Source: Parasphingopyxis algicola
Lineage (GTDB): Bacteria; Pseudomonadota; Alphaproteobacteria; Sphingomonadales; Sphingomonadaceae
Direction of reading: 5' to 3'
Assembly: GCF_013378075.1 (NCBI RefSeq)
Contig: NZ_CP051131.1
Span: 1,674,001-1,738,000 of the forward strand
Length of the DNA: 64,000 nt
Below, one piece after another: positions 1 to 64,000 of this stretch; positions within the stretch are counted from its first letter, which is position 1; each line of letters opens with the position of its first letter. A model generated the notes under the pieces. That model had not been told where the DNA came from. It saw only the letters and a list, made by a program, of their open reading frames with translations, and ran no database searches. The position numbers and the translations under genes are program-made.

Positions 1-540
1 GGCGAGCTTCAGCCAGGCTTCGCTCATCTTCGAACCTTCCTGAACCATCGCTTCGAAAGCGTTCTTGGCGTAATCGCCCTGGATCTGCATGACTTCCGTC
101 GGCGACTTGGCGGCGGCGACTTCCTTGACCGTGCTGGTCAGGGTTTCGAAACGCTGGCGGCCGAACTCGGCGGCTTCGCGAGCGATTTCGCCGGTGCCTT
201 CGGCGGCGATGCGGGCCGAAGTAACCATGGCTTCGACATTGCCCTTGTTGAACTCGCCGAGTTCGCGAGCGACTTCGCCGCCCTTTTCCATCGCGGTCTT
301 GGCGCGTTCGTTGATGTCGCCGAACATTTCCTTGGCGCGCTCGGTGGCGGCTTCGGCGGTCTTCTTCACGCTGTCCTGTGCTTTTTCAGCTGCATTCGTC
401 ATCATCGTTCCTTTCTTCGCGGCGGCGGGCTTGGCCGCAGCCTTTTTCGTCACAGTTTTCTTGGTCGCCGTCTTTTTCGCGGCAGTTTTCTTGGCCGGGC
501 CGGCTTTCGCCTTGGCGGCAGTCTTCGTAGTCGTCGTCAT
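1..540 (-). CDS. Phasin family protein (3' end outside window)
   Basis: Small amphipathic protein that coats polyhydroxyalkanoate granules. The reverse reading begins at an ATG at 540 with a GGAG Shine-Dalgarno. It opens with about 45 residues of Ala/Lys-rich low-complexity sequence (repeated TKK and AAK), then a phasin-like helical region containing FGDINERAKTAMEKGGE and FETLTSTVKEVAAAKSPTE. The frame is still open at base 1, so only the first 180 codons are seen. The PHA synthase gene follows on the same strand, which supports the role. The Lys/Ala-rich N-terminus may bind DNA or granules; that is inference. Confidence 0.85.
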   Translation of the reverse strand, partial: MTTTTKTAAKAKAGPAKKTAAKKTATKKTVTKKAAAKPAAAKKGTMMTNAAEKAQDSVKKTAEAATERAKEMFGDINERAKTAMEKGGEVARELGEFNKGNVEAMVTSARIAAEGTGEIAREAAEFGRQRFETLTSTVKEVAAAKSPTEVMQIQGDYAKNAFEAMVQEGSKMSEAWLKLA

Positions 541-713
541 TCGGGTGGCTCCGTAAAATCTGTTTCAATCTCTATGTTGCAGTGCACAATATAGGAACCG
601 ATTCGAAATTGCAAGCATTTTTTGTGCACTGCAGCATAGCGCATTCGGCAAACGGTTCGCCGCAGGCGGTCAGGGGGCCGCTTGTAATTGTAATAACGGA
701 AGAAAAGCCCAGG

Positions 714-2528
714 TTATCGGGTTCTTACATAGCTTCCCGGCGCGTCTTCCAGCGCTTTCAGCTTGCCTTTTCCGGGCTTCCTGGCACCCTTTACCGCGAC
801 TTGTTCGCCAGAATGTCCGGCCAGCCAGTCGAGCCAGTCCGGCCACCAACTTCCTGGCGTTTCTTTCGCGCCCGCGACAAAGTCGTCGAGCGTGTCGGCG
901 CGCTTCCGGTTCGTCCAATACTGGTATTTCTTCGCATCGGGCGGATTGACCACGCCGGCGATATGGCCGGACCCGGCCAGCACGAATTTGAGCGGTCCGG
1001 CAAAATGCTCGGTAATCTTCCACACGCTTTCGGGCGGCGCGATATGGTCCTCGCGGCCCGCCTGGACATAGGCAGGCGTCTCCACCCTGGTCAGATCGAC
1101 CGGCACGCCGTCCACCGACAACCCGCCCGGCTCGACCAGTCTATTGTCGCGATAGAAGTCGCGCAGATAGTCCTGATGCCATTTGGCCGGCAGGTTGGTC
1201 GTGTCGCCGTTCCAGTGCAGCAGGTCGAACGCCGGATAGTCCTCGCCCAGCAGATAATTGTTGACGACATAGTTCCAGATCAGGTCCCGCCCGCGCAGCA
1301 GGTTGAAGGTAGCGGCCATATAGCGGCCGTCGAGATAGCCCTGGCCCTCTCCCAGCTGCTCGATCAGCTTCGCCTGGATATCGTCGATGAAGAGGTTGAG
1401 ATCGCCCGCGTCGCTGAAATCGACCTGGGCGGTAAAGAAGGTCGCGCTCGCCACCTTGTCAGCCTCGCCCTCGGCCGCAAGCCAGGCGAGCGTCATCGCC
1501 AGGGTCGTGCCCGCCACGCAATAGCCGATCGCGTTGACCGACGGGACGTCGAGCAGGTCGCGCACGGTGTTGATCGCATCGACCTGCCCGCCGATGATGT
1601 AATCGTCCTGCGTTACGTCGGCCATGCTCTCGTCGGCCGATTTCCACGACACCATGAAGACGGTGATACCCTGTGCGACGGCCCAGCGGACGAAGCTCTT
1701 CTTCTCGTTGAGATCGAGGATGTAGAAGCGGTTGATCCAGGGCGGAAAGATGATCAGCGGCGTCTCGAACACCTTTTTCGTCGTCGGTTCATACTGGATC
1801 AACTGGTAGAGTGGGGTTTCCTTGACCACCTTGCCCGGCGTCGTCGCGATATTCTCGCCGAGTTTGAACGCGTCGGGATCAGTGTGCGTCAACTGCCCCT
1901 TGTCGAGATCGGCGAGCATATGCTCGAGCCCCTTGAGGAAACTCTGCCCCTTGGTCTCAACGGCTTTTTCCAGGACCAGCGGGTTGGTCAGCGCGAAATT
2001 GCTAGGGCTCATCGCGTCGACGAACTGCTGGGTCGCGAAGCGGACCTTTTCCTTCTGTTTCGGATCGACGCCGTCGATCGCATCGACGCTGCGCAGCATA
2101 TGATCGGCGATCATCAGATAGCTTTGCCGGATCATGTCGAAGATCGGATTGTCCTGCCATTGCGGCGCGGAAAAGCGGCGGTCTTTCGCCCTGGGCGCAT
2201 CCTCGCCGTCCTCGCCCTCGCCCCCCGGATTGAGGAAGCGTGTCCAGAGCTTGAGGCTGTCTTCCCAGAAATCGCTCTGCGCCTTGGCGAATTTTTTGGG
2301 ATCGAGCGTCATCGTCGGAAATCCGGGGAACATGGCGGGAAGCTGGTCGGGCGTCGGCACGGCCTCGGCGAGCTTCTCCTGGCCCTCCTCGCCGGCGCGC
2401 TGCATCTGCGTCGCCGCATATTCGAGCATCATCTGCTGCGCCCGGCCGAGCACGCCGGTCCAGTGCTGCATGTCCTCCAACGTCGGCATATGGGAGCTCG
2501 CCATCGGGCTATCCGTGTCCTGTGCCAT
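714..2528 (-). CDS. phaC: Class I poly(3-hydroxyalkanoate) synthase
   Basis: Polymerises 3-hydroxyacyl-CoA into PHA on cytoplasmic granules. The 604-residue protein has the usual class I length. An N-terminal PhaC_N region (about 75-250) precedes an alpha/beta-hydrolase core with the lipase-like box GYCVAG, whose Cys337 is the expected nucleophile; an Asp in AGREDH and a His in GSGHIAG complete the triad. The start at 2528 is preceded by a strong GGAAGGAAAGG site. A VOC-family gene lies 62 bases upstream on the same strand and a phasin gene downstream. The long forward open frame lying opposite it is a GC-rich shadow. Confidence 0.95.
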   Translation of the reverse strand: MAQDTDSPMASSHMPTLEDMQHWTGVLGRAQQMMLEYAATQMQRAGEEGQEKLAEAVPTPDQLPAMFPGFPTMTLDPKKFAKAQSDFWEDSLKLWTRFLNPGGEGEDGEDAPRAKDRRFSAPQWQDNPIFDMIRQSYLMIADHMLRSVDAIDGVDPKQKEKVRFATQQFVDAMSPSNFALTNPLVLEKAVETKGQSFLKGLEHMLADLDKGQLTHTDPDAFKLGENIATTPGKVVKETPLYQLIQYEPTTKKVFETPLIIFPPWINRFYILDLNEKKSFVRWAVAQGITVFMVSWKSADESMADVTQDDYIIGGQVDAINTVRDLLDVPSVNAIGYCVAGTTLAMTLAWLAAEGEADKVASATFFTAQVDFSDAGDLNLFIDDIQAKLIEQLGEGQGYLDGRYMAATFNLLRGRDLIWNYVVNNYLLGEDYPAFDLLHWNGDTTNLPAKWHQDYLRDFYRDNRLVEPGGLSVDGVPVDLTRVETPAYVQAGREDHIAPPESVWKITEHFAGPLKFVLAGSGHIAGVVNPPDAKKYQYWTNRKRADTLDDFVAGAKETPGSWWPDWLDWLAGHSGEQVAVKGARKPGKGKLKALEDAPGSYVRTR

Positions 2529-2590
2529 ACTCGCCTTTCCTTCCGCCGATCAGCCTATCCTATGCGCGCACGCAAACAACCCGCCAATCG

Positions 2591-2953
2591 TCAAAGTCCG
2601 CCTTCATACACGATGATCGCGATACCATTGGGATCGGTCAGATAGAGATAGGTCGACCCCCAGGGCCGGGGCACGGGGCCGCGCCTTTCGATATCGGCGT
2701 CGAGATCGGCGGTGAAGGCATCCAGGTCTCCGGTTTTGAATTGTAGGCTGAGACCCGAAAAATCATGCGCGTTCGGGCCGTCATAAATTTCGAGAAGCGC
2801 CTCGGCCTTGCCATCCGAAAAAACGAGGATGACGCCCTTGTCGTCGGGACTGTCCCATTCCTCCGCGACCTCCATCCCGAAAACCTGGACATAATATTCG
2901 CGCGTTTCGGCCAATCGCGGAGTGGTGATCTTTGTTTTGAGCGAAAAATCCAT
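2591..2953 (-). CDS. VOC-family (glyoxalase-like) protein
   Basis: A 120-residue protein with the vicinal-oxygen-chelate fold. It starts MDFSLKTKITTPRLAET, contains ALLEIYDGPNAHDFSGLSLQFKTGDLDAF, and ends with the typical YLYLTDPNGIAIIVYEG strand-turn-strand. The ATG at 2953 was chosen because a GGAGGG site lies just upstream and the VOC domain begins right there; the frame continues far upstream only as an antisense shadow of the aminotransferase gene. Substrate unknown. It sits 62 bases upstream of phaC in the same direction, so co-transcription is possible. Confidence 0.8.
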   Translation of the reverse strand: MDFSLKTKITTPRLAETREYYVQVFGMEVAEEWDSPDDKGVILVFSDGKAEALLEIYDGPNAHDFSGLSLQFKTGDLDAFTADLDADIERRGPVPRPWGSTYLYLTDPNGIAIIVYEGGL

Positions 2954-3016
2954 CCCGAACCCTCCTTGCGATATTGCCAATGACAATGGCCGCCCAATGC
3001 GTATAGGGAAAGCGCC

Positions 3017-4216
3017 ATGACCGACGATTTCTACCGCATCCGCCGCCTGCCGCCCTATGTCTTCGCCGAAGTGAACGCGATGAAGGCGGCGGCGCGCGCG
3101 CGGGGCGAGGATATTATCGATCTCGGCATGGGCAATCCGGATTCGGCGCCCGCCCAGCATATCATCGACAAATTGTGCGAAGTCGCCAACGATCCGACCG
3201 CGCACCGCTATTCGGCGTCCAAGGGGATCAAGGGGCTGCGCAAGGCCCAGGCCGCCTATTATCAGCGCCGCTTCGGCGTCGATATCGATCCGGAAAGCGA
3301 GGTCGTCGTCACGCTCGGCTCGAAGGAAGGCCTCGCCAATCTCGCCCAGGCGATCACCGCGCCCGGCGATGTCGTGCTCGCGCCCAACCCCTCCTATCCG
3401 ATCCACACCTTCGGTTTCATCATCGCAGGCGCCGCGATCCGCTCGATCCCCGCCGCCCCGGGGCCGGACTTCTTCACCCGCCTCGATTATTCGTTGCGCT
3501 ACAGCGTCCCCAAGCCCTCGGTGCTGGTCATCGGCTATCCGTCCAACCCGACCGCCTATGTCGCCGATCTCGATTTCTACGCGAAGGTCGTCGATTTCGC
3601 GCGCGAACATAAGCTCTGGGTGATCAGCGATCTCGCCTATGCCGAAATCTATTACGGCAACGAGCCGACGCCCTCGCTGCTGCAGGTGCCGGGCGCCAAG
3701 GATGTCGCGGTCGAATTCACATCGATGTCGAAAACCTACAGCATGGCGGGCTGGCGGATGGGCTTTGCGGTCGGCAACGAAAAGCTCATCAGCGCGCTGA
3801 CCCGGGTCAAATCCTATCTCGATTATGGCGCCTTCACCCCGATCCAGGTCGCCGCGACCGCCGCGCTCAACGGCCCGCAGGACCATATCGACGAAGTCCG
3901 CGCCATGTACAAATCGCGCCGCGACGTGCTCGTCGAAAGCTTCGGCCGGGCGGGTTGGGACGTGCCCCCTCCGCCGGCCAGCATGTTCGCCTGGGCCCCG
4001 ATCCCCGAGCAATGCGCGCATATGGGAGCGATGGAATTTTCCAAGGAACTGCTCCGCCATGCCGGCGTCGCGGTGAGCCCCGGCGTCGGTTTCGGCGAGG
4101 AAGGCGAAGGCTTTGTCCGCATCGCGCTCGTCGAGAACGAACAGCGCATCCGCCAGGCGGCGCGCGGCGTGAAGAAATATCTCGACGGTTTCCGGTCCAA
4201 CAGCGCGGGCACCTAG
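3017..4216 (+). CDS. Class I/II aminotransferase (AlaC / LL-DAP-aminotransferase-like)
   Basis: PLP-dependent fold-type I aminotransferase of 399 residues. Visible landmarks are DLGMGNPDSAPAQHI near the N-terminus, the NPSYPIHTFGF substrate loop, GYPSNPTA, and the Schiff-base lysine in SMSKTYSMAGWRMGF (about residue 240). The family includes the alanine transaminase AlaC and LL-diaminopimelate aminotransferase-like enzymes; I cannot separate these from sequence alone, though alanine/glutamate transamination is most likely. It is the first gene of a coupled three-gene set: its TAG overlaps the GTG of the next gene. Confidence 0.88.
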   Translation: MTDDFYRIRRLPPYVFAEVNAMKAAARARGEDIIDLGMGNPDSAPAQHIIDKLCEVANDPTAHRYSASKGIKGLRKAQAAYYQRRFGVDIDPESEVVVTLGSKEGLANLAQAITAPGDVVLAPNPSYPIHTFGFIIAGAAIRSIPAAPGPDFFTRLDYSLRYSVPKPSVLVIGYPSNPTAYVADLDFYAKVVDFAREHKLWVISDLAYAEIYYGNEPTPSLLQVPGAKDVAVEFTSMSKTYSMAGWRMGFAVGNEKLISALTRVKSYLDYGAFTPIQVAATAALNGPQDHIDEVRAMYKSRRDVLVESFGRAGWDVPPPPASMFAWAPIPEQCAHMGAMEFSKELLRHAGVAVSPGVGFGEEGEGFVRIALVENEQRIRQAARGVKKYLDGFRSNSAGT

Positions 4217-4479
4217 TGCCCTTCAACAACGACTATCGACCTCCGTCACGGGCCTCTTCCGTAGCGGGGTATCTTGTTGCCTGTGCGGCCAGCTTGTTCA
4301 TGTTGATGCTGGCGTTTGGTTTGGTCATGGGCGATTGCGGCGAAGACGCCAATTGCGAAGCGAACCAAGACCGATTTCATATGCTTTATCTGGTCGTGAT
4401 CTGTTCGATCCCGGTTGTCGCCTTTTTCGCCTTCTGGGCGGTTATGCAATTTACGGATAATATGAAAAATAGAAAATGA
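4216..4479 (+). CDS. Small two-helix membrane protein
   Basis: A GTG start at 4216 overlaps the stop of the aminotransferase gene and gives an 87-residue protein. Two hydrophobic helices are visible: about 18-37 (VAGYLVACAASLFMLMLAFGLV) and about 58-77 (MLYLVVICSIPVVAFFAFWAV). Between them is a short loop with two cysteines (GDCGEDANC). I do not recognise the family. Its stop overlaps the ATG of the thioesterase gene (ATGA), so all three genes look translationally coupled. Confidence 0.65.
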   Translation: MPFNNDYRPPSRASSVAGYLVACAASLFMLMLAFGLVMGDCGEDANCEANQDRFHMLYLVVICSIPVVAFFAFWAVMQFTDNMKNRK

Positions 4480-4895
4480 CAGACCAACCCTTCACCCACC
4501 GTTTCCGCGTCCGCTATTCCGAGGTCGATCCGCAGTCGGTCGTCTTCAATTCGCGGTATCTCGAATATGCCGACCTGATCCTCACCGAATATTGGCGGGC
4601 GATCGACCTGCATTTCAGCGGCGATGAGGCGCTGGAATTCCATGTCGTGAAAGCCGTCGTCGAATATAAACAACCGATCCGGGCCGACGAGGAGATAGAC
4701 GGCACCGCCGAAACCCTGCGGATCGGCACCAGCAGCGTCACGACGCAGATCGATCTTTACGGCCAAAACAACAAAAAGGGCGGGGACGACGATTTGCGCG
4801 CGCAAATCGAACTCGTCCATGTCCATGTCGATCTGGACAATGGAAAGCCGATGCCGATCCCCGACCATGCGCGGGCGCGCCTGCTTGCAAAATAG
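4476..4895 (+). CDS. 4HBT-type acyl-CoA thioesterase
   Basis: A 139-residue hot-dog-fold thioesterase. The YbgC/FadM-like active-site segment RYSEVDPQSVVFNSRYLEYAD is at about residues 13-33; the Asp after SEV corresponds to the catalytic Asp of 4-hydroxybenzoyl-CoA-thioesterase-like proteins. Hydrolysis of a cytoplasmic acyl-CoA is expected; chain length is unknown. The ATG overlaps the preceding stop. Confidence 0.8.
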   Translation: MTDQPFTHRFRVRYSEVDPQSVVFNSRYLEYADLILTEYWRAIDLHFSGDEALEFHVVKAVVEYKQPIRADEEIDGTAETLRIGTSSVTTQIDLYGQNNKKGGDDDLRAQIELVHVHVDLDNGKPMPIPDHARARLLAK

Positions 4896-5075
4896 GATGC
4901 GGGCTGGGAGAGTCGGCGCCGAGAACAGATAAGCGCAATGCCGGAGAGGGACGCTGATACTGCCGGGCGAAAGGTCACACACGAAACCGCATAATAGTTG
5001 TTTTTCAAAGGCCTGGTGGCCAGCGAAAACCCCTGCCGGTGTCAACCAGTGTCAACCTGACGGCGAGGCGCCGGC

Positions 5076-5771
5076 ATGATCGATCTCTATTTCGCGCCGA
5101 CGCCCAATGGCTGGAAAATCAGCATCATGCTCGAGGAGTGTGGGCTGCCCTACACCGTAAAATGGGTGAATATCGGCGTCGGCGAGCAGTTCGCGCCGGA
5201 ATTCCTCGCGATCAGCCCCAACAACCGCATTCCCGCCATCGTCGATCATGAGCCGCTCGGCGACGGGGAACCGCATGCGGTGTTCGAAACCGGCGCTATC
5301 CTCGTCTATCTCGCGGAAAAGACCGGCCAGTTCCTGCCCTTCGATCCGGTCGGCCGGTCCAAGGTACGGCAATGGCTGATGTGGCAAATGGGCGGTCTCG
5401 GTCCGATGCTCGGCCAGCACGGCCATTTCAAACTCTATGCGCCCGAGCACATCCCCTACGCCATCGACCGCTATGCGCGCGAGGCGAAGCGGCTCTACGG
5501 CGTGCTCGACCGCCAGCTGGCGGACAACGACTATGTCGCGGGCGCCGATTACAGTATCGCCGACATGGCCTGTTTCCCCTGGATCCAGACCTATAAGCGC
5601 CAGGAGATCGACTTGGCCGAATTTCCGAACGTGAAACGCTGGTACGAACAGCTCAAACAGCGCGAGGCGCTGCGCCGGGGCATGGATCTCGGCCGCGACC
5701 GTATCAACCGCAATCCGCAGCAGCAGGCGCAAGCCGCAAAAATCCTGTTCGGGATAGAGCAAAAGGACTGA
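5076..5771 (+). CDS. Glutathione S-transferase, Nu-class-like (YfcG/YghU type)
   Basis: A 231-residue GST. The thioredoxin-like N-terminal domain begins IDLYFAPTPNGWKISIMLEE and contains the FLAISPNNRIPAIVDHE segment with the cis-proline and VFETGAILVYLAEKTG. The all-helical C-terminal domain contains VAGADYSIADMACFPW. The TPNGWK motif is typical of the Nu class, whose E. coli members act as disulphide-bond reductases using glutathione. A 180-base gap separates it from the thioesterase gene, so it probably has its own promoter. Confidence 0.88.
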   Translation: MIDLYFAPTPNGWKISIMLEECGLPYTVKWVNIGVGEQFAPEFLAISPNNRIPAIVDHEPLGDGEPHAVFETGAILVYLAEKTGQFLPFDPVGRSKVRQWLMWQMGGLGPMLGQHGHFKLYAPEHIPYAIDRYAREAKRLYGVLDRQLADNDYVAGADYSIADMACFPWIQTYKRQEIDLAEFPNVKRWYEQLKQREALRRGMDLGRDRINRNPQQQAQAAKILFGIEQKD

Positions 5772-5785
5772 GTAAACACACAATC

Positions 5786-5867
5786 GTCATTCCGGACTTG
5801 ATCCGGAATCCAGGGCCAAAAGCCATATCGCCTGCCGCCCTGGACCCCGGATCAAGTCCGGGGTGAC
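5786..5867. repeat. Palindromic intergenic repeat (sphingomonad type)
   Basis: Two imperfectly complementary arms, about 5786-5815 and 5838-5867, carry the mirrored core CCGGACTTGATCCGG / CCGGATCAAGTCCGG inside a gap between two forward genes. They could form a long hairpin in RNA or DNA. I recall this type as a dispersed repeat in sphingomonad genomes; only one copy is visible here, so dispersal cannot be shown. It may act as a terminator or mRNA-stability element for the GST gene. Confidence 0.65.
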
Positions 5868-5897
5868 GAACAAGGAAATACGGAAAAGAGCTATAGC

Positions 5898-6512
5898 ATG
5901 ACCGCCCAAGTCGAATTCTTCTTCGATCTGTCCAGCCCCTGGACCTATCTCGCCTTCCACAATATCCGGCCGATCCTCGCCGAGACCGGGGCCGAGGTCA
6001 CCTGGCGCCCCTTCCTCGTCGGCGGCGTCTTCAATGCGGTCAACAAGTCGGTCTATACCGCGCGCGAGGACAGCAAAGGCCCCAAGGCGCGCCACTATGC
6101 GAAAAGCCTTCGGGATTGGGCCGCCTGGTCCGGCCTGCCGCTGAACTTTCCCGCGCCCTGGCATCCGGTGCGCAGCGTACATGCGATGCGCGCCTGTTGC
6201 GCGCTCGAAGACGATCAGGCGGCGCTCGTCCGCTTCGCAGAAGCCGCTTTTTCGGCCTATTTCGACCGACAGGAGAATCTCGACGAGCCCGATATACTCG
6301 CCGCGATCGCCGACGGCATCGGCATGGACGGGGCCGCGCTCGTCGCCCAAACGCAGACCGATCCGCTCAAGCGGAAACTGCGCGCCAATACCGACGAGGT
6401 GATCGAACGCGGCGGCTTCGGATCGCCCTCGATCTTCGTCGACGGCACCGACATGTATTTCGGCAACGACCAGTTGCCCCTCGTCAGGCGGGCGATCCGG
6501 AACGCCAATTGA
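5898..6512 (+). CDS. 2-hydroxychromene-2-carboxylate isomerase-like protein (DsbA/GST-kappa fold)
   Basis: A 204-residue kappa-class GST/DsbA-fold protein. The N-terminal VEFFFDLSSPWTYLAFHNI contains the SSPW motif whose Ser replaces the DsbA cysteine. The C-terminal GGFGSPSIFVDGTDMYFGNDQL is the conserved cis-Pro and end-of-domain region. In naphthalene degradation NahD-type members isomerise hydroxychromene carboxylate with glutathione. No naphthalene genes are adjacent here, so the substrate is open. A GST gene precedes it across a hairpin repeat. Confidence 0.82.
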   Translation: MTAQVEFFFDLSSPWTYLAFHNIRPILAETGAEVTWRPFLVGGVFNAVNKSVYTAREDSKGPKARHYAKSLRDWAAWSGLPLNFPAPWHPVRSVHAMRACCALEDDQAALVRFAEAAFSAYFDRQENLDEPDILAAIADGIGMDGAALVAQTQTDPLKRKLRANTDEVIERGGFGSPSIFVDGTDMYFGNDQLPLVRRAIRNAN

Positions 6513-6598
6513 TGAATCAGGTGTATTATTCGACAAACACACCTTTGATTTGCCGCGCGCCTGCTATAGAATAGCCGGACAGAGACAAGGATTTTACC

Positions 6599-7072
6599 GT
6601 GACTTCCGACCACACCCCCGAGCCCGACCCGCGCCGAAAACGGGCGCTTTACATCGGCGGCGCCATCGTCCTGGCCGCGATCGCCTGGAATGCCGGCGAC
6701 TGGAACGACGATCCCGTCCAGGTGACCGTCATGGGCGACCGGGAAGACATCCACGAAGCCCGCGATGCGATCCGGGACGCCATCCGCGACGAGGTTCGCG
6801 CCGGTTTCCGCGACGACGGTGAAACCGCCGACGCCGAGGCCCCGGCCGACGAAACGGCTGACGAAACCGCTGATGCGGAAGCAGCGGATACGGCAGAAGC
6901 GACGGCGTCCGAAAACGAAACGGCCGAAAGCGAAGAGGCGAGCGGCGAAACGGCGGACGGCGAGCGGCGGATCGTCGAGACGGCATCGGGCGACAATCAG
7001 CGCAGCTTCCGTATCGAAGGCGATGACGGGCGCGGCGTGACGATCAGCATCGATACCGACGGCACGAACTGA
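6599..7072 (+). CDS. Single-pass membrane protein with acidic Ala/Thr/Glu-rich region
   Basis: A GTG start at 6599 gives a 157-residue protein. A short charged N-terminus (DHTPEPDPRRKRA) is followed by one hydrophobic segment at about 17-29 (LYIGGAIVLAAIAW). Then come a helical stretch rich in Asp/Arg and a low-complexity acidic tract (about 75-125, repeats of AD/ET/EA) with short internal duplications such as DETADETADAE. The C-terminus is more ordered (RSFRIEGDDGRGVTISIDTDG). I do not recognise a family. The topology suggests a cytoplasmic N-terminus and a periplasmic repetitive tail. Confidence 0.65.
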   Translation: MTSDHTPEPDPRRKRALYIGGAIVLAAIAWNAGDWNDDPVQVTVMGDREDIHEARDAIRDAIRDEVRAGFRDDGETADAEAPADETADETADAEAADTAEATASENETAESEEASGETADGERRIVETASGDNQRSFRIEGDDGRGVTISIDTDGTN

Positions 7073-7129
7073 GGCGGGCCGCAGCCAGGGCAAATTGTCA
7101 CCGGCGCGGCAGGCGCCTATATTGGCACC

Positions 7130-8182
7130 ATGCGGTATCAACTGGCCTATATGATCGGGTTGTTCTCGGCCCTCGCCATCGTGGCCGGCTTCTACGCCGG
7201 CGGCCTGTGGCTGGTCGCGATGGTGCTGGCGCTTTATTTCGTGCTGCCCTTCGCCGAGCGGCTGATCGGGGAATCGCGCTGGCCGTCCGATGCGCGGATC
7301 GCGCAGATCGATCGCCGGACGGTCGACCGCTACGATCTGATCCTCTACCTAACCGCCGCGTCCTTCATCCTGCTGGTCGGATGGGCGTTATGGGCGGTTT
7401 CCGTGACCCCGCTGACCTGGTGGGAATTCGCCGCCTTCGCCTTGCTGATGGGCGAATATGGGGGGTTCGTCGGCATCGTCACCGCGCACGAACTCATGCA
7501 CCGCAACAGCAAGAACAAGCGGCAGCTCGCCTTTCTGCTGCTCTCGCTCGTCAGCTATGCGCATTTCGCAATCGAGCATGTCCGCGGCCATCATGTCCGC
7601 GTCGCCACACCCGAAGATCCGGCGACCGCGCGGCGCGGAGAAACGCTCTACGCCTTCCTGCCGCGGACGATTATCGGCGGATTGCGAAGCGCCTGGAACC
7701 TCGAAAAGGAACGGTTGGCGCGCAAGGGCCTGCCGGCCTTCTCCGGACAAAACAACATATTGGTCTGGTGGGGCGTCACGATCGCCCTGATGATCGCGAT
7801 CGGGTTGTTTATCGGCCCGTTGAGCCTGCTTCTGTTCATCGTCCAAGGCGCGGTCGCGATCATCGCGCTGGAGACAATCAACTATACCGAACATTACGGC
7901 ATGGAGCGGACCAAACTGCCCGATGGCCGCTATTCGCGGGTCAAACCCGAGCATAGCTGGAATTCGAGCCATATCCTGTCGAACATCAACATGTTCAACC
8001 TCGGCCGCCATTCGGACCATCACTACCAGTCCAACCGGCCCTATTATAAGCTGCGCCATTATGACGACGTACCGCAATTCCCCTACGGACTGGCCGGGAT
8101 GATCATGCTCGCGACGATCCCGCCGCTATGGTTCCGGGTCATGGACCGCGAGCTCGCCGCGTTCGAAAACCGCGCGGGCTAG
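7130..8182 (+). CDS. alkB: AlkB-type alkane 1-monooxygenase-like membrane hydroxylase
   Basis: Integral-membrane di-iron hydroxylase of 350 residues. The N-terminal half has several hydrophobic helices. The histidine boxes are HELMHR, EHVRGHHV, NYTEHYG and GRHSDHHYQSN, matching the pattern of the AlkB alkane hydroxylases. Such enzymes hydroxylate terminal methyl groups with rubredoxin electrons; no rubredoxin gene lies next to it, so the partner would be encoded elsewhere. The protein is somewhat shorter than classical AlkB (about 400), so the exact substrate is uncertain. It converges with the nucleotidyltransferase pair. Confidence 0.8.
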   Translation: MRYQLAYMIGLFSALAIVAGFYAGGLWLVAMVLALYFVLPFAERLIGESRWPSDARIAQIDRRTVDRYDLILYLTAASFILLVGWALWAVSVTPLTWWEFAAFALLMGEYGGFVGIVTAHELMHRNSKNKRQLAFLLLSLVSYAHFAIEHVRGHHVRVATPEDPATARRGETLYAFLPRTIIGGLRSAWNLEKERLARKGLPAFSGQNNILVWWGVTIALMIAIGLFIGPLSLLLFIVQGAVAIIALETINYTEHYGMERTKLPDGRYSRVKPEHSWNSSHILSNINMFNLGRHSDHHYQSNRPYYKLRHYDDVPQFPYGLAGMIMLATIPPLWFRVMDRELAAFENRAG

Positions 8183-8979
8183 GCGCTGTTTGCGTCTGCG
8201 GCCATCAATTCCTCGGTCGCCCGGAAACTCTCTTCATTGTCGACATCGATCGCAAGCCGGCCGTCTTCGAACAGATAGGCTGCCATGGGAACCCCGAAGC
8301 GCCGGGACAGCCGCCGCATCGTGCCGTCGAGAGTGTCCATCTTGAACCGGAAGCGGATCAGGCTCATGAGCCCGAACGCGCGTCGCAGCTCCCCCTTGCG
8401 CTTGGCGAACTGACCGCCGCCGCGAAACGGTTCGGCCGCCGCCAAGGCCCTCCGATCGCGGAGCCAGAAAAGATTGCAGTTCGAGATCGCTACATCGCGA
8501 AACTCGTAAAAGCCCTTCTGCTTGTAGGGATAGGCCGCCTGGATCGCCTCGCGGCTGACGACGCCGATCACGGCGTCCGCCCCCCTCTCGTCCCCGACCG
8601 CATTGATCGTGTGAAGCGCATCGACCGTTACCAGCGCATTGTCGCCTGTCGTGATGAGGAGCGGCCACTCGGCGGTCCGCGCCGCGGCGTCGACGCTGTC
8701 CACCAAGCCGCCTTGCGCCTCGACGATCTCCAGCCGTCCCGCCTCGCGCAATCGCCTGACGATCGCGACGTGATCGAGAACATGGGCGTCATGTATCGAG
8801 ACGATGATCTTCGCGTCATCCCACGCCTCCTCGATCCTGCCGAGAACATGGGAGATCAAGGGCTTCCCGGCCACGGGGATCACGGCCTTGTGGCTGACCC
8901 CCGCGCGGTCAGCAAGCGGATCGAGCGCGCCGTCGCGCTTCCCGGCCAGAACCAGGATCGTCGGTACGGAAGCCGTCAT
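8179..8979 (-). CDS. MobA-like nucleotidyltransferase, paralogue 2
   Basis: A 266-residue NTP-transferase-fold protein (GT-A-like). The N-terminal segment TILVLAGKRDGALDPLAD, then SHKAVIPVAGKPLISHVL, corresponds to the nucleotide-binding signature of MobA/GlmU-type enzymes, but the usual GGxGxR loop is replaced by AGKRDG. A later TTGDNALV probably holds the metal-binding Asp. It is strikingly similar to the gene immediately upstream (same order of motifs and the same end, FEDGRLAIDVDNE), and its ATG overlaps that gene's TAA. Which nucleotide sugar or cofactor it makes is unknown. Confidence 0.75.
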   Translation of the reverse strand: MTASVPTILVLAGKRDGALDPLADRAGVSHKAVIPVAGKPLISHVLGRIEEAWDDAKIIVSIHDAHVLDHVAIVRRLREAGRLEIVEAQGGLVDSVDAAARTAEWPLLITTGDNALVTVDALHTINAVGDERGADAVIGVVSREAIQAAYPYKQKGFYEFRDVAISNCNLFWLRDRRALAAAEPFRGGGQFAKRKGELRRAFGLMSLIRFRFKMDTLDGTMRRLSRRFGVPMAAYLFEDGRLAIDVDNEESFRATEELMAADANSA

Positions 8980-9776
8980 TATATAGCCGCCTCCAGCAAT
9001 TCCTCGGTCACGCGATAGGTCCGCTCATTGTCGACATCGATGGCGAGCCGCCCATCTTCGAAGCGATGCGCGACGACCTTCACGCCGAACCGTTTCGAAA
9101 GGCGTTCCATCGCCCCGTCCACCGTTTCCAGTTTGAGCAGAAAGCGGATCAGGTTCATCAGCCCGAACGCCTTGATGATCCGGCTCCGGTTCTTGAAGAA
9201 CTGGCCGCCGCTGCGGAAGGCCTCGACCGCCGAAAAGGCGCGCGGATCGCGCAGCCAGAAGAGGTTGCAGTTCGAGATCGCCATATCCTTGAACTGGTAG
9301 AAGCCATATTGGCCGTCCGGATGTGCCGCCTGGATATCCTCGCGCCGCGCCAGGCCGAGCACGACGTCCGCGCCGGCATCCATGCCATGTGCATGGAGCG
9401 CTCTAAGCGCATTCCCGGTCGTCAGGGCGTTGTCGCCGGTCGTGATCAGCAGCGGCCATTCGGCACGCTTGGACGCTTCCTCGACACTTTCGACGATGCC
9501 GTGCTGGGCCTTCGCCATTTCGAGCCGCCCGGCCGCCCGGAGCCGCTGCACCTCTTCAACCTGTTCGAGGATCGCGGGATCGTGGATCGAGACGATGATG
9601 CGGGCGTCCGCCCACGCCTGTTCCAACGTTGCCAGGACATGGCCGATCAACGGCCTCCCGCCGATCGGGACGACGGCCTTGTGGCAGACCCCCGCACGTT
9701 CTGCGAGCGGATCGAGCTTGCCATCGCGTTTGCCCGCAAGCACGAGGATGGTCGGGGCCGGGTGTTCGGTCATCAT
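8979..9776 (-). CDS. MobA-like nucleotidyltransferase, paralogue 1
   Basis: First gene of the tandem pair, 265 residues. It contains TILVLAGKRDGKLDPLAE, CHKAVVPIGGRPLIGHVL, TTGDNALTTGNALRAL, SNCNLFWLRDPRAF and FEDGRLAIDVDNERTYRV, almost motif-for-motif as in the downstream paralogue. The start was placed at the ATGATG at 9774-9776, just before the TEHPAPTILV segment that corresponds to the paralogue's N-terminus; the frame's extension to 11138 is an antisense shadow of the homoserine dehydrogenase gene. Its TAA overlaps the next ATG, indicating one mRNA and coupled translation. Confidence 0.75.
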   Translation of the reverse strand: MMTEHPAPTILVLAGKRDGKLDPLAERAGVCHKAVVPIGGRPLIGHVLATLEQAWADARIIVSIHDPAILEQVEEVQRLRAAGRLEMAKAQHGIVESVEEASKRAEWPLLITTGDNALTTGNALRALHAHGMDAGADVVLGLARREDIQAAHPDGQYGFYQFKDMAISNCNLFWLRDPRAFSAVEAFRSGGQFFKNRSRIIKAFGLMNLIRFLLKLETVDGAMERLSKRFGVKVVAHRFEDGRLAIDVDNERTYRVTEELLEAAI

Positions 9777-9845
9777 ATTTGTCCGGTAGCATTTGAACCG
9801 GGACACAATTAAGGCCTCCCCTGCACGAGTTAAAGGGCGAACGAA

Positions 9846-11153
9846 ATGAGCGAAGCTTTGCGCGTGGCGCTGGCCGGACTGGGAACCGTCGGAGCGGGCG
9901 TTATCAAACTGCTCGACGAGAATCGCGAGCTGATCGAGCGGCGGGCCGGGCGGCCGATCGAGGTCGTGGCGGTATCGGCGCGCGACCGCAGCCGCGACCG
10001 CGGCGTCGATCTTGCTCCTTTCGCCTGGGAAGACGATCCCGATGCGCTCGCGGCACGCGACGATGTCGATGTGGTCGCCGAACTGATCGGGGGATCGGAC
10101 GGCCCGGCGCTCAATCTCGCGCGCAATACGCTGAACGCCGGCAAATCCTTCGTCACCGCGAACAAGGCGATGATCGCGCATCACGGCCTCGAACTGGCCG
10201 AAACCGCCGAAAAGGCAAAGGTAGCGCTCAAATATGAGGCGGCCGTGGCGGGCGGGATCCCGGTGATCAAGGGATTGCGCGAGGGCGCGGCAGCCAACGC
10301 CATCACGTCGGTCTACGGGATCCTGAACGGGACCTGCAATTACATCCTCACCGAAATGGAGGCGAAGGGCAGCGATTTCGCCGAGGTGCTCGCCGAGGCG
10401 CAGGCGCTCGGCTATGCGGAAGCCGATCCGACCTTCGACATCGACGGTATCGATGCTGCCCACAAGCTCGCCATTCTCGCGAGCCTTGCATTCGGTACGG
10501 TGCTCGATTTCGATGCGGTCGCGACCGACGGCATACGCGCGGTCATCGCCGAGGATATCGCCGAGGCGCGGGCGCTTGGCTTCAAGGTGCGGCTGGTCGG
10601 CACCGCCGAAGCGAGCGGCGGCAAATTGTTCCAGCGCGTTCATTGCTGCCTCGTTCCGCGCAGCCATCCGCTCGCCCATGTCGCAGGGTCGCTCAATGCC
10701 ATCGTGGCGCAAGGCAATTTCGTGGGCCGCCTTTTCTTCGAAGGTGCGGGCGCCGGCGAGGGCCCGACCGCCAGCGCCGTCGTCGCCGACCTGATCGATG
10801 TCGCGCGCGGCGAATACGGACCGGCCTTCGCGATGCCGTTCGCGCGCCTCACCGAAACCGGGCCCGTCGATGCGGGCGAACGGCGGGGCCGCGCCTATCT
10901 GCGCTTTGCAGTGCATGACCGGCCGGGCGTGCTGGCCGAAATCACGGCGGCGATGCGCGACGCCAATGTCTCGATCGAAAGCATGATCCAGCGCGGCGGC
11001 GCGGAACCGACCGAGGACAGCGACGATATCGTCAATCTGATCATGGTCACCCATGACGGGCCCGAACGCTGCGTCGCCGACGCGCTCGAGAGGCTCCGCG
11101 GATCGCAAAGCCTGGCCGGCGATCCGATGCTGATGCATATCCTGGATTTATGA
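9846..11153 (+). CDS. hom: Homoserine dehydrogenase
   Basis: Reduces aspartate semialdehyde to homoserine for threonine and methionine synthesis. The 435-residue protein has the N-terminal Rossmann motif GLGTVGAGV, VTANKAMIAHHG, the catalytic-domain signature YGILNGTCNYILTEME and AEADPTFDIDGIDAAHK. A C-terminal ACT domain begins near residue 350 (YLRFAVHDRPGVLAEITAAMRD), which implies threonine feedback. It is followed, with a 4-base overlap, by an asparaginase-domain gene and then glpX. Confidence 0.95.
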   Translation: MSEALRVALAGLGTVGAGVIKLLDENRELIERRAGRPIEVVAVSARDRSRDRGVDLAPFAWEDDPDALAARDDVDVVAELIGGSDGPALNLARNTLNAGKSFVTANKAMIAHHGLELAETAEKAKVALKYEAAVAGGIPVIKGLREGAAANAITSVYGILNGTCNYILTEMEAKGSDFAEVLAEAQALGYAEADPTFDIDGIDAAHKLAILASLAFGTVLDFDAVATDGIRAVIAEDIAEARALGFKVRLVGTAEASGGKLFQRVHCCLVPRSHPLAHVAGSLNAIVAQGNFVGRLFFEGAGAGEGPTASAVVADLIDVARGEYGPAFAMPFARLTETGPVDAGERRGRAYLRFAVHDRPGVLAEITAAMRDANVSIESMIQRGGAEPTEDSDDIVNLIMVTHDGPERCVADALERLRGSQSLAGDPMLMHILDL

Positions 11154-11659
11154 GGAAAGCCCCTGCTGTGACGAGCGAAGCCATCGACATTTTCACGACC
11201 GGCGGGACGATCGACAAGGTCTATTTCGATGCGCTTTCCGAATATCAGGTCGGCCCCACCGCGGTCGCCGACATACTGGCCGGAAATAATGTCCAGTGCG
11301 AGCACCGCGTGACACAACTGATGCGCAAGGACAGCCTCGAGCTGACCGATGAGGATCGGGCGGTTATCCGGGCGGCCGTCGAGGAAAGCGGCTCCGGCCG
11401 CATCCTGATCACGCACGGGACGGACACGATGGTCGATACGGCGCGGGAGCTTGACGGCATTGCCGGCAAAACGATTGTCCTGACCGGCGCGCTGCAACCG
11501 GCCACGCTCAAGCATAGCGACGCCGAATTCAATGTCGGCTTCGCGCTCGCAGCGGCGCAATCACTGCCTTTCGGCGTTTATGTCGCGATGAACGGCCGGA
11601 TTTTCGATCCCGCCACGGCACGGAAGGATCGCGCGGCGGGGCGTTTCGTCGATGAATGA
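11150..11659 (+). CDS. Asparaginase N-terminal-domain protein
   Basis: A 169-residue protein equal to the N-terminal domain of type I/II asparaginases: FTTGGTIDKVYFD carries the first catalytic Thr and ILITHGTDTMVDTA the second Thr-Asp pair; IVLTGALQPA follows. The C-terminal domain of full asparaginases (about 330 residues) is absent. Stand-alone proteins of this size are known in alphaproteobacteria, so this need not be a truncation. The ATG at 11150 overlaps the hom stop; a GTG at 11168 with GAGGAAA upstream is an equally good start. Confidence 0.75.
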   Translation: MRKAPAVTSEAIDIFTTGGTIDKVYFDALSEYQVGPTAVADILAGNNVQCEHRVTQLMRKDSLELTDEDRAVIRAAVEESGSGRILITHGTDTMVDTARELDGIAGKTIVLTGALQPATLKHSDAEFNVGFALAAAQSLPFGVYVAMNGRIFDPATARKDRAAGRFVDE

Positions 11660-11745
11660 AGCCGATCGCCGGGGGAATCCGGGATGCCATTCTCGACAAT
11701 GTCATGACGCTGGCCTATCGCGCCGAAAACAGGACTGAAGGATGA
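11656..11745 (+). CDS. Possible 29-residue leaderless-size ORF
   Basis: An ATG at 11656 overlaps the asparaginase-gene stop (ATGA) and opens a 29-residue frame (MKPIAGGIRDAILDNVMTLA, then YRAENRTEG) ending seven bases before glpX. The composition looks protein-like rather than random and the overlap is of the coupling type. It may be a remnant of a longer gene or a leader. No family recognised; low confidence. Confidence 0.2.
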   Translation: MKPIAGGIRDAILDNVMTLAYRAENRTEG

Positions 11746-11752
11746 CCGGATA

Positions 11753-12730
11753 ATGCCGAAGCCCAGCGAAGTACTGGATCGCGTGCTCGTTCTCGAAATG
11801 GTCCGCGTAACCGAAGCGGCGGCGATCGCCGCCTCGCGCCTGATCGGACGCGGGAACGAAAAGGCGGCCGATGCCGCGGCGGTGGAGGCAATGCGGGAGG
11901 CCTTTAACGGATTGGATTTCGACGGAACGGTCGTTATCGGCGAGGGCGAGCGCGACGAAGCGCCGATGCTCTATATCGGCGAGAAAGTCGGCCGCGCGGC
12001 CAAGGGCGCGCCCAAGGTGGATATCGCGCTCGATCCGCTCGAAGGAACGACGATCACCGCCAAGGCCGGCGCCAATGCGCTTGCCGTGCTGGCTATCGCC
12101 GAACAGGGATGCCTGCTCAACGCGCCCGATACCTATATGGACAAGCTCGCGATCGGCCCGGGCTATCCGAAGGGGACAATCGACCTGTCCAAGTCACCGA
12201 CCGAGAATATCGCGGCGATCGCCAAGGCCAAGGGCGTCAAACCCAACGAAATCATCGCCTGCGTCCTCGATCGCCCGCGCCACGAAGCGCTGATCGCCGA
12301 ACTGCGCGAGATCGGCTGCGGCGTGCAGCTGATCCCCGACGGCGATGTCGCCGGCGTGATCGCGGTGACCGACGAGGATACGACGATCGATGTCTATATG
12401 GGCCAGGGCGGGGCACCCGAAGGCGTGCTCGCCGCGGCGGCGCTACGCTGCGTCGGCGGCCAGTTCCAGGGCCGGCTCGTCTTCCGCAATGACGACGAGA
12501 AAGCGCGGGCGCGCAAATGGGGAATTCCGGACGAGGATTTCGACCGGATCTATTCGCTGAAAGAGCTTGCCAAGGGCGACGTCATCTTCGCCGCGACCGG
12601 CGTGACCGACGGCTCGATGCTGGACGGCGTCAAGCGTCTGCGCAAGGGCTGCATGACCACCGAGAGCGTCGTAATGCGCGCATCATCGGGGACGGTCCGC
12701 TGGGTGAAGGGCGAGCATCACAAAGCATAG
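11753..12730 (+). CDS. glpX: Class II fructose-1,6-bisphosphatase
   Basis: Gluconeogenic phosphatase converting fructose-1,6-bisphosphate to fructose-6-phosphate in the cytoplasm. The 325-residue protein shows the GlpX metal-binding motifs GEGERDEAPMLYIGE and ALDPLEGTTITAK, plus ACVLDRPRHEALI and FAATGVTDGSMLDGVK. Length and motif order are as expected. The order hom, (asparaginase domain), glpX with recJ in the same neighbourhood is, from memory, a common sphingomonad arrangement. Confidence 0.93.
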   Translation: MPKPSEVLDRVLVLEMVRVTEAAAIAASRLIGRGNEKAADAAAVEAMREAFNGLDFDGTVVIGEGERDEAPMLYIGEKVGRAAKGAPKVDIALDPLEGTTITAKAGANALAVLAIAEQGCLLNAPDTYMDKLAIGPGYPKGTIDLSKSPTENIAAIAKAKGVKPNEIIACVLDRPRHEALIAELREIGCGVQLIPDGDVAGVIAVTDEDTTIDVYMGQGGAPEGVLAAAALRCVGGQFQGRLVFRNDDEKARARKWGIPDEDFDRIYSLKELAKGDVIFAATGVTDGSMLDGVKRLRKGCMTTESVVMRASSGTVRWVKGEHHKA

Positions 12731-12936
12731 CGGCGCCGTACGCCCTCAAATCGGAAAACCGGGAAGCCAGTTTCTGTCGTTTTTTGGTGACGCCCCGATG
12801 CCCCGCCATCGCCCCGGGATCACCATGGATTGCGCCCAACCGAACGATCTTTCGCTGCAGTGGTGGTTGAACGATCACGAAAGCTGTCGTAATACCTCTT
12901 TCGGCTTCCGGCAAAGCTTGTCAGAGGAGAGCTCGT

Positions 12937-14742
12937 ATGAACCGAGCGTCCGTCCGTATTCCCGTGGCTATGCTGGCCCTCATTCTGGCGTTGTCCTGCG
13001 CCAGTGGAGACGCGGAAACCTTCGCTTTCAACAGCGATCTCCCGGAAGTCTCAATGAGCGAGGGGCCAGACGGCCTCTATCTGACGCGGCTCGACGGCGC
13101 ATGGGCCACGAATGCGCAGTCTTCGATCCTGTACGCCGCAGCCGGCGGGACCGAACTCGCCGCGCCTTCTTTTGCCGATCCAGCCGCCGACGAAGCCAGT
13201 TTCTACTATTCGGCCGAGCGACAGAAAGCCTGTTTCACCAGCGACCGCGGCGATCCAGGAAATATCGACATCTGGTGCGTCGACTGGGCGGGCGACGGTT
13301 GGGCCGAGCCTCGGAGACTGCCCGAACCGGTTAACAGCGCCGCAACCGAGTATAGCCCCGTTTTGCGGCCGGATGGCACACTCTACTTCGCATCGGCGCG
13401 GCTCGAAACGGGCATGGGCGACATTTACCGCGCAACCAGCGAAGCCGATGGCTGGCAGGTCGAAGCGGTCTCGGAGGTGAATTCGGAATTCGGCGAATGG
13501 AATCTGGAGATCTCGCCGGATGGCGAGACAATGATCTTCGAAACTTCCGGCCGGCCTGGGAATAGAAGCGTGTCGGGCGATCTCTATCTTTCCCGCCGTA
13601 TCGGCGACAACTGGTCCGCCGCCATATCATTGTCCCGGTTGAACGGCACGGGCAGCGATCTTATGCCGCGCTTCCTGAGCGACGGATCGCTGGTATTTGC
13701 GAAGAGCAGCGATGACGATACCGACATCGTCAAAGCCGAGCAGGGGACTTGGGAACCAGCGGAACGAGCTATCGCCGCCATCGCGCGATCGGCGGGCGAG
13801 CTGGTGCTGCTGGATCCGGAAACGCTTGCTGTCAGCCAGCGTCTGCCGGCGGGGATGGGACCACACGACATTGCGATAAGCGATGATGGTCGCTTCGCTG
13901 TCGTGCCGTCTCATGGCGTCTTTCCGGCCCCGCATGATGGGCCGATCGAGCAATCGGAGATGCGGTGGATCAGCGAGTTCAGTGATGGATTTCGCGTCAT
14001 CGATCTTGTTTCCGGTGAGCCAATAGCGCACCGGTCGCTCGAAGGCTGTTTGCGACCCCATGGAGCTGCGATCGCGCCCCAGGCCGAACGGTTCTGGATC
14101 ACATGCGAAACCGAAGGCCATGTTCGCGAGTTCGACGGCGAAACGCTTGAAGAGGTTCGGCGATTTGAGCTTGCCGAAGGCGTCCATAAAGTCATGCTTC
14201 TGCGAAGCCGCTCGCTGCTCGTGGCGAGCAATCCCGAAGCGGGCGGCATCGATCTGATCGATCTCGAGACGGGATCGGCCCGGCACATACCCACTGGAAA
14301 CGGCGCCGAGGGACTCGCGGCAACCGCCGACGAAAGCCGGATCTTCGTGACTAACGGTTTTGATCGCGAAGTGTGCGCGATCGACGTTGAAGCCCAAGCG
14401 CTTTCGTCCTGCTGGAACAGCAGCGGAACCTTTCCGATCGGTCTGGCGCACGACACGCAGCGCAACTGGGTGTGGGCGATCAACAACGCCTCCTCACGGC
14501 TGGTCGCATTCGACGACAGCAGCGGCGAAGTCAGGCTGGAGGTCGCCCTTCCTTCGACCCCGCTCGGCCTCGCTTTGGATGTCGGCCGCGACCGGCTGCT
14601 GATCGGCCTGCCCCGGCGCAACGAGATCGTTGCCATCGACGCCTCAACCGGCGAGATTGTCGCGCGCAGTGAATCCGTGATGGAGGTCGACGATATCGAC
14701 TTTGCGCCAGCAGCCCTTTTCCGTTCCGCGCCCGATACCTGA
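12937..14742 (+). CDS. Secreted or lipid-anchored double beta-propeller protein
   Basis: A 601-residue exported protein. Residues 1-26 form a signal sequence ending in LALSCASG, a possible but non-canonical lipobox. Residues about 60-280 contain TolB/PD40-like repeats (ISPDGETMIFETS, LRPDGTLYFASAR, PRFLSDGSLVFAK). Residues about 285-595 contain YVTN/YncE-like repeats (AISDDGRFAVVPSHG, VMLLRSRSLLVASNP, TADESRIFVTNG). So two propeller types appear fused. Function unknown; both propeller types commonly bind ligands or partner proteins outside the cytoplasm. A strong hairpin follows the stop. Confidence 0.75.
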   Translation: MNRASVRIPVAMLALILALSCASGDAETFAFNSDLPEVSMSEGPDGLYLTRLDGAWATNAQSSILYAAAGGTELAAPSFADPAADEASFYYSAERQKACFTSDRGDPGNIDIWCVDWAGDGWAEPRRLPEPVNSAATEYSPVLRPDGTLYFASARLETGMGDIYRATSEADGWQVEAVSEVNSEFGEWNLEISPDGETMIFETSGRPGNRSVSGDLYLSRRIGDNWSAAISLSRLNGTGSDLMPRFLSDGSLVFAKSSDDDTDIVKAEQGTWEPAERAIAAIARSAGELVLLDPETLAVSQRLPAGMGPHDIAISDDGRFAVVPSHGVFPAPHDGPIEQSEMRWISEFSDGFRVIDLVSGEPIAHRSLEGCLRPHGAAIAPQAERFWITCETEGHVREFDGETLEEVRRFELAEGVHKVMLLRSRSLLVASNPEAGGIDLIDLETGSARHIPTGNGAEGLAATADESRIFVTNGFDREVCAIDVEAQALSSCWNSSGTFPIGLAHDTQRNWVWAINNASSRLVAFDDSSGEVRLEVALPSTPLGLALDVGRDRLLIGLPRRNEIVAIDASTGEIVARSESVMEVDDIDFAPAALFRSAPDT

Positions 14743-14775
14743 GAACCAAAACTACACCCGCCTCGGTTCTGAAAA

Positions 14776-14812
14776 GAAGCCCCGGGGAGGGTTGCGGCTT
14801 CCCCGGGGCTTC
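14776..14812. terminator. Bidirectional terminator hairpin
   Basis: A perfect 13-bp stem (GAAGCCCCGGGGA at 14776-14788 with its complement at 14800-14812) and an 11-base loop lie between the convergent propeller and methyltransferase genes. Read in reverse it is followed by TTTTC, so it may end transcripts from both sides. Confidence 0.75.
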
Positions 14813-14830
14813 TCGCTGCCTGCGCCGGGT

Positions 14831-15931
14831 TCAGGGGCGGCAGACGAAGTACATGCTCATGATGTCATGCGGCAGGCGATGGGTTTCGATGTTTCCGAAA
14901 CCCGCATCCTTTAGCATCGCGATGGCGAGCTGTTCGCCCCAGGCCGCGCCGAGACCGACACCGCCCTGCGCCAGCGACACGGTCATGCAATGCATGCAGG
15001 AGATCGTGTAGGTGAAGGTGCCGAGCGGATTGTCGAGATTGTCGGCTACAGCGGTCTGCGCGTCGATTTCCTGGACCAGGTAGACGCCGTCGTCCCGAAG
15101 CAGGCGGCGGATATGCGACAGCACGGTGGCCGGATGCGCCTGGTCATGAACGGCATCGAACGTGCAGATCAGATCGAATAGGCCGCTGCCCTCCAGCAGA
15201 GTCGCGTCCTTCTTCTCGAAATGCACATTGTCGAGGCCGAGCGCTTCGGCTTCGGCCAGCGCCCGGACCACCGTCTCCTCGCACAGGTCGAAACCCGTGA
15301 AGCGGCTGTTCGGATAGAGCGCGGCCATGCGGTTGAGCGCCCGGCCCGCCCCGCAGCCGATATCGGCAACGTCGATGCCCGCATCGAGCCGTTCGACCAG
15401 CCCGGGCGCCAGCGGCAGGATCGCGTCTTCGAGCGCGGCGACGATCGTACCGTCGCTTTCCTCGGCCATGCATTCGTGAAAGCGGTCATAGGCTTCGTAA
15501 GACACGCCGCCGCCGTTGCGGAAGCAATCGACGATCCTGTCTTCGACGCCGCCGAGTACGGCGATGAACTGGAACATGCCCGCCATATTGGCGATCGCCG
15601 CGTCGTTGCCGAGAAAGGCCCCATGGTCCGCCGGAAGGGTGAACCGGCCGCTCGACGGATCGACCCGAACGATCCGCGCCGTGGTCATCGCGCCCAGCCA
15701 TTCACGAACGTAGCGCTCGTCCAGCCCGGCCTTGGCCGCGAGCTCCTCGCTCGTCACGGCCCGCCCGTCCTGCATCGCATCGAACAGGCCGGTGCGGTAG
15801 CCGACCGAAATCATCAGCGCGGCCGCCGCATGGTTGATCGTCTGCAGCAGCTCTTCGGAAAAAGCCTGCTGCGCGGGCGTCATGTCGGGTTGCGCCGGAA
15901 CTTCGGGCGTCAGGGTCAGCGAATTGCACAT
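14831..15931 (-). CDS. Class I SAM-dependent methyltransferase with winged-helix N-domain
   Basis: A 366-residue methyltransferase. The N-terminal helix-turn-helix-like domain (AALMISVGYRTGLFDAM, then AAKAGLDERYVREWLGAM) resembles dimerisation domains of small-molecule methyltransferases. The SAM-binding core has VADIGCGAGRALNRMA (motif I) followed by FTGFDLCEE and DLICTFDAVHD. Substrate not deducible. I prefer the ATG at 15931, which has AGGA eight bases upstream; ATGs at 15937 and 15946 are alternatives. It converges with the propeller gene. Confidence 0.8.
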   Translation of the reverse strand: MCNSLTLTPEVPAQPDMTPAQQAFSEELLQTINHAAAALMISVGYRTGLFDAMQDGRAVTSEELAAKAGLDERYVREWLGAMTTARIVRVDPSSGRFTLPADHGAFLGNDAAIANMAGMFQFIAVLGGVEDRIVDCFRNGGGVSYEAYDRFHECMAEESDGTIVAALEDAILPLAPGLVERLDAGIDVADIGCGAGRALNRMAALYPNSRFTGFDLCEETVVRALAEAEALGLDNVHFEKKDATLLEGSGLFDLICTFDAVHDQAHPATVLSHIRRLLRDDGVYLVQEIDAQTAVADNLDNPLGTFTYTISCMHCMTVSLAQGGVGLGAAWGEQLAIAMLKDAGFGNIETHRLPHDIMSMYFVCRP

Positions 15932-16037
15932 CGTCATATTCCTCATCGTTCAATCGATGCGGAGATCTGTGTCAGCCCAACGTTGGAAACACCGTTTGAA
16001 CGAGCGTGGAAATTGTACGCGTCGGATGATTTTCGGC

Positions 16038-16529
16038 TTAGAACACGCCCATCTCGAGCCCGGCCGCCAGCGCCGCGCCGATCTCCCGGCAGGTGGCGAG
16101 ATCCGTTTCGCCGATCTGTTTCTCGGCGAGAATTTCTTCCGGCGTTTGCGCATGGGTGCAGACGATCGGCGTATCGGCGACCTTTTTCAGCCGCCAGCCG
16201 GTCGCAATCCGCTCGAGCTGTTTTCGCGCATTTGCCCCGTCCGAGCCCGCGCAGATCATCGCGGCATAGGGCCGCCCTTCGATCCTGCCTAGCACCGGAT
16301 AATAACAGCGATCGAAAAAAGCTTTCATCACACCTGCGATGGCGGCCAGATTTTCCGGCGTCGCGAAGAGGTATCCGTCGGCCGCAAGCAAATCATCCGG
16401 CCCGGCATCCGGCGCTTCCTTGACGATCACCTCCGCACCGTCCGCATCGCGCGCCGCCTGGGCCGCGGCCTCCGCCATCTGCCGCGTCCCGCCGGTCATG
16501 CTGTGATAGACGATCAGCAGCCGCGCCAT
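16038..16529 (-). CDS. Flavodoxin-family FMN protein
   Basis: A 163-residue flavodoxin-like protein. The N-terminal LLIVYHSMTGGTRQMAEAAA has the phosphate-binding loop for FMN, and YLFATPENLAAIAGVMKAFFDRCYYP the second flavin-contacting loop. An NAD(P)H-dependent reductase or quinone-reductase role is likely but not shown. It starts two bases after the stop of the ABC permease gene, so it is the third gene of that operon. Confidence 0.78.
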   Translation of the reverse strand: MARLLIVYHSMTGGTRQMAEAAAQAARDADGAEVIVKEAPDAGPDDLLAADGYLFATPENLAAIAGVMKAFFDRCYYPVLGRIEGRPYAAMICAGSDGANARKQLERIATGWRLKKVADTPIVCTHAQTPEEILAEKQIGETDLATCREIGAALAAGLEMGVF

Positions 16530-16531
16530 GG

Positions 16532-17293
16532 CTATTCCTTGAGCCGGTAGCCGGTCCGGAAAATCCAGATGATCACGCCGAGACAGGCGAACAGGAAGAC
16601 GGCCGTTATCCCGAGGCTGAGGCCGATCGTGACGTCCCCTTCGCCGTAAAAGCTCCAGCGGAAACCGCTGACCAGATAGACCACGGGGTTGAACAGGCTG
16701 ATCGTCCGCCAGGGATCGGGCAGCATGTTGATCGAGTAGAAGGCGCCGCCGAGAAAGGTGAGCGGCGTGACGATCAGCATCGGGATGAAGGAGAGTTGCT
16801 CGAACCCGTCGGCCCAGATCCCGATGATGAAACCGAACAGGCTGAAGGTCACCGCGGTCAGCACGAGAAACAGGATCATCGCGAGCGGATATTCGATCCG
16901 CACATCGACGAAGAGATTGGCCGTCGCGAGGATGATCAGGCCGAGCAGGATCGACTTGGTCGCCGCCGCGCCGACATAGCCCATGACGAGCTCGATCGGC
17001 GACATCGGCGCCGAGAGCATCTCGTACACCGTACCGCTGAATTTCGGGAAATAGATGCCGAAGGACGCGTTGGAGATGCTCTGCGTCAGCAGCGAGAGCA
17101 TCATCAGGCCCGGCACGATGAACGCGCCATAATCGACGCCGCCGATATCCTCCATCCGCGATCCGATCGCGCTGCCGAATACGACGAAATAGAGCACGGT
17201 CGTGATCACCGGGGTGACGATGCTCTGCCATAGCGTCCGCCAGGTCCGCTGCATCTCGAAACTGTAAAGCGCCCAGACGCCGCGAATGTTCAT
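16532..17293 (-). CDS. ABC-2 type exporter permease (YadH-like)
   Basis: A 253-residue membrane protein with about six hydrophobic helices, e.g. [36 protein letters not shown] and [19 protein letters not shown]. The segment [19 protein letters not shown] is the conserved loop of ABC-2 permeases. It forms the membrane half of an export system whose ATPase is encoded just upstream; the ATG overlaps the ATPase stop. YadG/YadH-like pairs are widespread but the transported substrate is generally unknown. Confidence 0.88.
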
Positions 17294-18252
17294 GCCGCCG
17301 GCTCCGATTCTTCGTTCGCTTTCGCTGCGCCTTCCTCGTTCACCAGACCGACAAAGATATCCTCGAGCGAGCTTTTCGACGTATCGAGATCGGCGAAACC
17401 GATGCCGAGATCGCTCATCCGGCGGAGCAGCGAGGGAATACCAGTGCTCTCGTCATTGGCGTCGAACGTATAGACCAGCCGATGGCCTTCATCGGCCAGC
17501 TCCAGACGCCATTCGGCCAGCCCGTCCGGCACCGCCTCCATCGGATCGCTCAGCGTCAGCGTCAGCTGGCGCTTGCCGAGCTTGCGCATGATCGCCGCGG
17601 TTTCCTCGACCACGATGATCTCGCCGCCCCGGATCACCCCGACGCGATCGGCCATTTCCTCGGCCTCTTCGATATAATGGGTCGTCAGGATGATGGTGAC
17701 GCCGCGCTCGCGCAACCCGCGCACGAGATTCCACATGCTGCGGCGAAGCTCGACATCGACGCCGGCCGTCGGCTCGTCGAGAAACAGGATTTCGGGTTCA
17801 TGGGACAGCGCCTTGGCGATCATCACCCGGCGCTTCATGCCGCCGGACAGCTCCATGATCTTCGCGTCGCACTTGTCCCAGAGCGAGAGATCTTTCAGCA
17901 ACTGTTCGATATAGGCGCGGTCGCGCGGCTTGCCGAACAGGCCGCGGCTGAAATTCACCGTCGCCCAGACGGTTTCGAACGCATCGGTGCTGATCTCCTG
18001 CGGCACGAGCCCGATCATCGCGCGCGCTTTCTTGTAGTCGCGGACGACATCGTGGCCGCCGGCCAGCATCGTGCCCGATGTCGGCGTCACGATACCGCAC
18101 ATCGCGCTGATCAGGGTCGTCTTTCCGGCGCCGTTGGGCCCGAGGAGCGCGAAAATCTCGCCCTTGTCGATTTCCAGGCTGACCGAATCGAGCGCCTTGA
18201 CGCCGCCGTCATAGATTTTGCTGAGATTCGAAATCGAAATGATGGGCTGCAT
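17290..18252 (-). CDS. ABC transporter ATP-binding protein (YadG-like)
   Basis: A 320-residue ATPase of an ABC-2 exporter. Walker A is [11 protein letters not shown], the signature is [10 protein letters not shown], Walker B is [13 protein letters not shown] and the switch His is in [12 protein letters not shown]-terminal extension of about 90 residues follows the nucleotide-binding domain. I place the start at 18252 (AGAGAAA upstream, domain begins directly); an in-frame ATG at 18276 is possible. It overlaps the permease gene by four bases. Confidence 0.88.
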
Positions 18253-18386
18253 GGGGTTTCTCTGCACGTCCGCCATCGCAGGTTCAAGCGCGAGACGAAC
18301 CGGCGCCAGCGATTGCTGACATTTGCAATTCGGCAAGGAGCGGCCGACACGGGTAACCGAACGGGGCCGAGCGGAGAATAACAGCC

Positions 18387-19607
18387 ATGGAAGCCGAGCA
18401 TCTGCTTGCGGCGCTTGCGCTGCTTTTCGTCGGCTATGGCGTCCTTTCGCGGCCGCTCGGCGCGACGATCGCCCCTGCCCCGCTCGTGTTCGCACTGGCG
18501 GGATTGGCGTTGAGCACCGCCGGGCTCGTCAGCTTCACCGTCGATCCGGGCTCGGACGTCCTGCTGCTGTTTGCCGAATGCACGCTCGCGCTGGTCCTGT
18601 TCGGAGACGCCTCGCGCCTGTCGCTGCGCAAGGTGATCGGCATGAACATCATCGCGCAGCGCATGTTGCTGATCGCCCTGCCGCTGGCGATCCTGTTCGG
18701 CGCTCTCGCCGCGCTCGGCCTGTTCCCGCAGATGTTCTGGATGGAGGCCGCGCTGCTCGCCGCGATGCTCGCGCCGACCGATGCCGCGCTGGGCGCCGCC
18801 GTGGTCGAGAATGAAAAGGTGCCGCTGCGCGTCCGGCGCGCGATCATCACCGAGTCCGGTCTCAATGACGGGCTCGCCGTGCCGCCCGTCCTGCTGTTCG
18901 CGGCGCTGGCGGGCTATGTCGAACTCGGCACGCATGGCGACTGGGCCTTCTGGGCCGGTTTTGCCGCGCAGCAGATCGGCTTCGGCGTATTGGCGGGCGT
19001 CGGCACCGGGCTTGCCGGCGGGTTCGCCATCGTCAGCGCAGCGCGCGCAAACTGGCTCGATCCGCGTTTCGAAACGCTGGCCTGTATCGGCGTCGCCGCC
19101 GGCGCATTCCTCGCCGCAGAAGCTATCGGCGGTAACGCCTTCGTTTCCGCCTTTATCGCCGGCCTCAGTTTCGCGGCGATTTGCGAGGAGCGCACCGGCA
19201 TGGTCGCCGAATTCGTCGAGCAGGAGGGGAAATTCTTCAGCCTGACTCTGTTTTTCGTGTTCGGGCTGGGGCTCGCGCCCATCGCGATCGCCGAGTTCCA
19301 GTGGGTCTATCTCGTCTACGCGCTGCTCAGCCTGACGGTCATCCGCATGGGCGCCGTCGCTTTATCGTTGATCGGGACGGAGCTCCGCCTGCCGACCATC
19401 GCCTATCTCGGCTGGTTCGGCCCGCGCGGCCTCGCCACCCTAGTCTTCGTACTCCTGGTGTTCGGCGAAGGCGTGACGAACGAGCCCATCCGCGCGACCG
19501 CCTGTCTGGCCGTACTGCTCAGCATCATCCTCCATGGCATCACCGCCGCGCCTTTCGCCGCCCGCTATGCCCACAGCAAGGCAGCCAAAGCCGATGGCAA
19601 GGAATAG
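18387..19607 (+). CDS. CPA1-family cation:proton antiporter
   Basis: A 406-residue polytopic membrane protein with 11-12 hydrophobic helices. [15 protein letters not shown] and [13 protein letters not shown] contain the paired acidic residues of the CPA ion-binding site (the ND motif in GLNDG). [16 protein letters not shown] and [15 protein letters not shown] are further family hallmarks. It should exchange Na+ or K+ for H+ across the inner membrane. It is divergent from the ABC operon, with 134 bases between the start codons. Confidence 0.88.
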
Positions 19608-19622
19608 GCGCGCCCGCCGGCC

Positions 19623-20498
19623 TCAAGGGCCCCAATTTATGCAATCGCCGATCTCCGGGCTGGTGCAGTTTGGGTCGAAATATCCAAAACCGATCGCAGC
19701 CGCGAAGATGGCCAAAAACAGCAGGCCCGGGATCACGACAATATATAGGACGATCCGCCGATAGACCGCGACCGGGTTGATCGGGGGCGGCGGCAGCTCG
19801 ATCCCCTGACGCCGCGCGACCGTCTGCATGGCGGCCCAGGCCCGGCCGCCGCGATTCTCGGCGCCATCAACGTTGATGTCGCGCACCGCGGCCTTGGGCA
19901 GGCGCACATATTTCGCTTTCCAGCCGGGATCGTATATCAGCAACGCCGCAAGCCGGCTCGTCGCATATCTTCGATGTTCCTTGCGTGGATAGTCGGGCAG
20001 TCGCAGTCCGCTTCCCTTGGCGATCTCGCGAAACCGGTCGTAGCCCCGTTCGTCGTTGGGGATCAGGATAACGAGTTTGCGCGGATCGTCGATCTGTGCG
20101 CATTGGCCCAGCTCCCAGCCCAGGCCCGGCGTATCGCCCGCCACGACGATCGCGACGAACGGGCCGACATCTTCGAACGCCCGCGCGATCGCCAATTCTT
20201 CGTCGCCGACCGTCTTCTCGCCGGCGAAGGACCGCAAATAGAGGATCGGCGGACGGCCGTCGGCGGCGAGCAACTCCTCTGCGCCGGGCTGCAAATGCCG
20301 CGCGCCATAGCGCCAGATACCGGCGCCCATACCGACAATGGCCAGCAGTGCGGCGACCCCCGCCGCCTGGCTGAAGAAAATATCATATTCGTCGTCCAGC
20401 GCGGCGATGACGCCGATGAAAATGAGAACCGCGGGGATCGCCGCCAACTGGATGGTCCGGCCAAGCCATTTGTTTTGCTTCGGTTGTTCGGCTTCCAC
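19623..20498 (-). CDS. Membrane protein with three helices and a soluble alpha/beta domain
   Basis: A 291-residue protein read from GTG at 20498, chosen because a strong GGGAGGGGGAAGG site lies just upstream. Two N-terminal helices (about 18-36, IQLAAIPAVLIFIGVIAAL, and about 45-62) precede a cytoplasmic domain beginning PPILYLRSFAGEKTVGDEE and containing FVAIVVAGDTPGLGWELG and KLVILIPND. That pattern resembles the alternating strands of TIR-like or nucleotide-binding folds. One C-terminal helix (IVLYIVVIPGLLFLAIFAAA) follows. No family assigned; a signalling role is speculation. Confidence 0.65.
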   Translation of the reverse strand: MEAEQPKQNKWLGRTIQLAAIPAVLIFIGVIAALDDEYDIFFSQAAGVAALLAIVGMGAGIWRYGARHLQPGAEELLAADGRPPILYLRSFAGEKTVGDEELAIARAFEDVGPFVAIVVAGDTPGLGWELGQCAQIDDPRKLVILIPNDERGYDRFREIAKGSGLRLPDYPRKEHRRYATSRLAALLIYDPGWKAKYVRLPKAAVRDINVDGAENRGGRAWAAMQTVARRQGIELPPPPINPVAVYRRIVLYIVVIPGLLFLAIFAAAIGFGYFDPNCTSPEIGDCINWGP

Positions 20499-20625
20499 CG
20501 CCTTCCCCCTCCCGGCGCCCGGTCGGATATAGCATTTTAGCCAGATTTCCGGAAACCGGCGCAAGCGCCCACAGCCAAACACGGAACATAATGATCTGCT
20601 GGCTGCCGGGTGCTAGAATTGCGCG

Positions 20626-22389
20626 ATGAAGCCCGCACTCGATATCGCCCATTCCATCTCCGGCCAGCCCTGGCACTGGCGCGGCGGCGCGATCGACGGG
20701 CTGAGCGGCAATTTCCAGCCCGACGACCTGGTGACCGGCCTGCTATTGTCGCGCGGCTGCGCGCGCGAGGAGATCGACACCTATCGCACGCCGACGATCC
20801 GCGGTTTCATGCCGGACCCGTCCATCTTCCGCGATATGGACCGGGCGGCCGAACGCATAGTCGCCGCGATCGAGGCCCGGGAACAGGTCACCATCTTCGG
20901 CGATTATGACGTCGACGGCGCGACATCGGCCGCACTGCTGATCCGCCTGCTCCGCGATCTCGGGCTTGATGCCGGCTATTATATTCCGGACCGGCTGATG
21001 GAAGGCTATGGCCCGTCCGGAGAGGCGTTGGTCAAGCTCGCCGAACGGGGTTTCTCGCTGATCGTTACGGTCGATTGCGGGGCGCAGGCATTCGAGGCGC
21101 TGCAACAGGCGAAAGATGCCGGCGTCGACGTGATCGTCGTCGATCACCACAAATGCGCGGCCGAACTGCCCGTCGCCCACAGCCTCGTCAATCCGAACCG
21201 GCTCGACGAGAATGAAGGCGCGGCACACGGCCATCTCGCGGCGGTCGGCGTCGCTTTCCTGCTCGGCGCGGCGATCGTCCGGCAATTGCGCGGGAAAGGA
21301 TATTTTGCGAACCGCCCCGAACCCAAGCTGATCGAGCTGCTCGATATCGTCGCGCTCGGCACGGTCGCCGATGTCGCGGCCTTGCACGGTCTCAACCGCG
21401 CCTTCGTCGCGCAAGGCCTCAAGGTAATGGCGGCCCAGCGCAATATCGGCATCAACGCGCTACTCGAAGCCTCGCGTCTCGATCGGGCGCCGATCGCATC
21501 CGATCTCGGCTTCCGGCTCGGCCCGCGCATCAATGCGGGCGGGCGGGTCGGCAAGTCCGATCTCGGCGTCCGGCTGCTGACGACCGAAGATCCCGAAGAA
21601 GCCCGCGCCATCGCCGCCGAACTCGAACAGTTCAACGAGGAACGCCGCGCGATCGAGGCGGAGGTGACCGAACAGGCGCTCGAACTCGGCAAGGGCCAGG
21701 ACAATCGCTCGGTCGCGCTGGTTTCGGGCAAGGGCTGGCATCCGGGCGTGATCGGGATCGTCGCCAGCCGGTTGAAGGAGAAGCTGCATCGCCCGGCTAT
21801 CGTCATCGCGCTCGACGAGGACGGGATCGGCAAGGGATCGGGCCGCTCGGTCGCGGGTGCCGATCTCGGCAGCGCGGTGCTGGCTGCGAAAGATACCGGC
21901 CTGCTGATGGCCGGTGGCGGCCATCCGATGGCGGCCGGGCTTACCGTGGCCGAGGACAAGATCGACGCGCTCGCCGATTTTCTGAACGAACGGATGGCCG
22001 ACGATGTGACGCGGGCGCGCGGCGAACGCGCGCTGCAACTCGACGCGGTGGTCGCACCCGGCGGCATGACGGCCGCCTTTGTCGAGGCGCTGGAGGAAGG
22101 CGGACCCTATGGCATGGGCTGGCCCGCGCCGCGCATCGCGACCGGGCCCGTGCGCGTGATCAAGGCCGATATCGTCGGTACCGATCATGTCCGCGCGATC
22201 GTTGCGGGCGAGGACGGGCGCAGCCTCAAGACCATCGCCTTTCGCGCCGCCGATACCCCGCTCGGCCAGGCGGTTCTGAGTGCCGGGACGACGCGCAAGC
22301 TGTGGGTCGCGGGACGCGCGAAGATCGACGATTGGGGCCCGCGCCCCGCCGCCGAACTCCATCTGGAGGACGCGGCCTGGGCGGACTAG
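20626..22389 (+). CDS. recJ: Single-stranded-DNA-specific 5'-3' exonuclease RecJ
   Basis: DNA-repair exonuclease of 587 residues, the usual length. DHH-family motifs are visible in order: VTIFGDYDVDGATSAAL, then TVDCGAQAF, then VIVVDHHKCA. The DHHA1 domain shows GKGSGRS and LMAGGGHPMAAG. It acts in RecF-pathway recombination and mismatch repair. A VOC gene follows in the same direction after 28 bases. Confidence 0.95.
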   Translation: MKPALDIAHSISGQPWHWRGGAIDGLSGNFQPDDLVTGLLLSRGCAREEIDTYRTPTIRGFMPDPSIFRDMDRAAERIVAAIEAREQVTIFGDYDVDGATSAALLIRLLRDLGLDAGYYIPDRLMEGYGPSGEALVKLAERGFSLIVTVDCGAQAFEALQQAKDAGVDVIVVDHHKCAAELPVAHSLVNPNRLDENEGAAHGHLAAVGVAFLLGAAIVRQLRGKGYFANRPEPKLIELLDIVALGTVADVAALHGLNRAFVAQGLKVMAAQRNIGINALLEASRLDRAPIASDLGFRLGPRINAGGRVGKSDLGVRLLTTEDPEEARAIAAELEQFNEERRAIEAEVTEQALELGKGQDNRSVALVSGKGWHPGVIGIVASRLKEKLHRPAIVIALDEDGIGKGSGRSVAGADLGSAVLAAKDTGLLMAGGGHPMAAGLTVAEDKIDALADFLNERMADDVTRARGERALQLDAVVAPGGMTAAFVEALEEGGPYGMGWPAPRIATGPVRVIKADIVGTDHVRAIVAGEDGRSLKTIAFRAADTPLGQAVLSAGTTRKLWVAGRAKIDDWGPRPAAELHLEDAAWAD

Positions 22390-22417
22390 GGTATGACGCC
22401 GGCAAGAGGAGACAGGG

Positions 22418-22801
22418 ATGTTCGGTCATATCACGCTGGGTTGCGACAATTGGGAGCGCGCCAAGCCGTTCTGGCTCGCCGTCATGGACGTTCTCGGCCA
22501 CCCGCTTTTCATGGAAACCGACGCCGGCGCGGCCTTCGGCGAGGCGACAGGACAAAAGACCTTTATCGGTCCCGCTTTCAACGGCGAACCGGCGGCGCCC
22601 GGCAATGGCGTGCATATCGCCTATCTGGCCAAGGACCGGGAGACGGTGGACGCCTTTTACGCGGCCGCCATGGCCCATGGCGGATCGGACGAAGGCCCGC
22701 CGGGTCTCCGCCCGCATTATCATCCCAACTATTATGGCGCCTATGTCCGCGATCCCGACGGCAACAAGCTTCAGGCGGTCTGTCACAGCGCTAAGGGATG
22801 A
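22418..22801 (+). CDS. VOC-family glyoxalase/bleomycin-resistance-like protein
   Basis: A 127-residue vicinal-oxygen-chelate protein. It begins MFGHITLGCDNWERAKPFW, where His is a probable metal ligand, and ends YYGAYVRDPDGNKLQAVCH, the typical terminal strand with DPDGN. The AGGAGACAGG site upstream supports the start. Substrate unknown. It is the last chromosomal-type gene before the tRNA. Confidence 0.82.
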   Translation: MFGHITLGCDNWERAKPFWLAVMDVLGHPLFMETDAGAAFGEATGQKTFIGPAFNGEPAAPGNGVHIAYLAKDRETVDAFYAAAMAHGGSDEGPPGLRPHYHPNYYGAYVRDPDGNKLQAVCHSAKG

Positions 22802-22863
22802 TGCGGTGCAACACAATGCTTGACCCGCCCAGCGCCCTCGCCTATTGGCGCACGCGCTGGGAC

Positions 22864-22938
22864 GGCCCCTTCGTCTAGCGGTTAGGACGCGGCCCTTTCA
22901 CGGCTGAAACACGGGTTCGATTCCCGTAGGGGTCACCA
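22864..22938 (+). tRNA. tRNA-Glu(TTC)
   Basis: A 75-base cloverleaf with encoded CCA. The acceptor arms GGCCCCT and AGGGGTC pair (one G-U); the anticodon loop CTTTCAC gives TTC; the T arm is ACGGGTTCGATTCCCGT. The sequence closely follows bacterial tRNA-Glu. It marks the switch from compact GC-rich chromosome to AT-rich accessory DNA, so its 3' end is a plausible integration site. Confidence 0.97.
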
Positions 22939-23188
22939 GTATCTCCCTGCAGATAATTGATTATAATAAATAAAATATGGGAAAAGGGGATTTTCACGCC
23001 ATTTGTTCCCACAATTTGTTTTCTATTTTCTGCGATCCTATGGGTCGAAACGAGTGACAATGAGACGAACGGCGCGTTGGCTGGCTTCTTTCCAACAGTT
23101 CCCTGCGAGCCGCTTACCTGACTTCTGCTTTGCGCCTTCATTGCCGACATTACGGATTTGGGAAAAACGGCGGGATGTGCACTTGAGA

Positions 23189-23455
23189 TCAGGAGCTCGT
23201 CGACCCGCGATCCGGATTTTCACTCAGTGAACGATCATGTTCTTCGTTAGATTCCGAGCTTTCTACCTGTGCCGCCTTTGTCTTTGCATTTGCTTGGAAT
23301 TGCCGCTGTTCCCGCTCTTCGGCCGAGAGGGCTTCTCGACCCCACGCATCAGCCGCTTTCTCCGCTATAATCCGGACATTGTCGAGTGTCGTTTCGGCAG
23401 CACGATCGCGTTGAGCGGCTTCCTGCGCTCGACAATGGGCAGACGACGGACGCAT
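23189..23455 (-). CDS. Small hydrophilic hypothetical protein
   Basis: An 88-residue reading frame rich in Ala, Glu, Arg and Gln with heptad-like helix potential (TTLDNVRIIAEKAADAWGREAL, then EEREQRQFQANAKTKAAQ) and a polar tail. The amino-acid composition looks coding, unlike overlapping frames. It lies 69 bases downstream of another small reverse gene and probably shares its transcript. Function unknown. Confidence 0.5.
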   Translation of the reverse strand: MRPSSAHCRAQEAAQRDRAAETTLDNVRIIAEKAADAWGREALSAEEREQRQFQANAKTKAAQVESSESNEEHDRSLSENPDRGSTSS

Positions 23456-23524
23456 AGATTTCCCTTGTCGAATGAAACGATACAGATAACTGTTTGCCGA
23501 AATCCCGAAGGCGCCGATCCAGGG

Positions 23525-23707
23525 CTAATTCCCGAAAACCGCTCCCGCCGGGGCGTTTCGATCGGTCACATCGCGTAGAACCCTGATCCTCTCCGCATAA
23601 CTCGCGGCCTGTTCAAGATGATGAGCGCGTTTAGATGGGCTGAGTCCCCATTGCGCGCGCATCAGTTCGACCTGCTCCCGGTGGTAGAGATAATTGAGAT
23701 CAATCAT
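23525..23707 (-). CDS. Small conserved-looking hypothetical protein
   Basis: A 60-residue protein, MIDLNYLYHREQVELMRAQW followed by a helix ending EQAASYAERIRVLRDV. The LYHREQVELMRA pattern is, as I recall it, common in short sphingomonad hypothetical proteins. It looks all-helical. First of two small reverse genes in the AT-rich stretch behind the tRNA. Function unknown. Confidence 0.55.
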   Translation of the reverse strand: MIDLNYLYHREQVELMRAQWGLSPSKRAHHLEQAASYAERIRVLRDVTDRNAPAGAVFGN

Positions 23708-24256
23708 AGTCGGTACTCCAATGGATACCGGACCAAATTCGGCACGGGGAGAAAAAAACCCAGCCTCGAGAGATGCGCCATAACGCTATGTGCAAAAAGT
23801 GATGCGGCGGCCGGAAAGCTCCGGCTATGTACTGCATATGGGGGTACGTCTCGATTTTGTAAGAGCGGGACATGGAAAGGAGATGTCGATCATCAACCGA
23901 TCAACCAGCCATATGCACCTCGCACGCACGAAATAGCGAAACAAATAAACTGATTTATAGCGGCCTTATCAAATGTTGCTGTCGTTTCGTTGGAATATAT
24001 TAGATCGTAATTGAGAACTAGAATTTTCTCGAGGGTCATGAATGAATGTATATTTTTCTTATTGAATATTTTTGAACTATACACATATATGATGTCGGAA
24101 GTTTCGATTTTCCGACTTTATTTCAGATTTTCTGACAATTCCTAAAATTTTCTCCGTGCTCGTCACGGTGCAATTTTGCGCGTTTCCACTCGAAGCGGCA
24201 GAATTTGGTCGGCCATTCTGGCTCTATCGCGGTTATCCGCATTTCGAGGAACGTCT
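23708..24256. other. AT-rich intergenic DNA without a supported gene
   Basis: About 550 bases of noticeably AT-rich sequence. Open frames here have random-looking translations and no ribosome-binding sites. It probably contains the promoter of the DUF1611 operon near its right end. I see no tandem repeat, integrase remnant or second tRNA end. Confidence 0.5.
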
Positions 24257-25423
24257 ATGTCCACCAGCGCAAAGCCCAGCCTTTTGTCACCGTTCACGAC
24301 CGAGTCCAGACACGGTCCGATTATGGAAACGGCTCCGCAGCCGGATACGGCAATCGTCTATTGCGAAGGCAATTTCGGAAAGGTCGATGGCAAGACCGCG
24401 AACGGGCTCGTACGCCACTCGGAAAAATACAAGATACTGTCGATCATCGACAGCACGAAAGCCGGTAGGGATGCCGGCATGGTTCTGGATGACGAACAAA
24501 ACGGTATCCCCATATGCCGCGATCTGACCGGGGCCATGGCGCACGCGGGAACGATACCCGATTTCTTCATTTTCGGTACCGCACCCGCCACCGGGATGCT
24601 GTCACTCGACGAGCGCGATATCGTGCTCGAGGCGATGGCCTTCGGCATGAACATCGTCAACGGCCTTCACGAGTTCCTGAGCGAGGATCCCGAATTCATA
24701 GCAGCGAGCATCGCGAGCGATGTGACGATATTGGACATCCGAAAACCGCGCGATAAAAAGCATCTGCGGCTGTTTACCGGGCGCATCAATGATCTCACCT
24801 GTCCGCGCATTGCAATACTCGGAACCGATTGCGCGATCGGTAAGCGAACGACGGCGACTATCCTTACTCGCGCGCTCAACGATCGCGGCATCAAGGCGTT
24901 GATGGTCGGCACTGGTCAGACCGGACTTATTCAGGGCGCTCGCTACGGTCTTGCGCTTGACGCTGTGCCTTCACAATTTTGCGCGGGCGAGCTCGAAGCG
25001 ACAATTCTTGAGGCTTGTGAAGCGGAAAACCCTGACATTATCATTATCGAGGGTCAGGGATCGCTCAGCCATCCGGCCTATTCGACCTCTTCCTTCATAC
25101 TGCGTGGCAGCGTCCCTGATGCCATCATTCTCCAGCATGCCCCTGGACGTAAGCATCGGTGCGATTTCGAAACAATGGCGATGCCCGAGCCAGCCGAAGA
25201 GATTCGGCTTATCGAGACCTTCGCGAAAACCCGGGTCATTGGCCTGACAATCAACCATGAAAACATGACGTCCGCTGATGTCGATCGCGCAATCATCCGT
25301 TACCGGGACAAGCTCAATATGCCTGCTACCGATGCCATGACCCGATCAACCGACGAGCTTGTTGCGATGACTTTGGCCGCCTTTCCACAACTCGCGGGAA
25401 AATGGATCGTCGATCCCGTATGA
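24257..25423 (+). CDS. DUF1611 / DgcN-family P-loop protein
   Basis: A 388-residue protein. The N-terminal domain includes TAIVYCEGNFGKVDGKTANG and DFFIFGTAPATG. The C-terminal half is a P-loop domain with Walker A ILGTDCAIGKRTTA and IIIIEGQGSLSHPAYS. DUF1611 proteins include DgcN, reported as an N-acetyltransferase in D-glutamate catabolism, normally beside the enolase-type racemase DgcA. Here the downstream partner, overlapping by four bases, is a PLP racemase instead. I chose the ATG at 24257 because GAGGA precedes it; the frame opens earlier at 24176. Confidence 0.8.
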   Translation: MSTSAKPSLLSPFTTESRHGPIMETAPQPDTAIVYCEGNFGKVDGKTANGLVRHSEKYKILSIIDSTKAGRDAGMVLDDEQNGIPICRDLTGAMAHAGTIPDFFIFGTAPATGMLSLDERDIVLEAMAFGMNIVNGLHEFLSEDPEFIAASIASDVTILDIRKPRDKKHLRLFTGRINDLTCPRIAILGTDCAIGKRTTATILTRALNDRGIKALMVGTGQTGLIQGARYGLALDAVPSQFCAGELEATILEACEAENPDIIIIEGQGSLSHPAYSTSSFILRGSVPDAIILQHAPGRKHRCDFETMAMPEPAEEIRLIETFAKTRVIGLTINHENMTSADVDRAIIRYRDKLNMPATDAMTRSTDELVAMTLAAFPQLAGKWIVDPV

Positions 25424-26556
25424 GCGCCCTGCGGCTGGAGATCGATCTCGACAAAATCTCCGCCAATGCAGCGATGCTCGTCAGCCGTCTGGGCAGCCGA
25501 AACATCTCCGTTACGGGCGTGACCAAGGTCGCGCTGGGCTGTCCCGCGATAGCCAGAACGCTGCTTGAAGCCGGTGTCTGCGGCCTAGGAGATTCGAGAA
25601 TCGAGAATATCGAGCGAATGCGCGCAGCCCTCGGCGCAGGGCCCAGCATGACTCTAATTCGCTCGCCGATGCTCAGTCAGGCCGAGAACGTCGTACGAAG
25701 TGCGGACATCAGTTTTAATACCGAGCTGATCGTCATCAAACAGCTTTCCCTCATCGCCGAAGCGATGGGCCGGACGCATGGCGTGGTGCTTATGGTCGAG
25801 TTGGGTGATTTGCGAGAAGGCATCATGCCGCACGATCTCGACGGCGTCGTGCGCGAGATATTGAGCCTGCCCAATATCTCGCTAATGGGCATCGGCACCA
25901 ATCTCGCCTGTCTCAGCGGAACATCGCCCGATGAAACGAATATGGCTGCGCTATCAGCACTCGCTTGCACCGTGGAGCAGAACTTTGACCTTGTGCTCGA
26001 AATCGTCTCGGGTGGTAATTCCGCCAACATTGAATGGGCTTACGCGGCACCGGACAGGGGCCGGATCAACAACCTTCGGCTGGGCGAAGCGATTTTGTTC
26101 GGTCGTGAGGCACTGCATCGTACCCCAATCGAGGGCCTTCATGGCGACGCCTTTGCGCTGGTCGCCGAAGTCATTGAATCGAAAATCAAACCTACACAGC
26201 CTTGGGGCGCAATTGCTCAAAACGCATTCGGCGAAGTCGGCCATGTAATTGATCGCGGCAACATTTCGCGGGCCATTCTCGCTCTGGGCCGCCAGGACTG
26301 CGATCCTTCGGGGCTCGATCCCCCAAATGGCATGGCTATCCTTGGCGCGAGCAGCGATCACCTCGTGCTCGATACGGGCGATCATTCGCCGACGGTAGGC
26401 GATAAGCAGCGTTTCGGGATCAGTTATACGACATTGCTGCGCGCGATGACGTCACCCTTTGTCGAAAAGACTATGCTTACCGGTTCTGCCCGTCAGCCGG
26501 CAAAAGCGAACCCGATTCCTAGATTTGTCGCTACGATGCGCAATACAGTACTATGA
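25420..26556 (+). CDS. Alanine/ornithine-racemase-family PLP enzyme
   Basis: A 378-residue fold-type III PLP protein. RLEIDLDKISANAAMLV and VTGVTKVALGCPAIARTLLEAG form the start of the TIM-barrel; the Lys in VTKVA is the expected PLP lysine, and CGLGDSRIENIERMR follows. IVSGGNSANIEWA and NNLRLGEAILFGREAL are typical of the Orr-like subgroup, which racemises ornithine or related amino acids. The ATG overlaps the upstream TGA. Together with the DUF1611 protein it probably handles a D-amino acid. Confidence 0.8.
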   Translation: MSALRLEIDLDKISANAAMLVSRLGSRNISVTGVTKVALGCPAIARTLLEAGVCGLGDSRIENIERMRAALGAGPSMTLIRSPMLSQAENVVRSADISFNTELIVIKQLSLIAEAMGRTHGVVLMVELGDLREGIMPHDLDGVVREILSLPNISLMGIGTNLACLSGTSPDETNMAALSALACTVEQNFDLVLEIVSGGNSANIEWAYAAPDRGRINNLRLGEAILFGREALHRTPIEGLHGDAFALVAEVIESKIKPTQPWGAIAQNAFGEVGHVIDRGNISRAILALGRQDCDPSGLDPPNGMAILGASSDHLVLDTGDHSPTVGDKQRFGISYTTLLRAMTSPFVEKTMLTGSARQPAKANPIPRFVATMRNTVL

Positions 26557-26701
26557 TTTCGGCCTTGTGGTTTCACATGGCGTCTCCATATCAATTGTGT
26601 CCCGTTCCGATCAGCGGATCCGGGACGCGCATTCGGTGGTGCTGGCTATCTGATCGTAAAAGCGGCGACTCTGTCGCGACCCAGCAGGAGGCAGAACCAC
26701 A

Positions 26702-26872
26702 ATGTCAACTGAAACGACGAATAGCGATCAAGATGAAATCGAGCTGATGGCCTGCCACGGGATTACGAAAACGTCGGTCGATCGTTACCACTACAAGACG
26801 TGGAGCTACTCAAATATCAGCGATGCGGCGGCGCAAGCCCGGCGAGAAGCCGAGAGCGAGCCCAGCCGATAG
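26702..26872 (+). CDS. 56-residue hypothetical protein
   Basis: ATG at 26702 with an excellent AGGAGG site upstream. The product is polar: an acidic N-terminus (SDQDEIELMACHGITKTSVD), then RYHYKTWSYSNISDAAAQAR and a charged tail. Codon use and the ribosome site support a real gene. The function is unknown; it stands alone between the racemase gene and the nucleotidyltransferase-HEPN gene. Confidence 0.6.
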   Translation: MSTETTNSDQDEIELMACHGITKTSVDRYHYKTWSYSNISDAAAQARREAESEPSR

Positions 26873-26986
26873 ACGGCGGTACGAATGTCCGCGTTCGGCC
26901 AAGAAGTGCCGTCAAACATTGCCGCGGAACACTGACCATATTTGGCCGCGCTTGGCGGCGGACTCTTGCATCGCTAAGCTCTTCCC

Positions 26987-27898
26987 ATGAAAAGCGATAT
27001 CGATCATCTGCCCCAGGCCAAGCAGCGCGAGCTGGAGCGGGCGGTGGAGATCCTCCATGCCGAGTTCGCCGATGCGATGAAGCATGCCTCCTCGCAGAAG
27101 AAGAAGGACGGGCGCATCCTCAAGATCATCCTGTTCGGATCGTACGCCCGAGGCAATTGGGTCGACGAACCCCATACCGCCAAGGGATACCAGAGCGACT
27201 TCGATCTGCTGATCGTCGTCAATCATGAGCGCGTCGTCGACTTCTCGACCTACTGGTACCGGGCTGAAGACCGGCTGATGCACGAGCCGACGATCAAGCG
27301 CCCGGTCAATTTCATCGTCCACACATTGAGCGACGTGAACAACGCGCTTGCCCAAGGACAGTATTTCTTCTCCGATGTGATCGAGGAGGGCATCGCGCTC
27401 TACGAGCTCAAAGGCGAGAAGCCGTTTGTCACACCGCAGCCGCCAAGCCCAGAAGCGGCGCTGGAGGTCGCCAAAGAGCACCATGAGTTCTGGATGAAAA
27501 ACGCGGATGATTATTTTCGCCAATATACCCACGCCGTTAACGATGGCGCGGCAAACGTCGCGGCATTCGACCTTCATCAGGCCGTCGAACGCTACTACAC
27601 GGCCTTGCTATTGGTACAGACCAACTATTCGCCAGCGTCACACAACATCAAATTCCTGCGTTCATTGGCCGAGGACCAGGACCCACGCCTGATCGATGTC
27701 TGGCCGCGCGAGACGAAGGCCGATCGCCGCGCCTTTGAACTTTTGAAACGCGCCTATGTCGAAGCACGCTACTCCAAACACTACAAGATCACCGCCGATG
27801 AACTGGCTTGGCTGGGCGAGCGGGCCGAAGCGCTCAGGGATATGGTCGCGGCGATTTGCGTCGAGCGGATCGATGCTTTGGCTAACCAGACAGCATAG
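26987..27898 (+). CDS. Nucleotidyltransferase-HEPN fusion protein
   Basis: A 303-residue protein. Residues about 35-90 are a minimal nucleotidyltransferase domain: IILFGSYARGNW followed by SDFDLLIVV, giving the GS...DxD catalytic pattern. Residues about 160-290 form a helical HEPN domain (AFDLHQAVERYYTALLLVQ, then HNIKFLRSLAED, then AYVEARYSKHYKI). Separate MNT/HEPN pairs act as toxin-antitoxin modules in which the MNT part AMPylates the HEPN RNase; here both are in one chain. It converges with the DUF6118 gene, overlapping by 17 bases. Confidence 0.82.
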   Translation: MKSDIDHLPQAKQRELERAVEILHAEFADAMKHASSQKKKDGRILKIILFGSYARGNWVDEPHTAKGYQSDFDLLIVVNHERVVDFSTYWYRAEDRLMHEPTIKRPVNFIVHTLSDVNNALAQGQYFFSDVIEEGIALYELKGEKPFVTPQPPSPEAALEVAKEHHEFWMKNADDYFRQYTHAVNDGAANVAAFDLHQAVERYYTALLLVQTNYSPASHNIKFLRSLAEDQDPRLIDVWPRETKADRRAFELLKRAYVEARYSKHYKITADELAWLGERAEALRDMVAAICVERIDALANQTA

Positions 27899-28376
27899 CG
27901 GTCCAGCTCTCGGGCAACGCGCGCAAGATCATGCCCGGGACGAACGCCCACAGGAGCGCACCTGCGACCATCCCTCCCACCGCACTCCGGATCACCCATC
28001 GCCGCTGCTCGTTCGCCGTGCGCCCGGATTTCATTGCTCTGCTGAGCGCGGCGGCCGTCCGCTCCATTGCCATCTGCGCTTCACGCAACGCCGCAACATC
28101 CTCGCGCCGCGCTTCGGCACCGGCGGCCGTAATCTGCCGCGTGATCGTCTCCGGCGTCAGCCCAAGCGCCGGACGCTCGGCCAACGCTTGAATCGCCCGG
28201 GCCTGGCGTTCCACCTGCCGCACGATCTCCCCGAGCGTCACGCTATAGTCAGGCGCGGCCTCTTCGGCCCGCTCGGCGGCCAGCCCCTCGACCGCGCGGC
28301 GCAGCAACGCCACCTCGACCCGCAACGCCGCAAAGGCTTCGACCGCCGCGTCGCCGCTATCTTCCACGTCGGTCAT
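27882..28376 (-). CDS. DUF6118-like protein next to TraA
   Basis: A 164-residue protein read from ATG at 28376, which has a strong GAAAGGAGA site. A long helical, coiled-coil-prone region (about 10-115, many Ala/Glu/Arg, e.g. ALRVEVALLRRAVEGLAAE) is followed by one C-terminal membrane helix (about 130-150, SAVGGMVAGALLWAFVPGMI). Proteins of this shape commonly follow TraA relaxase genes in alphaproteobacterial plasmids, so a role in mobilisation is inferred from position. It is 28 bases downstream of traA on the same strand. Confidence 0.7.
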   Translation of the reverse strand: MTDVEDSGDAAVEAFAALRVEVALLRRAVEGLAAERAEEAAPDYSVTLGEIVRQVERQARAIQALAERPALGLTPETITRQITAAGAEARREDVAALREAQMAMERTAAALSRAMKSGRTANEQRRWVIRSAVGGMVAGALLWAFVPGMILRALPESWTAMLSG

Positions 28377-28404
28377 GTTTGTCTCCTTTCCGGGCATATG
28401 TTCG

Positions 28405-31269
28405 CTAGCGCCCCAGCCCGCGCCCACGCGCCAGCCCCAGATAGTGGACAAGCTGGCGCGCCAGACTGCGGCCCGGCATCAAATTGGTGTCGATGTTGAG
28501 CCCTAGCTCGCGGGCCCGCGGCCGGAGCAGCGATTCAACCTGCGGGTCGCGCTCCAGGCTTTTCGCCATCGCCCCCATGCTGCCCGTGACCTGATGCATG
28601 CCCCTCCGGTCGCCGGCCCGGTAGAGCTGGGTGCGCTCGCGATGCAGCGCCTGCCAGCGTCTGACGAACCGCTGGGCGCGCAGATGCGGATCGGTCCACA
28701 CCCGAGCCTCGTGCTGCATCGCGCGGATGGCGCGGCCGGTGCGTCCATCGGCCGCCTCGCCGATCAGCCCCTTCTCCTGCGCAAAGGCCCGGTCCAGATC
28801 GCGCGAAGCGTGTTTGTCGATGGCGTTAAGCGTGTCGCGGGCGCTCTCCAGCGCCTGGCGCTGATGCGGCAGCACCGGCAGGCCCTGATCGCGCATCCGG
28901 ACAGCGGCCTGCAGGCTGCGCGCATAGCGGATAACCGCTCGGCGCCGATGCGACGCGTTTTGCGCGCGCTCGGTTGACCGCTCTTCCCCCTTCCCTATCC
29001 TGGCCGGGCGGAACCCGGCGAACATACCGCGCGGCTCGGGCGATCTCTCTCCTCTTTCCGGCAACCGTATCGCGCGCCGCTCCACATAATCGCTGGCCAT
29101 ATCCTTGGGCCGCGCCCGCGACAGGGTGCGCACGAGCTGGCGGTGGTCGCCAAAATCGTCCCGCCCATAATGAAGCTGCACCGTATCGCGGTGGCGCGAC
29201 AGCGCGACATAGGCGGCGTGGCGGTCGAGCCCGGGCGTCGCCAGCAGATGCGCCCGGTCGACCGTCACGCCCTGCGCCTTGTGGATCGTCGCCGCATAGC
29301 CATGATCGATATGGGCATAATCCTTCACATCGAACGCTACGCGGCTACCGCTATCGAGCCGCACCGTCATATCGCCGCGGCCGACCCGTTCGATCGTGCC
29401 GAGCGTCCCGTTCTTGACGCCCAGACCGCGTTCGTTGCGCAGGAACAGAAGCCGGTCGCCAGGTGCGAACGTCCGGCTGCCACGCTCGACCGTGACGCGC
29501 ACATCTTCGCCCAGCTCCCCGGCCTCGCGCAGCCGCCAGCGCGCCAGCCTGTTCAATGCCCGCACCTCGGCATTGGTATGGGTCAGGATCATCCGCGATT
29601 GATCGGGCGCGGCGCGCCGTTCGCCATCCCAGCGATCGATCAGACTTGCACGGGCCTGCTCCCGGTTCTCCGCCGCATGCACCATGCCATGATCGCGATA
29701 GGCGGCCAGCGCCTCGCCGGTACGTCCGGTCGCCAGCTGACGCGTCGCCTGTTTTTGCCAGTCGGCGCGCTGCCGTCTTACCGTGCCGATCTCGGCATGG
29801 GGATGGTGTTCGGCAATGGACCGGAACGCGGCCCCCGCCTCGATTGCCTGCAACTGTTCGGCATCGCCGACCAGCACGACTTTGGCGCGGCGTCTGTGCG
29901 CTTCGGTCAGCACCCGCTCCATCTGGCGCGTGCCGATCATCCCGGCCTCGTCGATCACGAGTATATCGCGCTCGGTGAGCGTATCGCGTCCGCCCGCCCA
30001 GCCATGCTCCATGCTGGCGATGGTGCGCGACGGGATCGCCGAGCCCTGTTGGAGATTTTCCGCCGCGATGCCCGAGAGCGCGAGCCCCTGCACGCGGTAG
30101 CCGCATTGCTCCCACGCATCTTTTGCGACCCCGAGCACCGCCGATTTGCCGCTGCCGGCATAGCCGAGCACGATGCCGAGATCGCGCCCGTCGGTGATAT
30201 GCGCGAACGCAGCGCGCTGTTCGCCCGATAGCGCGAGACCGCGTTTTGCGGCGAGGGCCTGCGCGCGTTCCCGGCTACGCTCGGTCACGCGATGCTGTTC
30301 GCGGCGTGCCATGCGTTCGGTAGCCCGCTCCAACCGCTTTTCGGCGGCCAGCATCGCGCGGCTCGTGAAGCGCTCCCAACCATGCCCGTCCCTCCCCAAC
30401 GCCACCAGCTCCGACGATCCGCATACCGCCGCCATGACGCGGTCGAACTGGTCCTTGCCGTCCGAATGGCGATGGACGAACCGAGCGAGATCGCGAGTGG
30501 TGAACGTCGCCTGTTGGTGGGTGATCGCATCCAAGGCGAGCGATGGCATGGTGATGATCCGGTCGCCGTTAGCGCGCGCGATCGCGCGATGCTCGTCGAG
30601 CCGCTCGGCCTCGAGCCCCTGCGCGATCCGGCGCGGCGTCGCCGGCCCGATCTTGTGCTGCGGTTCGAGATCGATGCCCTGGTCTTCGAGGCTGCGATGA
30701 TCGATCCGGGCTTCGATGCCGAGCTCGGCGAGGCGCGCATTGGCATGGTCGGCCCAGGCTTCGCGCCACTCTTCGATCTGGCGTCTGCTGTTCCAGTCAC
30801 GCACCTTCTTGCCGAACCCGTCCCTGTCCACCTCGCGCATGGTCAGCATGACATGGGCATGCGGCCGGGCCAGCCCGTCCTCGCCCCTATCCCAGTGCAC
30901 GTTGAGATCGGCGATCATGCCTTTTTCGACGAACTCGTGTTCAACAAAATCGCGGGCCAAGGCGATGCCTTGCGCCTCGGTCAGCTCCCGCGGAATCGCG
31001 AACTCAACCTCGCGCGCGAGCTGCGCGTCCTTTCTGACCTCGCCCGCCTCGACCGCGTTCCACAGCGCCGCGCGGTCCGACAGATGCTCGGGCGCTTCGT
31101 CCGGCAGCAGGATTTCCGAATGCACCACGCCGGCCTTGTTGGTGAAGTCGTGCGCCCGGTCGATCCGGTGGTCGTGCAGGCGTTCGGCGGCGCGATAGGC
31201 GGCCGCCGCAACGGCGCTCGCGCCCGTCGCGCGGCCGATCACTTTGACGTGCAGATGGTAGATCGCCAT
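28405..31269 (-). CDS. traA: Ti-type conjugative relaxase/helicase TraA (MOBQ)
   Basis: A 954-residue bifunctional protein that nicks oriT and unwinds the transferred strand. The N-terminal MobA/MobL relaxase begins MAIYHLHVKVIGRATGASAV and has the metal-binding HVHWDR-like NVHWDRGEDGLARPHAHVML histidine motif. The RecD-like helicase has Walker A LGYAGSGKSAV, DILVIDEAGMIG and the UvrD-type end VALSRHRDTVQLHYG. The C-terminal third is Arg-rich and helical. ATG at 31269 is the start of the relaxase fold. It is divergent from traC, with a recognisable oriT between them. Confidence 0.92.
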   Translation of the reverse strand: MAIYHLHVKVIGRATGASAVAAAAYRAAERLHDHRIDRAHDFTNKAGVVHSEILLPDEAPEHLSDRAALWNAVEAGEVRKDAQLAREVEFAIPRELTEAQGIALARDFVEHEFVEKGMIADLNVHWDRGEDGLARPHAHVMLTMREVDRDGFGKKVRDWNSRRQIEEWREAWADHANARLAELGIEARIDHRSLEDQGIDLEPQHKIGPATPRRIAQGLEAERLDEHRAIARANGDRIITMPSLALDAITHQQATFTTRDLARFVHRHSDGKDQFDRVMAAVCGSSELVALGRDGHGWERFTSRAMLAAEKRLERATERMARREQHRVTERSRERAQALAAKRGLALSGEQRAAFAHITDGRDLGIVLGYAGSGKSAVLGVAKDAWEQCGYRVQGLALSGIAAENLQQGSAIPSRTIASMEHGWAGGRDTLTERDILVIDEAGMIGTRQMERVLTEAHRRRAKVVLVGDAEQLQAIEAGAAFRSIAEHHPHAEIGTVRRQRADWQKQATRQLATGRTGEALAAYRDHGMVHAAENREQARASLIDRWDGERRAAPDQSRMILTHTNAEVRALNRLARWRLREAGELGEDVRVTVERGSRTFAPGDRLLFLRNERGLGVKNGTLGTIERVGRGDMTVRLDSGSRVAFDVKDYAHIDHGYAATIHKAQGVTVDRAHLLATPGLDRHAAYVALSRHRDTVQLHYGRDDFGDHRQLVRTLSRARPKDMASDYVERRAIRLPERGERSPEPRGMFAGFRPARIGKGEERSTERAQNASHRRRAVIRYARSLQAAVRMRDQGLPVLPHQRQALESARDTLNAIDKHASRDLDRAFAQEKGLIGEAADGRTGRAIRAMQHEARVWTDPHLRAQRFVRRWQALHRERTQLYRAGDRRGMHQVTGSMGAMAKSLERDPQVESLLRPRARELGLNIDTNLMPGRSLARQLVHYLGLARGRGLGR

Positions 31270-31298
31270 GGCGGCATACCATCTACACCCTGCAAGCC

Positions 31299-31327
31299 AC
31301 GTCGGCACGACGTATAAGCGCGCCCTC
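31299..31327 (+). other. Origin of transfer (oriT), MOBQ/Ti-type nick region
   Basis: An inverted repeat ACGTCG-gca-CGACGT (31299-31313) is followed directly by TAAGCGCGCCCTC (31315-31327). Ti-plasmid oriT and the RSF1010 nick region have very similar TAATTGCGCCCT and TAAGTGCGCCCT cores. The position between the divergent traA and traC genes is also where Ti plasmids place oriT. The exact nick site is not deduced from the sequence. Confidence 0.75.
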
Positions 31328-31441
31328 ACCAGAAATTTTCTTGTTCGGGACCAGGCCGTGCCACGCCGTTCCGGTAACATGGCAGCCATTGGCGGCGGCA
31401 TCGATTAGGCTAAGCGCATCACGCGAGACAAGGAGAATGTG

Positions 31442-31747
31442 ATGCGTAAACCGCGCGATTTTGATGCTGAGCTCAAAGCGCTGCAGGACAAAACCAAAGC
31501 GCTCAAGGAGAACAAGGTCCGACAGCTGGGCGAGCTCGTCACCGCCACCGGCGCCGATGCCATCGGGGTCGAGATATTGGCCGGCGCGTTGCTGGCGGCC
31601 AGCGATACAACCGATGCTGCAACAAAGGAGGCGTGGCGCGAGCGCGGCGAAGGGTTCTTTCAAAGCAAGACGCGAAAAGCTCCGCGCAAAGCTGGTCGCG
31701 ACGCTAGCAGCGCTGCGCCGGGCACGAGCGGCCCGGCATCGGGTTGA
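31442..31747 (+). CDS. traC: Conjugal transfer protein TraC
   Basis: A 101-residue hydrophilic protein: MRKPRDFDAELKALQDKTKA, then ENKVRQLGELVTATGADAIGVEILAGALL. The basic C-terminus (SKTRKAPRKAGRD) could bind DNA. This matches TraC of Ti-type systems, an accessory DNA-processing protein at oriT. The start at 31442 has AAGGAG six bases upstream; a GTG sits one codon earlier. traD follows after 22 bases. Confidence 0.75.
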   Translation: MRKPRDFDAELKALQDKTKALKENKVRQLGELVTATGADAIGVEILAGALLAASDTTDAATKEAWRERGEGFFQSKTRKAPRKAGRDASSAAPGTSGPASG

Positions 31748-31769
31748 GGCCGCCCGCGCCCGCCACGAT

Positions 31770-32021
31770 ATGCGGGACTGGGTCGTGAAGCGCCGCGAGC
31801 GCACGCGCCGGCTGATCGAGCTCGGCGGGCTGGTCAGCAAAGCCGGGCTCGTTGAGCTGACCGATGACGATCGGGCGGTGCTTTATGGCGCGTTCCTCGG
31901 CCTCGCCGGCAAGCTGTCTGGCGAGCAGCGCGAACAGGCGATCATGCTTTGGCGCAGACGCGGGAAGCGGGCGTTTAAGGCGGATGTGGAGAAAACAAAA
32001 CGCAACGAGACGGCGCGCTAA
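31770..32021 (+). CDS. traD: Conjugal transfer protein TraD
   Basis: An 83-residue protein beginning MRDWVVKRRERTRRLIELGG with the family's IELGGLVSKAGL motif, followed by VLYGAFLGLAGKLSGEQREQ and a basic tail. This is the Ti-type TraD small protein, not the F-plasmid coupling protein. The frame extends upstream through traC as a shadow; ATG at 31770 fits the family N-terminus. No TraG coupling protein follows, unlike in complete Ti-type traCDG operons. Confidence 0.72.
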   Translation: MRDWVVKRRERTRRLIELGGLVSKAGLVELTDDDRAVLYGAFLGLAGKLSGEQREQAIMLWRRRGKRAFKADVEKTKRNETAR

Positions 32022-32359
32022 AAATCGCGGTCGCGGCTATGCCGGACAGTAAGGATGATGACCATCGCATGCACGGTTTTTCGCAACGCAAACAAAAGGA
32101 GACGGCAAGGCTGCTTGCCGTCCCCAGACGTCGGCGTGACCTATGGCGCCGACGAGAAATTGCGACATCGCAATTTTTCCAATTCCGTGAATTGCGGTTC
32201 GGCAAGGGATCGAGTCAAGATCGAGCGGTGACCATGACGGATGCGGATGGTGCGATAAAGTGATCGCAACACGGTTCGGGCTGTTCTGATCAGGATTGCC
32301 AAGGTTTTGATGATGGAAAAGTCCCCGCGCTCCGGAAAGCGCGGGGGCCTGGAACCGCG
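32022..32359. other. Intergenic DNA with two hairpins, no supported gene
   Basis: Contains a 9-bp-stem hairpin at 32101-32122 (GACGGCAAG / CTTGCCGTC), which in the reverse direction is followed by a short T run, and the stronger terminator listed separately. A 74-codon forward frame at 32039 has no ribosome site and runs through the hairpin, so I do not call it. Confidence 0.5.
32323..32346 (-). terminator. Rho-independent terminator of the DUF736 gene
   Basis: A 9-bp GC stem, CCCCGCGCT (32323-32331) with AGCGCGGGG (32338-32346), and a 6-base loop. On the reverse strand it lies just past the DUF736 stop and is followed by GACTTTTCC. Confidence 0.75.
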
Positions 32360-32680
32360 TCAGCCGCGCGGGTTCCAGAGGATCGCCATCCGGTCGTCTT
32401 CGCCGGCAGCGCGGCCGAGATTGGCGTAGATCCTGTTCGGCCCGAACTCGGGGGCGGCGAAGGTCAGCGAGACATAGGGGTTGCCGCTCACCCGGCGGGT
32501 CCGGCTCCAGCCGCCGCCGATCTCGACGCCGTCTTCGGTGCGGATGCGGTAATCGGGCTGGGCGTCGGTCTCCTTGGCGGTGTTCTCGACGATGCGGATG
32601 CGCTTCTTGAGGCCCATCGTCGCGAGCGTGCCTTCGAACCCGGTTTCGGTACGCGTTACATATCCCGGTGCTTGTGCCAT
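32360..32680 (-). CDS. DUF736 family protein
   Basis: A 106-residue protein typical of alphaproteobacterial plasmids and ICEs. It starts MAQAPGYVTRTETGFEGTLA (DUF736 proteins usually begin with a similar short polar stretch) and contains KRIRIVENTAKETDAQPDYRI, YVSLTFAAPEFG and AILWNPRG. It has a strong AAAAGGAGA site and its own terminator. Function unknown; it is a marker of conjugative-element backbone. Confidence 0.85.
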   Translation of the reverse strand: MAQAPGYVTRTETGFEGTLATMGLKKRIRIVENTAKETDAQPDYRIRTEDGVEIGGGWSRTRRVSGNPYVSLTFAAPEFGPNRIYANLGRAAGEDDRMAILWNPRG

Positions 32681-33177
32681 CTTACAGTCTCCTTTTGGTT
32701 GCGAGCGGGGCGCCCATCGCCCTGCTGACGCGGGACCATTGATGGCGGGTGGCGGGCGCATGCACCTGGAGGGCCAAAGCGCAGCGCAGGACCGGCGCGA
32801 GGCGCTTTTTTGATAGCGAAGCGAGCGCGAGGAGCCGCGCAGCGGCGGGGAAAAAGTGCTGAGAGCGCCGGTTGTATACGGACGCCGTCTGCCATAGGTC
32901 CAAGAGCGCAAAGCAGGGCGATGGGTGCGACGCCAAGACCCAATTGCTGAGAGACAATTCGTGATGCGGCGTCTCTTGGGCTATAAACGCGCAAAGGGCG
33001 GGATTGATGGCCGTACCCCCATGCATCCGTTGACAACTATCAAAACAAGCCTGTTAGCTTGCCGGAAAACTAATTTCGTAACGGGAACGCGCCTCCGACG
33101 TCATCTCTCAATCATTTAGCGAAACCGTCGCCATAGTTCCATTTATGTGAAAGATGTCGAAAATGCTGAAATTTGCT
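32681..33177. other. Boundary region without a supported gene
   Basis: About 500 bases between the plasmid-type DUF736 gene and the pcaD operon. The left part is GC-rich with many GCGAAGCG-like runs; the right part becomes AT-richer. Reading frames here lack ribosome sites and known motifs. It probably contains the DUF736 promoter and the recombination joint between transfer block and catabolic block. Confidence 0.5.
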
Positions 33178-33969
33178 TCAACCATTCTGACATAGAAACG
33201 ACAGCATATTCCTATTGAATTCAGAAGAGCGCTCAACATTACCCAAATGCGCTGTTAGCAATCGGACCATCGTTGCAGAACGAATCTCGGCCGCTAACTC
33301 TTCCGCGCAAGTCGTTGGCGTAGCAGTGTCGAACGTTCCGTCAATAATGAGAACAGGTGCTTCGATCAGCGAAATTATTCGTCTGAGATCCATATCTCTG
33401 ATCGCCGCCGCGGATCCTGCGTACCCACGCACGTCAGTGCCGACCAACAGCTTTTTGAACGCGTTTGTCTTTGACGGATATTGCGCCCGAAAATCATCGC
33501 TGAACCAACGCTCCACGACAAGCGTGCCCACAGCGGCCATGCCCCCACGCCGAACCGTTTCTATCCGCTTATCCCATTCTGCCGGAGGCCCCATATAGGC
33601 CGCCGTATGGGCGAGCACGACGTGCGTCAGCCGTTCGGGCGCGCGAATCCCCATCCATTGCCCGACCATCCCGCCAAGCGACACACCGCAAAATGCCGCG
33701 CGCCCGATCCCCAGATGATCGAGCAATTCGATGGCATCGCGGCCTAGGCGATCGAGCGAATAGGCGCCCTGCGGGACATCGGTTTCGCCATGGCCGCGAG
33801 GATCGTATCGAAGCAACGAAAAATGTGTCCCAAACGCGTCGAGTTGGTCGTCGAACAGCGCCATGGATGTCCCCAGAGATGGAGAAAGGAGCAGTGGCGG
33901 CTTGCCATTCGCACGATAGTCATAGGCGATCCGGCAACCGTCTCCGGTGGTGAAATATTCGGCCTTCAT
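33178..33969 (-). CDS. pcaD: 3-oxoadipate enol-lactonase
   Basis: Hydrolyses beta-ketoadipate enol-lactone to beta-ketoadipate, the meeting step of the protocatechuate and catechol branches. The 263-residue alpha/beta hydrolase has the nucleophile elbow CGVSLGGM (Ser97), a later Asp in IIDGTFDTATP and His in TAHLGNVE, the pattern of PcaD. RYDPRGHGETDVP is the oxyanion-region loop. The ATG overlaps the CoA-transferase stop (ATGA). Last gene of the reverse alpha-1 operon. Confidence 0.88.
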   Translation of the reverse strand: MKAEYFTTGDGCRIAYDYRANGKPPLLLSPSLGTSMALFDDQLDAFGTHFSLLRYDPRGHGETDVPQGAYSLDRLGRDAIELLDHLGIGRAAFCGVSLGGMVGQWMGIRAPERLTHVVLAHTAAYMGPPAEWDKRIETVRRGGMAAVGTLVVERWFSDDFRAQYPSKTNAFKKLLVGTDVRGYAGSAAAIRDMDLRRIISLIEAPVLIIDGTFDTATPTTCAEELAAEIRSATMVRLLTAHLGNVERSSEFNRNMLSFLCQNG

Positions 33970-34673
33970 GCTGGTCTCTCGCGCACTGTGCGCTGTTCTA
34001 TCCGTCGCTCGTATCGCGCGCCCTGGACGATCCGATCGACATAGATGCCCGGCGTATGAATATGATCGGGATCGAGATCGCCCAGCTCGACCAGATGTTC
34101 GACCTCCGCGATCGTGACATCGGCGGCGGTCGCCATGGATGGATTGAAGTTACGCGCGGTCTTGCGATAAACGAGATTGCCTTCCGGATCGCCCTTCCAG
34201 GCCTTGACCAGAGCGATATCGGCGCGCAGCCACCGCTCGCGCACATAGATCCGATCGTCAAATTCTTCGATGGGCTTGCCTTCGGCGACGACCGTTCCAA
34301 CGCCTGTGGCAGTATAGAAAGCAGGAATACCCGCGCCGCCGGCTCGGATACGTTCGGCCAAAGTGCCTTGCGGATTAAGCTCCAGTTCGAGCTCGCCCGA
34401 CAGATAGAGCTGCTCGAACAGCTTGTTATCGCCAATATAGGAGGCGATCATTTTTTTGATCTGACCGTTGGCCAGCAGCAGATACAGTCCAAAACCGTCT
34501 GCCCCGCAATTGTTGGAAATCACGGTCAGATTTTTGATACCGGAATCGCGGATTACCGGAATGAGATTTTCAGGATTGCCGACCAGTCCGAAGCCGCCCG
34601 ACATAAGCGTCAGGCCATCGCGCAAAAGGCCGTCCAGGGCGGCGGCCGCATTCGGACAAGTTTTTTTCCTCAT
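33966..34673 (-). CDS. pcaI: 3-oxoacid/3-oxoadipate CoA-transferase subunit A
   Basis: A 235-residue family I CoA-transferase alpha subunit. It has TLMSGGFGLVGNPENLI, ISNNCGADGFGLYLL and the hallmark LELNPQGTLAERIRAGGAGIPAF. With a beta subunit it should transfer CoA from succinyl-CoA to 3-oxoadipate. The catalytic Glu of this family sits in subunit B, and no subunit-B gene is present in this window. The start at 34673 fits the family N-terminus; the frame upstream is a shadow of the next gene. Confidence 0.85.
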   Translation of the reverse strand: MRKKTCPNAAAALDGLLRDGLTLMSGGFGLVGNPENLIPVIRDSGIKNLTVISNNCGADGFGLYLLLANGQIKKMIASYIGDNKLFEQLYLSGELELELNPQGTLAERIRAGGAGIPAFYTATGVGTVVAEGKPIEEFDDRIYVRERWLRADIALVKAWKGDPEGNLVYRKTARNFNPSMATAADVTIAEVEHLVELGDLDPDHIHTPGIYVDRIVQGARYERRIEQRTVRERPA

Positions 34674-34695
34674 CGCTTGGATAGCGGAAGCACGG

Positions 34696-35292
34696 CTATG
34701 ATTCTTCGTGCCTTCCAACCTCCCATTTCGTCGATTTGAGATGCTCTTCGGCAAAATCGCGCGGGATTTCCTCGAGCACCGTCCCCATCGAAGCGTTCCA
34801 GCGGTTGTACCAGCCATAATAGGCCACGACATTGAGTATCTCTATGATCTCCTCATCACTGAAATAGCGGCGCAGCGCCTCATAATTCTCTTCTGTCACC
34901 GCGTTGGGCACCGATGCCGCCGCGCGTGCGAAGTCAAGCGCGGCGCGATCAGCTTCGTCGAACAGGTCATTGGTTTCATATTCCCACACATGATCGATCT
35001 TTTCCGCCGCCGCGCCCGCACGCGAGGCATTGGCCGCTGTATGTGCCAGACAGAAATTGCAGCCATGCGTCATGCTGGCCATAACGCCGACCAGGGTACG
35101 CAATTCCGGAGATATGCTGGTCTCCGGATCGTGCACCGCTTCCGACAAAGCGGCGAGCGCGCGCACGACCTTGGGTTTGCGCGCCAAGGTCAGCAAGGTA
35201 TTGGGCACATAGCCCATGCGCTCGGTCCAGACGTCGAAAAAGGATTGCAATTCAGGTGCATCAGAGGGCTTTAGCGGTTCGACTCCGGGCAT
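34696..35292 (-). CDS. Carboxymuconolactone decarboxylase/AhpD-family protein
   Basis: A 198-residue all-helical protein with the AhpD active-site motif HGCNFCLAHTAANA (CxxC plus His) at about 74-88 and a second helical repeat ending NVVAYYGWYNRWNA. Family members are either gamma-carboxymuconolactone decarboxylases or peroxidase-like disulphide reductases; the CxxC favours the latter. In an operon with PcaD and a Rieske oxygenase it may protect against peroxide or catalyse a lactone step. Confidence 0.78.
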   Translation of the reverse strand: MPGVEPLKPSDAPELQSFFDVWTERMGYVPNTLLTLARKPKVVRALAALSEAVHDPETSISPELRTLVGVMASMTHGCNFCLAHTAANASRAGAAAEKIDHVWEYETNDLFDEADRAALDFARAAASVPNAVTEENYEALRRYFSDEEIIEILNVVAYYGWYNRWNASMGTVLEEIPRDFAEEHLKSTKWEVGRHEES

Positions 35293-35409
35293 GGTTTATC
35301 CTCTTCAAGATTCTGGATGTCGGCTTTTCTATGCTTTCGACGCGGGCGAACGATAGGCCGTGAAACGCAATTGTTAGCTGTCGCGCGCAGCGAATCCGCC
35401 AACCGGTTT

Positions 35410-36645
35410 TCAAAGCAGCGATTTGAGCGGCACGGCCGGGTCGGCGAGCTGAGATGGCTCAGGCGATGCACCTGCGACGATAAGCTTTCTGGCACCCATG
35501 AAATCGCGCGGATTGTTGATGGAATCTACTGCGACGAGCTGGCCGTTTTTCAGATAAGTGACGGAAAAAGGCGCTTGTTCGGGGTTGCCCCTGACCACGA
35601 TATCATCAGCCAGATGCCAGAGGCCGGCGGTCTGTAACTTCACATCATACTGATCGGACCAGAACCAAGGTAAATCGTCATAGGTCCGTCTTTCGCCGAG
35701 TATCACATCCGCAACGAGATTGGCGGAATCCACCGCGTTCTGAACCGACTCCAATCGCCACGATGCACCGGCAAAGATGTTTGAATGACGGGCGCAATCG
35801 CCGATTGCGAATATGCGATCATCGCCGGTACGAAAGCAATCGTTCACGACAATGCCGTCATCGCACGCCAGCCCCGCGCGGGCGGCCAGTTCCGCCTCGG
35901 CGACAACGCCAATTCCAACCAATATGATATCGGCTTCCACTCCGAGACCGGACGAAAGCCGGAGAACGGTGCAACCATCTCCGTCTTCGATCGCTTCCAC
36001 CATTTCGCCCAACTGGAAAGTGATGCCATGCGACCGGTGGAGTCGCTCGTAGAAATTCGAAACCACGGAACTGGTAACGCGTGACAGGACGCGATCCTGC
36101 GTTTCGATAACAGTTACCGGATGCCCTGCCTTGCGGGCGGCGGCGGCCACTTCAAGACCGATATAACCGGCACCGATGACCGCGATGCGTATACCCGGCG
36201 CGAGCGTTTCCCTGATCCGGTCGACGTCGGCAAGACTGCGCAAATAGAAGATATTCGGCGCATCGCTTCCGGGACAGCTCAGTTTTCTGACCCGGGCACC
36301 GGTTGCGAGCACGCACCAATTATATTCAACGAAATCGCCACCCGCCAGACGCACACGCCGTCGTTCAGGCTCAAGCTGCTCAACGGCAACTCCGAGCATC
36401 ATGTCGACCCCGGTTTCCGACCAGAAAGACGCCGGGCGGATGAGCATGTGTTCGGCATCATGCTCACCCATGAAATAACTCTTCGATAGCGGCGGCCGCT
36501 CATATGGCGGGACCGCCTCGTCTCCGATTATGAGGATTGAGCCTTCGAATCCCTTTTCACGCAAACGTGAGGCAAGCTGCGCGCCGGCCTGTCCGGCGCC
36601 AACGATGAGAACATCATAGTTTCGTTCGCCTTCGGTCTTCGTCAC
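35410..36645 (-). CDS. FAD-dependent ferredoxin reductase of a Rieske oxygenase system
   Basis: A 411-residue putidaredoxin-reductase-like flavoprotein. The FAD-binding motif is VLIVGAGQAGAQLASRLRE, the NAD-binding motif is IAVIGAGYIGLEVAAAARKAG, and the second FAD segment is RIFAIGDCARH. The C-terminal reductase domain ends with RKLIVAGASPEPSQL. It should pass NAD(P)H electrons to a ferredoxin and on to the Rieske oxygenases; the gene begins six bases after the stop of alpha 1. It is the only such reductase in the window. Confidence 0.9.
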   Translation of the reverse strand: MTKTEGERNYDVLIVGAGQAGAQLASRLREKGFEGSILIIGDEAVPPYERPPLSKSYFMGEHDAEHMLIRPASFWSETGVDMMLGVAVEQLEPERRRVRLAGGDFVEYNWCVLATGARVRKLSCPGSDAPNIFYLRSLADVDRIRETLAPGIRIAVIGAGYIGLEVAAAARKAGHPVTVIETQDRVLSRVTSSVVSNFYERLHRSHGITFQLGEMVEAIEDGDGCTVLRLSSGLGVEADIILVGIGVVAEAELAARAGLACDDGIVVNDCFRTGDDRIFAIGDCARHSNIFAGASWRLESVQNAVDSANLVADVILGERRTYDDLPWFWSDQYDVKLQTAGLWHLADDIVVRGNPEQAPFSVTYLKNGQLVAVDSINNPRDFMGARKLIVAGASPEPSQLADPAVPLKSLL

Positions 36646-36651
36646 CGGCGG

Positions 36652-37845
36652 CTACTCGATCCCTTGAACGCACCGGTCGACGCCATTGCTGAGATGGCGG
36701 ACCATCATCTCCTCATCTTGCAAGTGAAGGACCGATTTGGCGCCTGATTTGAGCATTTTCGAGATCAGCTCATGGGTGTAGCAATCCTCCATCATCGGGT
36801 CGCGCAGCCCGACCTTGCTATATTCGCGCGCGAACAACTCTCCGGCATTTTTGATCGGCGGGTAATAGCCTTTGATCTCCCAAATGCTGCGGTCGACCGA
36901 GACGGGCCATATGTTGAAAGTAAAATATAACCCGTCGAGTAATCCCACGAAAAAGTTTGGAAAGATGTGCCAGAAGTCGAAAGACCCGCGGAAATCATAA
37001 CCCTCGGTCGGATCGCGCTGCTTGGCGAAGGCTTGCATGGTGCCGGTGCCAAACTGGCTTGCCAGGAGCGCCGCCGGGGAAGGCTCGAACGCATCGGGAG
37101 GCGGAGAACCGAGTACGCCGTGAGGACCATGCAATTCAATCGCACTGTGGCGGAACTGTTTGCCTTCCAATTTTACCGCGCGGGCAAGCGTTTTTTCATG
37201 CAGATATGGCAGATGCCATCCTTCTAGCTGTGCCTCCTGCAAGGTTTTCCAGTTTACATTCTCGTCGATCCGATAGTGAAAAGCCGGCGTGAAGCCTGAA
37301 AAATCATAGGCTGCGATCTCGTCGACGACCGGGCCCAGAAAGTCATGCAGGCTTTGCTCGGGTTCCTCTGCGAGATTGACGAAAATGAATTCGCGCCAGA
37401 CATCGCAATTGACGGGCGTCAATCCATTTTCGGCCTTCTCTACAGAGGGGAAATTCTCGCTATCCGAAACCTGCACCAGATTGCCTTTTGTATCGTAGAC
37501 CCAGCCGTGAAAACGGCAGGCCATATAACCGCGGCACGAACCCTTTTCGTCCCAGGCAAGCGGCGCCCCCCGGTGCGAACACATATTGTGGAATGCGCGA
37601 TACTCGCCGTCTTTGCCGTGAATGACGAGCAGGGAGGTGTTGGCCACGGGAAGCTCAACCACGAAATAATCGCCTGGGTTGGGTGCATCGAGACGATTCC
37701 CGATGTTTAACCATTTGCGCCGGAAAACACGGTCTTTTTCACGCGCGAAATATTCTTCCGACGTATAGCGCTCGATCGGTACGGGATCGCCCCCCTCTTC
37801 CGGATAGCGGCGCGAAAATCGTAAAGAATCCGGTTCGACATTCAT
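36652..37845 (-). CDS. Rieske non-haem iron oxygenase, alpha subunit 1
   Basis: A 397-residue terminal oxygenase. The Rieske 2Fe-2S site is CSHRG with CRFHGW (Cys89, His91, Cys110, His113). The mononuclear iron region is WKTLQEAQLEGWHLPYLHEK with His211 and His216. The position that carries the bridging Asp in most ring-hydroxylating oxygenases is Glu208. It adds oxygen to an aromatic ring or to an N- or O-alkyl group; the substrate is unknown. The ATG overlaps the stop of small protein A. Unlike the other two oxygenases, no NTF2-like subunit gene is in its operon. Confidence 0.9.
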   Translation of the reverse strand: MNVEPDSLRFSRRYPEEGGDPVPIERYTSEEYFAREKDRVFRRKWLNIGNRLDAPNPGDYFVVELPVANTSLLVIHGKDGEYRAFHNMCSHRGAPLAWDEKGSCRGYMACRFHGWVYDTKGNLVQVSDSENFPSVEKAENGLTPVNCDVWREFIFVNLAEEPEQSLHDFLGPVVDEIAAYDFSGFTPAFHYRIDENVNWKTLQEAQLEGWHLPYLHEKTLARAVKLEGKQFRHSAIELHGPHGVLGSPPPDAFEPSPAALLASQFGTGTMQAFAKQRDPTEGYDFRGSFDFWHIFPNFFVGLLDGLYFTFNIWPVSVDRSIWEIKGYYPPIKNAGELFAREYSKVGLRDPMMEDCYTHELISKMLKSGAKSVLHLQDEEMMVRHLSNGVDRCVQGIE

Positions 37846-38201
37846 GCTGATGCTCCTGTGGCGAACGTTTCATTCCAGCCGTCATGCAGCGGTATGAAAC
37901 GGGCGATCGGGAAAACATATTTCGGCTGCGGCTCGCCATACATCTCGATCGTTACCGAGACTTCCGTGAAGGCGAGGCAGAGGTTGAGCAGCGATGTTTG
38001 TCTCGCATCCAGCTCGTCAATCGGAAAGCCGTTCAGATACTCTAGAGCCGTCGCCCCATGTCCGAGCATTGCGTCGTAAAAGGCTTGGCTTTCCGCCAGC
38101 GTCGCGCGCCAGCGATAGCTGTTCCGGTCATGTTCGGTCGGTAACGCCCAATCGGAAAAAGGCTCGAGCGCAGTAAAATCGTCCGGAAAAGTGCCGGGCA
38201 T
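37842..38201 (-). CDS. Rieske-associated small protein A
   Basis: A 119-residue protein of a family that accompanies all three Rieske alpha genes here. Shared pattern: F..LEP..DW.L near the N-terminus, AFYDAM-type helix, LNLCLAFTEVSVTIEMYG (the LALAE..PH.ELY.G region of the others) and RFIPLHDG near the end. It looks mostly helical with no signal peptide, metal motif or membrane segment. Start 38201 was chosen for AGGAG six bases upstream and agreement with the homologues. First gene of the operon and coupled to alpha 1 by ATGA. Function unknown. Confidence 0.75.
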   Translation of the reverse strand: MPGTFPDDFTALEPFSDWALPTEHDRNSYRWRATLAESQAFYDAMLGHGATALEYLNGFPIDELDARQTSLLNLCLAFTEVSVTIEMYGEPQPKYVFPIARFIPLHDGWNETFATGASA

Positions 38202-38299
38202 CGCAAACTCCTGCATGAAGGCAGGGTTACCATGCTGGCTAAGCCGGGCTGCAACTATCACCTTGACGCAATATTTATACCCTGACCGCTATCGATTGG

Positions 38300-38313
38300 G
38301 TCACGATATTGAC
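38300..38313. promoter_or_regulatory. Inverted repeat in the divergent promoter gap
   Basis: GTCA-N6-TGAC lies midway between the reverse small-protein-A operon and the forward catechol operon. A dyad here could be an operator controlling both directions, but nothing else in the sequence proves it, and AraC proteins usually bind direct repeats. Confidence 0.25.
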
Positions 38314-38388
38314 AGGCGCGCGCGCTCCCTGCGTGATGGCGGTCATGAATAACGACCCATCCCAGACCCCTTGCGACCAGACGCAGAT

Positions 38389-39264
38389 ATGACGGTATCA
38401 GAGCAATCCACCGACAAAGTCCTTCGGTCGACCCACATGATTACCAGCGCCGTTATTGCGGCGATATCGGACGATACCGATCCTCGGCTGCGTGAGATAA
38501 TGGAGGCACTGGTCTCTCATCTTCACGATTTCGCTCGCGACGTGAATCTGAATACTTCGGAATGGCTCGAGGGAATGAATTTTCTCGTTCGCGCAGGGCA
38601 GATGAGCAACGAGAAACGCAATGAGGTCATTCTTGTCGCGGACATACTTGGGCTCGAAAGCGTGGTCGATGCGCTTACGTTCGGAGCTTCGGGCGATACG
38701 ACGGAGTCGGCCGTTCTAGGTCCATTTTACAGGGAAGGTGCGCCAATGCTTCCCGATGGCGCCAGCATCGTCCAAGACGGGAGCCAGGAACAGACTGTCT
38801 TGGTTCAGGGTGTCGTGTTCGATGCGAACGGAAAGCCGTTGGCAGGCGCAACGCTCGACATATGGGAAACGGCGCCCAATGGTCTTTATGAACAACAGGA
38901 TCCGGATCAACCGGATATGAACTTGCGTGGCAAGTTCGCAACCGGACCGGACGGGCGCTATAGTTTTATCGGCCTTCGGCCAGTCGAATATCCGATACCG
39001 TTCGATGGCCCGGCTGGGGATTTGTTGCAATTGATGGGCCGGCACCCATACCGGCCGGGTCATATTCATTTTATCGTAAATGCGCCCGGCCACAAAAAAT
39101 TGATAACTCAGATATTCGATCGCGATGCCTCATATCTCGACAGCGATGCGGTGTTCGCAGTCAAAGATTCCCTGCTTGTCGATTTCTCGCCCGCGCCGAA
39201 AAATGCCGCCACTGATTATATCGTAAATTATGATATTGAGCTGACGTCGGCCGATCAGGCCTGA
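38389..39264 (+). CDS. catA: Catechol 1,2-dioxygenase (intradiol)
   Basis: Fe(III) enzyme opening catechol between its hydroxyls to cis,cis-muconate. The 291-residue protein has an N-terminal helical dioxygenase_N domain and the catalytic beta-core: ESAVLGPFYREGAP, the Tyr ligand region GLYEQQDPDQPDMNLRGKF, YPIPFDGPAGDLL with the second Tyr, and the two His ligands in RPGHIHFIV. The conserved MNLRGKF segment is also found in hydroxyquinol 1,2-dioxygenases, so that activity is an alternative. Start 38389 preferred over an upstream TTG. First gene of the forward operon. Confidence 0.87.
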   Translation: MTVSEQSTDKVLRSTHMITSAVIAAISDDTDPRLREIMEALVSHLHDFARDVNLNTSEWLEGMNFLVRAGQMSNEKRNEVILVADILGLESVVDALTFGASGDTTESAVLGPFYREGAPMLPDGASIVQDGSQEQTVLVQGVVFDANGKPLAGATLDIWETAPNGLYEQQDPDQPDMNLRGKFATGPDGRYSFIGLRPVEYPIPFDGPAGDLLQLMGRHPYRPGHIHFIVNAPGHKKLITQIFDRDASYLDSDAVFAVKDSLLVDFSPAPKNAATDYIVNYDIELTSADQA

Positions 39265-40457
39265 TGAAGGCCGACACAAATACGAGTGATCATGCTCCGG
39301 ACATCGGCAGCGACGGAGCGGCAAGCGGAGGTTTATCGTCGGATATCGTCGAAAGGATCGAGTGCACGATCGTCGACATACCGATCAAACGGCTGCATAA
39401 ACTGTCCTCGCTGGCGACGGCTGAGCAGAACTATGTGATCGTTCGGATTGAAACCCGTGAGGGCGTAGTCGGCATTGGCGAGGCCTCCACGCTCGGCGGC
39501 CCGAGATGGTCGGAAGAAACGGCTGAGAGTATCGCCGCCGTAATTGATCGCTACCTCGCGCCTGCGATCATTGGAAAACCGGTCGACGGCATCAACGCCA
39601 TCTCTGCGATCATGGACAAGACCGCCAAGCGCAACAATGCGGCCAAAAGCTCGATTGAATGCGCGCTATTCGATATCATCTCGCAGCGCCTGGGAGTGCC
39701 GATGCACAGATTGTTCGGCGGCGCGGTGCGCGACCGCATCCGTGTCGCTTGGACGCTCGCTTCGGGTGACCCCGGTCAAGAAATCGAAGAAGCCAAGGAG
39801 AAGTTGGAAACCCGCCGACACAATCTGTTCAAGATCAAGATGGGTGCGCTCGACTTGGCTAAGGATAGCGCGCGCATTACTAAACTCGCCAGCGCTTTAG
39901 GCGCGCATGCCGATCTCATTGTTGACGCCAATGAAGGGTGGGACGAGCCGGTTGCCCACAGGCTGCTCGACCAGTTTGACGATCTCGGGATCGCGCTGGT
40001 TGAACAGCCGCTCGCTGCATGGGATATCGAAGGTGCAGTGCGCCTCAAAAGTCGTTCGCGGGTGCCGATCATGGTCGATGAGGGCGTTTTCTCCCCACAT
40101 GACGCACTGGCCGTAGCGCGTGCCGGCGCCGCGGATGTCGTTTCGCTCAAATTGGTCAAACATGGCGGACCGACAGGCGCGCGAAAAATCGCAGCCATTG
40201 CGGAATCTGGCGGGTTGTCGCTCTATGGCGGCTGCTTGCTCGAGAGTTCGATCGGCGCAGCCGCGCATCTTCATTTTTTCGCTAGCCTCGAAAAGCTGCA
40301 ATGGCATTGTGAGCATTTCGGGCCGCAAATTCTTGTCGACGAAATCGTCACCGATCCTATCGTCTATGAAGATTTCTGTGCCGTCGTGCCGGAGGGACCA
40401 GGGGCCGGGATAGAGATCGATCCCGACAAGCTCCGCCACTACCGGCGCAAGGGTTGA
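39264..40457 (+). CDS. catB: Muconate cycloisomerase (enolase superfamily)
   Basis: Converts cis,cis-muconate to muconolactone. The 397-residue protein has the MLE-subgroup layout: an N-terminal capping domain, then the barrel with the KxK acid/base motif (NLFKIKMGA), metal ligands in IVDANEGW, LVEQPL and MVDEGVF, and a Lys in VSLKLVKHGG. Chloromuconate cycloisomerases are close relatives and cannot be excluded. TGATG overlap with catA. Dipeptide epimerases share the fold, but the operon context argues for muconate. Confidence 0.87.
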   Translation: MKADTNTSDHAPDIGSDGAASGGLSSDIVERIECTIVDIPIKRLHKLSSLATAEQNYVIVRIETREGVVGIGEASTLGGPRWSEETAESIAAVIDRYLAPAIIGKPVDGINAISAIMDKTAKRNNAAKSSIECALFDIISQRLGVPMHRLFGGAVRDRIRVAWTLASGDPGQEIEEAKEKLETRRHNLFKIKMGALDLAKDSARITKLASALGAHADLIVDANEGWDEPVAHRLLDQFDDLGIALVEQPLAAWDIEGAVRLKSRSRVPIMVDEGVFSPHDALAVARAGAADVVSLKLVKHGGPTGARKIAAIAESGGLSLYGGCLLESSIGAAAHLHFFASLEKLQWHCEHFGPQILVDEIVTDPIVYEDFCAVVPEGPGAGIEIDPDKLRHYRRKG

Positions 40458-40572
40458 TGATGACCATATCTGTCGAACTTCCAAAATACGCACCTCGGAT
40501 ACGCTCGCGGTGCTTCCATCATTCTCATCGAGCCGCGCGTTCGTCACCCCGCTATCAAGGAAACTGCGACCT

Positions 40573-40866
40573 ATGCTCTATCATGTCGAAATGACGGTAT
40601 GTATTCCGGCAGACGCTGACGGGGAGGCGATCGAAAAGCTGAAGGCAGAGGAGAAAGCGATAGCGCTCTCGCTTCAGCAAAAGGGTCTCTGGCGCCATCT
40701 ATGGCGGATAGCAGGGGCCTACGCCAATATCAGTATTTTCGACGTCGATGATCACGACCAGCTGCACCGTATATTGTCCGGCCTCCCGCTGTTTCCGTAT
40801 ATGGAAATGGAAGTCACGCCGCTCGCACTTCACCCGTCCGCGCTCGATGCCGGCGAGAGCCAATGA
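40573..40866 (+). CDS. catC: Muconolactone delta-isomerase
   Basis: A 97-residue protein isomerising muconolactone to beta-ketoadipate enol-lactone. It begins MLYHVEMTVCIPAD and contains LQQKGLWRHLWRIAGAYANI and GLPLFPYMEMEVTPLALHPS, all characteristic of CatC. The ATG at 40573 is preceded by AAGGAAA; upstream in-frame codons do not resemble the family. Its stop overlaps the following ATG. Confidence 0.9.
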   Translation: MLYHVEMTVCIPADADGEAIEKLKAEEKAIALSLQQKGLWRHLWRIAGAYANISIFDVDDHDQLHRILSGLPLFPYMEMEVTPLALHPSALDAGESQ

Positions 40867-41621
40867 CGAAGCCCCGCAGTCGCATCGCGATGATCGTGCC
40901 GGTTCCGGTACCGGAAGCAGCGCTTAGCTCATTCGCCGCACAGATCCCCGAGAGTCTTGCCGGTCAGACAGATATCGAATTCAGCTGCGCCGAGCGCGGC
41001 GGTGCAACTCTCGATTCCTATTATGAAGGCGCGCTGGCCGACTTTTATTGCCTCAAGGCCGGTATCGAGGCGGCTCAGCGAGGATGCGACGCTGTTTGCA
41101 TCAATTCGATGAGCGACTCGGGGGTAACAGCTCTGCGCTCGCGACTGAATATACCGGTGATCGGCACCGCCCAGTCCACTTATCTCGCCGCCTGCCTTCT
41201 CGGTAAGCGGTTTTCGATACTCAGCATGTGGCATCGCTGGTCTTGGCTCTATGAAAAAGTAATTGCTGAACAGGGGCTAGGGCATCGACTGGCATCAATT
41301 CGGTCGATCGATGTGCCGCCCGATACGGAGGATCTGCTGCAAGGCAAAGAGGATTTCGTCTTTCCGTTACTGGAGAGCGCGGCCCGCATTGCAGTCGAGG
41401 AGGACGGTGCGGATGTCCTGATTATCGGCTCGACGACGATGCACCAGTCGCACGCCTTCCTGGAAAAAACGATCGATGTGCCGGTTCTCAATCCCGGATT
41501 GGTTGCATTCAAAACATGCGAGCTATTGCTCGCGCTGGATTTGAGTCACAGCAAAGCCAGTTTTATCCAACCGCAAGCTCACTCCGATAACAATCTGGCT
41601 TCAGGTGCGGATTTAGCGTAA
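40863..41621 (+). CDS. Asp/Glu/hydantoin-racemase-fold protein lacking both catalytic cysteines
   Basis: A 252-residue member of the Asp/Glu/hydantoin racemase superfamily, which also includes maleate isomerase and arylmalonate decarboxylase. It aligns by eye with hydantoin racemase, but the first catalytic Cys (IACFGDPG) is Ser82 in INSMSDSGV, and the second (LGCAGM) is Ser190 in IGSTTMHQS. Two-cysteine racemisation chemistry is therefore not possible as usual. It sits inside the catechol operon, overlapping catC by four bases, so it may act on a muconate-derived intermediate. Function unknown. Confidence 0.75.
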   Translation: MTKPRSRIAMIVPVPVPEAALSSFAAQIPESLAGQTDIEFSCAERGGATLDSYYEGALADFYCLKAGIEAAQRGCDAVCINSMSDSGVTALRSRLNIPVIGTAQSTYLAACLLGKRFSILSMWHRWSWLYEKVIAEQGLGHRLASIRSIDVPPDTEDLLQGKEDFVFPLLESAARIAVEEDGADVLIIGSTTMHQSHAFLEKTIDVPVLNPGLVAFKTCELLLALDLSHSKASFIQPQAHSDNNLASGADLA

Positions 41622-41644
41622 GAAATTAAGTTGGGGAGATAAAA

Positions 41645-42697
41645 ATGCCAGCACAAGCTTCAGCATCTCTCCCTTTTTGGGATGGGACCGGTCTACCGAT
41701 GAGCCGGTGCAAACAGTTTCGCAGTACAAACGCCGACACCGTTCGAAGCTATATGGGTTCGCTCTTTTGCGACCATACGCTGCGCACAGAGGGCGGAATG
41801 CCGCCAATGAGCTTTCGTCACCATCGAACGCGTCTCAATGGGATAACCTTCCACGCAACGGATTACGGCATGCCCTATGGCCGGGTGATGATCGATATTC
41901 CCGTGATCAGCGATATTTGCCTCGTTCAGTTCTCGATATCGGGGACGGCCGCGATGAGTGCGGGCGGCAAAACCTTCGAAATGCCCCCCGGTCATATGTG
42001 CGTATTGAACTCGGAAACTCCGGTTCGCCAAGTGTTCGATCACGATTACAAACATGTTACTGTGAAGATCCCGATCCGCCAGATAGAATCGGTCTTGCAT
42101 AAGGAATTGGGTTTTCGTGAATTGAATCTCGAATTGCAGCCCACCCCGATCAAGCTCGACGGCGCGGCAAGCGGCTTCGCGCACATGGTCCGAACGATCT
42201 GTGACGACATAGATTCCGGACTCTCCGCTTATCATCACAGGCGTGCGGTCGAAACGGTTGAGGATACCCTTACCAGGCTGCTTCTCGCGGTCGTTCCACA
42301 TAGTTATTCGGATCTGTATAATGCGCCAGCGCACGGCCCCGCGCCCTATTATGTGAAGCGGGTCGAACAATATATCTACGAGAGCCGTGACCACGACGGC
42401 GCGATTACGCTGGCCGATATGGTCGAGGTGTCAGGCGTAAGCGCGCGGTCACTTCATGCGGGTTTCCGCCGTTTTCGCGATACAACTCCTATGGCATATC
42501 TGAAACAGTGCCGGCTCGATAGGGCTCGCCGGAAACTCAAAACTGGCGTCGACGACGGAACGACGGTAACTGAAATCGCCATGGCGTGCGGCTTTACGCA
42601 TCTGAGCAAATTCGCGCGAGATTATCAGGAACGATTTGGCGAACTTCCTTCTGCAACGCTCAAACAGTTTGAGCCGCACCCAACAGCGCGATCATAG
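41645..42697 (+). CDS. AraC-family transcriptional regulator
   Basis: A 350-residue regulator. The N-terminal part (about 60-220) looks like the AraC-binding-like domain of the catabolic (AlkS/XylS/FeaR-type) group, with FEMPPGHMCVLNSETPVRQ. The C-terminal double helix-turn-helix contains ITLADMVEVSGVSARSLHAGFRRF and VTEIAMACGFTHLSKFARDYQ. It is 23 bases behind the racemase-like gene with its own GGGGAG site, so it may be co-transcribed. It probably activates the flanking catabolic operons on sensing a substrate. Confidence 0.88.
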   Translation: MPAQASASLPFWDGTGLPMSRCKQFRSTNADTVRSYMGSLFCDHTLRTEGGMPPMSFRHHRTRLNGITFHATDYGMPYGRVMIDIPVISDICLVQFSISGTAAMSAGGKTFEMPPGHMCVLNSETPVRQVFDHDYKHVTVKIPIRQIESVLHKELGFRELNLELQPTPIKLDGAASGFAHMVRTICDDIDSGLSAYHHRRAVETVEDTLTRLLLAVVPHSYSDLYNAPAHGPAPYYVKRVEQYIYESRDHDGAITLADMVEVSGVSARSLHAGFRRFRDTTPMAYLKQCRLDRARRKLKTGVDDGTTVTEIAMACGFTHLSKFARDYQERFGELPSATLKQFEPHPTARS

Positions 42698-42740
42698 AAA
42701 CCCTATGCGCGAAAGAGTGGTTTAGGATGCCGAGAATTCT

Positions 42741-43046
42741 TCATTCGGCGAGCATCACCTCGCCATTTTCGCAAACCACCGGATAAACTTTCAACGAGGC
42801 CGTACATGGCGCGCGGGTCGGCTCGCCGGTACGGATATCGAATGCCCCCAGATGGAAGGGACATATAATCTCATGCCCCTCGATCTCACCTTCCGCCAGC
42901 GACGCTTCGCCGTGCGTGCAGACGTCGTCGGTAGCATAGAAACCGTCATCTAGCCGGTATACAGCCAGTATGCGCCCATCAGCCAGAGTGACCTGCTTGG
43001 GTTCGTCGGCGTCGACATCTGCAGTTTTACAAAGAAATAGGGTCAT
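42741..43046 (-). CDS. Rieske-type ferredoxin
   Basis: A 101-residue Rieske 2Fe-2S electron carrier. The cluster motif is CTHGEASLAEG followed by CPFHLGAFD (CxH-16-CxxH), as in BphA3/XylT-like Rieske ferredoxins. It starts MTLFLCKTADVDADEPKQV and ends KVYPVVCENGEVMLAE. It is the last gene of the alpha-2 operon and overlaps the NTF2-like gene by four bases. It should transfer electrons from the flavoprotein reductase encoded at 35410-36645 to the oxygenases. Confidence 0.92.
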   Translation of the reverse strand: MTLFLCKTADVDADEPKQVTLADGRILAVYRLDDGFYATDDVCTHGEASLAEGEIEGHEIICPFHLGAFDIRTGEPTRAPCTASLKVYPVVCENGEVMLAE

Positions 43047-43525
43047 GCGCTCCGTGCAACCTTCGTATCCCAAGGAGGCGCGGCTTTGCCTTGCAAACGA
43101 AGATCCAGTTTGACCCGCGAAAAAGCCCAAAGCGGACCGCGGCGTTCCACGGTGCTTTCGTACCATCCGCCCAGCCAGCTATCGGCTGCCTCTTCCTGCT
43201 CCTGCGCCATTGTCGCCAGCTCCCACAAATACCAGTGGCAACTCGCTCTATCGCCCGATTGCTCGATATCGATATATGGCGAAACCATGTAGTGGAGCGA
43301 CCAGAAGATCTGAGACTGTGCGATTTCGGCCAATCCGGCCGAAATCGCGTCGCGCCCGCGAAAACTCGAAAAACCGGGCGCTTCCCAAAAGGCATCTTCA
43401 TGAAAAAGCGCGCCCATTATCGCCGGATCGTTCTTTCGATCGGCACCAATCGCATAACGCGCGACCAGCTTTCGAATAGTCTCGTGGGATTCCAGGCGGT
43501 CGAGCCGCTCTTCTATGGACGCCAT
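43043..43525 (-). CDS. NTF2/SnoaL-like beta-type oxygenase subunit (with alpha 2)
   Basis: A 160-residue NTF2-fold protein. It starts MASIEERLDRLESHETIRKL and has ALFHEDAFWEAPGFSSFRGR and SLHYMVSPYIDIEQSGDRA, the typical helix-cone of SnoaL-like proteins. Beta subunits of ring-hydroxylating oxygenases share this fold, and the gene lies between small protein B and the ferredoxin gene, so a structural subunit is the best guess. A separate isomerase or dehydratase is possible. Confidence 0.75.
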   Translation of the reverse strand: MASIEERLDRLESHETIRKLVARYAIGADRKNDPAIMGALFHEDAFWEAPGFSSFRGRDAISAGLAEIAQSQIFWSLHYMVSPYIDIEQSGDRASCHWYLWELATMAQEQEEAADSWLGGWYESTVERRGPLWAFSRVKLDLRLQGKAAPPWDTKVARSA

Positions 43526-43528
43526 AGG

Positions 43529-43903
43529 TCAGTCTTTATTGTCCATCGGCGATTTGCCACGCCATGTTTCCTGATCCCCGTGAACCGCAATCATTCGACT
43601 TTCCTCAAACGCATATGGTACCGCCGGATCGCCCTTGTAGAGTTCGACATGCGGGGCGATCTCGGCAAGGGCGAGAGCAAGATTGTAAATGGGGAGATGG
43701 CTTTCGGGCAGCTCGCCCAAGGGAAAGCGATCCACTTCCTCGAGAATAGATTCCAGATGTGGATGAACCCCCTCATAAAAAGCGTGAATCTCTTCCACGC
43801 TTGAAGCGCGGCGCTTGTCCTGACGTTCGTTCGCCGTAGCGAGGTTCCAGTCCATATGAGGCTCCAAATCTTCGAAGCCTTTTGGTAATATGCTATCGGT
43901 CAC
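43529..43903 (-). CDS. Rieske-associated small protein B
   Basis: A 124-residue member of the family seen at all three Rieske genes. It has FEDLEPHMDWNLATANERQ, EEIHAFYEGVHPHLESILEE and the central LALALAEIAPHVELYKGDPA, followed by VPYAFEESRMIAVHG. I start it at GTG 43903 (AAGGGG six bases upstream, agreement with the homologues); GTG 43918, overlapping the alpha-2 stop, is the alternative. It lies between alpha 2 and the NTF2-like gene. No recognised domain; helical and acidic. Confidence 0.75.
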   Translation of the reverse strand: MTDSILPKGFEDLEPHMDWNLATANERQDKRRASSVEEIHAFYEGVHPHLESILEEVDRFPLGELPESHLPIYNLALALAEIAPHVELYKGDPAVPYAFEESRMIAVHGDQETWRGKSPMDNKD

Positions 43904-43914
43904 GCAGAACCCCT

Positions 43915-45108
43915 TCACGCATTGACATATTGATCGACGACAACAGCCCCATGACGGATCAAAATCTCGTCATCCTGAAGATTCTGATGCTGCTTTGCCC
44001 CGGATTTCATTGCGCGATGCGTATCTTCCATCGTTGCGGTGTCCTCGAGCCAGGCATTGCGCTGCAGCGTCATGGCGTGTTCCAGCGCCCAGCGTTGCGC
44101 ATTGGTCTCGGGCTCCGCGACATAATAGCGCCCTTCCCACAATGTCCGGTCATAAGCTAACGGCCAGAATTGATGAGTGAACCATATGCCCTCGGACACG
44201 TGGATCAGGGTGTTGGGAAACAGCACGCTGAGCTCGAACGAGAAATCCTGCGCGCGGTCTGGGTTGATCGTCGGCGGAAGCATGGACTCTCCGCGCTGCG
44301 CTACCAGCGAGCCGGTCGCCAGTTCGTTCGCTAGACCCGCGATCGGCGTCGGTTTGCCGTTCATCGACAGATGGACCGCCGACGTACGGTGCGGTCCCAT
44401 CAGCTTTACCCGCTCGAGTCCGTTCGAAAACACATTGGGAAACGAACCCGCATGAATGGTATCGACATGATAGGCCTCCGCAAAGGCGTCATGCGCGATC
44501 TTCCAGTTGCAATCGAGCTCCGTATAATAGGTGAACTGATAGGGCATCTTGTCGAATGGATAGCCGGCGAAATGTTGGCCATATTCACCAAGAAAATCTT
44601 CGAGACCCTGCGCCGGGCTTTCGGAGAAATTGACGAAGATGAACCCTTCCCATTCTCCTACATGGATTGCGGTCAGGCCGTTTTCGGATTTGTCGAAACA
44701 TTCGTAAAAGCGATCTTCCTGGGGAACGCTGATCAACGAACCATCCGCTCCGTAAACCCAGCCATGAAATCGGCAGGTCAGGATCGCGGCGCGGCTATTG
44801 CCGAGGGTTTCATGGCCCGTTTCGGTGACCACGGTGTTGCCCCGGTGCGCGCACATGTTGTGGAAGGCGCCGACATTTCCGTCCTTACCGCGAATGACGA
44901 TTACAGATGTATCCGCCGCTTCGATCCGCTTCGCCTTGTAATCGCCGGCGTTCGGAATTTCCTCGTTTCTGCCGACACATAGCCACTCCTTATGGAATAT
45001 CTTTTCCTTTTCGCGCTGATAATAGTTCGGCGAAATATAAGGTTCGATCGGAATAGGCCCATGGCCGAGTTCGCTATATTGATCGCCCCAGCGATGCGGT
45101 GTGTTCAT
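43915..45108 (-). CDS. Rieske non-haem iron oxygenase, alpha subunit 2
   Basis: A 397-residue terminal oxygenase. The Rieske cluster ligands are Cys86, His88, Cys112 and His115 (CAHRG, CRFHGW). The mononuclear iron site is in NWKIAHDAFAEAYHVDTIH with His214 and His219; the bridging position is Glu211. FTHQFWPLAYDRTLWEG and RNAWLEDTATMEDTH are shared with alpha 3, so these two are closer to each other than to alpha 1. ATG 45108 has AGAAGGA upstream. Substrate unknown. Confidence 0.9.
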   Translation of the reverse strand: MNTPHRWGDQYSELGHGPIPIEPYISPNYYQREKEKIFHKEWLCVGRNEEIPNAGDYKAKRIEAADTSVIVIRGKDGNVGAFHNMCAHRGNTVVTETGHETLGNSRAAILTCRFHGWVYGADGSLISVPQEDRFYECFDKSENGLTAIHVGEWEGFIFVNFSESPAQGLEDFLGEYGQHFAGYPFDKMPYQFTYYTELDCNWKIAHDAFAEAYHVDTIHAGSFPNVFSNGLERVKLMGPHRTSAVHLSMNGKPTPIAGLANELATGSLVAQRGESMLPPTINPDRAQDFSFELSVLFPNTLIHVSEGIWFTHQFWPLAYDRTLWEGRYYVAEPETNAQRWALEHAMTLQRNAWLEDTATMEDTHRAMKSGAKQHQNLQDDEILIRHGAVVVDQYVNA

Positions 45109-45136
45109 AGCCAATATCCTTCTATCTGAGCGCGCG

Positions 45137-46303
45137 TTAATCTTCGAAAATATCAAGTGGCAAGATTGCCGAAACGACGAAATTGGGAACGTCGACAAGC
45201 TGGCCGATCCTGAGATCGACCGCGGCCGCTGCGATCACATAGGCCTGTTCCCTGCTGAGGCTCTTTTCCTCCACCATCCAGTCGATGATGCGAACCAGTG
45301 CATCGCGCGTCGCGAGCGTCAAATCTTCGGACAGATTGGTAAGCGGCGCCACCTTGGGACTGTCGAGATAGGCGAGATGCGGCGGCACTTCTCCCGCCTG
45401 TTTCACCGGCATACCGGTGACCGCGTGAAACCTGGTCGGCTCTGTTGCCTTGAGCTGCGCACCGCCCCGGATCTGTGGGAAACGCATATTCTTGCCGCCG
45501 CCCTTTATGATTTCGCATCGCAGTGTGACCGTGGCCGCCATTTCCACGGCCGTACCGCACACTTCGCCATCGCCCTGCGCATAATGGATATCTCCGGTCC
45601 ACAGACCGGCACCGTCATGGAGAACCGGAAACAGGATGGTCGTTCCGATCTGCATCGCCTTCACGTCCATATTGCCGCCGTTTTCGCGAGGGGGAATGGT
45701 GCGAAGCCCTTCCGAGGCATAGGGCGCCTCTTTGCCGAACAAATTCGCCGGAACCGCGCCATCAGGATCGGGCATCAAGACGAATCCTCCGGCCTCCGCC
45801 AGTGCGCCCTCTCGCTCGAGAGCATCTGCAACCTCCAGTTTGCCCGGAAGCACGCCGATGGACCCCGGGAAAGCGCACATCGGAATACGCACGCCTGGAA
45901 TTTGATCGGAAACCGCATGGAGGCGGTCCAGCTTCCAGTTGGCGATGAACGGTCCAGGGATGAGATCACGCAAAAAACCGAAACCCGGCACGATCACGGT
46001 ATAGCCGTAATCGTCGGGGGCGATGTCGACGACCGTTACCGCCAGAGCATCTCCGCGCTCGGCTCCTTCGATGTGCACGGGGCCGGTCATCGGGTGGACG
46101 CGATTCAAGTCGCAATCCGCGACTTGCCCGGAGCTGGTCCCGAAATCGAACTGCGAATCGAAGGCATCCCGCGTATGATAGACAATATAGTCGCCGGGCT
46201 TGGCCGTCGCGACCGGATCGAGCGCATAATGCAGACGGTTAAAGCAATTCGGATCGTCTGCAGCCAGCCGACCGCTTCGCGTGATTGTGACCGTCTCCGC
46301 CAT
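45137..46303 (-). CDS. Acetamidase/formamidase family amidohydrolase
   Basis: A 388-residue FmdA/AmdA-family protein. Family landmarks include VHPMTGPVHIEGAERGDAL, PPRENGGNMDVKAMQIGTTI, GDIHYAQGDGEVCGTAVEM and PHLAYLDSP. It hydrolyses short amides to acid and ammonia. It is the first gene of the alpha-2 operon, 28 bases before the alpha subunit, suggesting the growth substrate carries an amide or that a C1/N fragment such as formamide is released. The true substrate is unknown. Confidence 0.88.
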   Translation of the reverse strand: MAETVTITRSGRLAADDPNCFNRLHYALDPVATAKPGDYIVYHTRDAFDSQFDFGTSSGQVADCDLNRVHPMTGPVHIEGAERGDALAVTVVDIAPDDYGYTVIVPGFGFLRDLIPGPFIANWKLDRLHAVSDQIPGVRIPMCAFPGSIGVLPGKLEVADALEREGALAEAGGFVLMPDPDGAVPANLFGKEAPYASEGLRTIPPRENGGNMDVKAMQIGTTILFPVLHDGAGLWTGDIHYAQGDGEVCGTAVEMAATVTLRCEIIKGGGKNMRFPQIRGGAQLKATEPTRFHAVTGMPVKQAGEVPPHLAYLDSPKVAPLTNLSEDLTLATRDALVRIIDWMVEEKSLSREQAYVIAAAAVDLRIGQLVDVPNFVVSAILPLDIFED

Positions 46304-46527
46304 TTACATGCCCTTTAATTGTCTTGCGGATGAGCCTGAATGAAACGAACCCGCGGAAAGCCGCTTTATGTGGCGCGAGTGGGCGATCGAACACTAGCCC
46401 GCTGGCGTCTCGGTTAGCCTGAACATGCACCCATTCTCTCAAAAGCCCGAAAATATGCGGCCCGGCTTCGCGGCATGATAACGCAAGTCAATTGCGGCGT
46501 CGGGTTCATACTCGCGCATTCAGGCTA

Positions 46528-47375
46528 GGCTTCGTGGACAAAGCTTGACCTGAGACTCGTCCTTCGATTCAAGGCTGCCTTTTGGAGGCGGCATTGGGCG
46601 AGCGGATCGGGGTGTTGGATGAAGAATGGGCGTTGATAGGGCCGTTGCTGCCTCCGGAGCGGGGACGCAGCTGCCGACCTGCGCAGGATAACCGCCGTTA
46701 CTTCGAGGGCATGATGTGGATCGCCCGGACGGGCGCGCAATGGCGACATCTCCCCGATGAGTATGGCAAGTGGAACAGCGTTTTCCGGCGCTATCGAAGA
46801 TGGGTCACGACCGGTGTGTTCGATGCCATGCTCGAGACGCTGGCCGAACTGGCTGGCCGCGATAGCGCCGCCGACATGATCGATAGCACGGTAGTCCGGG
46901 CACATCATTGTGCCGTCGGCATAAAAAGGGGACTCAGCAAACCGAGGCGCTTGGCCGATCGCGAGGCGGCTTCACCACCAAGCTCCACGCGCGGTGCGAT
47001 GCGAGAGGCCTCCCACTCGGCTTCGTGCTGACACCGGGCCAGGCGCATGACGTACAAGGCTTTGCGCCGCTGTTCCGGATAATCGGCGATCGGATCGAAG
47101 CCTTTCTCGCCGACCGCGGCTATGATGCCGACGCCATCCGCGGTGAGATTGCCGCTGCAGGCGTCGAGGCAGTGATCCCCGCCAAGGCCAACCGGCGCAA
47201 TCCCGCGCAGCACGATCGCGCAAAATACAAGTGGCGCAACCTGATCGAGCGCCTGTTCAACAAACTCAAGAACTGGCGTCGCATCGCGACCCGCTACGAC
47301 AAAACCAAGGAATCCTACCTCGGCTTCGTCGCGCTCGTCTCAATTAAACTATGGATACCCTTTGTCCACGAAGCC
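46528..47375 (+). mobile_element. IS5-family (IS427-type) insertion sequence, copy 1
   Basis: 848 bases bounded by perfect 16-bp inverted repeats, GGCTTCGTGGACAAAG (46528-46543) and its complement (47360-47375), flanked by TA on both sides as expected for this group's target duplication. It lies in the gap between the reverse formamidase operon and the forward TonB-receptor operon, so it may alter their promoters. Confidence 0.88.
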
Positions 47376-47378
47376 TAG
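46582..47378 (+). CDS. IS5-family transposase, two frames joined by programmed frameshift
   Basis: The first frame (46582-47031) carries the N-terminal helix-turn-helix half (DEEWALIGPLLPPERGRSCR, MIDSTVVRAHH). The second frame (from about 46908 to 47378) continues GRSRGGFTTKLHARCD, FLADRGYDADAIR and NLIERLFNKLKNWRRIATRYD with the DDE catalytic residues. The switch occurs near the slippery ATAAAAAGGGG at about 46921, as is usual in this group. The stop codon uses the TAG at the insertion boundary. It appears intact. Confidence 0.85.
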
Positions 47379-47508
47379 CGCGAAAGCCCGGAGAAGTGCT
47401 TTTTCTAAGGAACAGTCACAAAATCGTAAGAATTTGTAGCTGCACGGCTCCAATACAGTACGCAAAGAGATGAAGGCCGTTCAACCGTTACTCAAAAGGG
47501 GGTTTAGC

Positions 47509-50013
47509 ATGGGTCGTATTTTTCTCGAGCAGCCGAACGGCCGGTTTTTTGAAGGCCGAAGAAAGATATCTTCACGAGTCAGCGTGCTCGCCCTGACTGC
47601 GGCCATCGGCAATCTTGCTGCTTTTGCCCCTGCGAACGCCCAAGAACCGCCTGAGGCATCCCCGCAAACTCCACCTCAGTCGGCCGATGTAACAAACCGT
47701 GCGGAAGCGGCGACCGAGCCTGAGACAGCGCTGGCAGATACCACTACAACAGCAGACAATATCGGCGTCGGCACGATTGTAGTGACGGCAAGACGGCGCG
47801 AGGAATCACTGCAGGACACCCCCATCTCGATTTCTGCTGTTACCGCAAATGACTTGCAGGAAAGGGGCATCAACACCGTCACCGATATCGGAGACTTCAC
47901 ACCGAACGTCCGCTTCAACAGTTCGGTGCCAGTGTCGGCCAGCAATGCGACGGCAGCGATCTACATACGCGGAATCGGGCAGAACGACTATCAATTGTCG
48001 GCCGATCCGGGGGTCGGACTTTATCTCGATGGCGTGTATATCTCGCGCGGCGTCGGCAACATGCTGGATGTTCTCGACATAGAGCGCATCGAAGTGCTGC
48101 GCGGACCGCAAGGCACTTTGTTCGGACGCAATACAATCGGTGGTGCCGTTAGCGTCGTCACCAGAAAGCCCGCCGACGAATTAAGCGGCCGGGTGCAGCT
48201 CACTACGGGCCGGTATAATAGAGTACAGGCAAACGGGATAATCGATGTTCCGATTACCGATGGCGTGTATTCTAGCCTCGCCTTTTTCTACCACAATAGA
48301 GAAGGCTATGTGGATGGGACGCTAATCAATGCGCCCGATCTCGGCGATACGAATTCGCTTGCTGGTCGCTTCGCCATACGGCTAGAGCCGACTCACAATC
48401 TATCGATCAATATCGCGGTGGACGGCACGCGGTCGCGCGAGGAATCAGCGCCAAACGTGCTGATAGAAGCGTTTGAAGATGCGGACGCCGCACAGATATA
48501 TAATGGCGTATTTTCGGGTGCCCCGCAGATTTGTGCCGATCCTACCAATCCGGCGCGGCTTAACGACGCGCGTTGCTATAATAGCCAGTGGGAGTTGGCG
48601 CCGTTTGAACATGCCGGCACGTTTCAGACGATTTTTCCCCAGTTCGACAATTTCGGAAGCCGCCGATATCAGTCCGCATCCGACACCGATATCTGGGGTA
48701 TCTACGGCACTCTCGAATGGGAACTGACAGACAATATCAGTTTCAAATCGATTACCGCCTATCGCAGCGTCGAAGGATTTTGGACGCGCGACTCAGATCA
48801 CAGCCCGGCCTCTCTGGTACAGACTAAGAATGATTGGACACAGGACCAATTCTCCCAAGAGGTTCAGCTTTTGGGAAATGCCTTCGATGACAGGCTGAAT
48901 TGGGTTATCGGTGCCTATTATGCGGACGAGCAAGGCGATCACCGCGATGTTGTCGGCATCCTCGACGCGGTGTTTCTTAGCGGCGCAACATTGGAAGCCG
49001 AAAGCGTCGCCTTTTTCGGCCAGGCTACATTCGAAATCGTGGAGAATCTGAATCTGACCGCAGGCATCAGATGGACGGAAGATGAAAAGACGTTTTTTAA
49101 TGATAACCAGTTCATCGTCGAAGCCGGCGTCTTTACGGGAGCACCCCTGAACCCGGATGGCAGCGGTTTGATGGACGGCGATCCATTGATGGGGCCTTTG
49201 GGTTCAAGCTCGACGGTCAGCGACGACGCCTGGACACCGATGGCCAGCCTTTCCTATCGCTGGAACGATAGTCTGCTGACCTATGTCTCCTATTCGGAAG
49301 GATTCAAAGGCGGAGGTTTCACACAGCGTGTCTTCCCGCCATTGCCTGACATACCCACATTCCGGCCGGAATTCAGTACATCCTACGAATTTGGCTTCAA
49401 AAGCGATCTCTTCGACCGGCGTTTGCGGATAAACGGGGCGATCTTCCGTAACGATTACACGGATCTCCAGCTTACGGTGAATGATCCCACATTGGGTTTC
49501 GCGCCGATTGTCCAGAACGCTGCGCAGGCAAGAATCGAAGGGTTCGAGCTCGAGTTTGAGGCCCGGCCGATCGAGCCACTGCGCTTACAGGCAGGCGTTG
49601 GTTATCTCGATGCGCGCTATCTCGAGGTCGATATCCGGGGCCGTAATGCCGGTGTGACGGTTGACGACCGTCTGCAAAACGCGCCCGAATGGACGCTTAG
49701 CGCCAGTGCGGCCTATGATATCGACATTATCGGCTTTGGCACGCTGACGCCGCGCGTCGATTGGTCCTACCGTTCCACCGTCGCCAACGACGCTGTCAAC
49801 ACACCCCAGCTGATCCAGGGCGGCTATCACCTACTCAACGCCTCGTTAAATTTTCTCGATGAGGACGAACGATTTGGTCTTCGCTTCGAGGTCAAGAATA
49901 TTACTGACGAAGTCTATCTGGGCTCGGGTTATTTTGATGGTTTTGGCGGGATCATCGAGGGTGTCTACGGTCGGCCGCGCGAATGGTCGCTGACGGCGAG
50001 CGTGCGGTTTTGA
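47509..50013 (+). CDS. TonB-dependent outer-membrane receptor 1
   Basis: An 834-residue sphingomonad-type receptor. A long signal region ends AFAPANAQ; a linker precedes the plug, which contains IVVTARRREESLQDTPISIS (TonB box region), IERIEVLRGPQGTLFGRNTIGG and PGVGLYLDGVYISRGVGN. The barrel ends with RPREWSLTASVRF. It probably imports the aromatic substrate or its conjugate. Start 47509 has AAAGGGGG upstream; an ATG at 47470 is possible. The next gene starts within its 3' end. Confidence 0.9.
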   Translation: MGRIFLEQPNGRFFEGRRKISSRVSVLALTAAIGNLAAFAPANAQEPPEASPQTPPQSADVTNRAEAATEPETALADTTTTADNIGVGTIVVTARRREESLQDTPISISAVTANDLQERGINTVTDIGDFTPNVRFNSSVPVSASNATAAIYIRGIGQNDYQLSADPGVGLYLDGVYISRGVGNMLDVLDIERIEVLRGPQGTLFGRNTIGGAVSVVTRKPADELSGRVQLTTGRYNRVQANGIIDVPITDGVYSSLAFFYHNREGYVDGTLINAPDLGDTNSLAGRFAIRLEPTHNLSINIAVDGTRSREESAPNVLIEAFEDADAAQIYNGVFSGAPQICADPTNPARLNDARCYNSQWELAPFEHAGTFQTIFPQFDNFGSRRYQSASDTDIWGIYGTLEWELTDNISFKSITAYRSVEGFWTRDSDHSPASLVQTKNDWTQDQFSQEVQLLGNAFDDRLNWVIGAYYADEQGDHRDVVGILDAVFLSGATLEAESVAFFGQATFEIVENLNLTAGIRWTEDEKTFFNDNQFIVEAGVFTGAPLNPDGSGLMDGDPLMGPLGSSSTVSDDAWTPMASLSYRWNDSLLTYVSYSEGFKGGGFTQRVFPPLPDIPTFRPEFSTSYEFGFKSDLFDRRLRINGAIFRNDYTDLQLTVNDPTLGFAPIVQNAAQARIEGFELEFEARPIEPLRLQAGVGYLDARYLEVDIRGRNAGVTVDDRLQNAPEWTLSASAAYDIDIIGFGTLTPRVDWSYRSTVANDAVNTPQLIQGGYHLLNASLNFLDEDERFGLRFEVKNITDEVYLGSGYFDGFGGIIEGVYGRPREWSLTASVRF

Positions 50014-50492
50014 CGCTCGTCGAATTGGCCGAGCGGCTCGCGCGCGTCGAAGCTCGCCAGGCAATTGAGGACCTGATTGCCAATCTTGCGCGAGCTTTCG
50101 ATGCCGGGCCGTCGGCCGAAGTTCTTCGGCCGCTCTTCCATGCGGATGCAATCTTTCATATCGACAATTACGGCACGCTCGAAGGCCGGGACGCGATTGT
50201 AGAAGGTGTCATGGGAAACGCCGATACCGGGTTTGCCTGGACGCTTCATTTTCTGGTTTCGCCGCGGATCGCCCTATCGGACACCGCCACCGCGGCGAAG
50301 CTCGGCTTCATGCTCTGGGAGACGGCTACATCTGCAAGCGGCCGCGCTTATTGGATAGGCGGTCGATATCAAGCGGAAGCGCGACAGGAAAAGGATAAAT
50401 GGGTCTTCACCCATCTGGCGCTCGAAGCGGAATTGATATCGCATTATCCGGAAGGGTGGCATGAAAAGCCGGCGAGTTTGGATGCGACCTGA
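49983..50492 (+). CDS. NTF2/SnoaL-like beta-type oxygenase subunit (with alpha 3)
   Basis: A protein of up to 169 residues with an NTF2-like fold: LAERLARVEARQAIEDLIANLARAFD, LRPLFHADAIFHIDNYGTLEGRD and TLHFLVSPRIALSD, similar in layout to the protein beside alpha 2 (both have LHxxVSP). The ATG at 49983 overlaps the receptor gene by 31 bases; a TTG at 50010 overlapping the receptor TGA is an alternative that begins the homologous region more naturally. Probably a structural subunit for alpha 3. Confidence 0.7.
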   Translation: MVADGERAVLTLVELAERLARVEARQAIEDLIANLARAFDAGPSAEVLRPLFHADAIFHIDNYGTLEGRDAIVEGVMGNADTGFAWTLHFLVSPRIALSDTATAAKLGFMLWETATSASGRAYWIGGRYQAEARQEKDKWVFTHLALEAELISHYPEGWHEKPASLDAT

Positions 50493-50596
50493 CCGGCGAG
50501 TGGATCAATTGCGCTCCGGGGACGGGCGAAGCGGTCAACGGCTAGCGCCTATTACCGCCTATCCGCACAATCGCCCCTCTACAAAGGGACGATGCA

Positions 50597-51847
50597 GTGG
50601 TTGAAACTTCAACTGAAATGGATGCGCCGCCTGGCAGTCTGGATCATATCCTGCGATCGACCGATGCCATTCGCGACGAGTTAGGCGTCGAATCGGTTTC
50701 GCTGGACATTGTTCGCGATCCCGCGCTCTTCGAGCGGGAGCGGGAGGCAATTTTCGGCAAGGTCTGGCTGAAGGTCGCAACCGAATGGGAGTTGCCCCGA
50801 CCAGGCGACTATAAGGTCAAGAGCATCGCCGTCGCCGATGCGTCTGTGATCATCGTGCGCGGCAAGGACGGAACGGTCAGAGCCTTCCATAATGTCTGTA
50901 CGCATCGGGGTAACCGGATCGTCTCATCCAACGATTTCGAAACCTCAGGCAACGCAAGGGCCAATGTGTTTTCCTGCCGCTTTCACGGCTGGGTATTTTC
51001 AACCGACGGCACGCTCCGTTCGGTTCCCATGGAAGAGGGTTTCGGGTCTTTGGACAAGGATTGCCTCGGTCTCAAGGAAATTGCCTGCGATGTGTGGCAG
51101 GGGTTCATTTTCATCAACTTCGTCGATGAGCCCGATCAAACGCTGGGTGATTATCTCGGTGATTTCGGAAAATTATTCGCCGGATTCCCTTATCACGAAG
51201 CGACCACCGCCTATCGCTATTCCACCGTGCTGGATTGCAACTGGAAAGTCGCGCTGTTCGCGTTCAGCGAAGGTTATCACGTGCCGACGATCCATGCCGG
51301 GTCGTTGCCCGGATTTACCGGCCTCGAACATACCGACTTCAAGCTTATGGGGCCGCACGCATCGTCGACCATCTATGGCGGCGGGATGGATGCGGCGCAG
51401 TCGACGAACACTTTTGCCGGGTTACTGGCTGGCTCCCCGCTTCACAAACCCAAGCCTGACCAGCTACCGCCGAATATCAATCCCATGCGACGGGAAGACT
51501 TCCAGTTCGAATTCCCCAATATCTTTCCTAATTTCCTAATCCATCTTGCCGCTGGATGCGGTTATCCGGGAATGGCCTATTTCACGCATCAATTCTGGCC
51601 GCTCGAGCATGGCAAGACGCTCTGGGAGGGCATCAACTATTTTTGGCCAGCACAAAATGCGGCCGAAGATGTCGCTCAACGTCACGTCAATGCGCTGCAT
51701 CGCAATGCCTGGCTGGAAGATACGGCGACGATGGAGGATACCTTTGCCGGGATTATGTCCGGTGTGCTCGATACCGTCGAACTCATGGATCTCGAATTCA
51801 TGATTCGACATGCCGCCCGGACGGTCCGGACATATATCGATGTCTGA
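50597..51847 (+). CDS. Rieske non-haem iron oxygenase, alpha subunit 3
   Basis: A 416-residue terminal oxygenase starting at GTG 50597 with AAAGGGA upstream. Cluster ligands: Cys101, His103, Cys127, His130 (CTHRG, CRFHGW). The iron site NWKVALFAFSEGYHVPTIHAG has His228 and His233, with Glu225 in the bridging position. FTHQFWPLEHGKTLWEG and RNAWLEDTATMEDTFAG match alpha 2. It overlaps small protein C by eight bases. The operon continues into chlorocatechol-type genes, so its product is probably a substituted catechol. Confidence 0.9.
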   Translation: MVETSTEMDAPPGSLDHILRSTDAIRDELGVESVSLDIVRDPALFEREREAIFGKVWLKVATEWELPRPGDYKVKSIAVADASVIIVRGKDGTVRAFHNVCTHRGNRIVSSNDFETSGNARANVFSCRFHGWVFSTDGTLRSVPMEEGFGSLDKDCLGLKEIACDVWQGFIFINFVDEPDQTLGDYLGDFGKLFAGFPYHEATTAYRYSTVLDCNWKVALFAFSEGYHVPTIHAGSLPGFTGLEHTDFKLMGPHASSTIYGGGMDAAQSTNTFAGLLAGSPLHKPKPDQLPPNINPMRREDFQFEFPNIFPNFLIHLAAGCGYPGMAYFTHQFWPLEHGKTLWEGINYFWPAQNAAEDVAQRHVNALHRNAWLEDTATMEDTFAGIMSGVLDTVELMDLEFMIRHAARTVRTYIDV

Positions 51848-52202
51848 GATGAAGCTTCCCGCAGCATATAAGAGCTTGGAGACGATCGCGCTAAAATGGG
51901 CGAAGCCGAGTGAGACCGAGCGCGATGAGGTCAGATGGAACGCCACTCCGGAAGAGTTCGCGGCATTTTACGAAACCGTCATGCCCCATATCGACGCGAT
52001 CCTCGATCATTTATCGAACAGCCAGCCGAAAGATCTCGACGCAGCCGAGAGGCATTTATTCTATCTCGCCTGCGCTTTGGCCGAAGCGACTCCCCACCAT
52101 GAGCTTTACAATGGCAGTGCGCAGGTTCCGTTCAGTTTTGATGCCCGGCGGTTCGTTCCGGCCCATGGCAAACTGGATTCGGCGTCCGGCTCTCCGTCGT
52201 AA
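51840..52202 (+). CDS. Rieske-associated small protein C
   Basis: A 120-residue member of the family found beside each Rieske alpha gene. Family features are LETIALKWAKPSETERDEVRW, EEFAAFYETVMPHIDAILDHL, LACALAEATPHHELYNGSAQ and VPFSFDARRFVPAHG. The ATG at 51840 lies inside the alpha-3 gene (ATGTCTGA overlap), so translation is coupled. No signal peptide, membrane segment or recognised cofactor site. Function unknown; a folding or assembly partner or small structural subunit is plausible. Confidence 0.75.
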   Translation: MSEMKLPAAYKSLETIALKWAKPSETERDEVRWNATPEEFAAFYETVMPHIDAILDHLSNSQPKDLDAAERHLFYLACALAEATPHHELYNGSAQVPFSFDARRFVPAHGKLDSASGSPS

Positions 52203-52226
52203 CGCGATCTACGAAAGGTATAGGTG

Positions 52227-53021
52227 ATGACCAAACAGGCGAAACCGGCGGTTTCCCACGAACGGACCCCTGCCGAGGCGCGCACTGAGCAGATCGTTTT
52301 CGATATTGTCGAAGCGGTGCGCGATGTTTTGCGCACTGACGACGTAACCTTCGAAGAGTATCGGACCGCGGTCCATTTCCTCATGGATTATGTCAATCAG
52401 CCGGTTCACGAAGTGCCGCTCATGTGCGATCTCTGGTTCAATGCCGCGATTTGCGACATTGAAAGCGCGAAACGGGACGGGTCTGCGACGGCGGTCGAGG
52501 GTCCCTACTTCATGGATGACATTCCCGTTGTAACCGATCGTCTGAAAACGAAAGACGATGGGGAACCCTTGGTGATTCAAGGCGCTGTCACCGCAACCGA
52601 TGGACGTTCGGTTGCTGGAACGAAACTCTATATCTGGCATTCGAATCCGCAAGGCTATTACAGCGGCTATGCGGACGACTTCCCCAAGGACTATTATCGC
52701 GGCATTGTGGAACTGGACGAAACAGGTCGCTTTTCGGTCAAAACGACGATGCCCGCGCCTTACACCATTCCTTTGGGCGGTATTACCAACCGCCTGCTCA
52801 CAGCCATGGGACGTCATCCCTGGCGTCCTGCCCACCTGCATTTCAAACTACTCAATCCGGAATTTCTGCCTCTGACCACGCAAGCCCATTTCGAAAATTT
52901 CGACTATATGGAGAACGACTGCGTCAACGGTGTCCGGCCATCCAACACCTATCTGCTACGCGAAGATGATTCCGGGAAAGTTCTGGATATCGACTTCACG
53001 CTCGATCCAGCCGGAAACTAG
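52227..53021 (+). CDS. tfdC: Chlorocatechol-type 1,2-dioxygenase
   Basis: A 264-residue intradiol dioxygenase of the TfdC/ClcA type: AVEGPYFMDDIPVV, LYIWHSNPQGYYSGYADDFP with the first Tyr ligand, KTTMPAPYTIPLGG with the second, RPAHLHFKL with both His ligands, and FLPLTTQAHFEN. These segments match chlorocatechol 1,2-dioxygenases and differ clearly from the CatA-like protein at 38389-39264. It should open (chloro- or otherwise substituted) catechols to muconates. ATG 52227 is preceded by GAAAGG. It is followed after three bases by the dienelactone hydrolase gene. Confidence 0.85.
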   Translation: MTKQAKPAVSHERTPAEARTEQIVFDIVEAVRDVLRTDDVTFEEYRTAVHFLMDYVNQPVHEVPLMCDLWFNAAICDIESAKRDGSATAVEGPYFMDDIPVVTDRLKTKDDGEPLVIQGAVTATDGRSVAGTKLYIWHSNPQGYYSGYADDFPKDYYRGIVELDETGRFSVKTTMPAPYTIPLGGITNRLLTAMGRHPWRPAHLHFKLLNPEFLPLTTQAHFENFDYMENDCVNGVRPSNTYLLREDDSGKVLDIDFTLDPAGN

Positions 53022-53024
53022 TCC

Positions 53025-53750
53025 ATGTGTCATGGAGCCGCCTGCGCCTATTTCCCGCCGATTGCCGCCTCCACCCCAATTAAAGGGGCGGTTATGGCCC
53101 ATGGCTATGGCGATGATGCCGCATCCAGACGGGTTGCCGTCCTTCCCGATATTTATGGCTGCAATCCTTTCTACAGAGGTTTTGCCACCTATCTCGCTAA
53201 AATGGATATGCGAACATTTCTCGTGGATCCTTTCGACGGGCTGGGCGAATTGCCCGAGATCAGCCGCGAAGCGGCTTTTGAGCGGCGGCACAAGCTTCGC
53301 GATGCCGAATTCATCGACAATTTTCTGGCTTTCTCCAATGCGGAAAATGTCAATGCGGTGATCGGTTTCTGTCTCGGCGGCTTCTACGTCTTCGAACTCG
53401 CACGGCGGGATTTTCCCGGCACGCTCGTCGGATTGTATGGCTTTCCGCAGGGCATGGATAATCAGGATCCGCTCCCTGCTCCGTTCGACTATCTTCCGGA
53501 TATCAGCAAACGTCATGTTATGTTGATGGGTGGTCTGGATTCGTCGGTCGGGCCTGAAAATGTCGCACGGCTCAAAACTATCGCCGAGAACAACCACGCG
53601 ATTGATCTTACCGTTTTCGATGAGTCTGGCCATGGCTTCCTCGCCGATCTGGACGGCGTAGATCCCGCTGCGAGAACCGTTGCGCGTCAGGCCCTTGGTC
53701 TATGTGAGGCTGAACTCAAGCCGCAGGAATCGAACTATCGCCGCGCCTGA
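53025..53750 (+). CDS. Dienelactone hydrolase
   Basis: A 241-residue alpha/beta hydrolase of the DLH family (TfdE/ClcD-like). The nucleophile is Cys116 in IGFCLGGFY; the Asp is probably in LMGGLDSSVGPEN and the His is in DESGHGFLAD. It converts dienelactone, formed from chloromuconate after lactonisation and chloride loss, to maleylacetate. Its position between the chlorocatechol-type dioxygenase and maleylacetate reductase fits that step. The next gene has no canonical start after its stop and must begin within it. Confidence 0.87.
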   Translation: MCHGAACAYFPPIAASTPIKGAVMAHGYGDDAASRRVAVLPDIYGCNPFYRGFATYLAKMDMRTFLVDPFDGLGELPEISREAAFERRHKLRDAEFIDNFLAFSNAENVNAVIGFCLGGFYVFELARRDFPGTLVGLYGFPQGMDNQDPLPAPFDYLPDISKRHVMLMGGLDSSVGPENVARLKTIAENNHAIDLTVFDESGHGFLADLDGVDPAARTVARQALGLCEAELKPQESNYRRA

Positions 53751-54825
53751 TGCTTTCAGCTATCGCGCCCTCCCGACGCGTGTCATCTTCGGGCGCGGTG
53801 CACGAAACGAAGCGGACGGGGAACTTCGCGATCTCGATATTAGGCGGCCCTTCGTGGTCGCCAGTACCGAGCAGAGCGATACCGCCAGGCAATTTATCGA
53901 CGAGGCAGGATTGGACAATGCCGTGCTCCATGCCCAAGCACGGATGCATACGCCGGTCGTGGTCACCGACGCGGCGCATGCGGAGCTTGATCGCCACGGC
54001 TGCGACGGGCTCGTTGCGATTGGCGGCGGCTCGGCGATCGGCTTGTCCAAGGCCCTGGCCGCGCGCACTGATCTTCCTCAGCTCATTTTGCCCACGACCT
54101 ATGCCGGATCGGAAATGACCGATATTCTCGGTGAGACGGACGACGGCGAAAAGCGCACCAGACGTTCGCCGTCGATCCAGCCGGAAACCGTGATCTATGA
54201 TGTCGAGCTAACATTGTCTTTGCCGGTCGCAATAAGCGTACGCAGCGGCATAAATGCCATCGCGCATGCGGTGGAAGGGCTCTATGCGCATGATGCCAAC
54301 CCGGTGAGCACCGTAATGGGGTTAGAAGCGATAAGATTGCTCAAAACCGCTTTGCCCGCGATAGCGAACGATCGAAACGACCTTTCCGCCCGCTCACAAG
54401 CATTTCTCGGATCGCATCTCGCCGCCGGCGTACTCGGAATGGTCAGCATGTCGCTACACCACAAGCTCTGCCACATATTGGGAGGAACGTTCGATTTGCC
54501 CCATGCTGCGGTGCATAGCATCATGCTCCCATACACGATAGCGTATAATAGCAATGCAGCGAGGGCCGCGCTTGCGCCGCTGGAAAATGTATTCGCTGGC
54601 GATATTGCGCGAGGTCTATTCGATCTCAATCGCTCTCTCGAAATCAACGAAACACTTGCAGATTTGAATATGCGGGAAGTCGATATAGACCAAGCAGTAA
54701 GAATGGCTTTAGCGAACCCCTATTCTAATCCCGCCGAGCTCGAAGCCTCTGCTCTCCGGACGCTTTTTAAAATGGCAGTCAACGGCGAACCACCTGGACC
54801 GTCGTCGAAAGCATCATCGCATTAA
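53704..54825 (+). CDS. Maleylacetate reductase
   Basis: Iron-type alcohol dehydrogenase family enzyme reducing maleylacetate to 3-oxoadipate (TfdF/MacA type). Seen: FSYRALPTRVIFGRGA at the start of the domain, VAIGGGSAIGLSKALA (nucleotide-binding), LPTTYAGSEMTDILGE and LHHKLCHILGGTFDLPHAAVHSIMLPY. About 373 residues. The domain begins at about 53755 with no in-frame ATG near; GTG 53704 is my choice, TTG 53695 or 53680 are alternatives, all inside the DLH gene. The ATG at 53750 is in another frame. Confidence 0.87.
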   Translation: MRLNSSRRNRTIAAPDAFSYRALPTRVIFGRGARNEADGELRDLDIRRPFVVASTEQSDTARQFIDEAGLDNAVLHAQARMHTPVVVTDAAHAELDRHGCDGLVAIGGGSAIGLSKALAARTDLPQLILPTTYAGSEMTDILGETDDGEKRTRRSPSIQPETVIYDVELTLSLPVAISVRSGINAIAHAVEGLYAHDANPVSTVMGLEAIRLLKTALPAIANDRNDLSARSQAFLGSHLAAGVLGMVSMSLHHKLCHILGGTFDLPHAAVHSIMLPYTIAYNSNAARAALAPLENVFAGDIARGLFDLNRSLEINETLADLNMREVDIDQAVRMALANPYSNPAELEASALRTLFKMAVNGEPPGPSSKASSH

Positions 54826-55108
54826 TTCGGAGCCGTCCAATCAGACACAGGATACTACCATGCCATGCAGTTAATTTTTTTCGACATCGCTTTTCGCTCG
54901 AAATCATCCTTTGCGCGATTTCACTGTACGTTAAAACAATTGTAGCGCCTGCTTTTCTCAATGACGTGCCTCCTTAGCGTGGTCCACCGGGTAAGAAAGT
55001 AAGGTTCCGACGGTAATGGTCACCATTCTGGGCAGCGCGAGGCAAGATGACTTCTGAGAAAGTCGATAACGCGTTTGCCCGATAAATTTTTGATGAGCAC
55101 ATGACATT

Positions 55109-55597
55109 ATGTTTCTTCCCAGTAGCCGTAGCTTGAAGTTAAAATCATTACCAAAAAGAGGAGAGCAGCCGGACAGTTTCGAAATGGCGATCCGGTCGGT
55201 CCAGGAACCCGGACAAAATGAAATTCTCGTCCGAAACCTCTATCTTTTTGTCGAGAGTGCGTTTTCCGATTCAGTCGACAAATTTGAGCCGCATTCAGCT
55301 TATTTCTTGGTAGATGAGGTGGTACGCGCACTGGCCATATGCGAAGTCGTCAAAAGCCAGAATCCATTATTTGATGTAGGTAGTCGGATATTTGGATGGT
55401 TTGGATTGCAAGAATGGGCGACGGTACGCGATCCCGAAATAGTTTTGCGCGTTAAGGACGGGGATGAGAAAAAACTAATTGAATTGTCCGAAATACGAGA
55501 TGGATGGGGCGCTTGTTTAGATGCAATCGTGCAGTATTTTCCTCCATCACCCGAGCTCCGAAGGATCGTACGGTTGCATGGAGAAATTGATGGGTGA
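55109..55597 (+). CDS. Isolated N-terminal domain of an MDR-type reductase, degenerate
   Basis: A 162-residue frame whose first two thirds match the catalytic domain of CurA-like NADPH-dependent MDR oxidoreductases: LKLKSLPKRGEQPDSFEM, QNEILVRNLYLFVES and NPLFDVGSRIFGWFGLQEWA. The usual SLDPYMRGRM and GGGVGEV segments are altered (VESAFSDSVDKF, RALAICEV), and the NADPH-binding domain is missing entirely. The last 50 residues are not recognisable. It is probably a decaying gene fragment, although the frame itself is intact. Confidence 0.55.
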   Translation: MFLPSSRSLKLKSLPKRGEQPDSFEMAIRSVQEPGQNEILVRNLYLFVESAFSDSVDKFEPHSAYFLVDEVVRALAICEVVKSQNPLFDVGSRIFGWFGLQEWATVRDPEIVLRVKDGDEKKLIELSEIRDGWGACLDAIVQYFPPSPELRRIVRLHGEIDG

Positions 55598-55879
55598 TGC
55601 TTGCTCTAAGTGTGAATTCTTGGGCTACGTGCAAAGAAACCATCTCGATAGTGGGCACACATGAGTCCAAACAGTTCGATGACACAGTCAAAACACACCA
55701 AGATGTAAGAATGGCGATCACTGTGGGTGCGCAGCACCCTAGCGTGCTCTTAGGCGAACGCCCGCCGCTGGCAGCATGAACCACTGCGCAATGGGAAGGT
55801 GCAGACAGCGTGCAGATCGTGGAACGACCACTCGGGACGTTAGCAGAGTTATTTTGAAAGACCCAACTGGAGATTCTAG

Positions 55880-56989
55880 ATGAAAACCCGTGCCGCCGTT
55901 GCCTTTGAAGCGAAGAAACCGCTCGAAATAATCGAGTTGGACCTTGAAGGTCCCAAAGCTGGCGAGGTGCTGGTTGAGATCATGGCGACGGGCATTTGCC
56001 ATACCGACGCCTATACGCTTGACGGGCTGGACAGCGAGGGGCTGTTTCCATCGGTGCTCGGCCATGAGGGCGCTGGAATCGTCCGCGAAGTTGGAGCCGG
56101 CGTCGCCAGCGTGAAGCCCGGTGACCATGTCATCCCGCTCTACACGCCCGAATGCCGCCAGTGTAAGAGCTGCCTTTCCGGCAGGACCAATCTGTGCAAC
56201 GCGATCCGCGCGACCCAGGGCCAGGGTTTGATGCCCGACGGCACCAGCCGGTTCAGTTACAAGGACGAGACGATCTTCCATTATATGGGCTGCTCGACCT
56301 TTTCGAATTTTACAGTTCTTCCCGAAATCGCCGTCGCCAAGATTCGCGATGACACGCCTTTTGAGAGCAGCTGTTACATCGGCTGCGGTGTGACCACGGG
56401 CGTCGGTGCGGTGACCAACACAGCGAAGGTGGAACCGGGTGCCAACGTTATCGTTTTCGGGCTTGGCGGCATCGGCCTCAACGTACTTCAGGGCGCGCGC
56501 ATGGTCGGCGCGGACAAGATAATAGGCGTGGACATCAACAACGACCGTGAAGAATGGGGCCGCAAGTTCGGCATGACGCACTTCGTCAATCCAACCAAGG
56601 TGGATGGCGATATCGTGCAGCATCTCGTCGAGCTGACCGATGGCGGCGCGGACTATACCTTCGATTGCACGGGCAACACCGATGTGATGCGCACCGCGCT
56701 TGAAGCCTGCCATCGCGGTTGGGGCGAAAGCATCATCATCGGCGTGGCGGAAGCTGGTAAGGAAATCGCCACCCGCCCGTTTCAGCTGGTCACCGGGAGG
56801 GTCTGGAAAGGTACGGCGTTTGGCGGCGCCAAAGGACGCACCGATGTGCCCAAGATCGTCGACTGGTATATGAACGGCAAGATCGAGATCGATCCGATGA
56901 TCACCCACAGGCTGAGTCTCGAAGACATCAATAAAGGCTTCGATCTGATGCATGCGGGTGAGAGTATCCGCAGCGTAGTCGTTTACTAA
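55880..56989 (+). CDS. frmA: S-(hydroxymethyl)glutathione dehydrogenase / class III alcohol dehydrogenase
   Basis: A 369-residue zinc enzyme oxidising the glutathione adduct of formaldehyde. Catalytic zinc region: [13 protein letters not shown] and [12 protein letters not shown]; structural zinc Cys cluster: [21 protein letters not shown]-binding: [17 protein letters not shown]. Very well conserved. The nearby Rieske oxygenases could release formaldehyde if they demethylate, so detoxification is a sensible role, though this enzyme is also a common housekeeping one. A broken ferredoxin gene follows after 16 bases. Confidence 0.93.
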
Positions 56990-57005
56990 GTTAAGGAACA
57001 AACAG

Positions 57006-57278
57006 ATGCCCCAGTTAACGGTGGTAAGTCGAGACGGCGAACAATCGGTTGTCGAGGCCGAAGCCGGCCTTACGATCATGGAAATCATACGCGACAGCGG
57101 ATTTGATGAACTGCTTGCTCTTTGCGGCGGTTGTTACAGTTGCGCGACGCGCTATGTGTATGTCGACGAAAGCTGGTCAGACCGCCTGCCCGCTATAACC
57201 GAGGACGAGAACGACCTTCTCAACAGTTCCGACCATCGCAACGCAACATCCCGCCTTAGCTTGCCAGCTCGTATTTGA
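57006..57278 (+). pseudogene. Putidaredoxin-type 2Fe-2S ferredoxin, inactivated
   Basis: Residues 1-80 match putidaredoxin-like ferredoxins closely (LTVVSRDGEQ, EAGLTIMEIIRDSGFDELLA, EDENDLLNSSDHRNATSRLS). The cluster loop reads CGGCYSCATRY where CGGxxSCATCH is expected, so the third Cys ligand is Arg. After RLS a single extra T (about 57260) shifts the frame; without it the sequence reads CQLVFDDTLDGLRV with the fourth Cys. Two of four ligands are therefore lost. Family similarity ends near 57305. The 296 bases from 57279 to the IS3 remnant hold no supported gene. Confidence 0.85.
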
Positions 57279-57574
57279 CGATACGCTGGACGGTTTGCGT
57301 GTGAAATCACCCCTTAGGATTAGGCACTATCAGTGCGGAAAATGTAGAGGGGGTGGGCGGCGATCACATTGCTGCAACAGGCGCCCAAAGGCTCACTCGG
57401 GCTGTTCGCTGACGTGGCTGGGATCGATGCGGTGCAGGTACTCGCGCAGAGGTCAATTGGGCAATTGAGCGGCAGCTGCCGGTGATAGTTTAAAGGGTGA
57501 CGTGACATGGTGAAAGTGGTCCGGTTACAAGGTTAGTATTTCCGGCGGATTTTCTTGTGTGAGGAGATACGTCG

Positions 57575-58204
57575 ATGAAGAGAAAGAGATTTTCAACCGA
57601 ACAGATTGTAGCGGTTCTGAAGTAGGCCGAGCTGGGCCTGCCGGTGGCGGATCTGATCCGCCAGGTCGGCATTATCGAGCAGACATTCTATCGCTGGAAG
57701 CGGCAATATGGCGGACTGGAATCGGATCAGGTCCGCGAGTTGAAGCAGGTGACGGAAGAGAATGCGCGGCTCAAGAAGCTGGTTGCGGAGTTGAGCCTCG
57801 ACAAGGCGGTTCTGCAGGACGTGCTGTCAAAAAAGTTCCCCGGCCAATGTTCATGAAGGAGGTTGTAGCCTATGTCGTGTCTTCACACGGCTACAGCGAG
57901 CGCCGGGCCTGCCAGGTGACGCGGCAACATCGCTCGACGCAGCGCAAACCGAGCACGCGCGATCCACGGACCGAACTGCGCCGGCGTATGCACGAGATCG
58001 TGGCGACGCGGATCCGATACGGCTATCGGCGCATCCATGTGATGCTGAAGCGCGAAGGCTGGGAGGTAGGCCGTCATGTCGTCTACCGGCTGTATCGTGA
58101 GGAACGCTTGGCCCTGCGGGCCAAAGGCCGCGTCGGCGCAAGATGATCGCCCATCGGCAGGCACGCTGTCAGCCGAGCCGGCCCAACGAAGTCTGGAGCC
58201 TCTA
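57575..58204 (+). pseudogene. IS3-family insertion-sequence remnant (orfA and truncated orfB)
   Basis: orfA starts MKRKRFSTEQIVAVLK but has TAG at 57623 where the family has Gln, then continues AELGLPVADLIRQVGI with the helix-turn-helix and leucine-zipper. orfB runs from about 57850 (MKEVVAYVVSSHGYSERRAC, IRYGYRRIHVMLKREGW) and loses its frame near 58127; restoring one base gives RPRRRKMIAHRQARCQPSRP. It stops abruptly at 58204, where an IS5-type element begins. The catalytic DDE core and right end are missing and do not reappear after that element. Confidence 0.82.
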
Positions 58205-59051
58205 GGCGGCGTGGACAAATTTGTTGACGTTGGGGTGATCGCTTGATTCAAGGCTGGCTTTTGGAGGCAGGCTTGAGCCGGGGCGATCTTACAGAGTAAG
58301 AATGGCGTGTTTTGAGGGACTTGCTACCGATTGATGGATCGAGGCGAGGGCGAGGCAGGCGGCCTGAACAGAACCGGGCTATCATCAACGGGATACTCTG
58401 GCGGCTTCGCTGCGGGACGCCCTGGCGCGATGTTCCGCCCAAGTACGGCAACTGGAACACGATCTATCGGCGGTTCAGGCGATGGAGCGAGGCCGGGGTC
58501 TGGGAGGCAGTGTCCGTCACACTGGCCGAGATCATGGCGGACAACGGCCATTACAGCATCGATAGCACCACGGTTCGCGCCCATGTCTCGGCGGCGGGCG
58601 GAAAAGGGGGGCTCGTCGAAGAGCTCTTGGCCGCTCGCGGGGTGGGTTCACCAGTAAACTTCACTGTCTGGTTGATCGACGACGGCGCCCGCTCGCCTTC
58701 CACCTGACAGAGGGCGAAGCGGCCGATTGCAAGGCCTATGACACCCTGATCGCCATGCCGGAGCAGCCACCGGAAGCATTCCTGGCTGACAAGGGATACG
58801 ATGCCGATGCCATCCGCACCGACCTTGCTAGTCGCAATATACAGGCCGTCATTCCCGGGCGGTCAAACCGCCGGATCAAGATCGACTATGATCGCGAACT
58901 CTACAAGCAGCGCAACCAAATCGAACGCTTCTTCGGACGCCTGAAAATCAACCGGGCAATCGCAACACGCTACGATCAACTCGCCGAAAGCTTCCTCTCA
59001 ATGGTACATATCGCTTCAGCAAGATACTGGCTCAAATTTGTCCACGCCGCC
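58205..59051 (+). mobile_element. IS5-family (IS427-type) insertion sequence, copy 2
   Basis: 847 bases with terminal inverted repeats GGCGGCGTGGACAAATTTG (58205-58223) and the exact complement ending at 59051, flanked by TA on each side. It is inserted in the IS3-family orfB on the left. The right flank is not the rest of that orfB but the end of the EthD-like gene, so DNA was lost or rearranged next to the element. Confidence 0.88.
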
Positions 59052-59054
59052 TAG
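58273..59054 (+). pseudogene. IS5-family transposase with an in-frame stop
   Basis: From TTG 58273 the frame reads MSRGDLTE, then TAA at 58297, then EWRVLRDLLPIDGSRRGRGR, so the N-terminus contains a nonsense codon; translation could restart at TTG 58312. The first frame ends at 58707. The GGAAAAGGGGGGC slippery site at about 58600 leads into the second frame (GRSRGGFTSKLHCLVD, FLADKGYDADAIR, QIERFFGRLKINRAIATRYD), ending at 59054. Probably inactive or weak because of the early stop. Confidence 0.75.
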
Positions 59055-59064
59055 CAAATATTAC

Positions 59065-59412
59065 CTATGCCGACTCAAAAGATTCGGGCAAAAAGTCAGA
59101 TGTGCTCGTGATGAAGAATATTGGATCACAATCTGTATAATTGGATATATCATCTGCGACTTTTTTCATATATTCACTATCCCTGAGCTTATAAAAACCC
59201 TCAAGTTGATCTGCATTATCAAAGTAAACTGTTCCGATACAATGAAAAGCTTCAGATGTATCCCCTGGAACCGGCTTACTTATTGAAAGCCGATTGAATT
59301 GAGTAAACCTATTGAGTGCTTTGATCGACATTGGTACGTGCACTTTTATATAGTGGCCCCAGTCGAAGAAACCGCGCTCGGATTTCGGGTAAATTACATG
59401 CATTTTGTACAT
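59065..59412 (-). CDS. EthD-domain-like small protein
   Basis: A 115-residue ferredoxin-like alpha/beta protein: MYKMHVIYPKSERGFFDWGH followed by VHVPMSIKAL, and later AFHCIGTVYFDNADQLEGFY. This is the EthD/DABB-type pattern in which a His after the first strand and a late FxxxxxF segment are conserved. ATG 59412 has AGAGG five bases upstream; an ATG at 59470-59472 directly after the stop of the PhyH gene is the alternative. Role unknown; EthD proteins accompany diverse degradation pathways. Confidence 0.65.
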   Translation of the reverse strand: MYKMHVIYPKSERGFFDWGHYIKVHVPMSIKALNRFTQFNRLSISKPVPGDTSEAFHCIGTVYFDNADQLEGFYKLRDSEYMKKVADDISNYTDCDPIFFITSTSDFLPESFESA

Positions 59413-59472
59413 ATCGGCCTCTGGGTTTATCGCTCTAATAACTGTCTGGCTGATCAAGGTGTGAGCCTGCAT

Positions 59473-60444
59473 TCATACTACGCCATTGCGCGGCCATACT
59501 TTAGGATAAAGAGTCGGGTCGACGCTGAGTCTGTCCCCGTCCCTAAGCTTAGCGCCTGTCTCTTGCGGAGGTGCAAACTGACGAAACTTGAATCTTACAT
59601 CATCGCCTGCATATCGGACTGTTATCGCCCTCCTAGTTCTTGTCTTCGATCGGTTTCCACCAGCTCCATGCAACGTTCGGTTGTGGTGCACAACGAGGTC
59701 TCCAGGGCTTGGCTTGAACTGAACAATGTCAAAATCTGATTCATTGTTAGCTATGTTGGGAATATCTGCGCCAGTATCGCCTGGCGTGTACGCATCACTA
59801 ATAAAATAAGGTACCTTATATATTACTTCAGGGTGGTGCGAGCCTCGCAAATACTTGACTGTCCCTACTTCCTCGTCCTCTGAGTCGCATGGCATTCTTA
59901 TCGCGAGCACTTGGTCGCCGCTTATGTGATCAAACGATTGGTCTTGGTGCCAAGCTGTTTTTTCCCTCGTTAGAGGAGGTTTGGTTATGATTTGGTCGCC
60001 ATACAAAAAGACTTCTTCCGACTGCAGCAAAATATGCGCCACTTCAACTAGGGGGGATTTAGTACACAACTCGTTTAGAAACGGATTACATCTCCATTTT
60101 TCATAGGTTGACGTAAAGTGGCCGTTGCCGTCCGCGCCGATACCATCGTCATATAGCACAGTTTCACGAATTCTGCTGGAGTTGGCAAATTCCGTGCCTG
60201 CCTTTAACCTCATCTCTTCAAAATCTGCAGACGCTCCAGATAGATTCTCAATGCCATTTGCGGATTGCCCAAGCTCCGTCAGGTTCAATGTCAATCCTGA
60301 TGGATTTTCATTCTCCTCATCAATTACGGATGAAAGCCGAGCCGCCCACACAGGGTCAACGATTGCCCGGAGCCACACGACCCCATCTTTGTTGAATGCC
60401 CGTATTTCGGCTTGAGAAATGGTTCGAAGAAGACTGCTATTCAT
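59473..60444 (-). CDS. PhyH-family Fe(II)/2-oxoglutarate dioxygenase
   Basis: A 323-residue phytanoyl-CoA-hydroxylase-type oxygenase. The iron ligands are the His and Asp of AWHQDQSFDH and the distal His of NRTLHGAGGN; the 2-oxoglutarate Arg is probably in RRAITVRYAGDD. It hydroxylates an unknown small molecule, releasing succinate and CO2. The AT-richer composition differs from the upstream catabolic region. It is followed by the EthD-like gene and lies 30 bases downstream of a TonB receptor gene on the same strand, forming a three-gene cassette. Confidence 0.82.
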   Translation of the reverse strand: MNSSLLRTISQAEIRAFNKDGVVWLRAIVDPVWAARLSSVIDEENENPSGLTLNLTELGQSANGIENLSGASADFEEMRLKAGTEFANSSRIRETVLYDDGIGADGNGHFTSTYEKWRCNPFLNELCTKSPLVEVAHILLQSEEVFLYGDQIITKPPLTREKTAWHQDQSFDHISGDQVLAIRMPCDSEDEEVGTVKYLRGSHHPEVIYKVPYFISDAYTPGDTGADIPNIANNESDFDIVQFKPSPGDLVVHHNRTLHGAGGNRSKTRTRRAITVRYAGDDVRFKFRQFAPPQETGAKLRDGDRLSVDPTLYPKVWPRNGVV

Positions 60445-60474
60445 ATTTACCTCTCAGTACGCATTAGAATTGGG

Positions 60475-62754
60475 TCAAAATCTAGTCCTGACTGTCATTG
60501 TTGCAGTTCTCGGCTCTCCCCAAGCGGCCTCTACATATCCGATAAATTCTAAATGGTTGTAGCCACTAATGAAATACTGTGTGTCAAATATGTTAGTAAC
60601 ACCGAACACAATCTCTAGATCTTCATCTTTCGAACTAATAGTTACTCCTGCATTTACTATTGAATACCCTGGCTGCATTATCTCGGGTGTATTTCTGGCA
60701 TCATTGAACACAGTACTTGTGTAATTCCAATCGGCGTGAAATCGTATATCGGCCCAGCTAAGGCGGTCATAAGTGTAATCCACTGCCGCATTTATTGACC
60801 ACTCAGGGGCATTCTGAAGTTGCGCATCAATAGTGATTTCGGAAGCGTCAGGTCCAACCTCGATGAATCCGGCATCGAGATAACCTATGCCAGCTGAAAC
60901 TCGTAGGTTACGGTCAATTAGGGCCGACGCTTCGAGTTCCGCGCCTCTAATGCGCGCCGCAGCAGCATTGCTAGTTGTAGGCGCAATTCCCTGAAATACC
61001 AAAACTTGGACGTCTTCATAATCGGTTTGAAAGATCGCTGCGTTGATAATCAATCGACGATCAAACGATTCCGTCTTGATGCCGGCCTCATAAACGCTAA
61101 CAAATTCGGGCCGGAAACTGGGAATGAATGATAAAGGCGGAAACACCGTTTGAGTAAATCCGCCACTCTTGAAACCCTCTGAATAGCGAATGTAAGTCAT
61201 GACCTCATCGGACCACTCATAAGATAGCCCAATTAAAGGCGATATTTCCGATATCGAAAGGGTTGCCTCACCAGAAGGAAGAATAGGTGTTCCGACTGGG
61301 AGGAGCCCAATTACGCCTGGACCAGTCACGACCTGATTGGGCGTGAAGCGCTTTGTTTCTTCGGTGTATCGTAACCCACCAACTAGATCTAGACCGCCAA
61401 TAATGTTCCACGTTGCTTGACCGTATAGCGCCCAGTTATCGTTGGAAATCCGCCCACCGCTGAGAACGTCGTTCACGTAAAGTTCAAGAGGGTAGTCTTC
61501 ACCTCCTGTTTCGTGGCCGTAATACGCACCGAGTACATAGTCCACTGAGTCGAATAAGGTACCACCCAACTGTAATTCCTGGGAGAACTGATCTAAGTCA
61601 TAGTCGCTACGGTAATTCAATAAAGGGAGAGGGGATCCATCCAAACCTTTTCCATATCTTGCATCGACCGATCGAAAAGCCGTTATCGAGCGAATAGATA
61701 TGTCGTTGCCTTGCCAATGAATATTCGCGCCGACGCCCCATCCATCTGCGTGGCTAAACGAACGATCGTTTTCAAAGTTTATATTTCGGCCGCTAACCCA
61801 ACGGTCACTAAAACACCTGGCATCAGATGAACTAGCTGGAGGCGGAAAGCACGGAGAACCAACAGAGCTGTTATTTAAAAACGCGATAAAGCCACTCGAG
61901 TCATCAACACGTACGATAGAAACGGGAGCTCCGTTTTCTCGCGTGCGACTTGCATCGAACGACAGATCGATTGTCAAGTTTTCGACGGGATCAATTGCCA
62001 ATTGGAACCTGCCTGCAAGTCTATTTGTGTCTCCTAGCGGATGGTCATTGAATGGAGTTTCCATCCAACCGTCCTGCTGAGCTACATAGAATGCACCTCC
62101 CAAGGAAACGCTGTCCGCAAGAGGCATGTCGAAACTGGCTCGTCCACGATACAACACCTCATCTTGAGTAATGCCCAAACCGATTTCCATCGCGGCGCGC
62201 CGACTGCCCCCAGGCCTTCGTGTAGTTATATTGATAGCGCCGCCAATAGTGTTGCGGCCGAAGAGTGTTCCTTGCGGGCCGCGTAAAACCTCAACTCTCT
62301 CTAAATCAAATACATCTAAAACTGAACCCAGCGTCTTTGAGAGATAGACTCCATCAACATATATTCCTACGCCTGGATCAGTATTAATAATTATGTTAGA
62401 TTGCCCTATGCCCCGGATATACGCGCTGGCTACGTTACTGCTGCCGGAATTGCTGTTTGCATTGTGAAATGACAAATTGGGCACGGACGTGCCAAAATCA
62501 CTCAGGGAATTAATTTGGCGTGACTGTAAATCATCCACTGAAAACGCGGATATCGAAATCGGCGTATCTTGAAGTGCCGTTTCTCGGCGTTCTGCGGTCA
62601 CGATAATCGGGGCAATGCCAACACTTTCTTGTTCATTCGCCAGTGTTTCGGATTGGGCCAGAGCTGCTGCTGGCGTTACTGCTGCCAAAATTACAGATCC
62701 GCTATACAATAATCGAAGTGGAATTGCTTTCCGCTCCTTGCTTTTGTTAATCAT
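60475..62754 (-). CDS. TonB-dependent outer-membrane receptor 2
   Basis: A 759-residue receptor. The signal peptide ends AVTPAAALAQ. The plug has PIIVTAERRETALQDTPISI, VFDLERVEVLRGPQGTLFGR and DPGVGIYVDGVYLSKTLGS; the barrel ends EPRTATMTVRTRF. It is related to receptor 1 but lies in AT-richer DNA with different codon use, so it is not a recent copy. ATG 62754 has GGAG upstream; longer frames lack a signal peptide at the front. It should import the substrate of the PhyH oxygenase. Confidence 0.9.
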   Translation of the reverse strand: MINKSKERKAIPLRLLYSGSVILAAVTPAAALAQSETLANEQESVGIAPIIVTAERRETALQDTPISISAFSVDDLQSRQINSLSDFGTSVPNLSFHNANSNSGSSNVASAYIRGIGQSNIIINTDPGVGIYVDGVYLSKTLGSVLDVFDLERVEVLRGPQGTLFGRNTIGGAINITTRRPGGSRRAAMEIGLGITQDEVLYRGRASFDMPLADSVSLGGAFYVAQQDGWMETPFNDHPLGDTNRLAGRFQLAIDPVENLTIDLSFDASRTRENGAPVSIVRVDDSSGFIAFLNNSSVGSPCFPPPASSSDARCFSDRWVSGRNINFENDRSFSHADGWGVGANIHWQGNDISIRSITAFRSVDARYGKGLDGSPLPLLNYRSDYDLDQFSQELQLGGTLFDSVDYVLGAYYGHETGGEDYPLELYVNDVLSGGRISNDNWALYGQATWNIIGGLDLVGGLRYTEETKRFTPNQVVTGPGVIGLLPVGTPILPSGEATLSISEISPLIGLSYEWSDEVMTYIRYSEGFKSGGFTQTVFPPLSFIPSFRPEFVSVYEAGIKTESFDRRLIINAAIFQTDYEDVQVLVFQGIAPTTSNAAAARIRGAELEASALIDRNLRVSAGIGYLDAGFIEVGPDASEITIDAQLQNAPEWSINAAVDYTYDRLSWADIRFHADWNYTSTVFNDARNTPEIMQPGYSIVNAGVTISSKDEDLEIVFGVTNIFDTQYFISGYNHLEFIGYVEAAWGEPRTATMTVRTRF

Positions 62755-62865
62755 TTTGCTCCGCCCTATCTGTGTCCTTACGTTGCTAGTTCGCATGCAC
62801 TCAAATGAATTCGATAGCAGCAAATAGATGGAGGTAGCCTTTGGGCGCATCTATTTATGGCTCTA

Positions 62866-63710
62866 GGCTCAGGACCTATTAAATTGCTTGCGGATTGATG
62901 GGGATGTTGATTCAATGGCGGCGCTGAGGAGGTGCTGTCATGAGTGACTTGTTCTGGTTGTCGCAGGCGCAGATGCGCAGGATCGAGCCATATTTTCCGC
63001 TATCGCACGGAGTTCCGCGGGTCGATGACCGGCGGATTGTCAGCGGTATCATCTTTGTGATCCGCAATGGTCTGCGCTGGCGCGATGCGCCTGCCGAATA
63101 TGGCCCGCACAAGACGATCTACAACCGATTTGTCCGCTGGAGCCGCATGGGCGTGTTCGACAAGATATTCTCGGCATTGGCGGCAAAGGGCGGCGAGCCG
63201 GATCAACTGATGATCGACGCCACTCATCTCAAGGCGCACCGCACGGCGGCAAGCCTGTTAAAAAAGGGGCAGTTCCCCGACGTATCGGACGCACCAAAGG
63301 CGGCCTGAACTCCAAACTCCACGCGGTGTGCGATCACAAAGGCAGGCCGCTCATCATGCTCCTGAGCGAAGGGCAGATGAGCGACTACAAAGGCGCGGCG
63401 CTGATGATCGGCGCCTTCCCCAAAGCCAAGGTCCTGCTCGGCGACAAAGGCTATGACGCCGACTGGCTGCGTGCCGCCCTGGCCGAGCGCGGCATTGCCG
63501 CCTGCATCCCCTCAAAGTCCAATCGCAAAGTCCATATCCCGCATGATACCGCACTCTATCGCCAACGGCACAAGGTCGAGAACATGTTCGGCAAACTCAA
63601 GGACTGGCGACGCATCCACACCCGCTATGATCGCTGCGCCCACACCTTCTCCTCCGCCATATGCATCGCCGCAACCGTCATCTTCTGGCTCAATCAATGA
63701 GTCCTGAGCC
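62866..63710 (+). mobile_element. IS5-family insertion sequence, copy 3
   Basis: 845 bases with terminal inverted repeats GGCTCAGGAC (62866-62875) and GTCCTGAGCC (63701-63710), flanked by TA at 62864-62865 and 63711-63712. It bounds the PhyH cassette on the right. Confidence 0.85.
62940..63700 (+). CDS. IS5-family transposase, two frames joined by frameshift
   Basis: The first frame (62940-63308) starts MSDLFWLSQAQMRRIEPYFP and includes GLRWRDAPAEYGPHKTIYNR and MIDATHLKAHR. At the TTAAAAAAGGGGC run near 63259 it switches to the second frame, which contains GGLNSKLHAVCDHKGRP, LLGDKGYDADWLRAAL and NMFGKLKDWRRIHTRYDRCA, and ends at 63700. The DDE residues are distributed over both frames. It looks intact. 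Confidence 0.85.
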
Positions 63711-63712
63711 TA

Positions 63713-64000
63713 GGATGTGTTGACAAAGGGGATTCCCAAGCGGCGTAGTTTCTGATTCAAGGTGGCTTTTGCAGGAGGCTGCCGTGATCCGAGATTTGAT
63801 GAGTGACGAGGAATGGGCGTGTCTGGAACCGTTTGTGATCGAACGGGGTCCGCGCAGCGGTCGCCGCCCAAGGGATCACCGCCTTGTTCTTGATAGTATT
63901 TTCTGGATTGCACGAACCGGTGTTGCGTGGCGAGATCTGCATGAGCATTTCGGCAAATGGTCATCGGTTTACCGCCAGTTTCGGCCCTGGACGCTGTCCA
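63713..64000 (+). mobile_element. IS5-family insertion sequence, copy 4 (cut by window end)
   Basis: The left end GGATGTGTTGACAAAG at 63713 resembles the ends of copies 1 and 2 (GG, then TGGACAAA-like) and follows the same TA that closes copy 3. Only the left 288 bases are inside the window. Confidence 0.7.
63784..64000 (+). CDS. IS5-family transposase, N-terminal part
   Basis: GTG at 63784 opens a frame reading VIRDLMSDEEWACLEPFVIE, then GRRPRDHRLVLDSIFWIART and WRDLHEHFGKWSSVYRQF, the N-terminal half of an IS5-type transposase. It continues past the window end. Confidence 0.78.
   Translation, partial: MIRDLMSDEEWACLEPFVIERGPRSGRRPRDHRLVLDSIFWIARTGVAWRDLHEHFGKWSSVYRQFRPWTLS

Follow-up and report, generated by a model that had tools for sequence, protein, structure and literature searches.

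We propose that one clade of Rieske terminal oxygenases has a dedicated partner without catalytic function, a family of small helical proteins of about 120 residues, and that this partner is most likely a third subunit, a reading to which we give a probability of roughly 0.55. The homology of the small proteins, the adjacency of their genes to Rieske alpha genes, the restriction to a single alpha clade, the co-occurrence of both proteins, the agreement of their trees and their near-equal gene number are shown below. On the other hand, binding, stoichiometry and a need for the small protein in oxygenase activity are only inferred. Three members of the family are encoded in the window, that is the whole stretch of 64,000 nucleotides analysed here (Parasphingopyxis algicola, contig NZ_CP051131.1, positions 1,674,001 to 1,738,000).

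Three oxygenase operons and their small genes

An initial annotation had described three proteins of about 120 residues that looked alike by eye. All three ORFs were confirmed where it had placed them (37842-38201 and 43529-43903 on the minus strand, 51840-52202 on the plus strand; Table 1), and BLAST confirmed their homology, with 34-35% identity across 104-112 residues and pairwise E-values of 3e-22, 4e-21 and 3e-17 in single comparisons, far beyond chance. Two further claims also held: the coordinates show that each small gene adjoins an alpha gene by an overlap of 4-8 bases or a very short distance, and the small gene precedes alpha in one operon and follows it in two. The overlap is of 4 bases in operon 1 and of 8 bases in operon 3. 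For operon 2, two GTG codons are candidate starts of the small gene, at 43918 (129 residues, 4-base overlap) or at 43903 (124 residues, 11-base gap). The claim that the small gene is coupled to every one of three Rieske oxygenases held only in part, being true of the window and not of the genome: the host encodes six PF00848 alphas, three paired with a small gene and three unpaired.

Table 1. Positions of the three Rieske oxygenase operons and neighbouring genes in the window
Feature	Coordinates	Strand	Basis
Carboxymuconolactone-decarboxylase-family protein, operon 1	34696..35292	-	PF02627
FAD/NAD-type reductase, downstream of alpha 1	35410..36645	-	PF07992 + PF14759
Rieske oxygenase alpha 1, 397 aa	36652..37845	-	PF00355 + PF00848
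Small helical protein copy 1, 119 aa; gene precedes alpha 1	37842..38201	-	Translation; homology; own-genome search 188.7 bits
Intradiol dioxygenase, muconate cycloisomerase-type, muconolactone isomerase, Asp/Glu racemase-family and AraC-type regulator genes	38371..42697	+	Pfam matches
Rieske-type ferredoxin, ORF as listed	42741..43166	-	PF00355
SnoaL-like (NTF2-fold) protein, possible beta-like partner	43043..43525	-	PF13577
Small helical protein copy 2; gene follows alpha 2	43529..43918	-	Translation; AlphaFold model, mean pLDDT 84
Rieske oxygenase alpha 2	43915..45198	-	PF00355 + PF00848; translation
Acetamidase/formamidase-family protein, upstream of alpha 2	45137..46303	-	PF03069
SnoaL-like (NTF2-fold) protein, upstream of alpha 3	49983..50492	+	PF13577
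Rieske oxygenase alpha 3, 416 aa	50597..51847	+	PF00355 + PF00848
Small helical protein copy 3, 120 aa; gene follows alpha 3	51840..52202	+	Translation; homology
Intradiol dioxygenase and dienelactone hydrolase-family genes, downstream of small gene 3	52224..53750	+	PF00775 + PF01738

Alpha 2 measures 427 residues from its first start and 397 from its first methionine, the latter being the likelier start. The listed ferredoxin ORF overlaps the preceding gene, and its true start is therefore probably later. The gene order seen with the acetamidase/formamidase gene at alpha 2 is also present on one Novosphingobium and one Acinetobacter plasmid. The catalytic residues of the alphas are intact. 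All three window alphas match PF00355 for the Rieske motif (C-x-H ... C-x2-H) and PF00848 for the 2-His-1-carboxylate iron site; among the alphas of the clade described below, C88, H90, C114 and H117 of the former and H216, H221 and D358 of the latter are found in 78/78 rows, and the bridging Glu in 77/78. No NCBIfam equivalog for a named Rieske oxygenase was reached by the window alphas, which scored 106-119 bits where the cut-offs are 670 and 830; with these models, the best E-value among 40 clade alphas was 1.7e-43.

Sequence and predicted fold of the small protein

Conservation was analyzed in an alignment of 84 of the 85 distinct family members. The columns reaching at least 60% agreement comprise LP.GF..LEPF..WA, R...R, AFY, several Leu and one Glu, and the best conserved residues (copy 2 numbering, 129-residue form) are R32 (84/84), R36 (83/84), W24 and F47 (82/84 each). 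The motif pattern proposed initially held only in part, since VP(Y/F)(A/S)F and R.(I/V)(P/A).HG are confined to the closer relatives of the window proteins. No column reached 60% for Cys or His and 36/84 rows are free of Cys, and no metal or redox ligand is conserved. A ferredoxin or a rubredoxin was rejected for want of conserved Cys or Cys/His cluster ligands.

Searches of Pfam, NCBIfam and PDB sequences with the small proteins gave no match below E 0.01. Specifically, nothing fell below E 0.06 for 38 family members against Pfam or below E 0.02 in the PDB sequence search. Hits to superoxide dismutases (E 0.18) and to Abl interactor (E 0.023), as well as an NCBIfam hit of one family member (E 0.018), were judged to be due to chance. 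The AlphaFold model of copy 2 predicts four helices, mostly above pLDDT 90, with loose ends. Foldseek found no PDB fold for this model at E <= 0.001, only poor helical matches, the best at E 0.94. A Rieske oxygenase beta subunit was also rejected, in view of the four-helix model and of the absence of any beta, SnoaL or NTF2 match below E 0.06 among the 38 members searched against Pfam. Likeness to the MmoB/DmpM effectors found no support in PDB sequence or fold matches, no single member having been compared directly. A model of alpha tethered to the small protein reached a pTM of 0.77; the small part stood at about 73-91 in blocks, below its confidence when folded alone, its tail was below pLDDT 50, only 4 alignment rows covered it and no interface score was available, so that the model speaks neither for nor against docking. 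We found no paper on the small protein in the literature searched. The gene cadK of the cadRABKC 2,4-D cluster was considered as a known small gene and dropped, its product being called a transporter (PMC8446748, PMC11357097).

Coupling to one alpha clade

Profile hits were collected from 68 sources, selected through the small protein and not through alpha, which include 8 of the 22 plasmid records bearing a small gene. Removal of 4 identical copies from 89 hits left 85 distinct members, near-identical ones being retained. Of these, 77 lie on the same strand as a Rieske alpha gene and at most 120 bp from it, and 2 more are the outer copies of small-small-alpha arrays. The initial annotation would have been refuted if its three proteins were not homologous or if such hits lay mainly away from Rieske oxygenases; neither is the case. 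Alpha is upstream of the small gene in 56 of the adjacent pairs and downstream in 21. The two genes overlap in 42/77 pairs, by 4 bases in 36 of the 42, although these counts rest on a rule for picking starts that favours those near the stop of the neighbour. No ORF in the 68 sources matched both profiles, hence no alpha-small fusion was found.

All 73 paired alphas placed in a tree fall within one clade of 78 rows (SH-aLRT 99), 5 of which are unpaired; the same genomes encode a further 38 alphas, none of them paired. The coupling therefore concerns one alpha clade and not Rieske oxygenases in general. The tree was built by a quick method and has several long branches; it omits paired alphas shorter than 330 residues and one clade alpha (L145) cut at the edge of its stretch. 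In addition, the 40 stretches serving as unpaired were hand-picked for the absence of a nearby small hit. The tree of the alphas agrees with that of the small proteins, with r = 0.81 over 72 pairs against a maximum of 0.145 across 2000 shuffles, and swapping partners within genomes gave the best fit for the true pairing in 16 of 17 genomes, many of them closely related. The small protein appears to have been inherited together with the clade alphas.

Of 298 genomes from the host's family, 24 hold clade alphas, and these 24 are also the ones with the small protein. A small gene lies within 200 bp of 49/57 clade alphas, and the remaining 8 belong to genomes with a small gene elsewhere. The alpha profile cut-off of 1e-95 was chosen after a gap in earlier scores had been seen, and this profile, built from paired alphas, may favour those having the partner. 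Absences are not absolute, since at most 15 small and 6 alpha candidates were scored per genome (11 and 4 in a draw from the phylum). In the phylum draw both proteins were limited to the window's own genome, so that it adds no positives.

These counts bear on a rival that we consider less likely, in which the small protein is a clade-specific factor for assembly or maturation that assists alpha in folding, in trimerisation or in the loading of its iron centres and then departs. In its favour, alphas outnumber small genes in four genomes (G172, 3 vs 2; G237, 6 vs 3, six being the ceiling of alpha scoring; G678 and G679, 2 vs 1 each), so that one small protein may serve several alphas; a shared, dissociable factor would suit these cases at least as well. 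In G172, two clade alphas lack a small gene next to them. A helical protein with loose ends would also fit a chaperone. However, copy numbers are equal in 21/24 genomes, 16/18 small genes of the alpha-rich genome G684 lie at most 200 bp from an alpha match and the trees agree pair by pair, which exceeds the needs of a general chaperone, and the small protein has no conserved Cys or His.

The plasmid counts partly overlap those of the genomes. All 18 plasmid records in which a window alpha gave a hit at E <= 1e-40 carry a small gene as well. Conversely, 6 of the 22 records with a small gene lack an alpha hit at this threshold: five belong to a set of seven whose small match shares one identity (43.8%) and E-value, and the sixth, from Cupriavidus, has only an alpha fragment beside the small gene. 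Many loci with the alpha-small pair gave no NTF2-profile match; this profile misses diverged members such as the annotated ester cyclase of locus L031. Plasmid gene tables are incomplete and missing neighbours there consequently mean little. Broken pieces of an alpha-small pair adjoin linC on hexachlorocyclohexane-degradation plasmids.

It could be argued that the small protein is a mere passenger, a pathway enzyme or regulator lying beside alpha without direct link to the enzyme. Pathway reasons can indeed make operon genes co-inherited, and the remaining neighbours at annotated plasmid loci are mostly catabolic genes. Nevertheless, we consider this very unlikely: neighbours vary among these loci while the alpha-small pair persists, with one exception, the coupling is limited to one alpha clade, and on one plasmid alpha and the small gene are the sole annotated genes between two ISRsp3 copies.

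Putative role and comparison with known systems

The initial proposal of an unrecognised functional partner is supported by homology, adjacency, co-occurrence and tree agreement, but physical interaction is not shown and the choice it offered between assembly factor, small subunit and substrate gate remains undecided. In the reading that we favour, the third subunit ("gamma") would bind alpha, with or without an NTF2-like beta, and would be required for a stable or active oxygenase. The near-invariant Arg32, Arg36, Trp24 and Glu92 (copy 2, 129-residue form), may form a contact or functional surface. A bolder version, which could as well be wrong as right, is that the whole clade, in Proteobacteria and Actinomycetota, uses this new helical gamma in an alpha plus gamma enzyme, with or without an NTF2-like beta.

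Another hypothesis, drawn by analogy with MmoB, is that the small protein is an effector or gate binding alpha reversibly and tuning oxygen activation, substrate access or ferredoxin docking. It is non-redox and co-inherited, occurs both with and without an NTF2-profile match and could be used in trans, all of which would agree with such a role. However, PDB searches gave no tie in sequence or fold to any effector family, and we regard this hypothesis as unlikely.

Should the third-subunit reading be correct, the enzymes of this clade, which belong to a long-studied group of bacterial enzymes attacking aromatic and similar compounds, may possess a third working part so far undescribed. If these enzymes need an overlooked partner of 120 residues, there may be a simple reason for alphas expressed on their own to fail; numerous uncharacterised alphas would be opened to testing, and a novel type of subunit or effector to study.

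A parallel can be drawn with the beta subunits of Rieske oxygenases, which are non-catalytic and help to keep the oxygenase stable and functional (PMC12445004). Like the beta of alpha3beta3 enzymes, the small protein is small and, as inferred here, non-catalytic. The beta subunits of these enzymes have an NTF2-like fold, whereas the small protein is predicted to be all-helical, has no Pfam match and is accompanied by a distinct SnoaL-like protein in operons 2 and 3 of the window. By profile as well as by fold, the solved structure nearest to the clade alphas is that of the carnitine monooxygenase CntA, the sequence match spanning only the N-terminal half of alpha; CntA is classed as alpha3 without any small partner (PMC12445004), in contrast to the clade alphas and their partner gene. 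The o-xylene oxygenase of Rhodococcus opacus TKN14, said to need a rubredoxin and another hypothetical protein (PMC5209329), is an enzyme of the Rieske kind with a reported dependence on an unannotated protein, whose kinship to the small family is not established. Small non-catalytic proteins are used by other oxygenase systems, such as NdmE of caffeine demethylase and the effectors MmoB/DmpM, and MmoB-type proteins act on diiron monooxygenases; the small protein differs from these in that it gave no sequence match below E 0.01 in Pfam, NCBIfam or PDB and no PDB fold at E <= 0.001. Finally, a 2025 review lists the solved Rieske oxygenases as alpha3, alpha3beta3, alpha3alpha'3 and alpha3alpha3, with only alpha, alpha' and beta subunits (PMC12445004); an alpha-gamma architecture, if true, would be an addition to that list.

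The three operons of the window

The initial annotation had claimed three small ORFs, homologous to one another and each adjacent to a Rieske oxygenase large subunit (alpha), and this held. The ORFs are present in the sequence, the small proteins share 34-35% identity and 24 columns identical across all three (E values of 3e-22, 4e-21 and 3e-17 in single pairwise comparisons), and each large neighbour carries both PF00355 (Rieske) and PF00848 (ring-hydroxylating catalytic). According to the ORF coordinates, small gene and alpha overlap by 4 bases in operons 1 and 2 (an 11-base gap in the latter if the later GTG is used) and by 8 bases in operon 3. Coupling to every one of three alphas had also been claimed, which is true in the window, but genome-wide only three of the six PF00848 alphas have a small gene alongside (paired alphas). 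The host genome contains no copies beyond these three in a profile search, and a rescan of the flanks of its three other alphas revealed no small gene at E <1.

Small-protein ORFs of the window (two of the three operons are on the minus strand)
Feature	Position	Strand	Remark
Small copy 1	37842-38201	-	ORF present in sequence
Small copy 2	43529-43918	-	start GTG at 43918 or GTG at 43903
Small copy 3	51840-52202	+	ORF present in sequence

Association with one alpha clade

We searched one genome per species (84,980 species) with a pattern derived from the small protein alone. The 21 loci obtained come from sphingomonads and further alpha-, beta- and gammaproteobacteria, as well as from Streptomyces and an acidimicrobial MAG. 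Using one window copy as tblastn query, 22 of 72,556 plasmid records were matched, and a profile search of the host's family found 54 places in 24 of 298 genomes. In a phylum draw of 398 genomes, neither protein was found beyond the window's own genome. Scanning 68 sources (the window, the 21 loci, eight of the 22 plasmid loci and 38 regions around the family-search places outside the host genome) gave 89 small matches, 85 once identical copies were removed. For 77 of these 85 genes, a same-strand Rieske alpha lies no more than 120 bp away, measured from the matched domains (alpha first in 56, small first in 21), and two more occupy the outer position in small-small-alpha arrays. The six exceptions are L018 and L024, solitary small genes in genomes with clade alphas (defined below) elsewhere; L093, solitary in G172, where two clade alphas lack a small gene; L085, separated from its same-strand alpha by 4.4 kb; L032, preceded merely by a 62-residue ORF with a match to the alpha C-terminus; and L027, a plasmid region broken up by IS6100.

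For comparison, 40 further stretches around alphas without small gene were taken from the same genomes, and a rescan detected none at E <1. In a tree of 116 alphas, a single branch of 78 (SH-aLRT 99), termed clade alphas, holds all 73 paired alphas and five unpaired ones, and the remaining 38 are all unpaired; the label changes 5 times on the tree versus a mean of 35 in shuffles. The 24 small-bearing genomes contain 321 PF00848 matches, and most of their alphas therefore fall outside the clade.

Clade alphas were found in 24 of the 298 family genomes by a profile built from 40 paired ones (E <= 1e-95), and these 24 coincide with those bearing the small protein. By coordinates, a small gene lies no more than 200 bp from 49 of their 57 clade alphas, and 49 of the 54 small places have a clade alpha at such a distance; 21 of the 24 genomes carry equal numbers of the two. 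The eight clade alphas without a close small gene belong to G094 (one, small gene 4.4 kb off), G172 (two), G237 (four) and G049 (one, at a contig edge); no diverged copy flanks those of G172, G237 and G049 at E up to 10. Eight additional genomes, picked for a known small protein, all have a clade alpha (>=400 bits). One of them, G684 (the genome of L013), has 20 alphas >=390 bits and 18 small places, 16 of them no farther than 200 bp from an alpha match. G684 is a 2.2 Mb gammaproteobacterial MAG; at locus L157 the order is alpha-small-alpha-small-small-alpha.

Window alpha 2 matched 18 plasmid records at E <= 1e-40, 16 of which are among the 22 small-protein records; the other two (Azospirillum, Sphingobium V4) have a small gene directly behind alpha by profile. 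Six of the 22 lack an alpha match at this threshold. In Sphingobium TKS and MI1205 alpha was matched only in part; in the one whose map was examined, alpha lacks its start where it meets an IS6100 copy, with the small gene 3.7 kb away on the opposite strand.

Finally, we compared the two histories. Tree distances over 72 pairs correlate (r = 0.81, Spearman 0.59; maximum of 2000 shuffles, 0.145). Where a genome or locus holds two to five pairs (17 cases), the true pairing was the best fit in 16 (expected 5.9), several of these genomes being close relatives; in G049 it ranked second of six. That the small protein is a passenger seems very unlikely.

Apparent catabolic and possibly mobile setting

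Around the three window operons are found genes for intradiol dioxygenases, a muconate cycloisomerase-type enzyme, muconolactone isomerase and a dienelactone hydrolase-family protein, a set that, judged from its gene families, resembles an ortho-cleavage catabolic cluster. All three pair types also occur within 20 kb in G174, G220, G253 and G289. Annotated neighbours vary elsewhere: NTF2-family protein and ferredoxin at some loci, a VanB-type reductase at others, an SDR at further ones, and solely insertion sequences at one. Operon 1 includes a CoA-transferase ORF (PF01144, 33966-34832), beside which no second subunit was seen, the ORFs on either side being of other families. Since the cluster is flanked by what we take, by eye and without search, to be a MobA/TraA-like relaxase ORF (28405-31401) and an IS3-type transposase piece (57559-58146), it could sit in or near a mobile element.

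On plasmids of Sphingomonas MM-1 (L027) and Sphingobium MI1205 (L171), a block between IS6100 copies reads TonB receptor, linC (a hexachlorocyclohexane gene), EthD protein, small protein, and a shortened Rieske alpha adjoins another IS6100 boundary. linC was thus perhaps recruited from a Rieske-oxygenase operon of the alpha-small type. On a Sphingobium RSMS plasmid (L167, 4727-6336), only alpha and small are annotated between two ISRsp3 copies, conceivably a mobile two-gene cassette. In L092 (G168), two identical small genes are separated by ~0.9 kb, and a short piece of the alpha C-terminus precedes the second, an arrangement that looks like a recent tandem duplication.

Possible role of the small protein

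The Rieske ligands and 2-His-1-Asp site are kept in all 78 clade alphas and the bridging Glu in 77. Hence the small protein does not substitute for a catalytic part. Among the closest solved structures are those of CntA, stachydrine demethylase and terephthalate dioxygenase.

Searched against Pfam and NCBIfam, 38 small members gave no match below E 0.01; in the PDB, the sequence closest to the profile reaches only E 0.023. Of 22 plasmid rows, 19 are annotated "hypothetical protein" under the match (two also name the neighbouring alpha) and three have no annotation. The AlphaFold model of copy 2 predicts four helices (16-24, 29-38, 41-62, 72-94), mostly at pLDDT >90, with loose ends and a mean of 84; no similar PDB fold was found at E <= 0.001. 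Over 84 rows (copy 2 numbering), Arg32 is invariant, followed by Arg36 (83/84), Trp24 and Phe47 (82/84 each), Pro12 (82/83) and Glu92 (78/84). In no column does Cys or His reach 60% conservation, so we judged a ferredoxin, rubredoxin or thiol metal carrier unlikely.

We propose that the small protein would be a subunit binding the Rieske oxygenase. This is the simplest reading because the partner is co-inherited and non-redox, and its gene often overlaps alpha. Binding is inferred, and we hold a subunit-like partner of clade alphas to be slightly more likely than not (roughly 0.55). A tethered alpha-small model, meant to reveal docking, gave no clear result either way. Some genomes have more alphas than small genes, which leaves room for an assembly factor, a possible reading, and for a reversible effector of alpha, which we consider unlikely.

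We found no account of the family in the literature searched, which omits most subscription journals. A Rhodococcus o-xylene system is reported to require rubredoxin and another hypothetical protein (PMC5209329), whose kinship to the small family is not established. The architectures listed in a 2025 review of Rieske oxygenases are alpha3, alpha3beta3, alpha3alpha'3 and alpha3alpha3 (PMC12445004).
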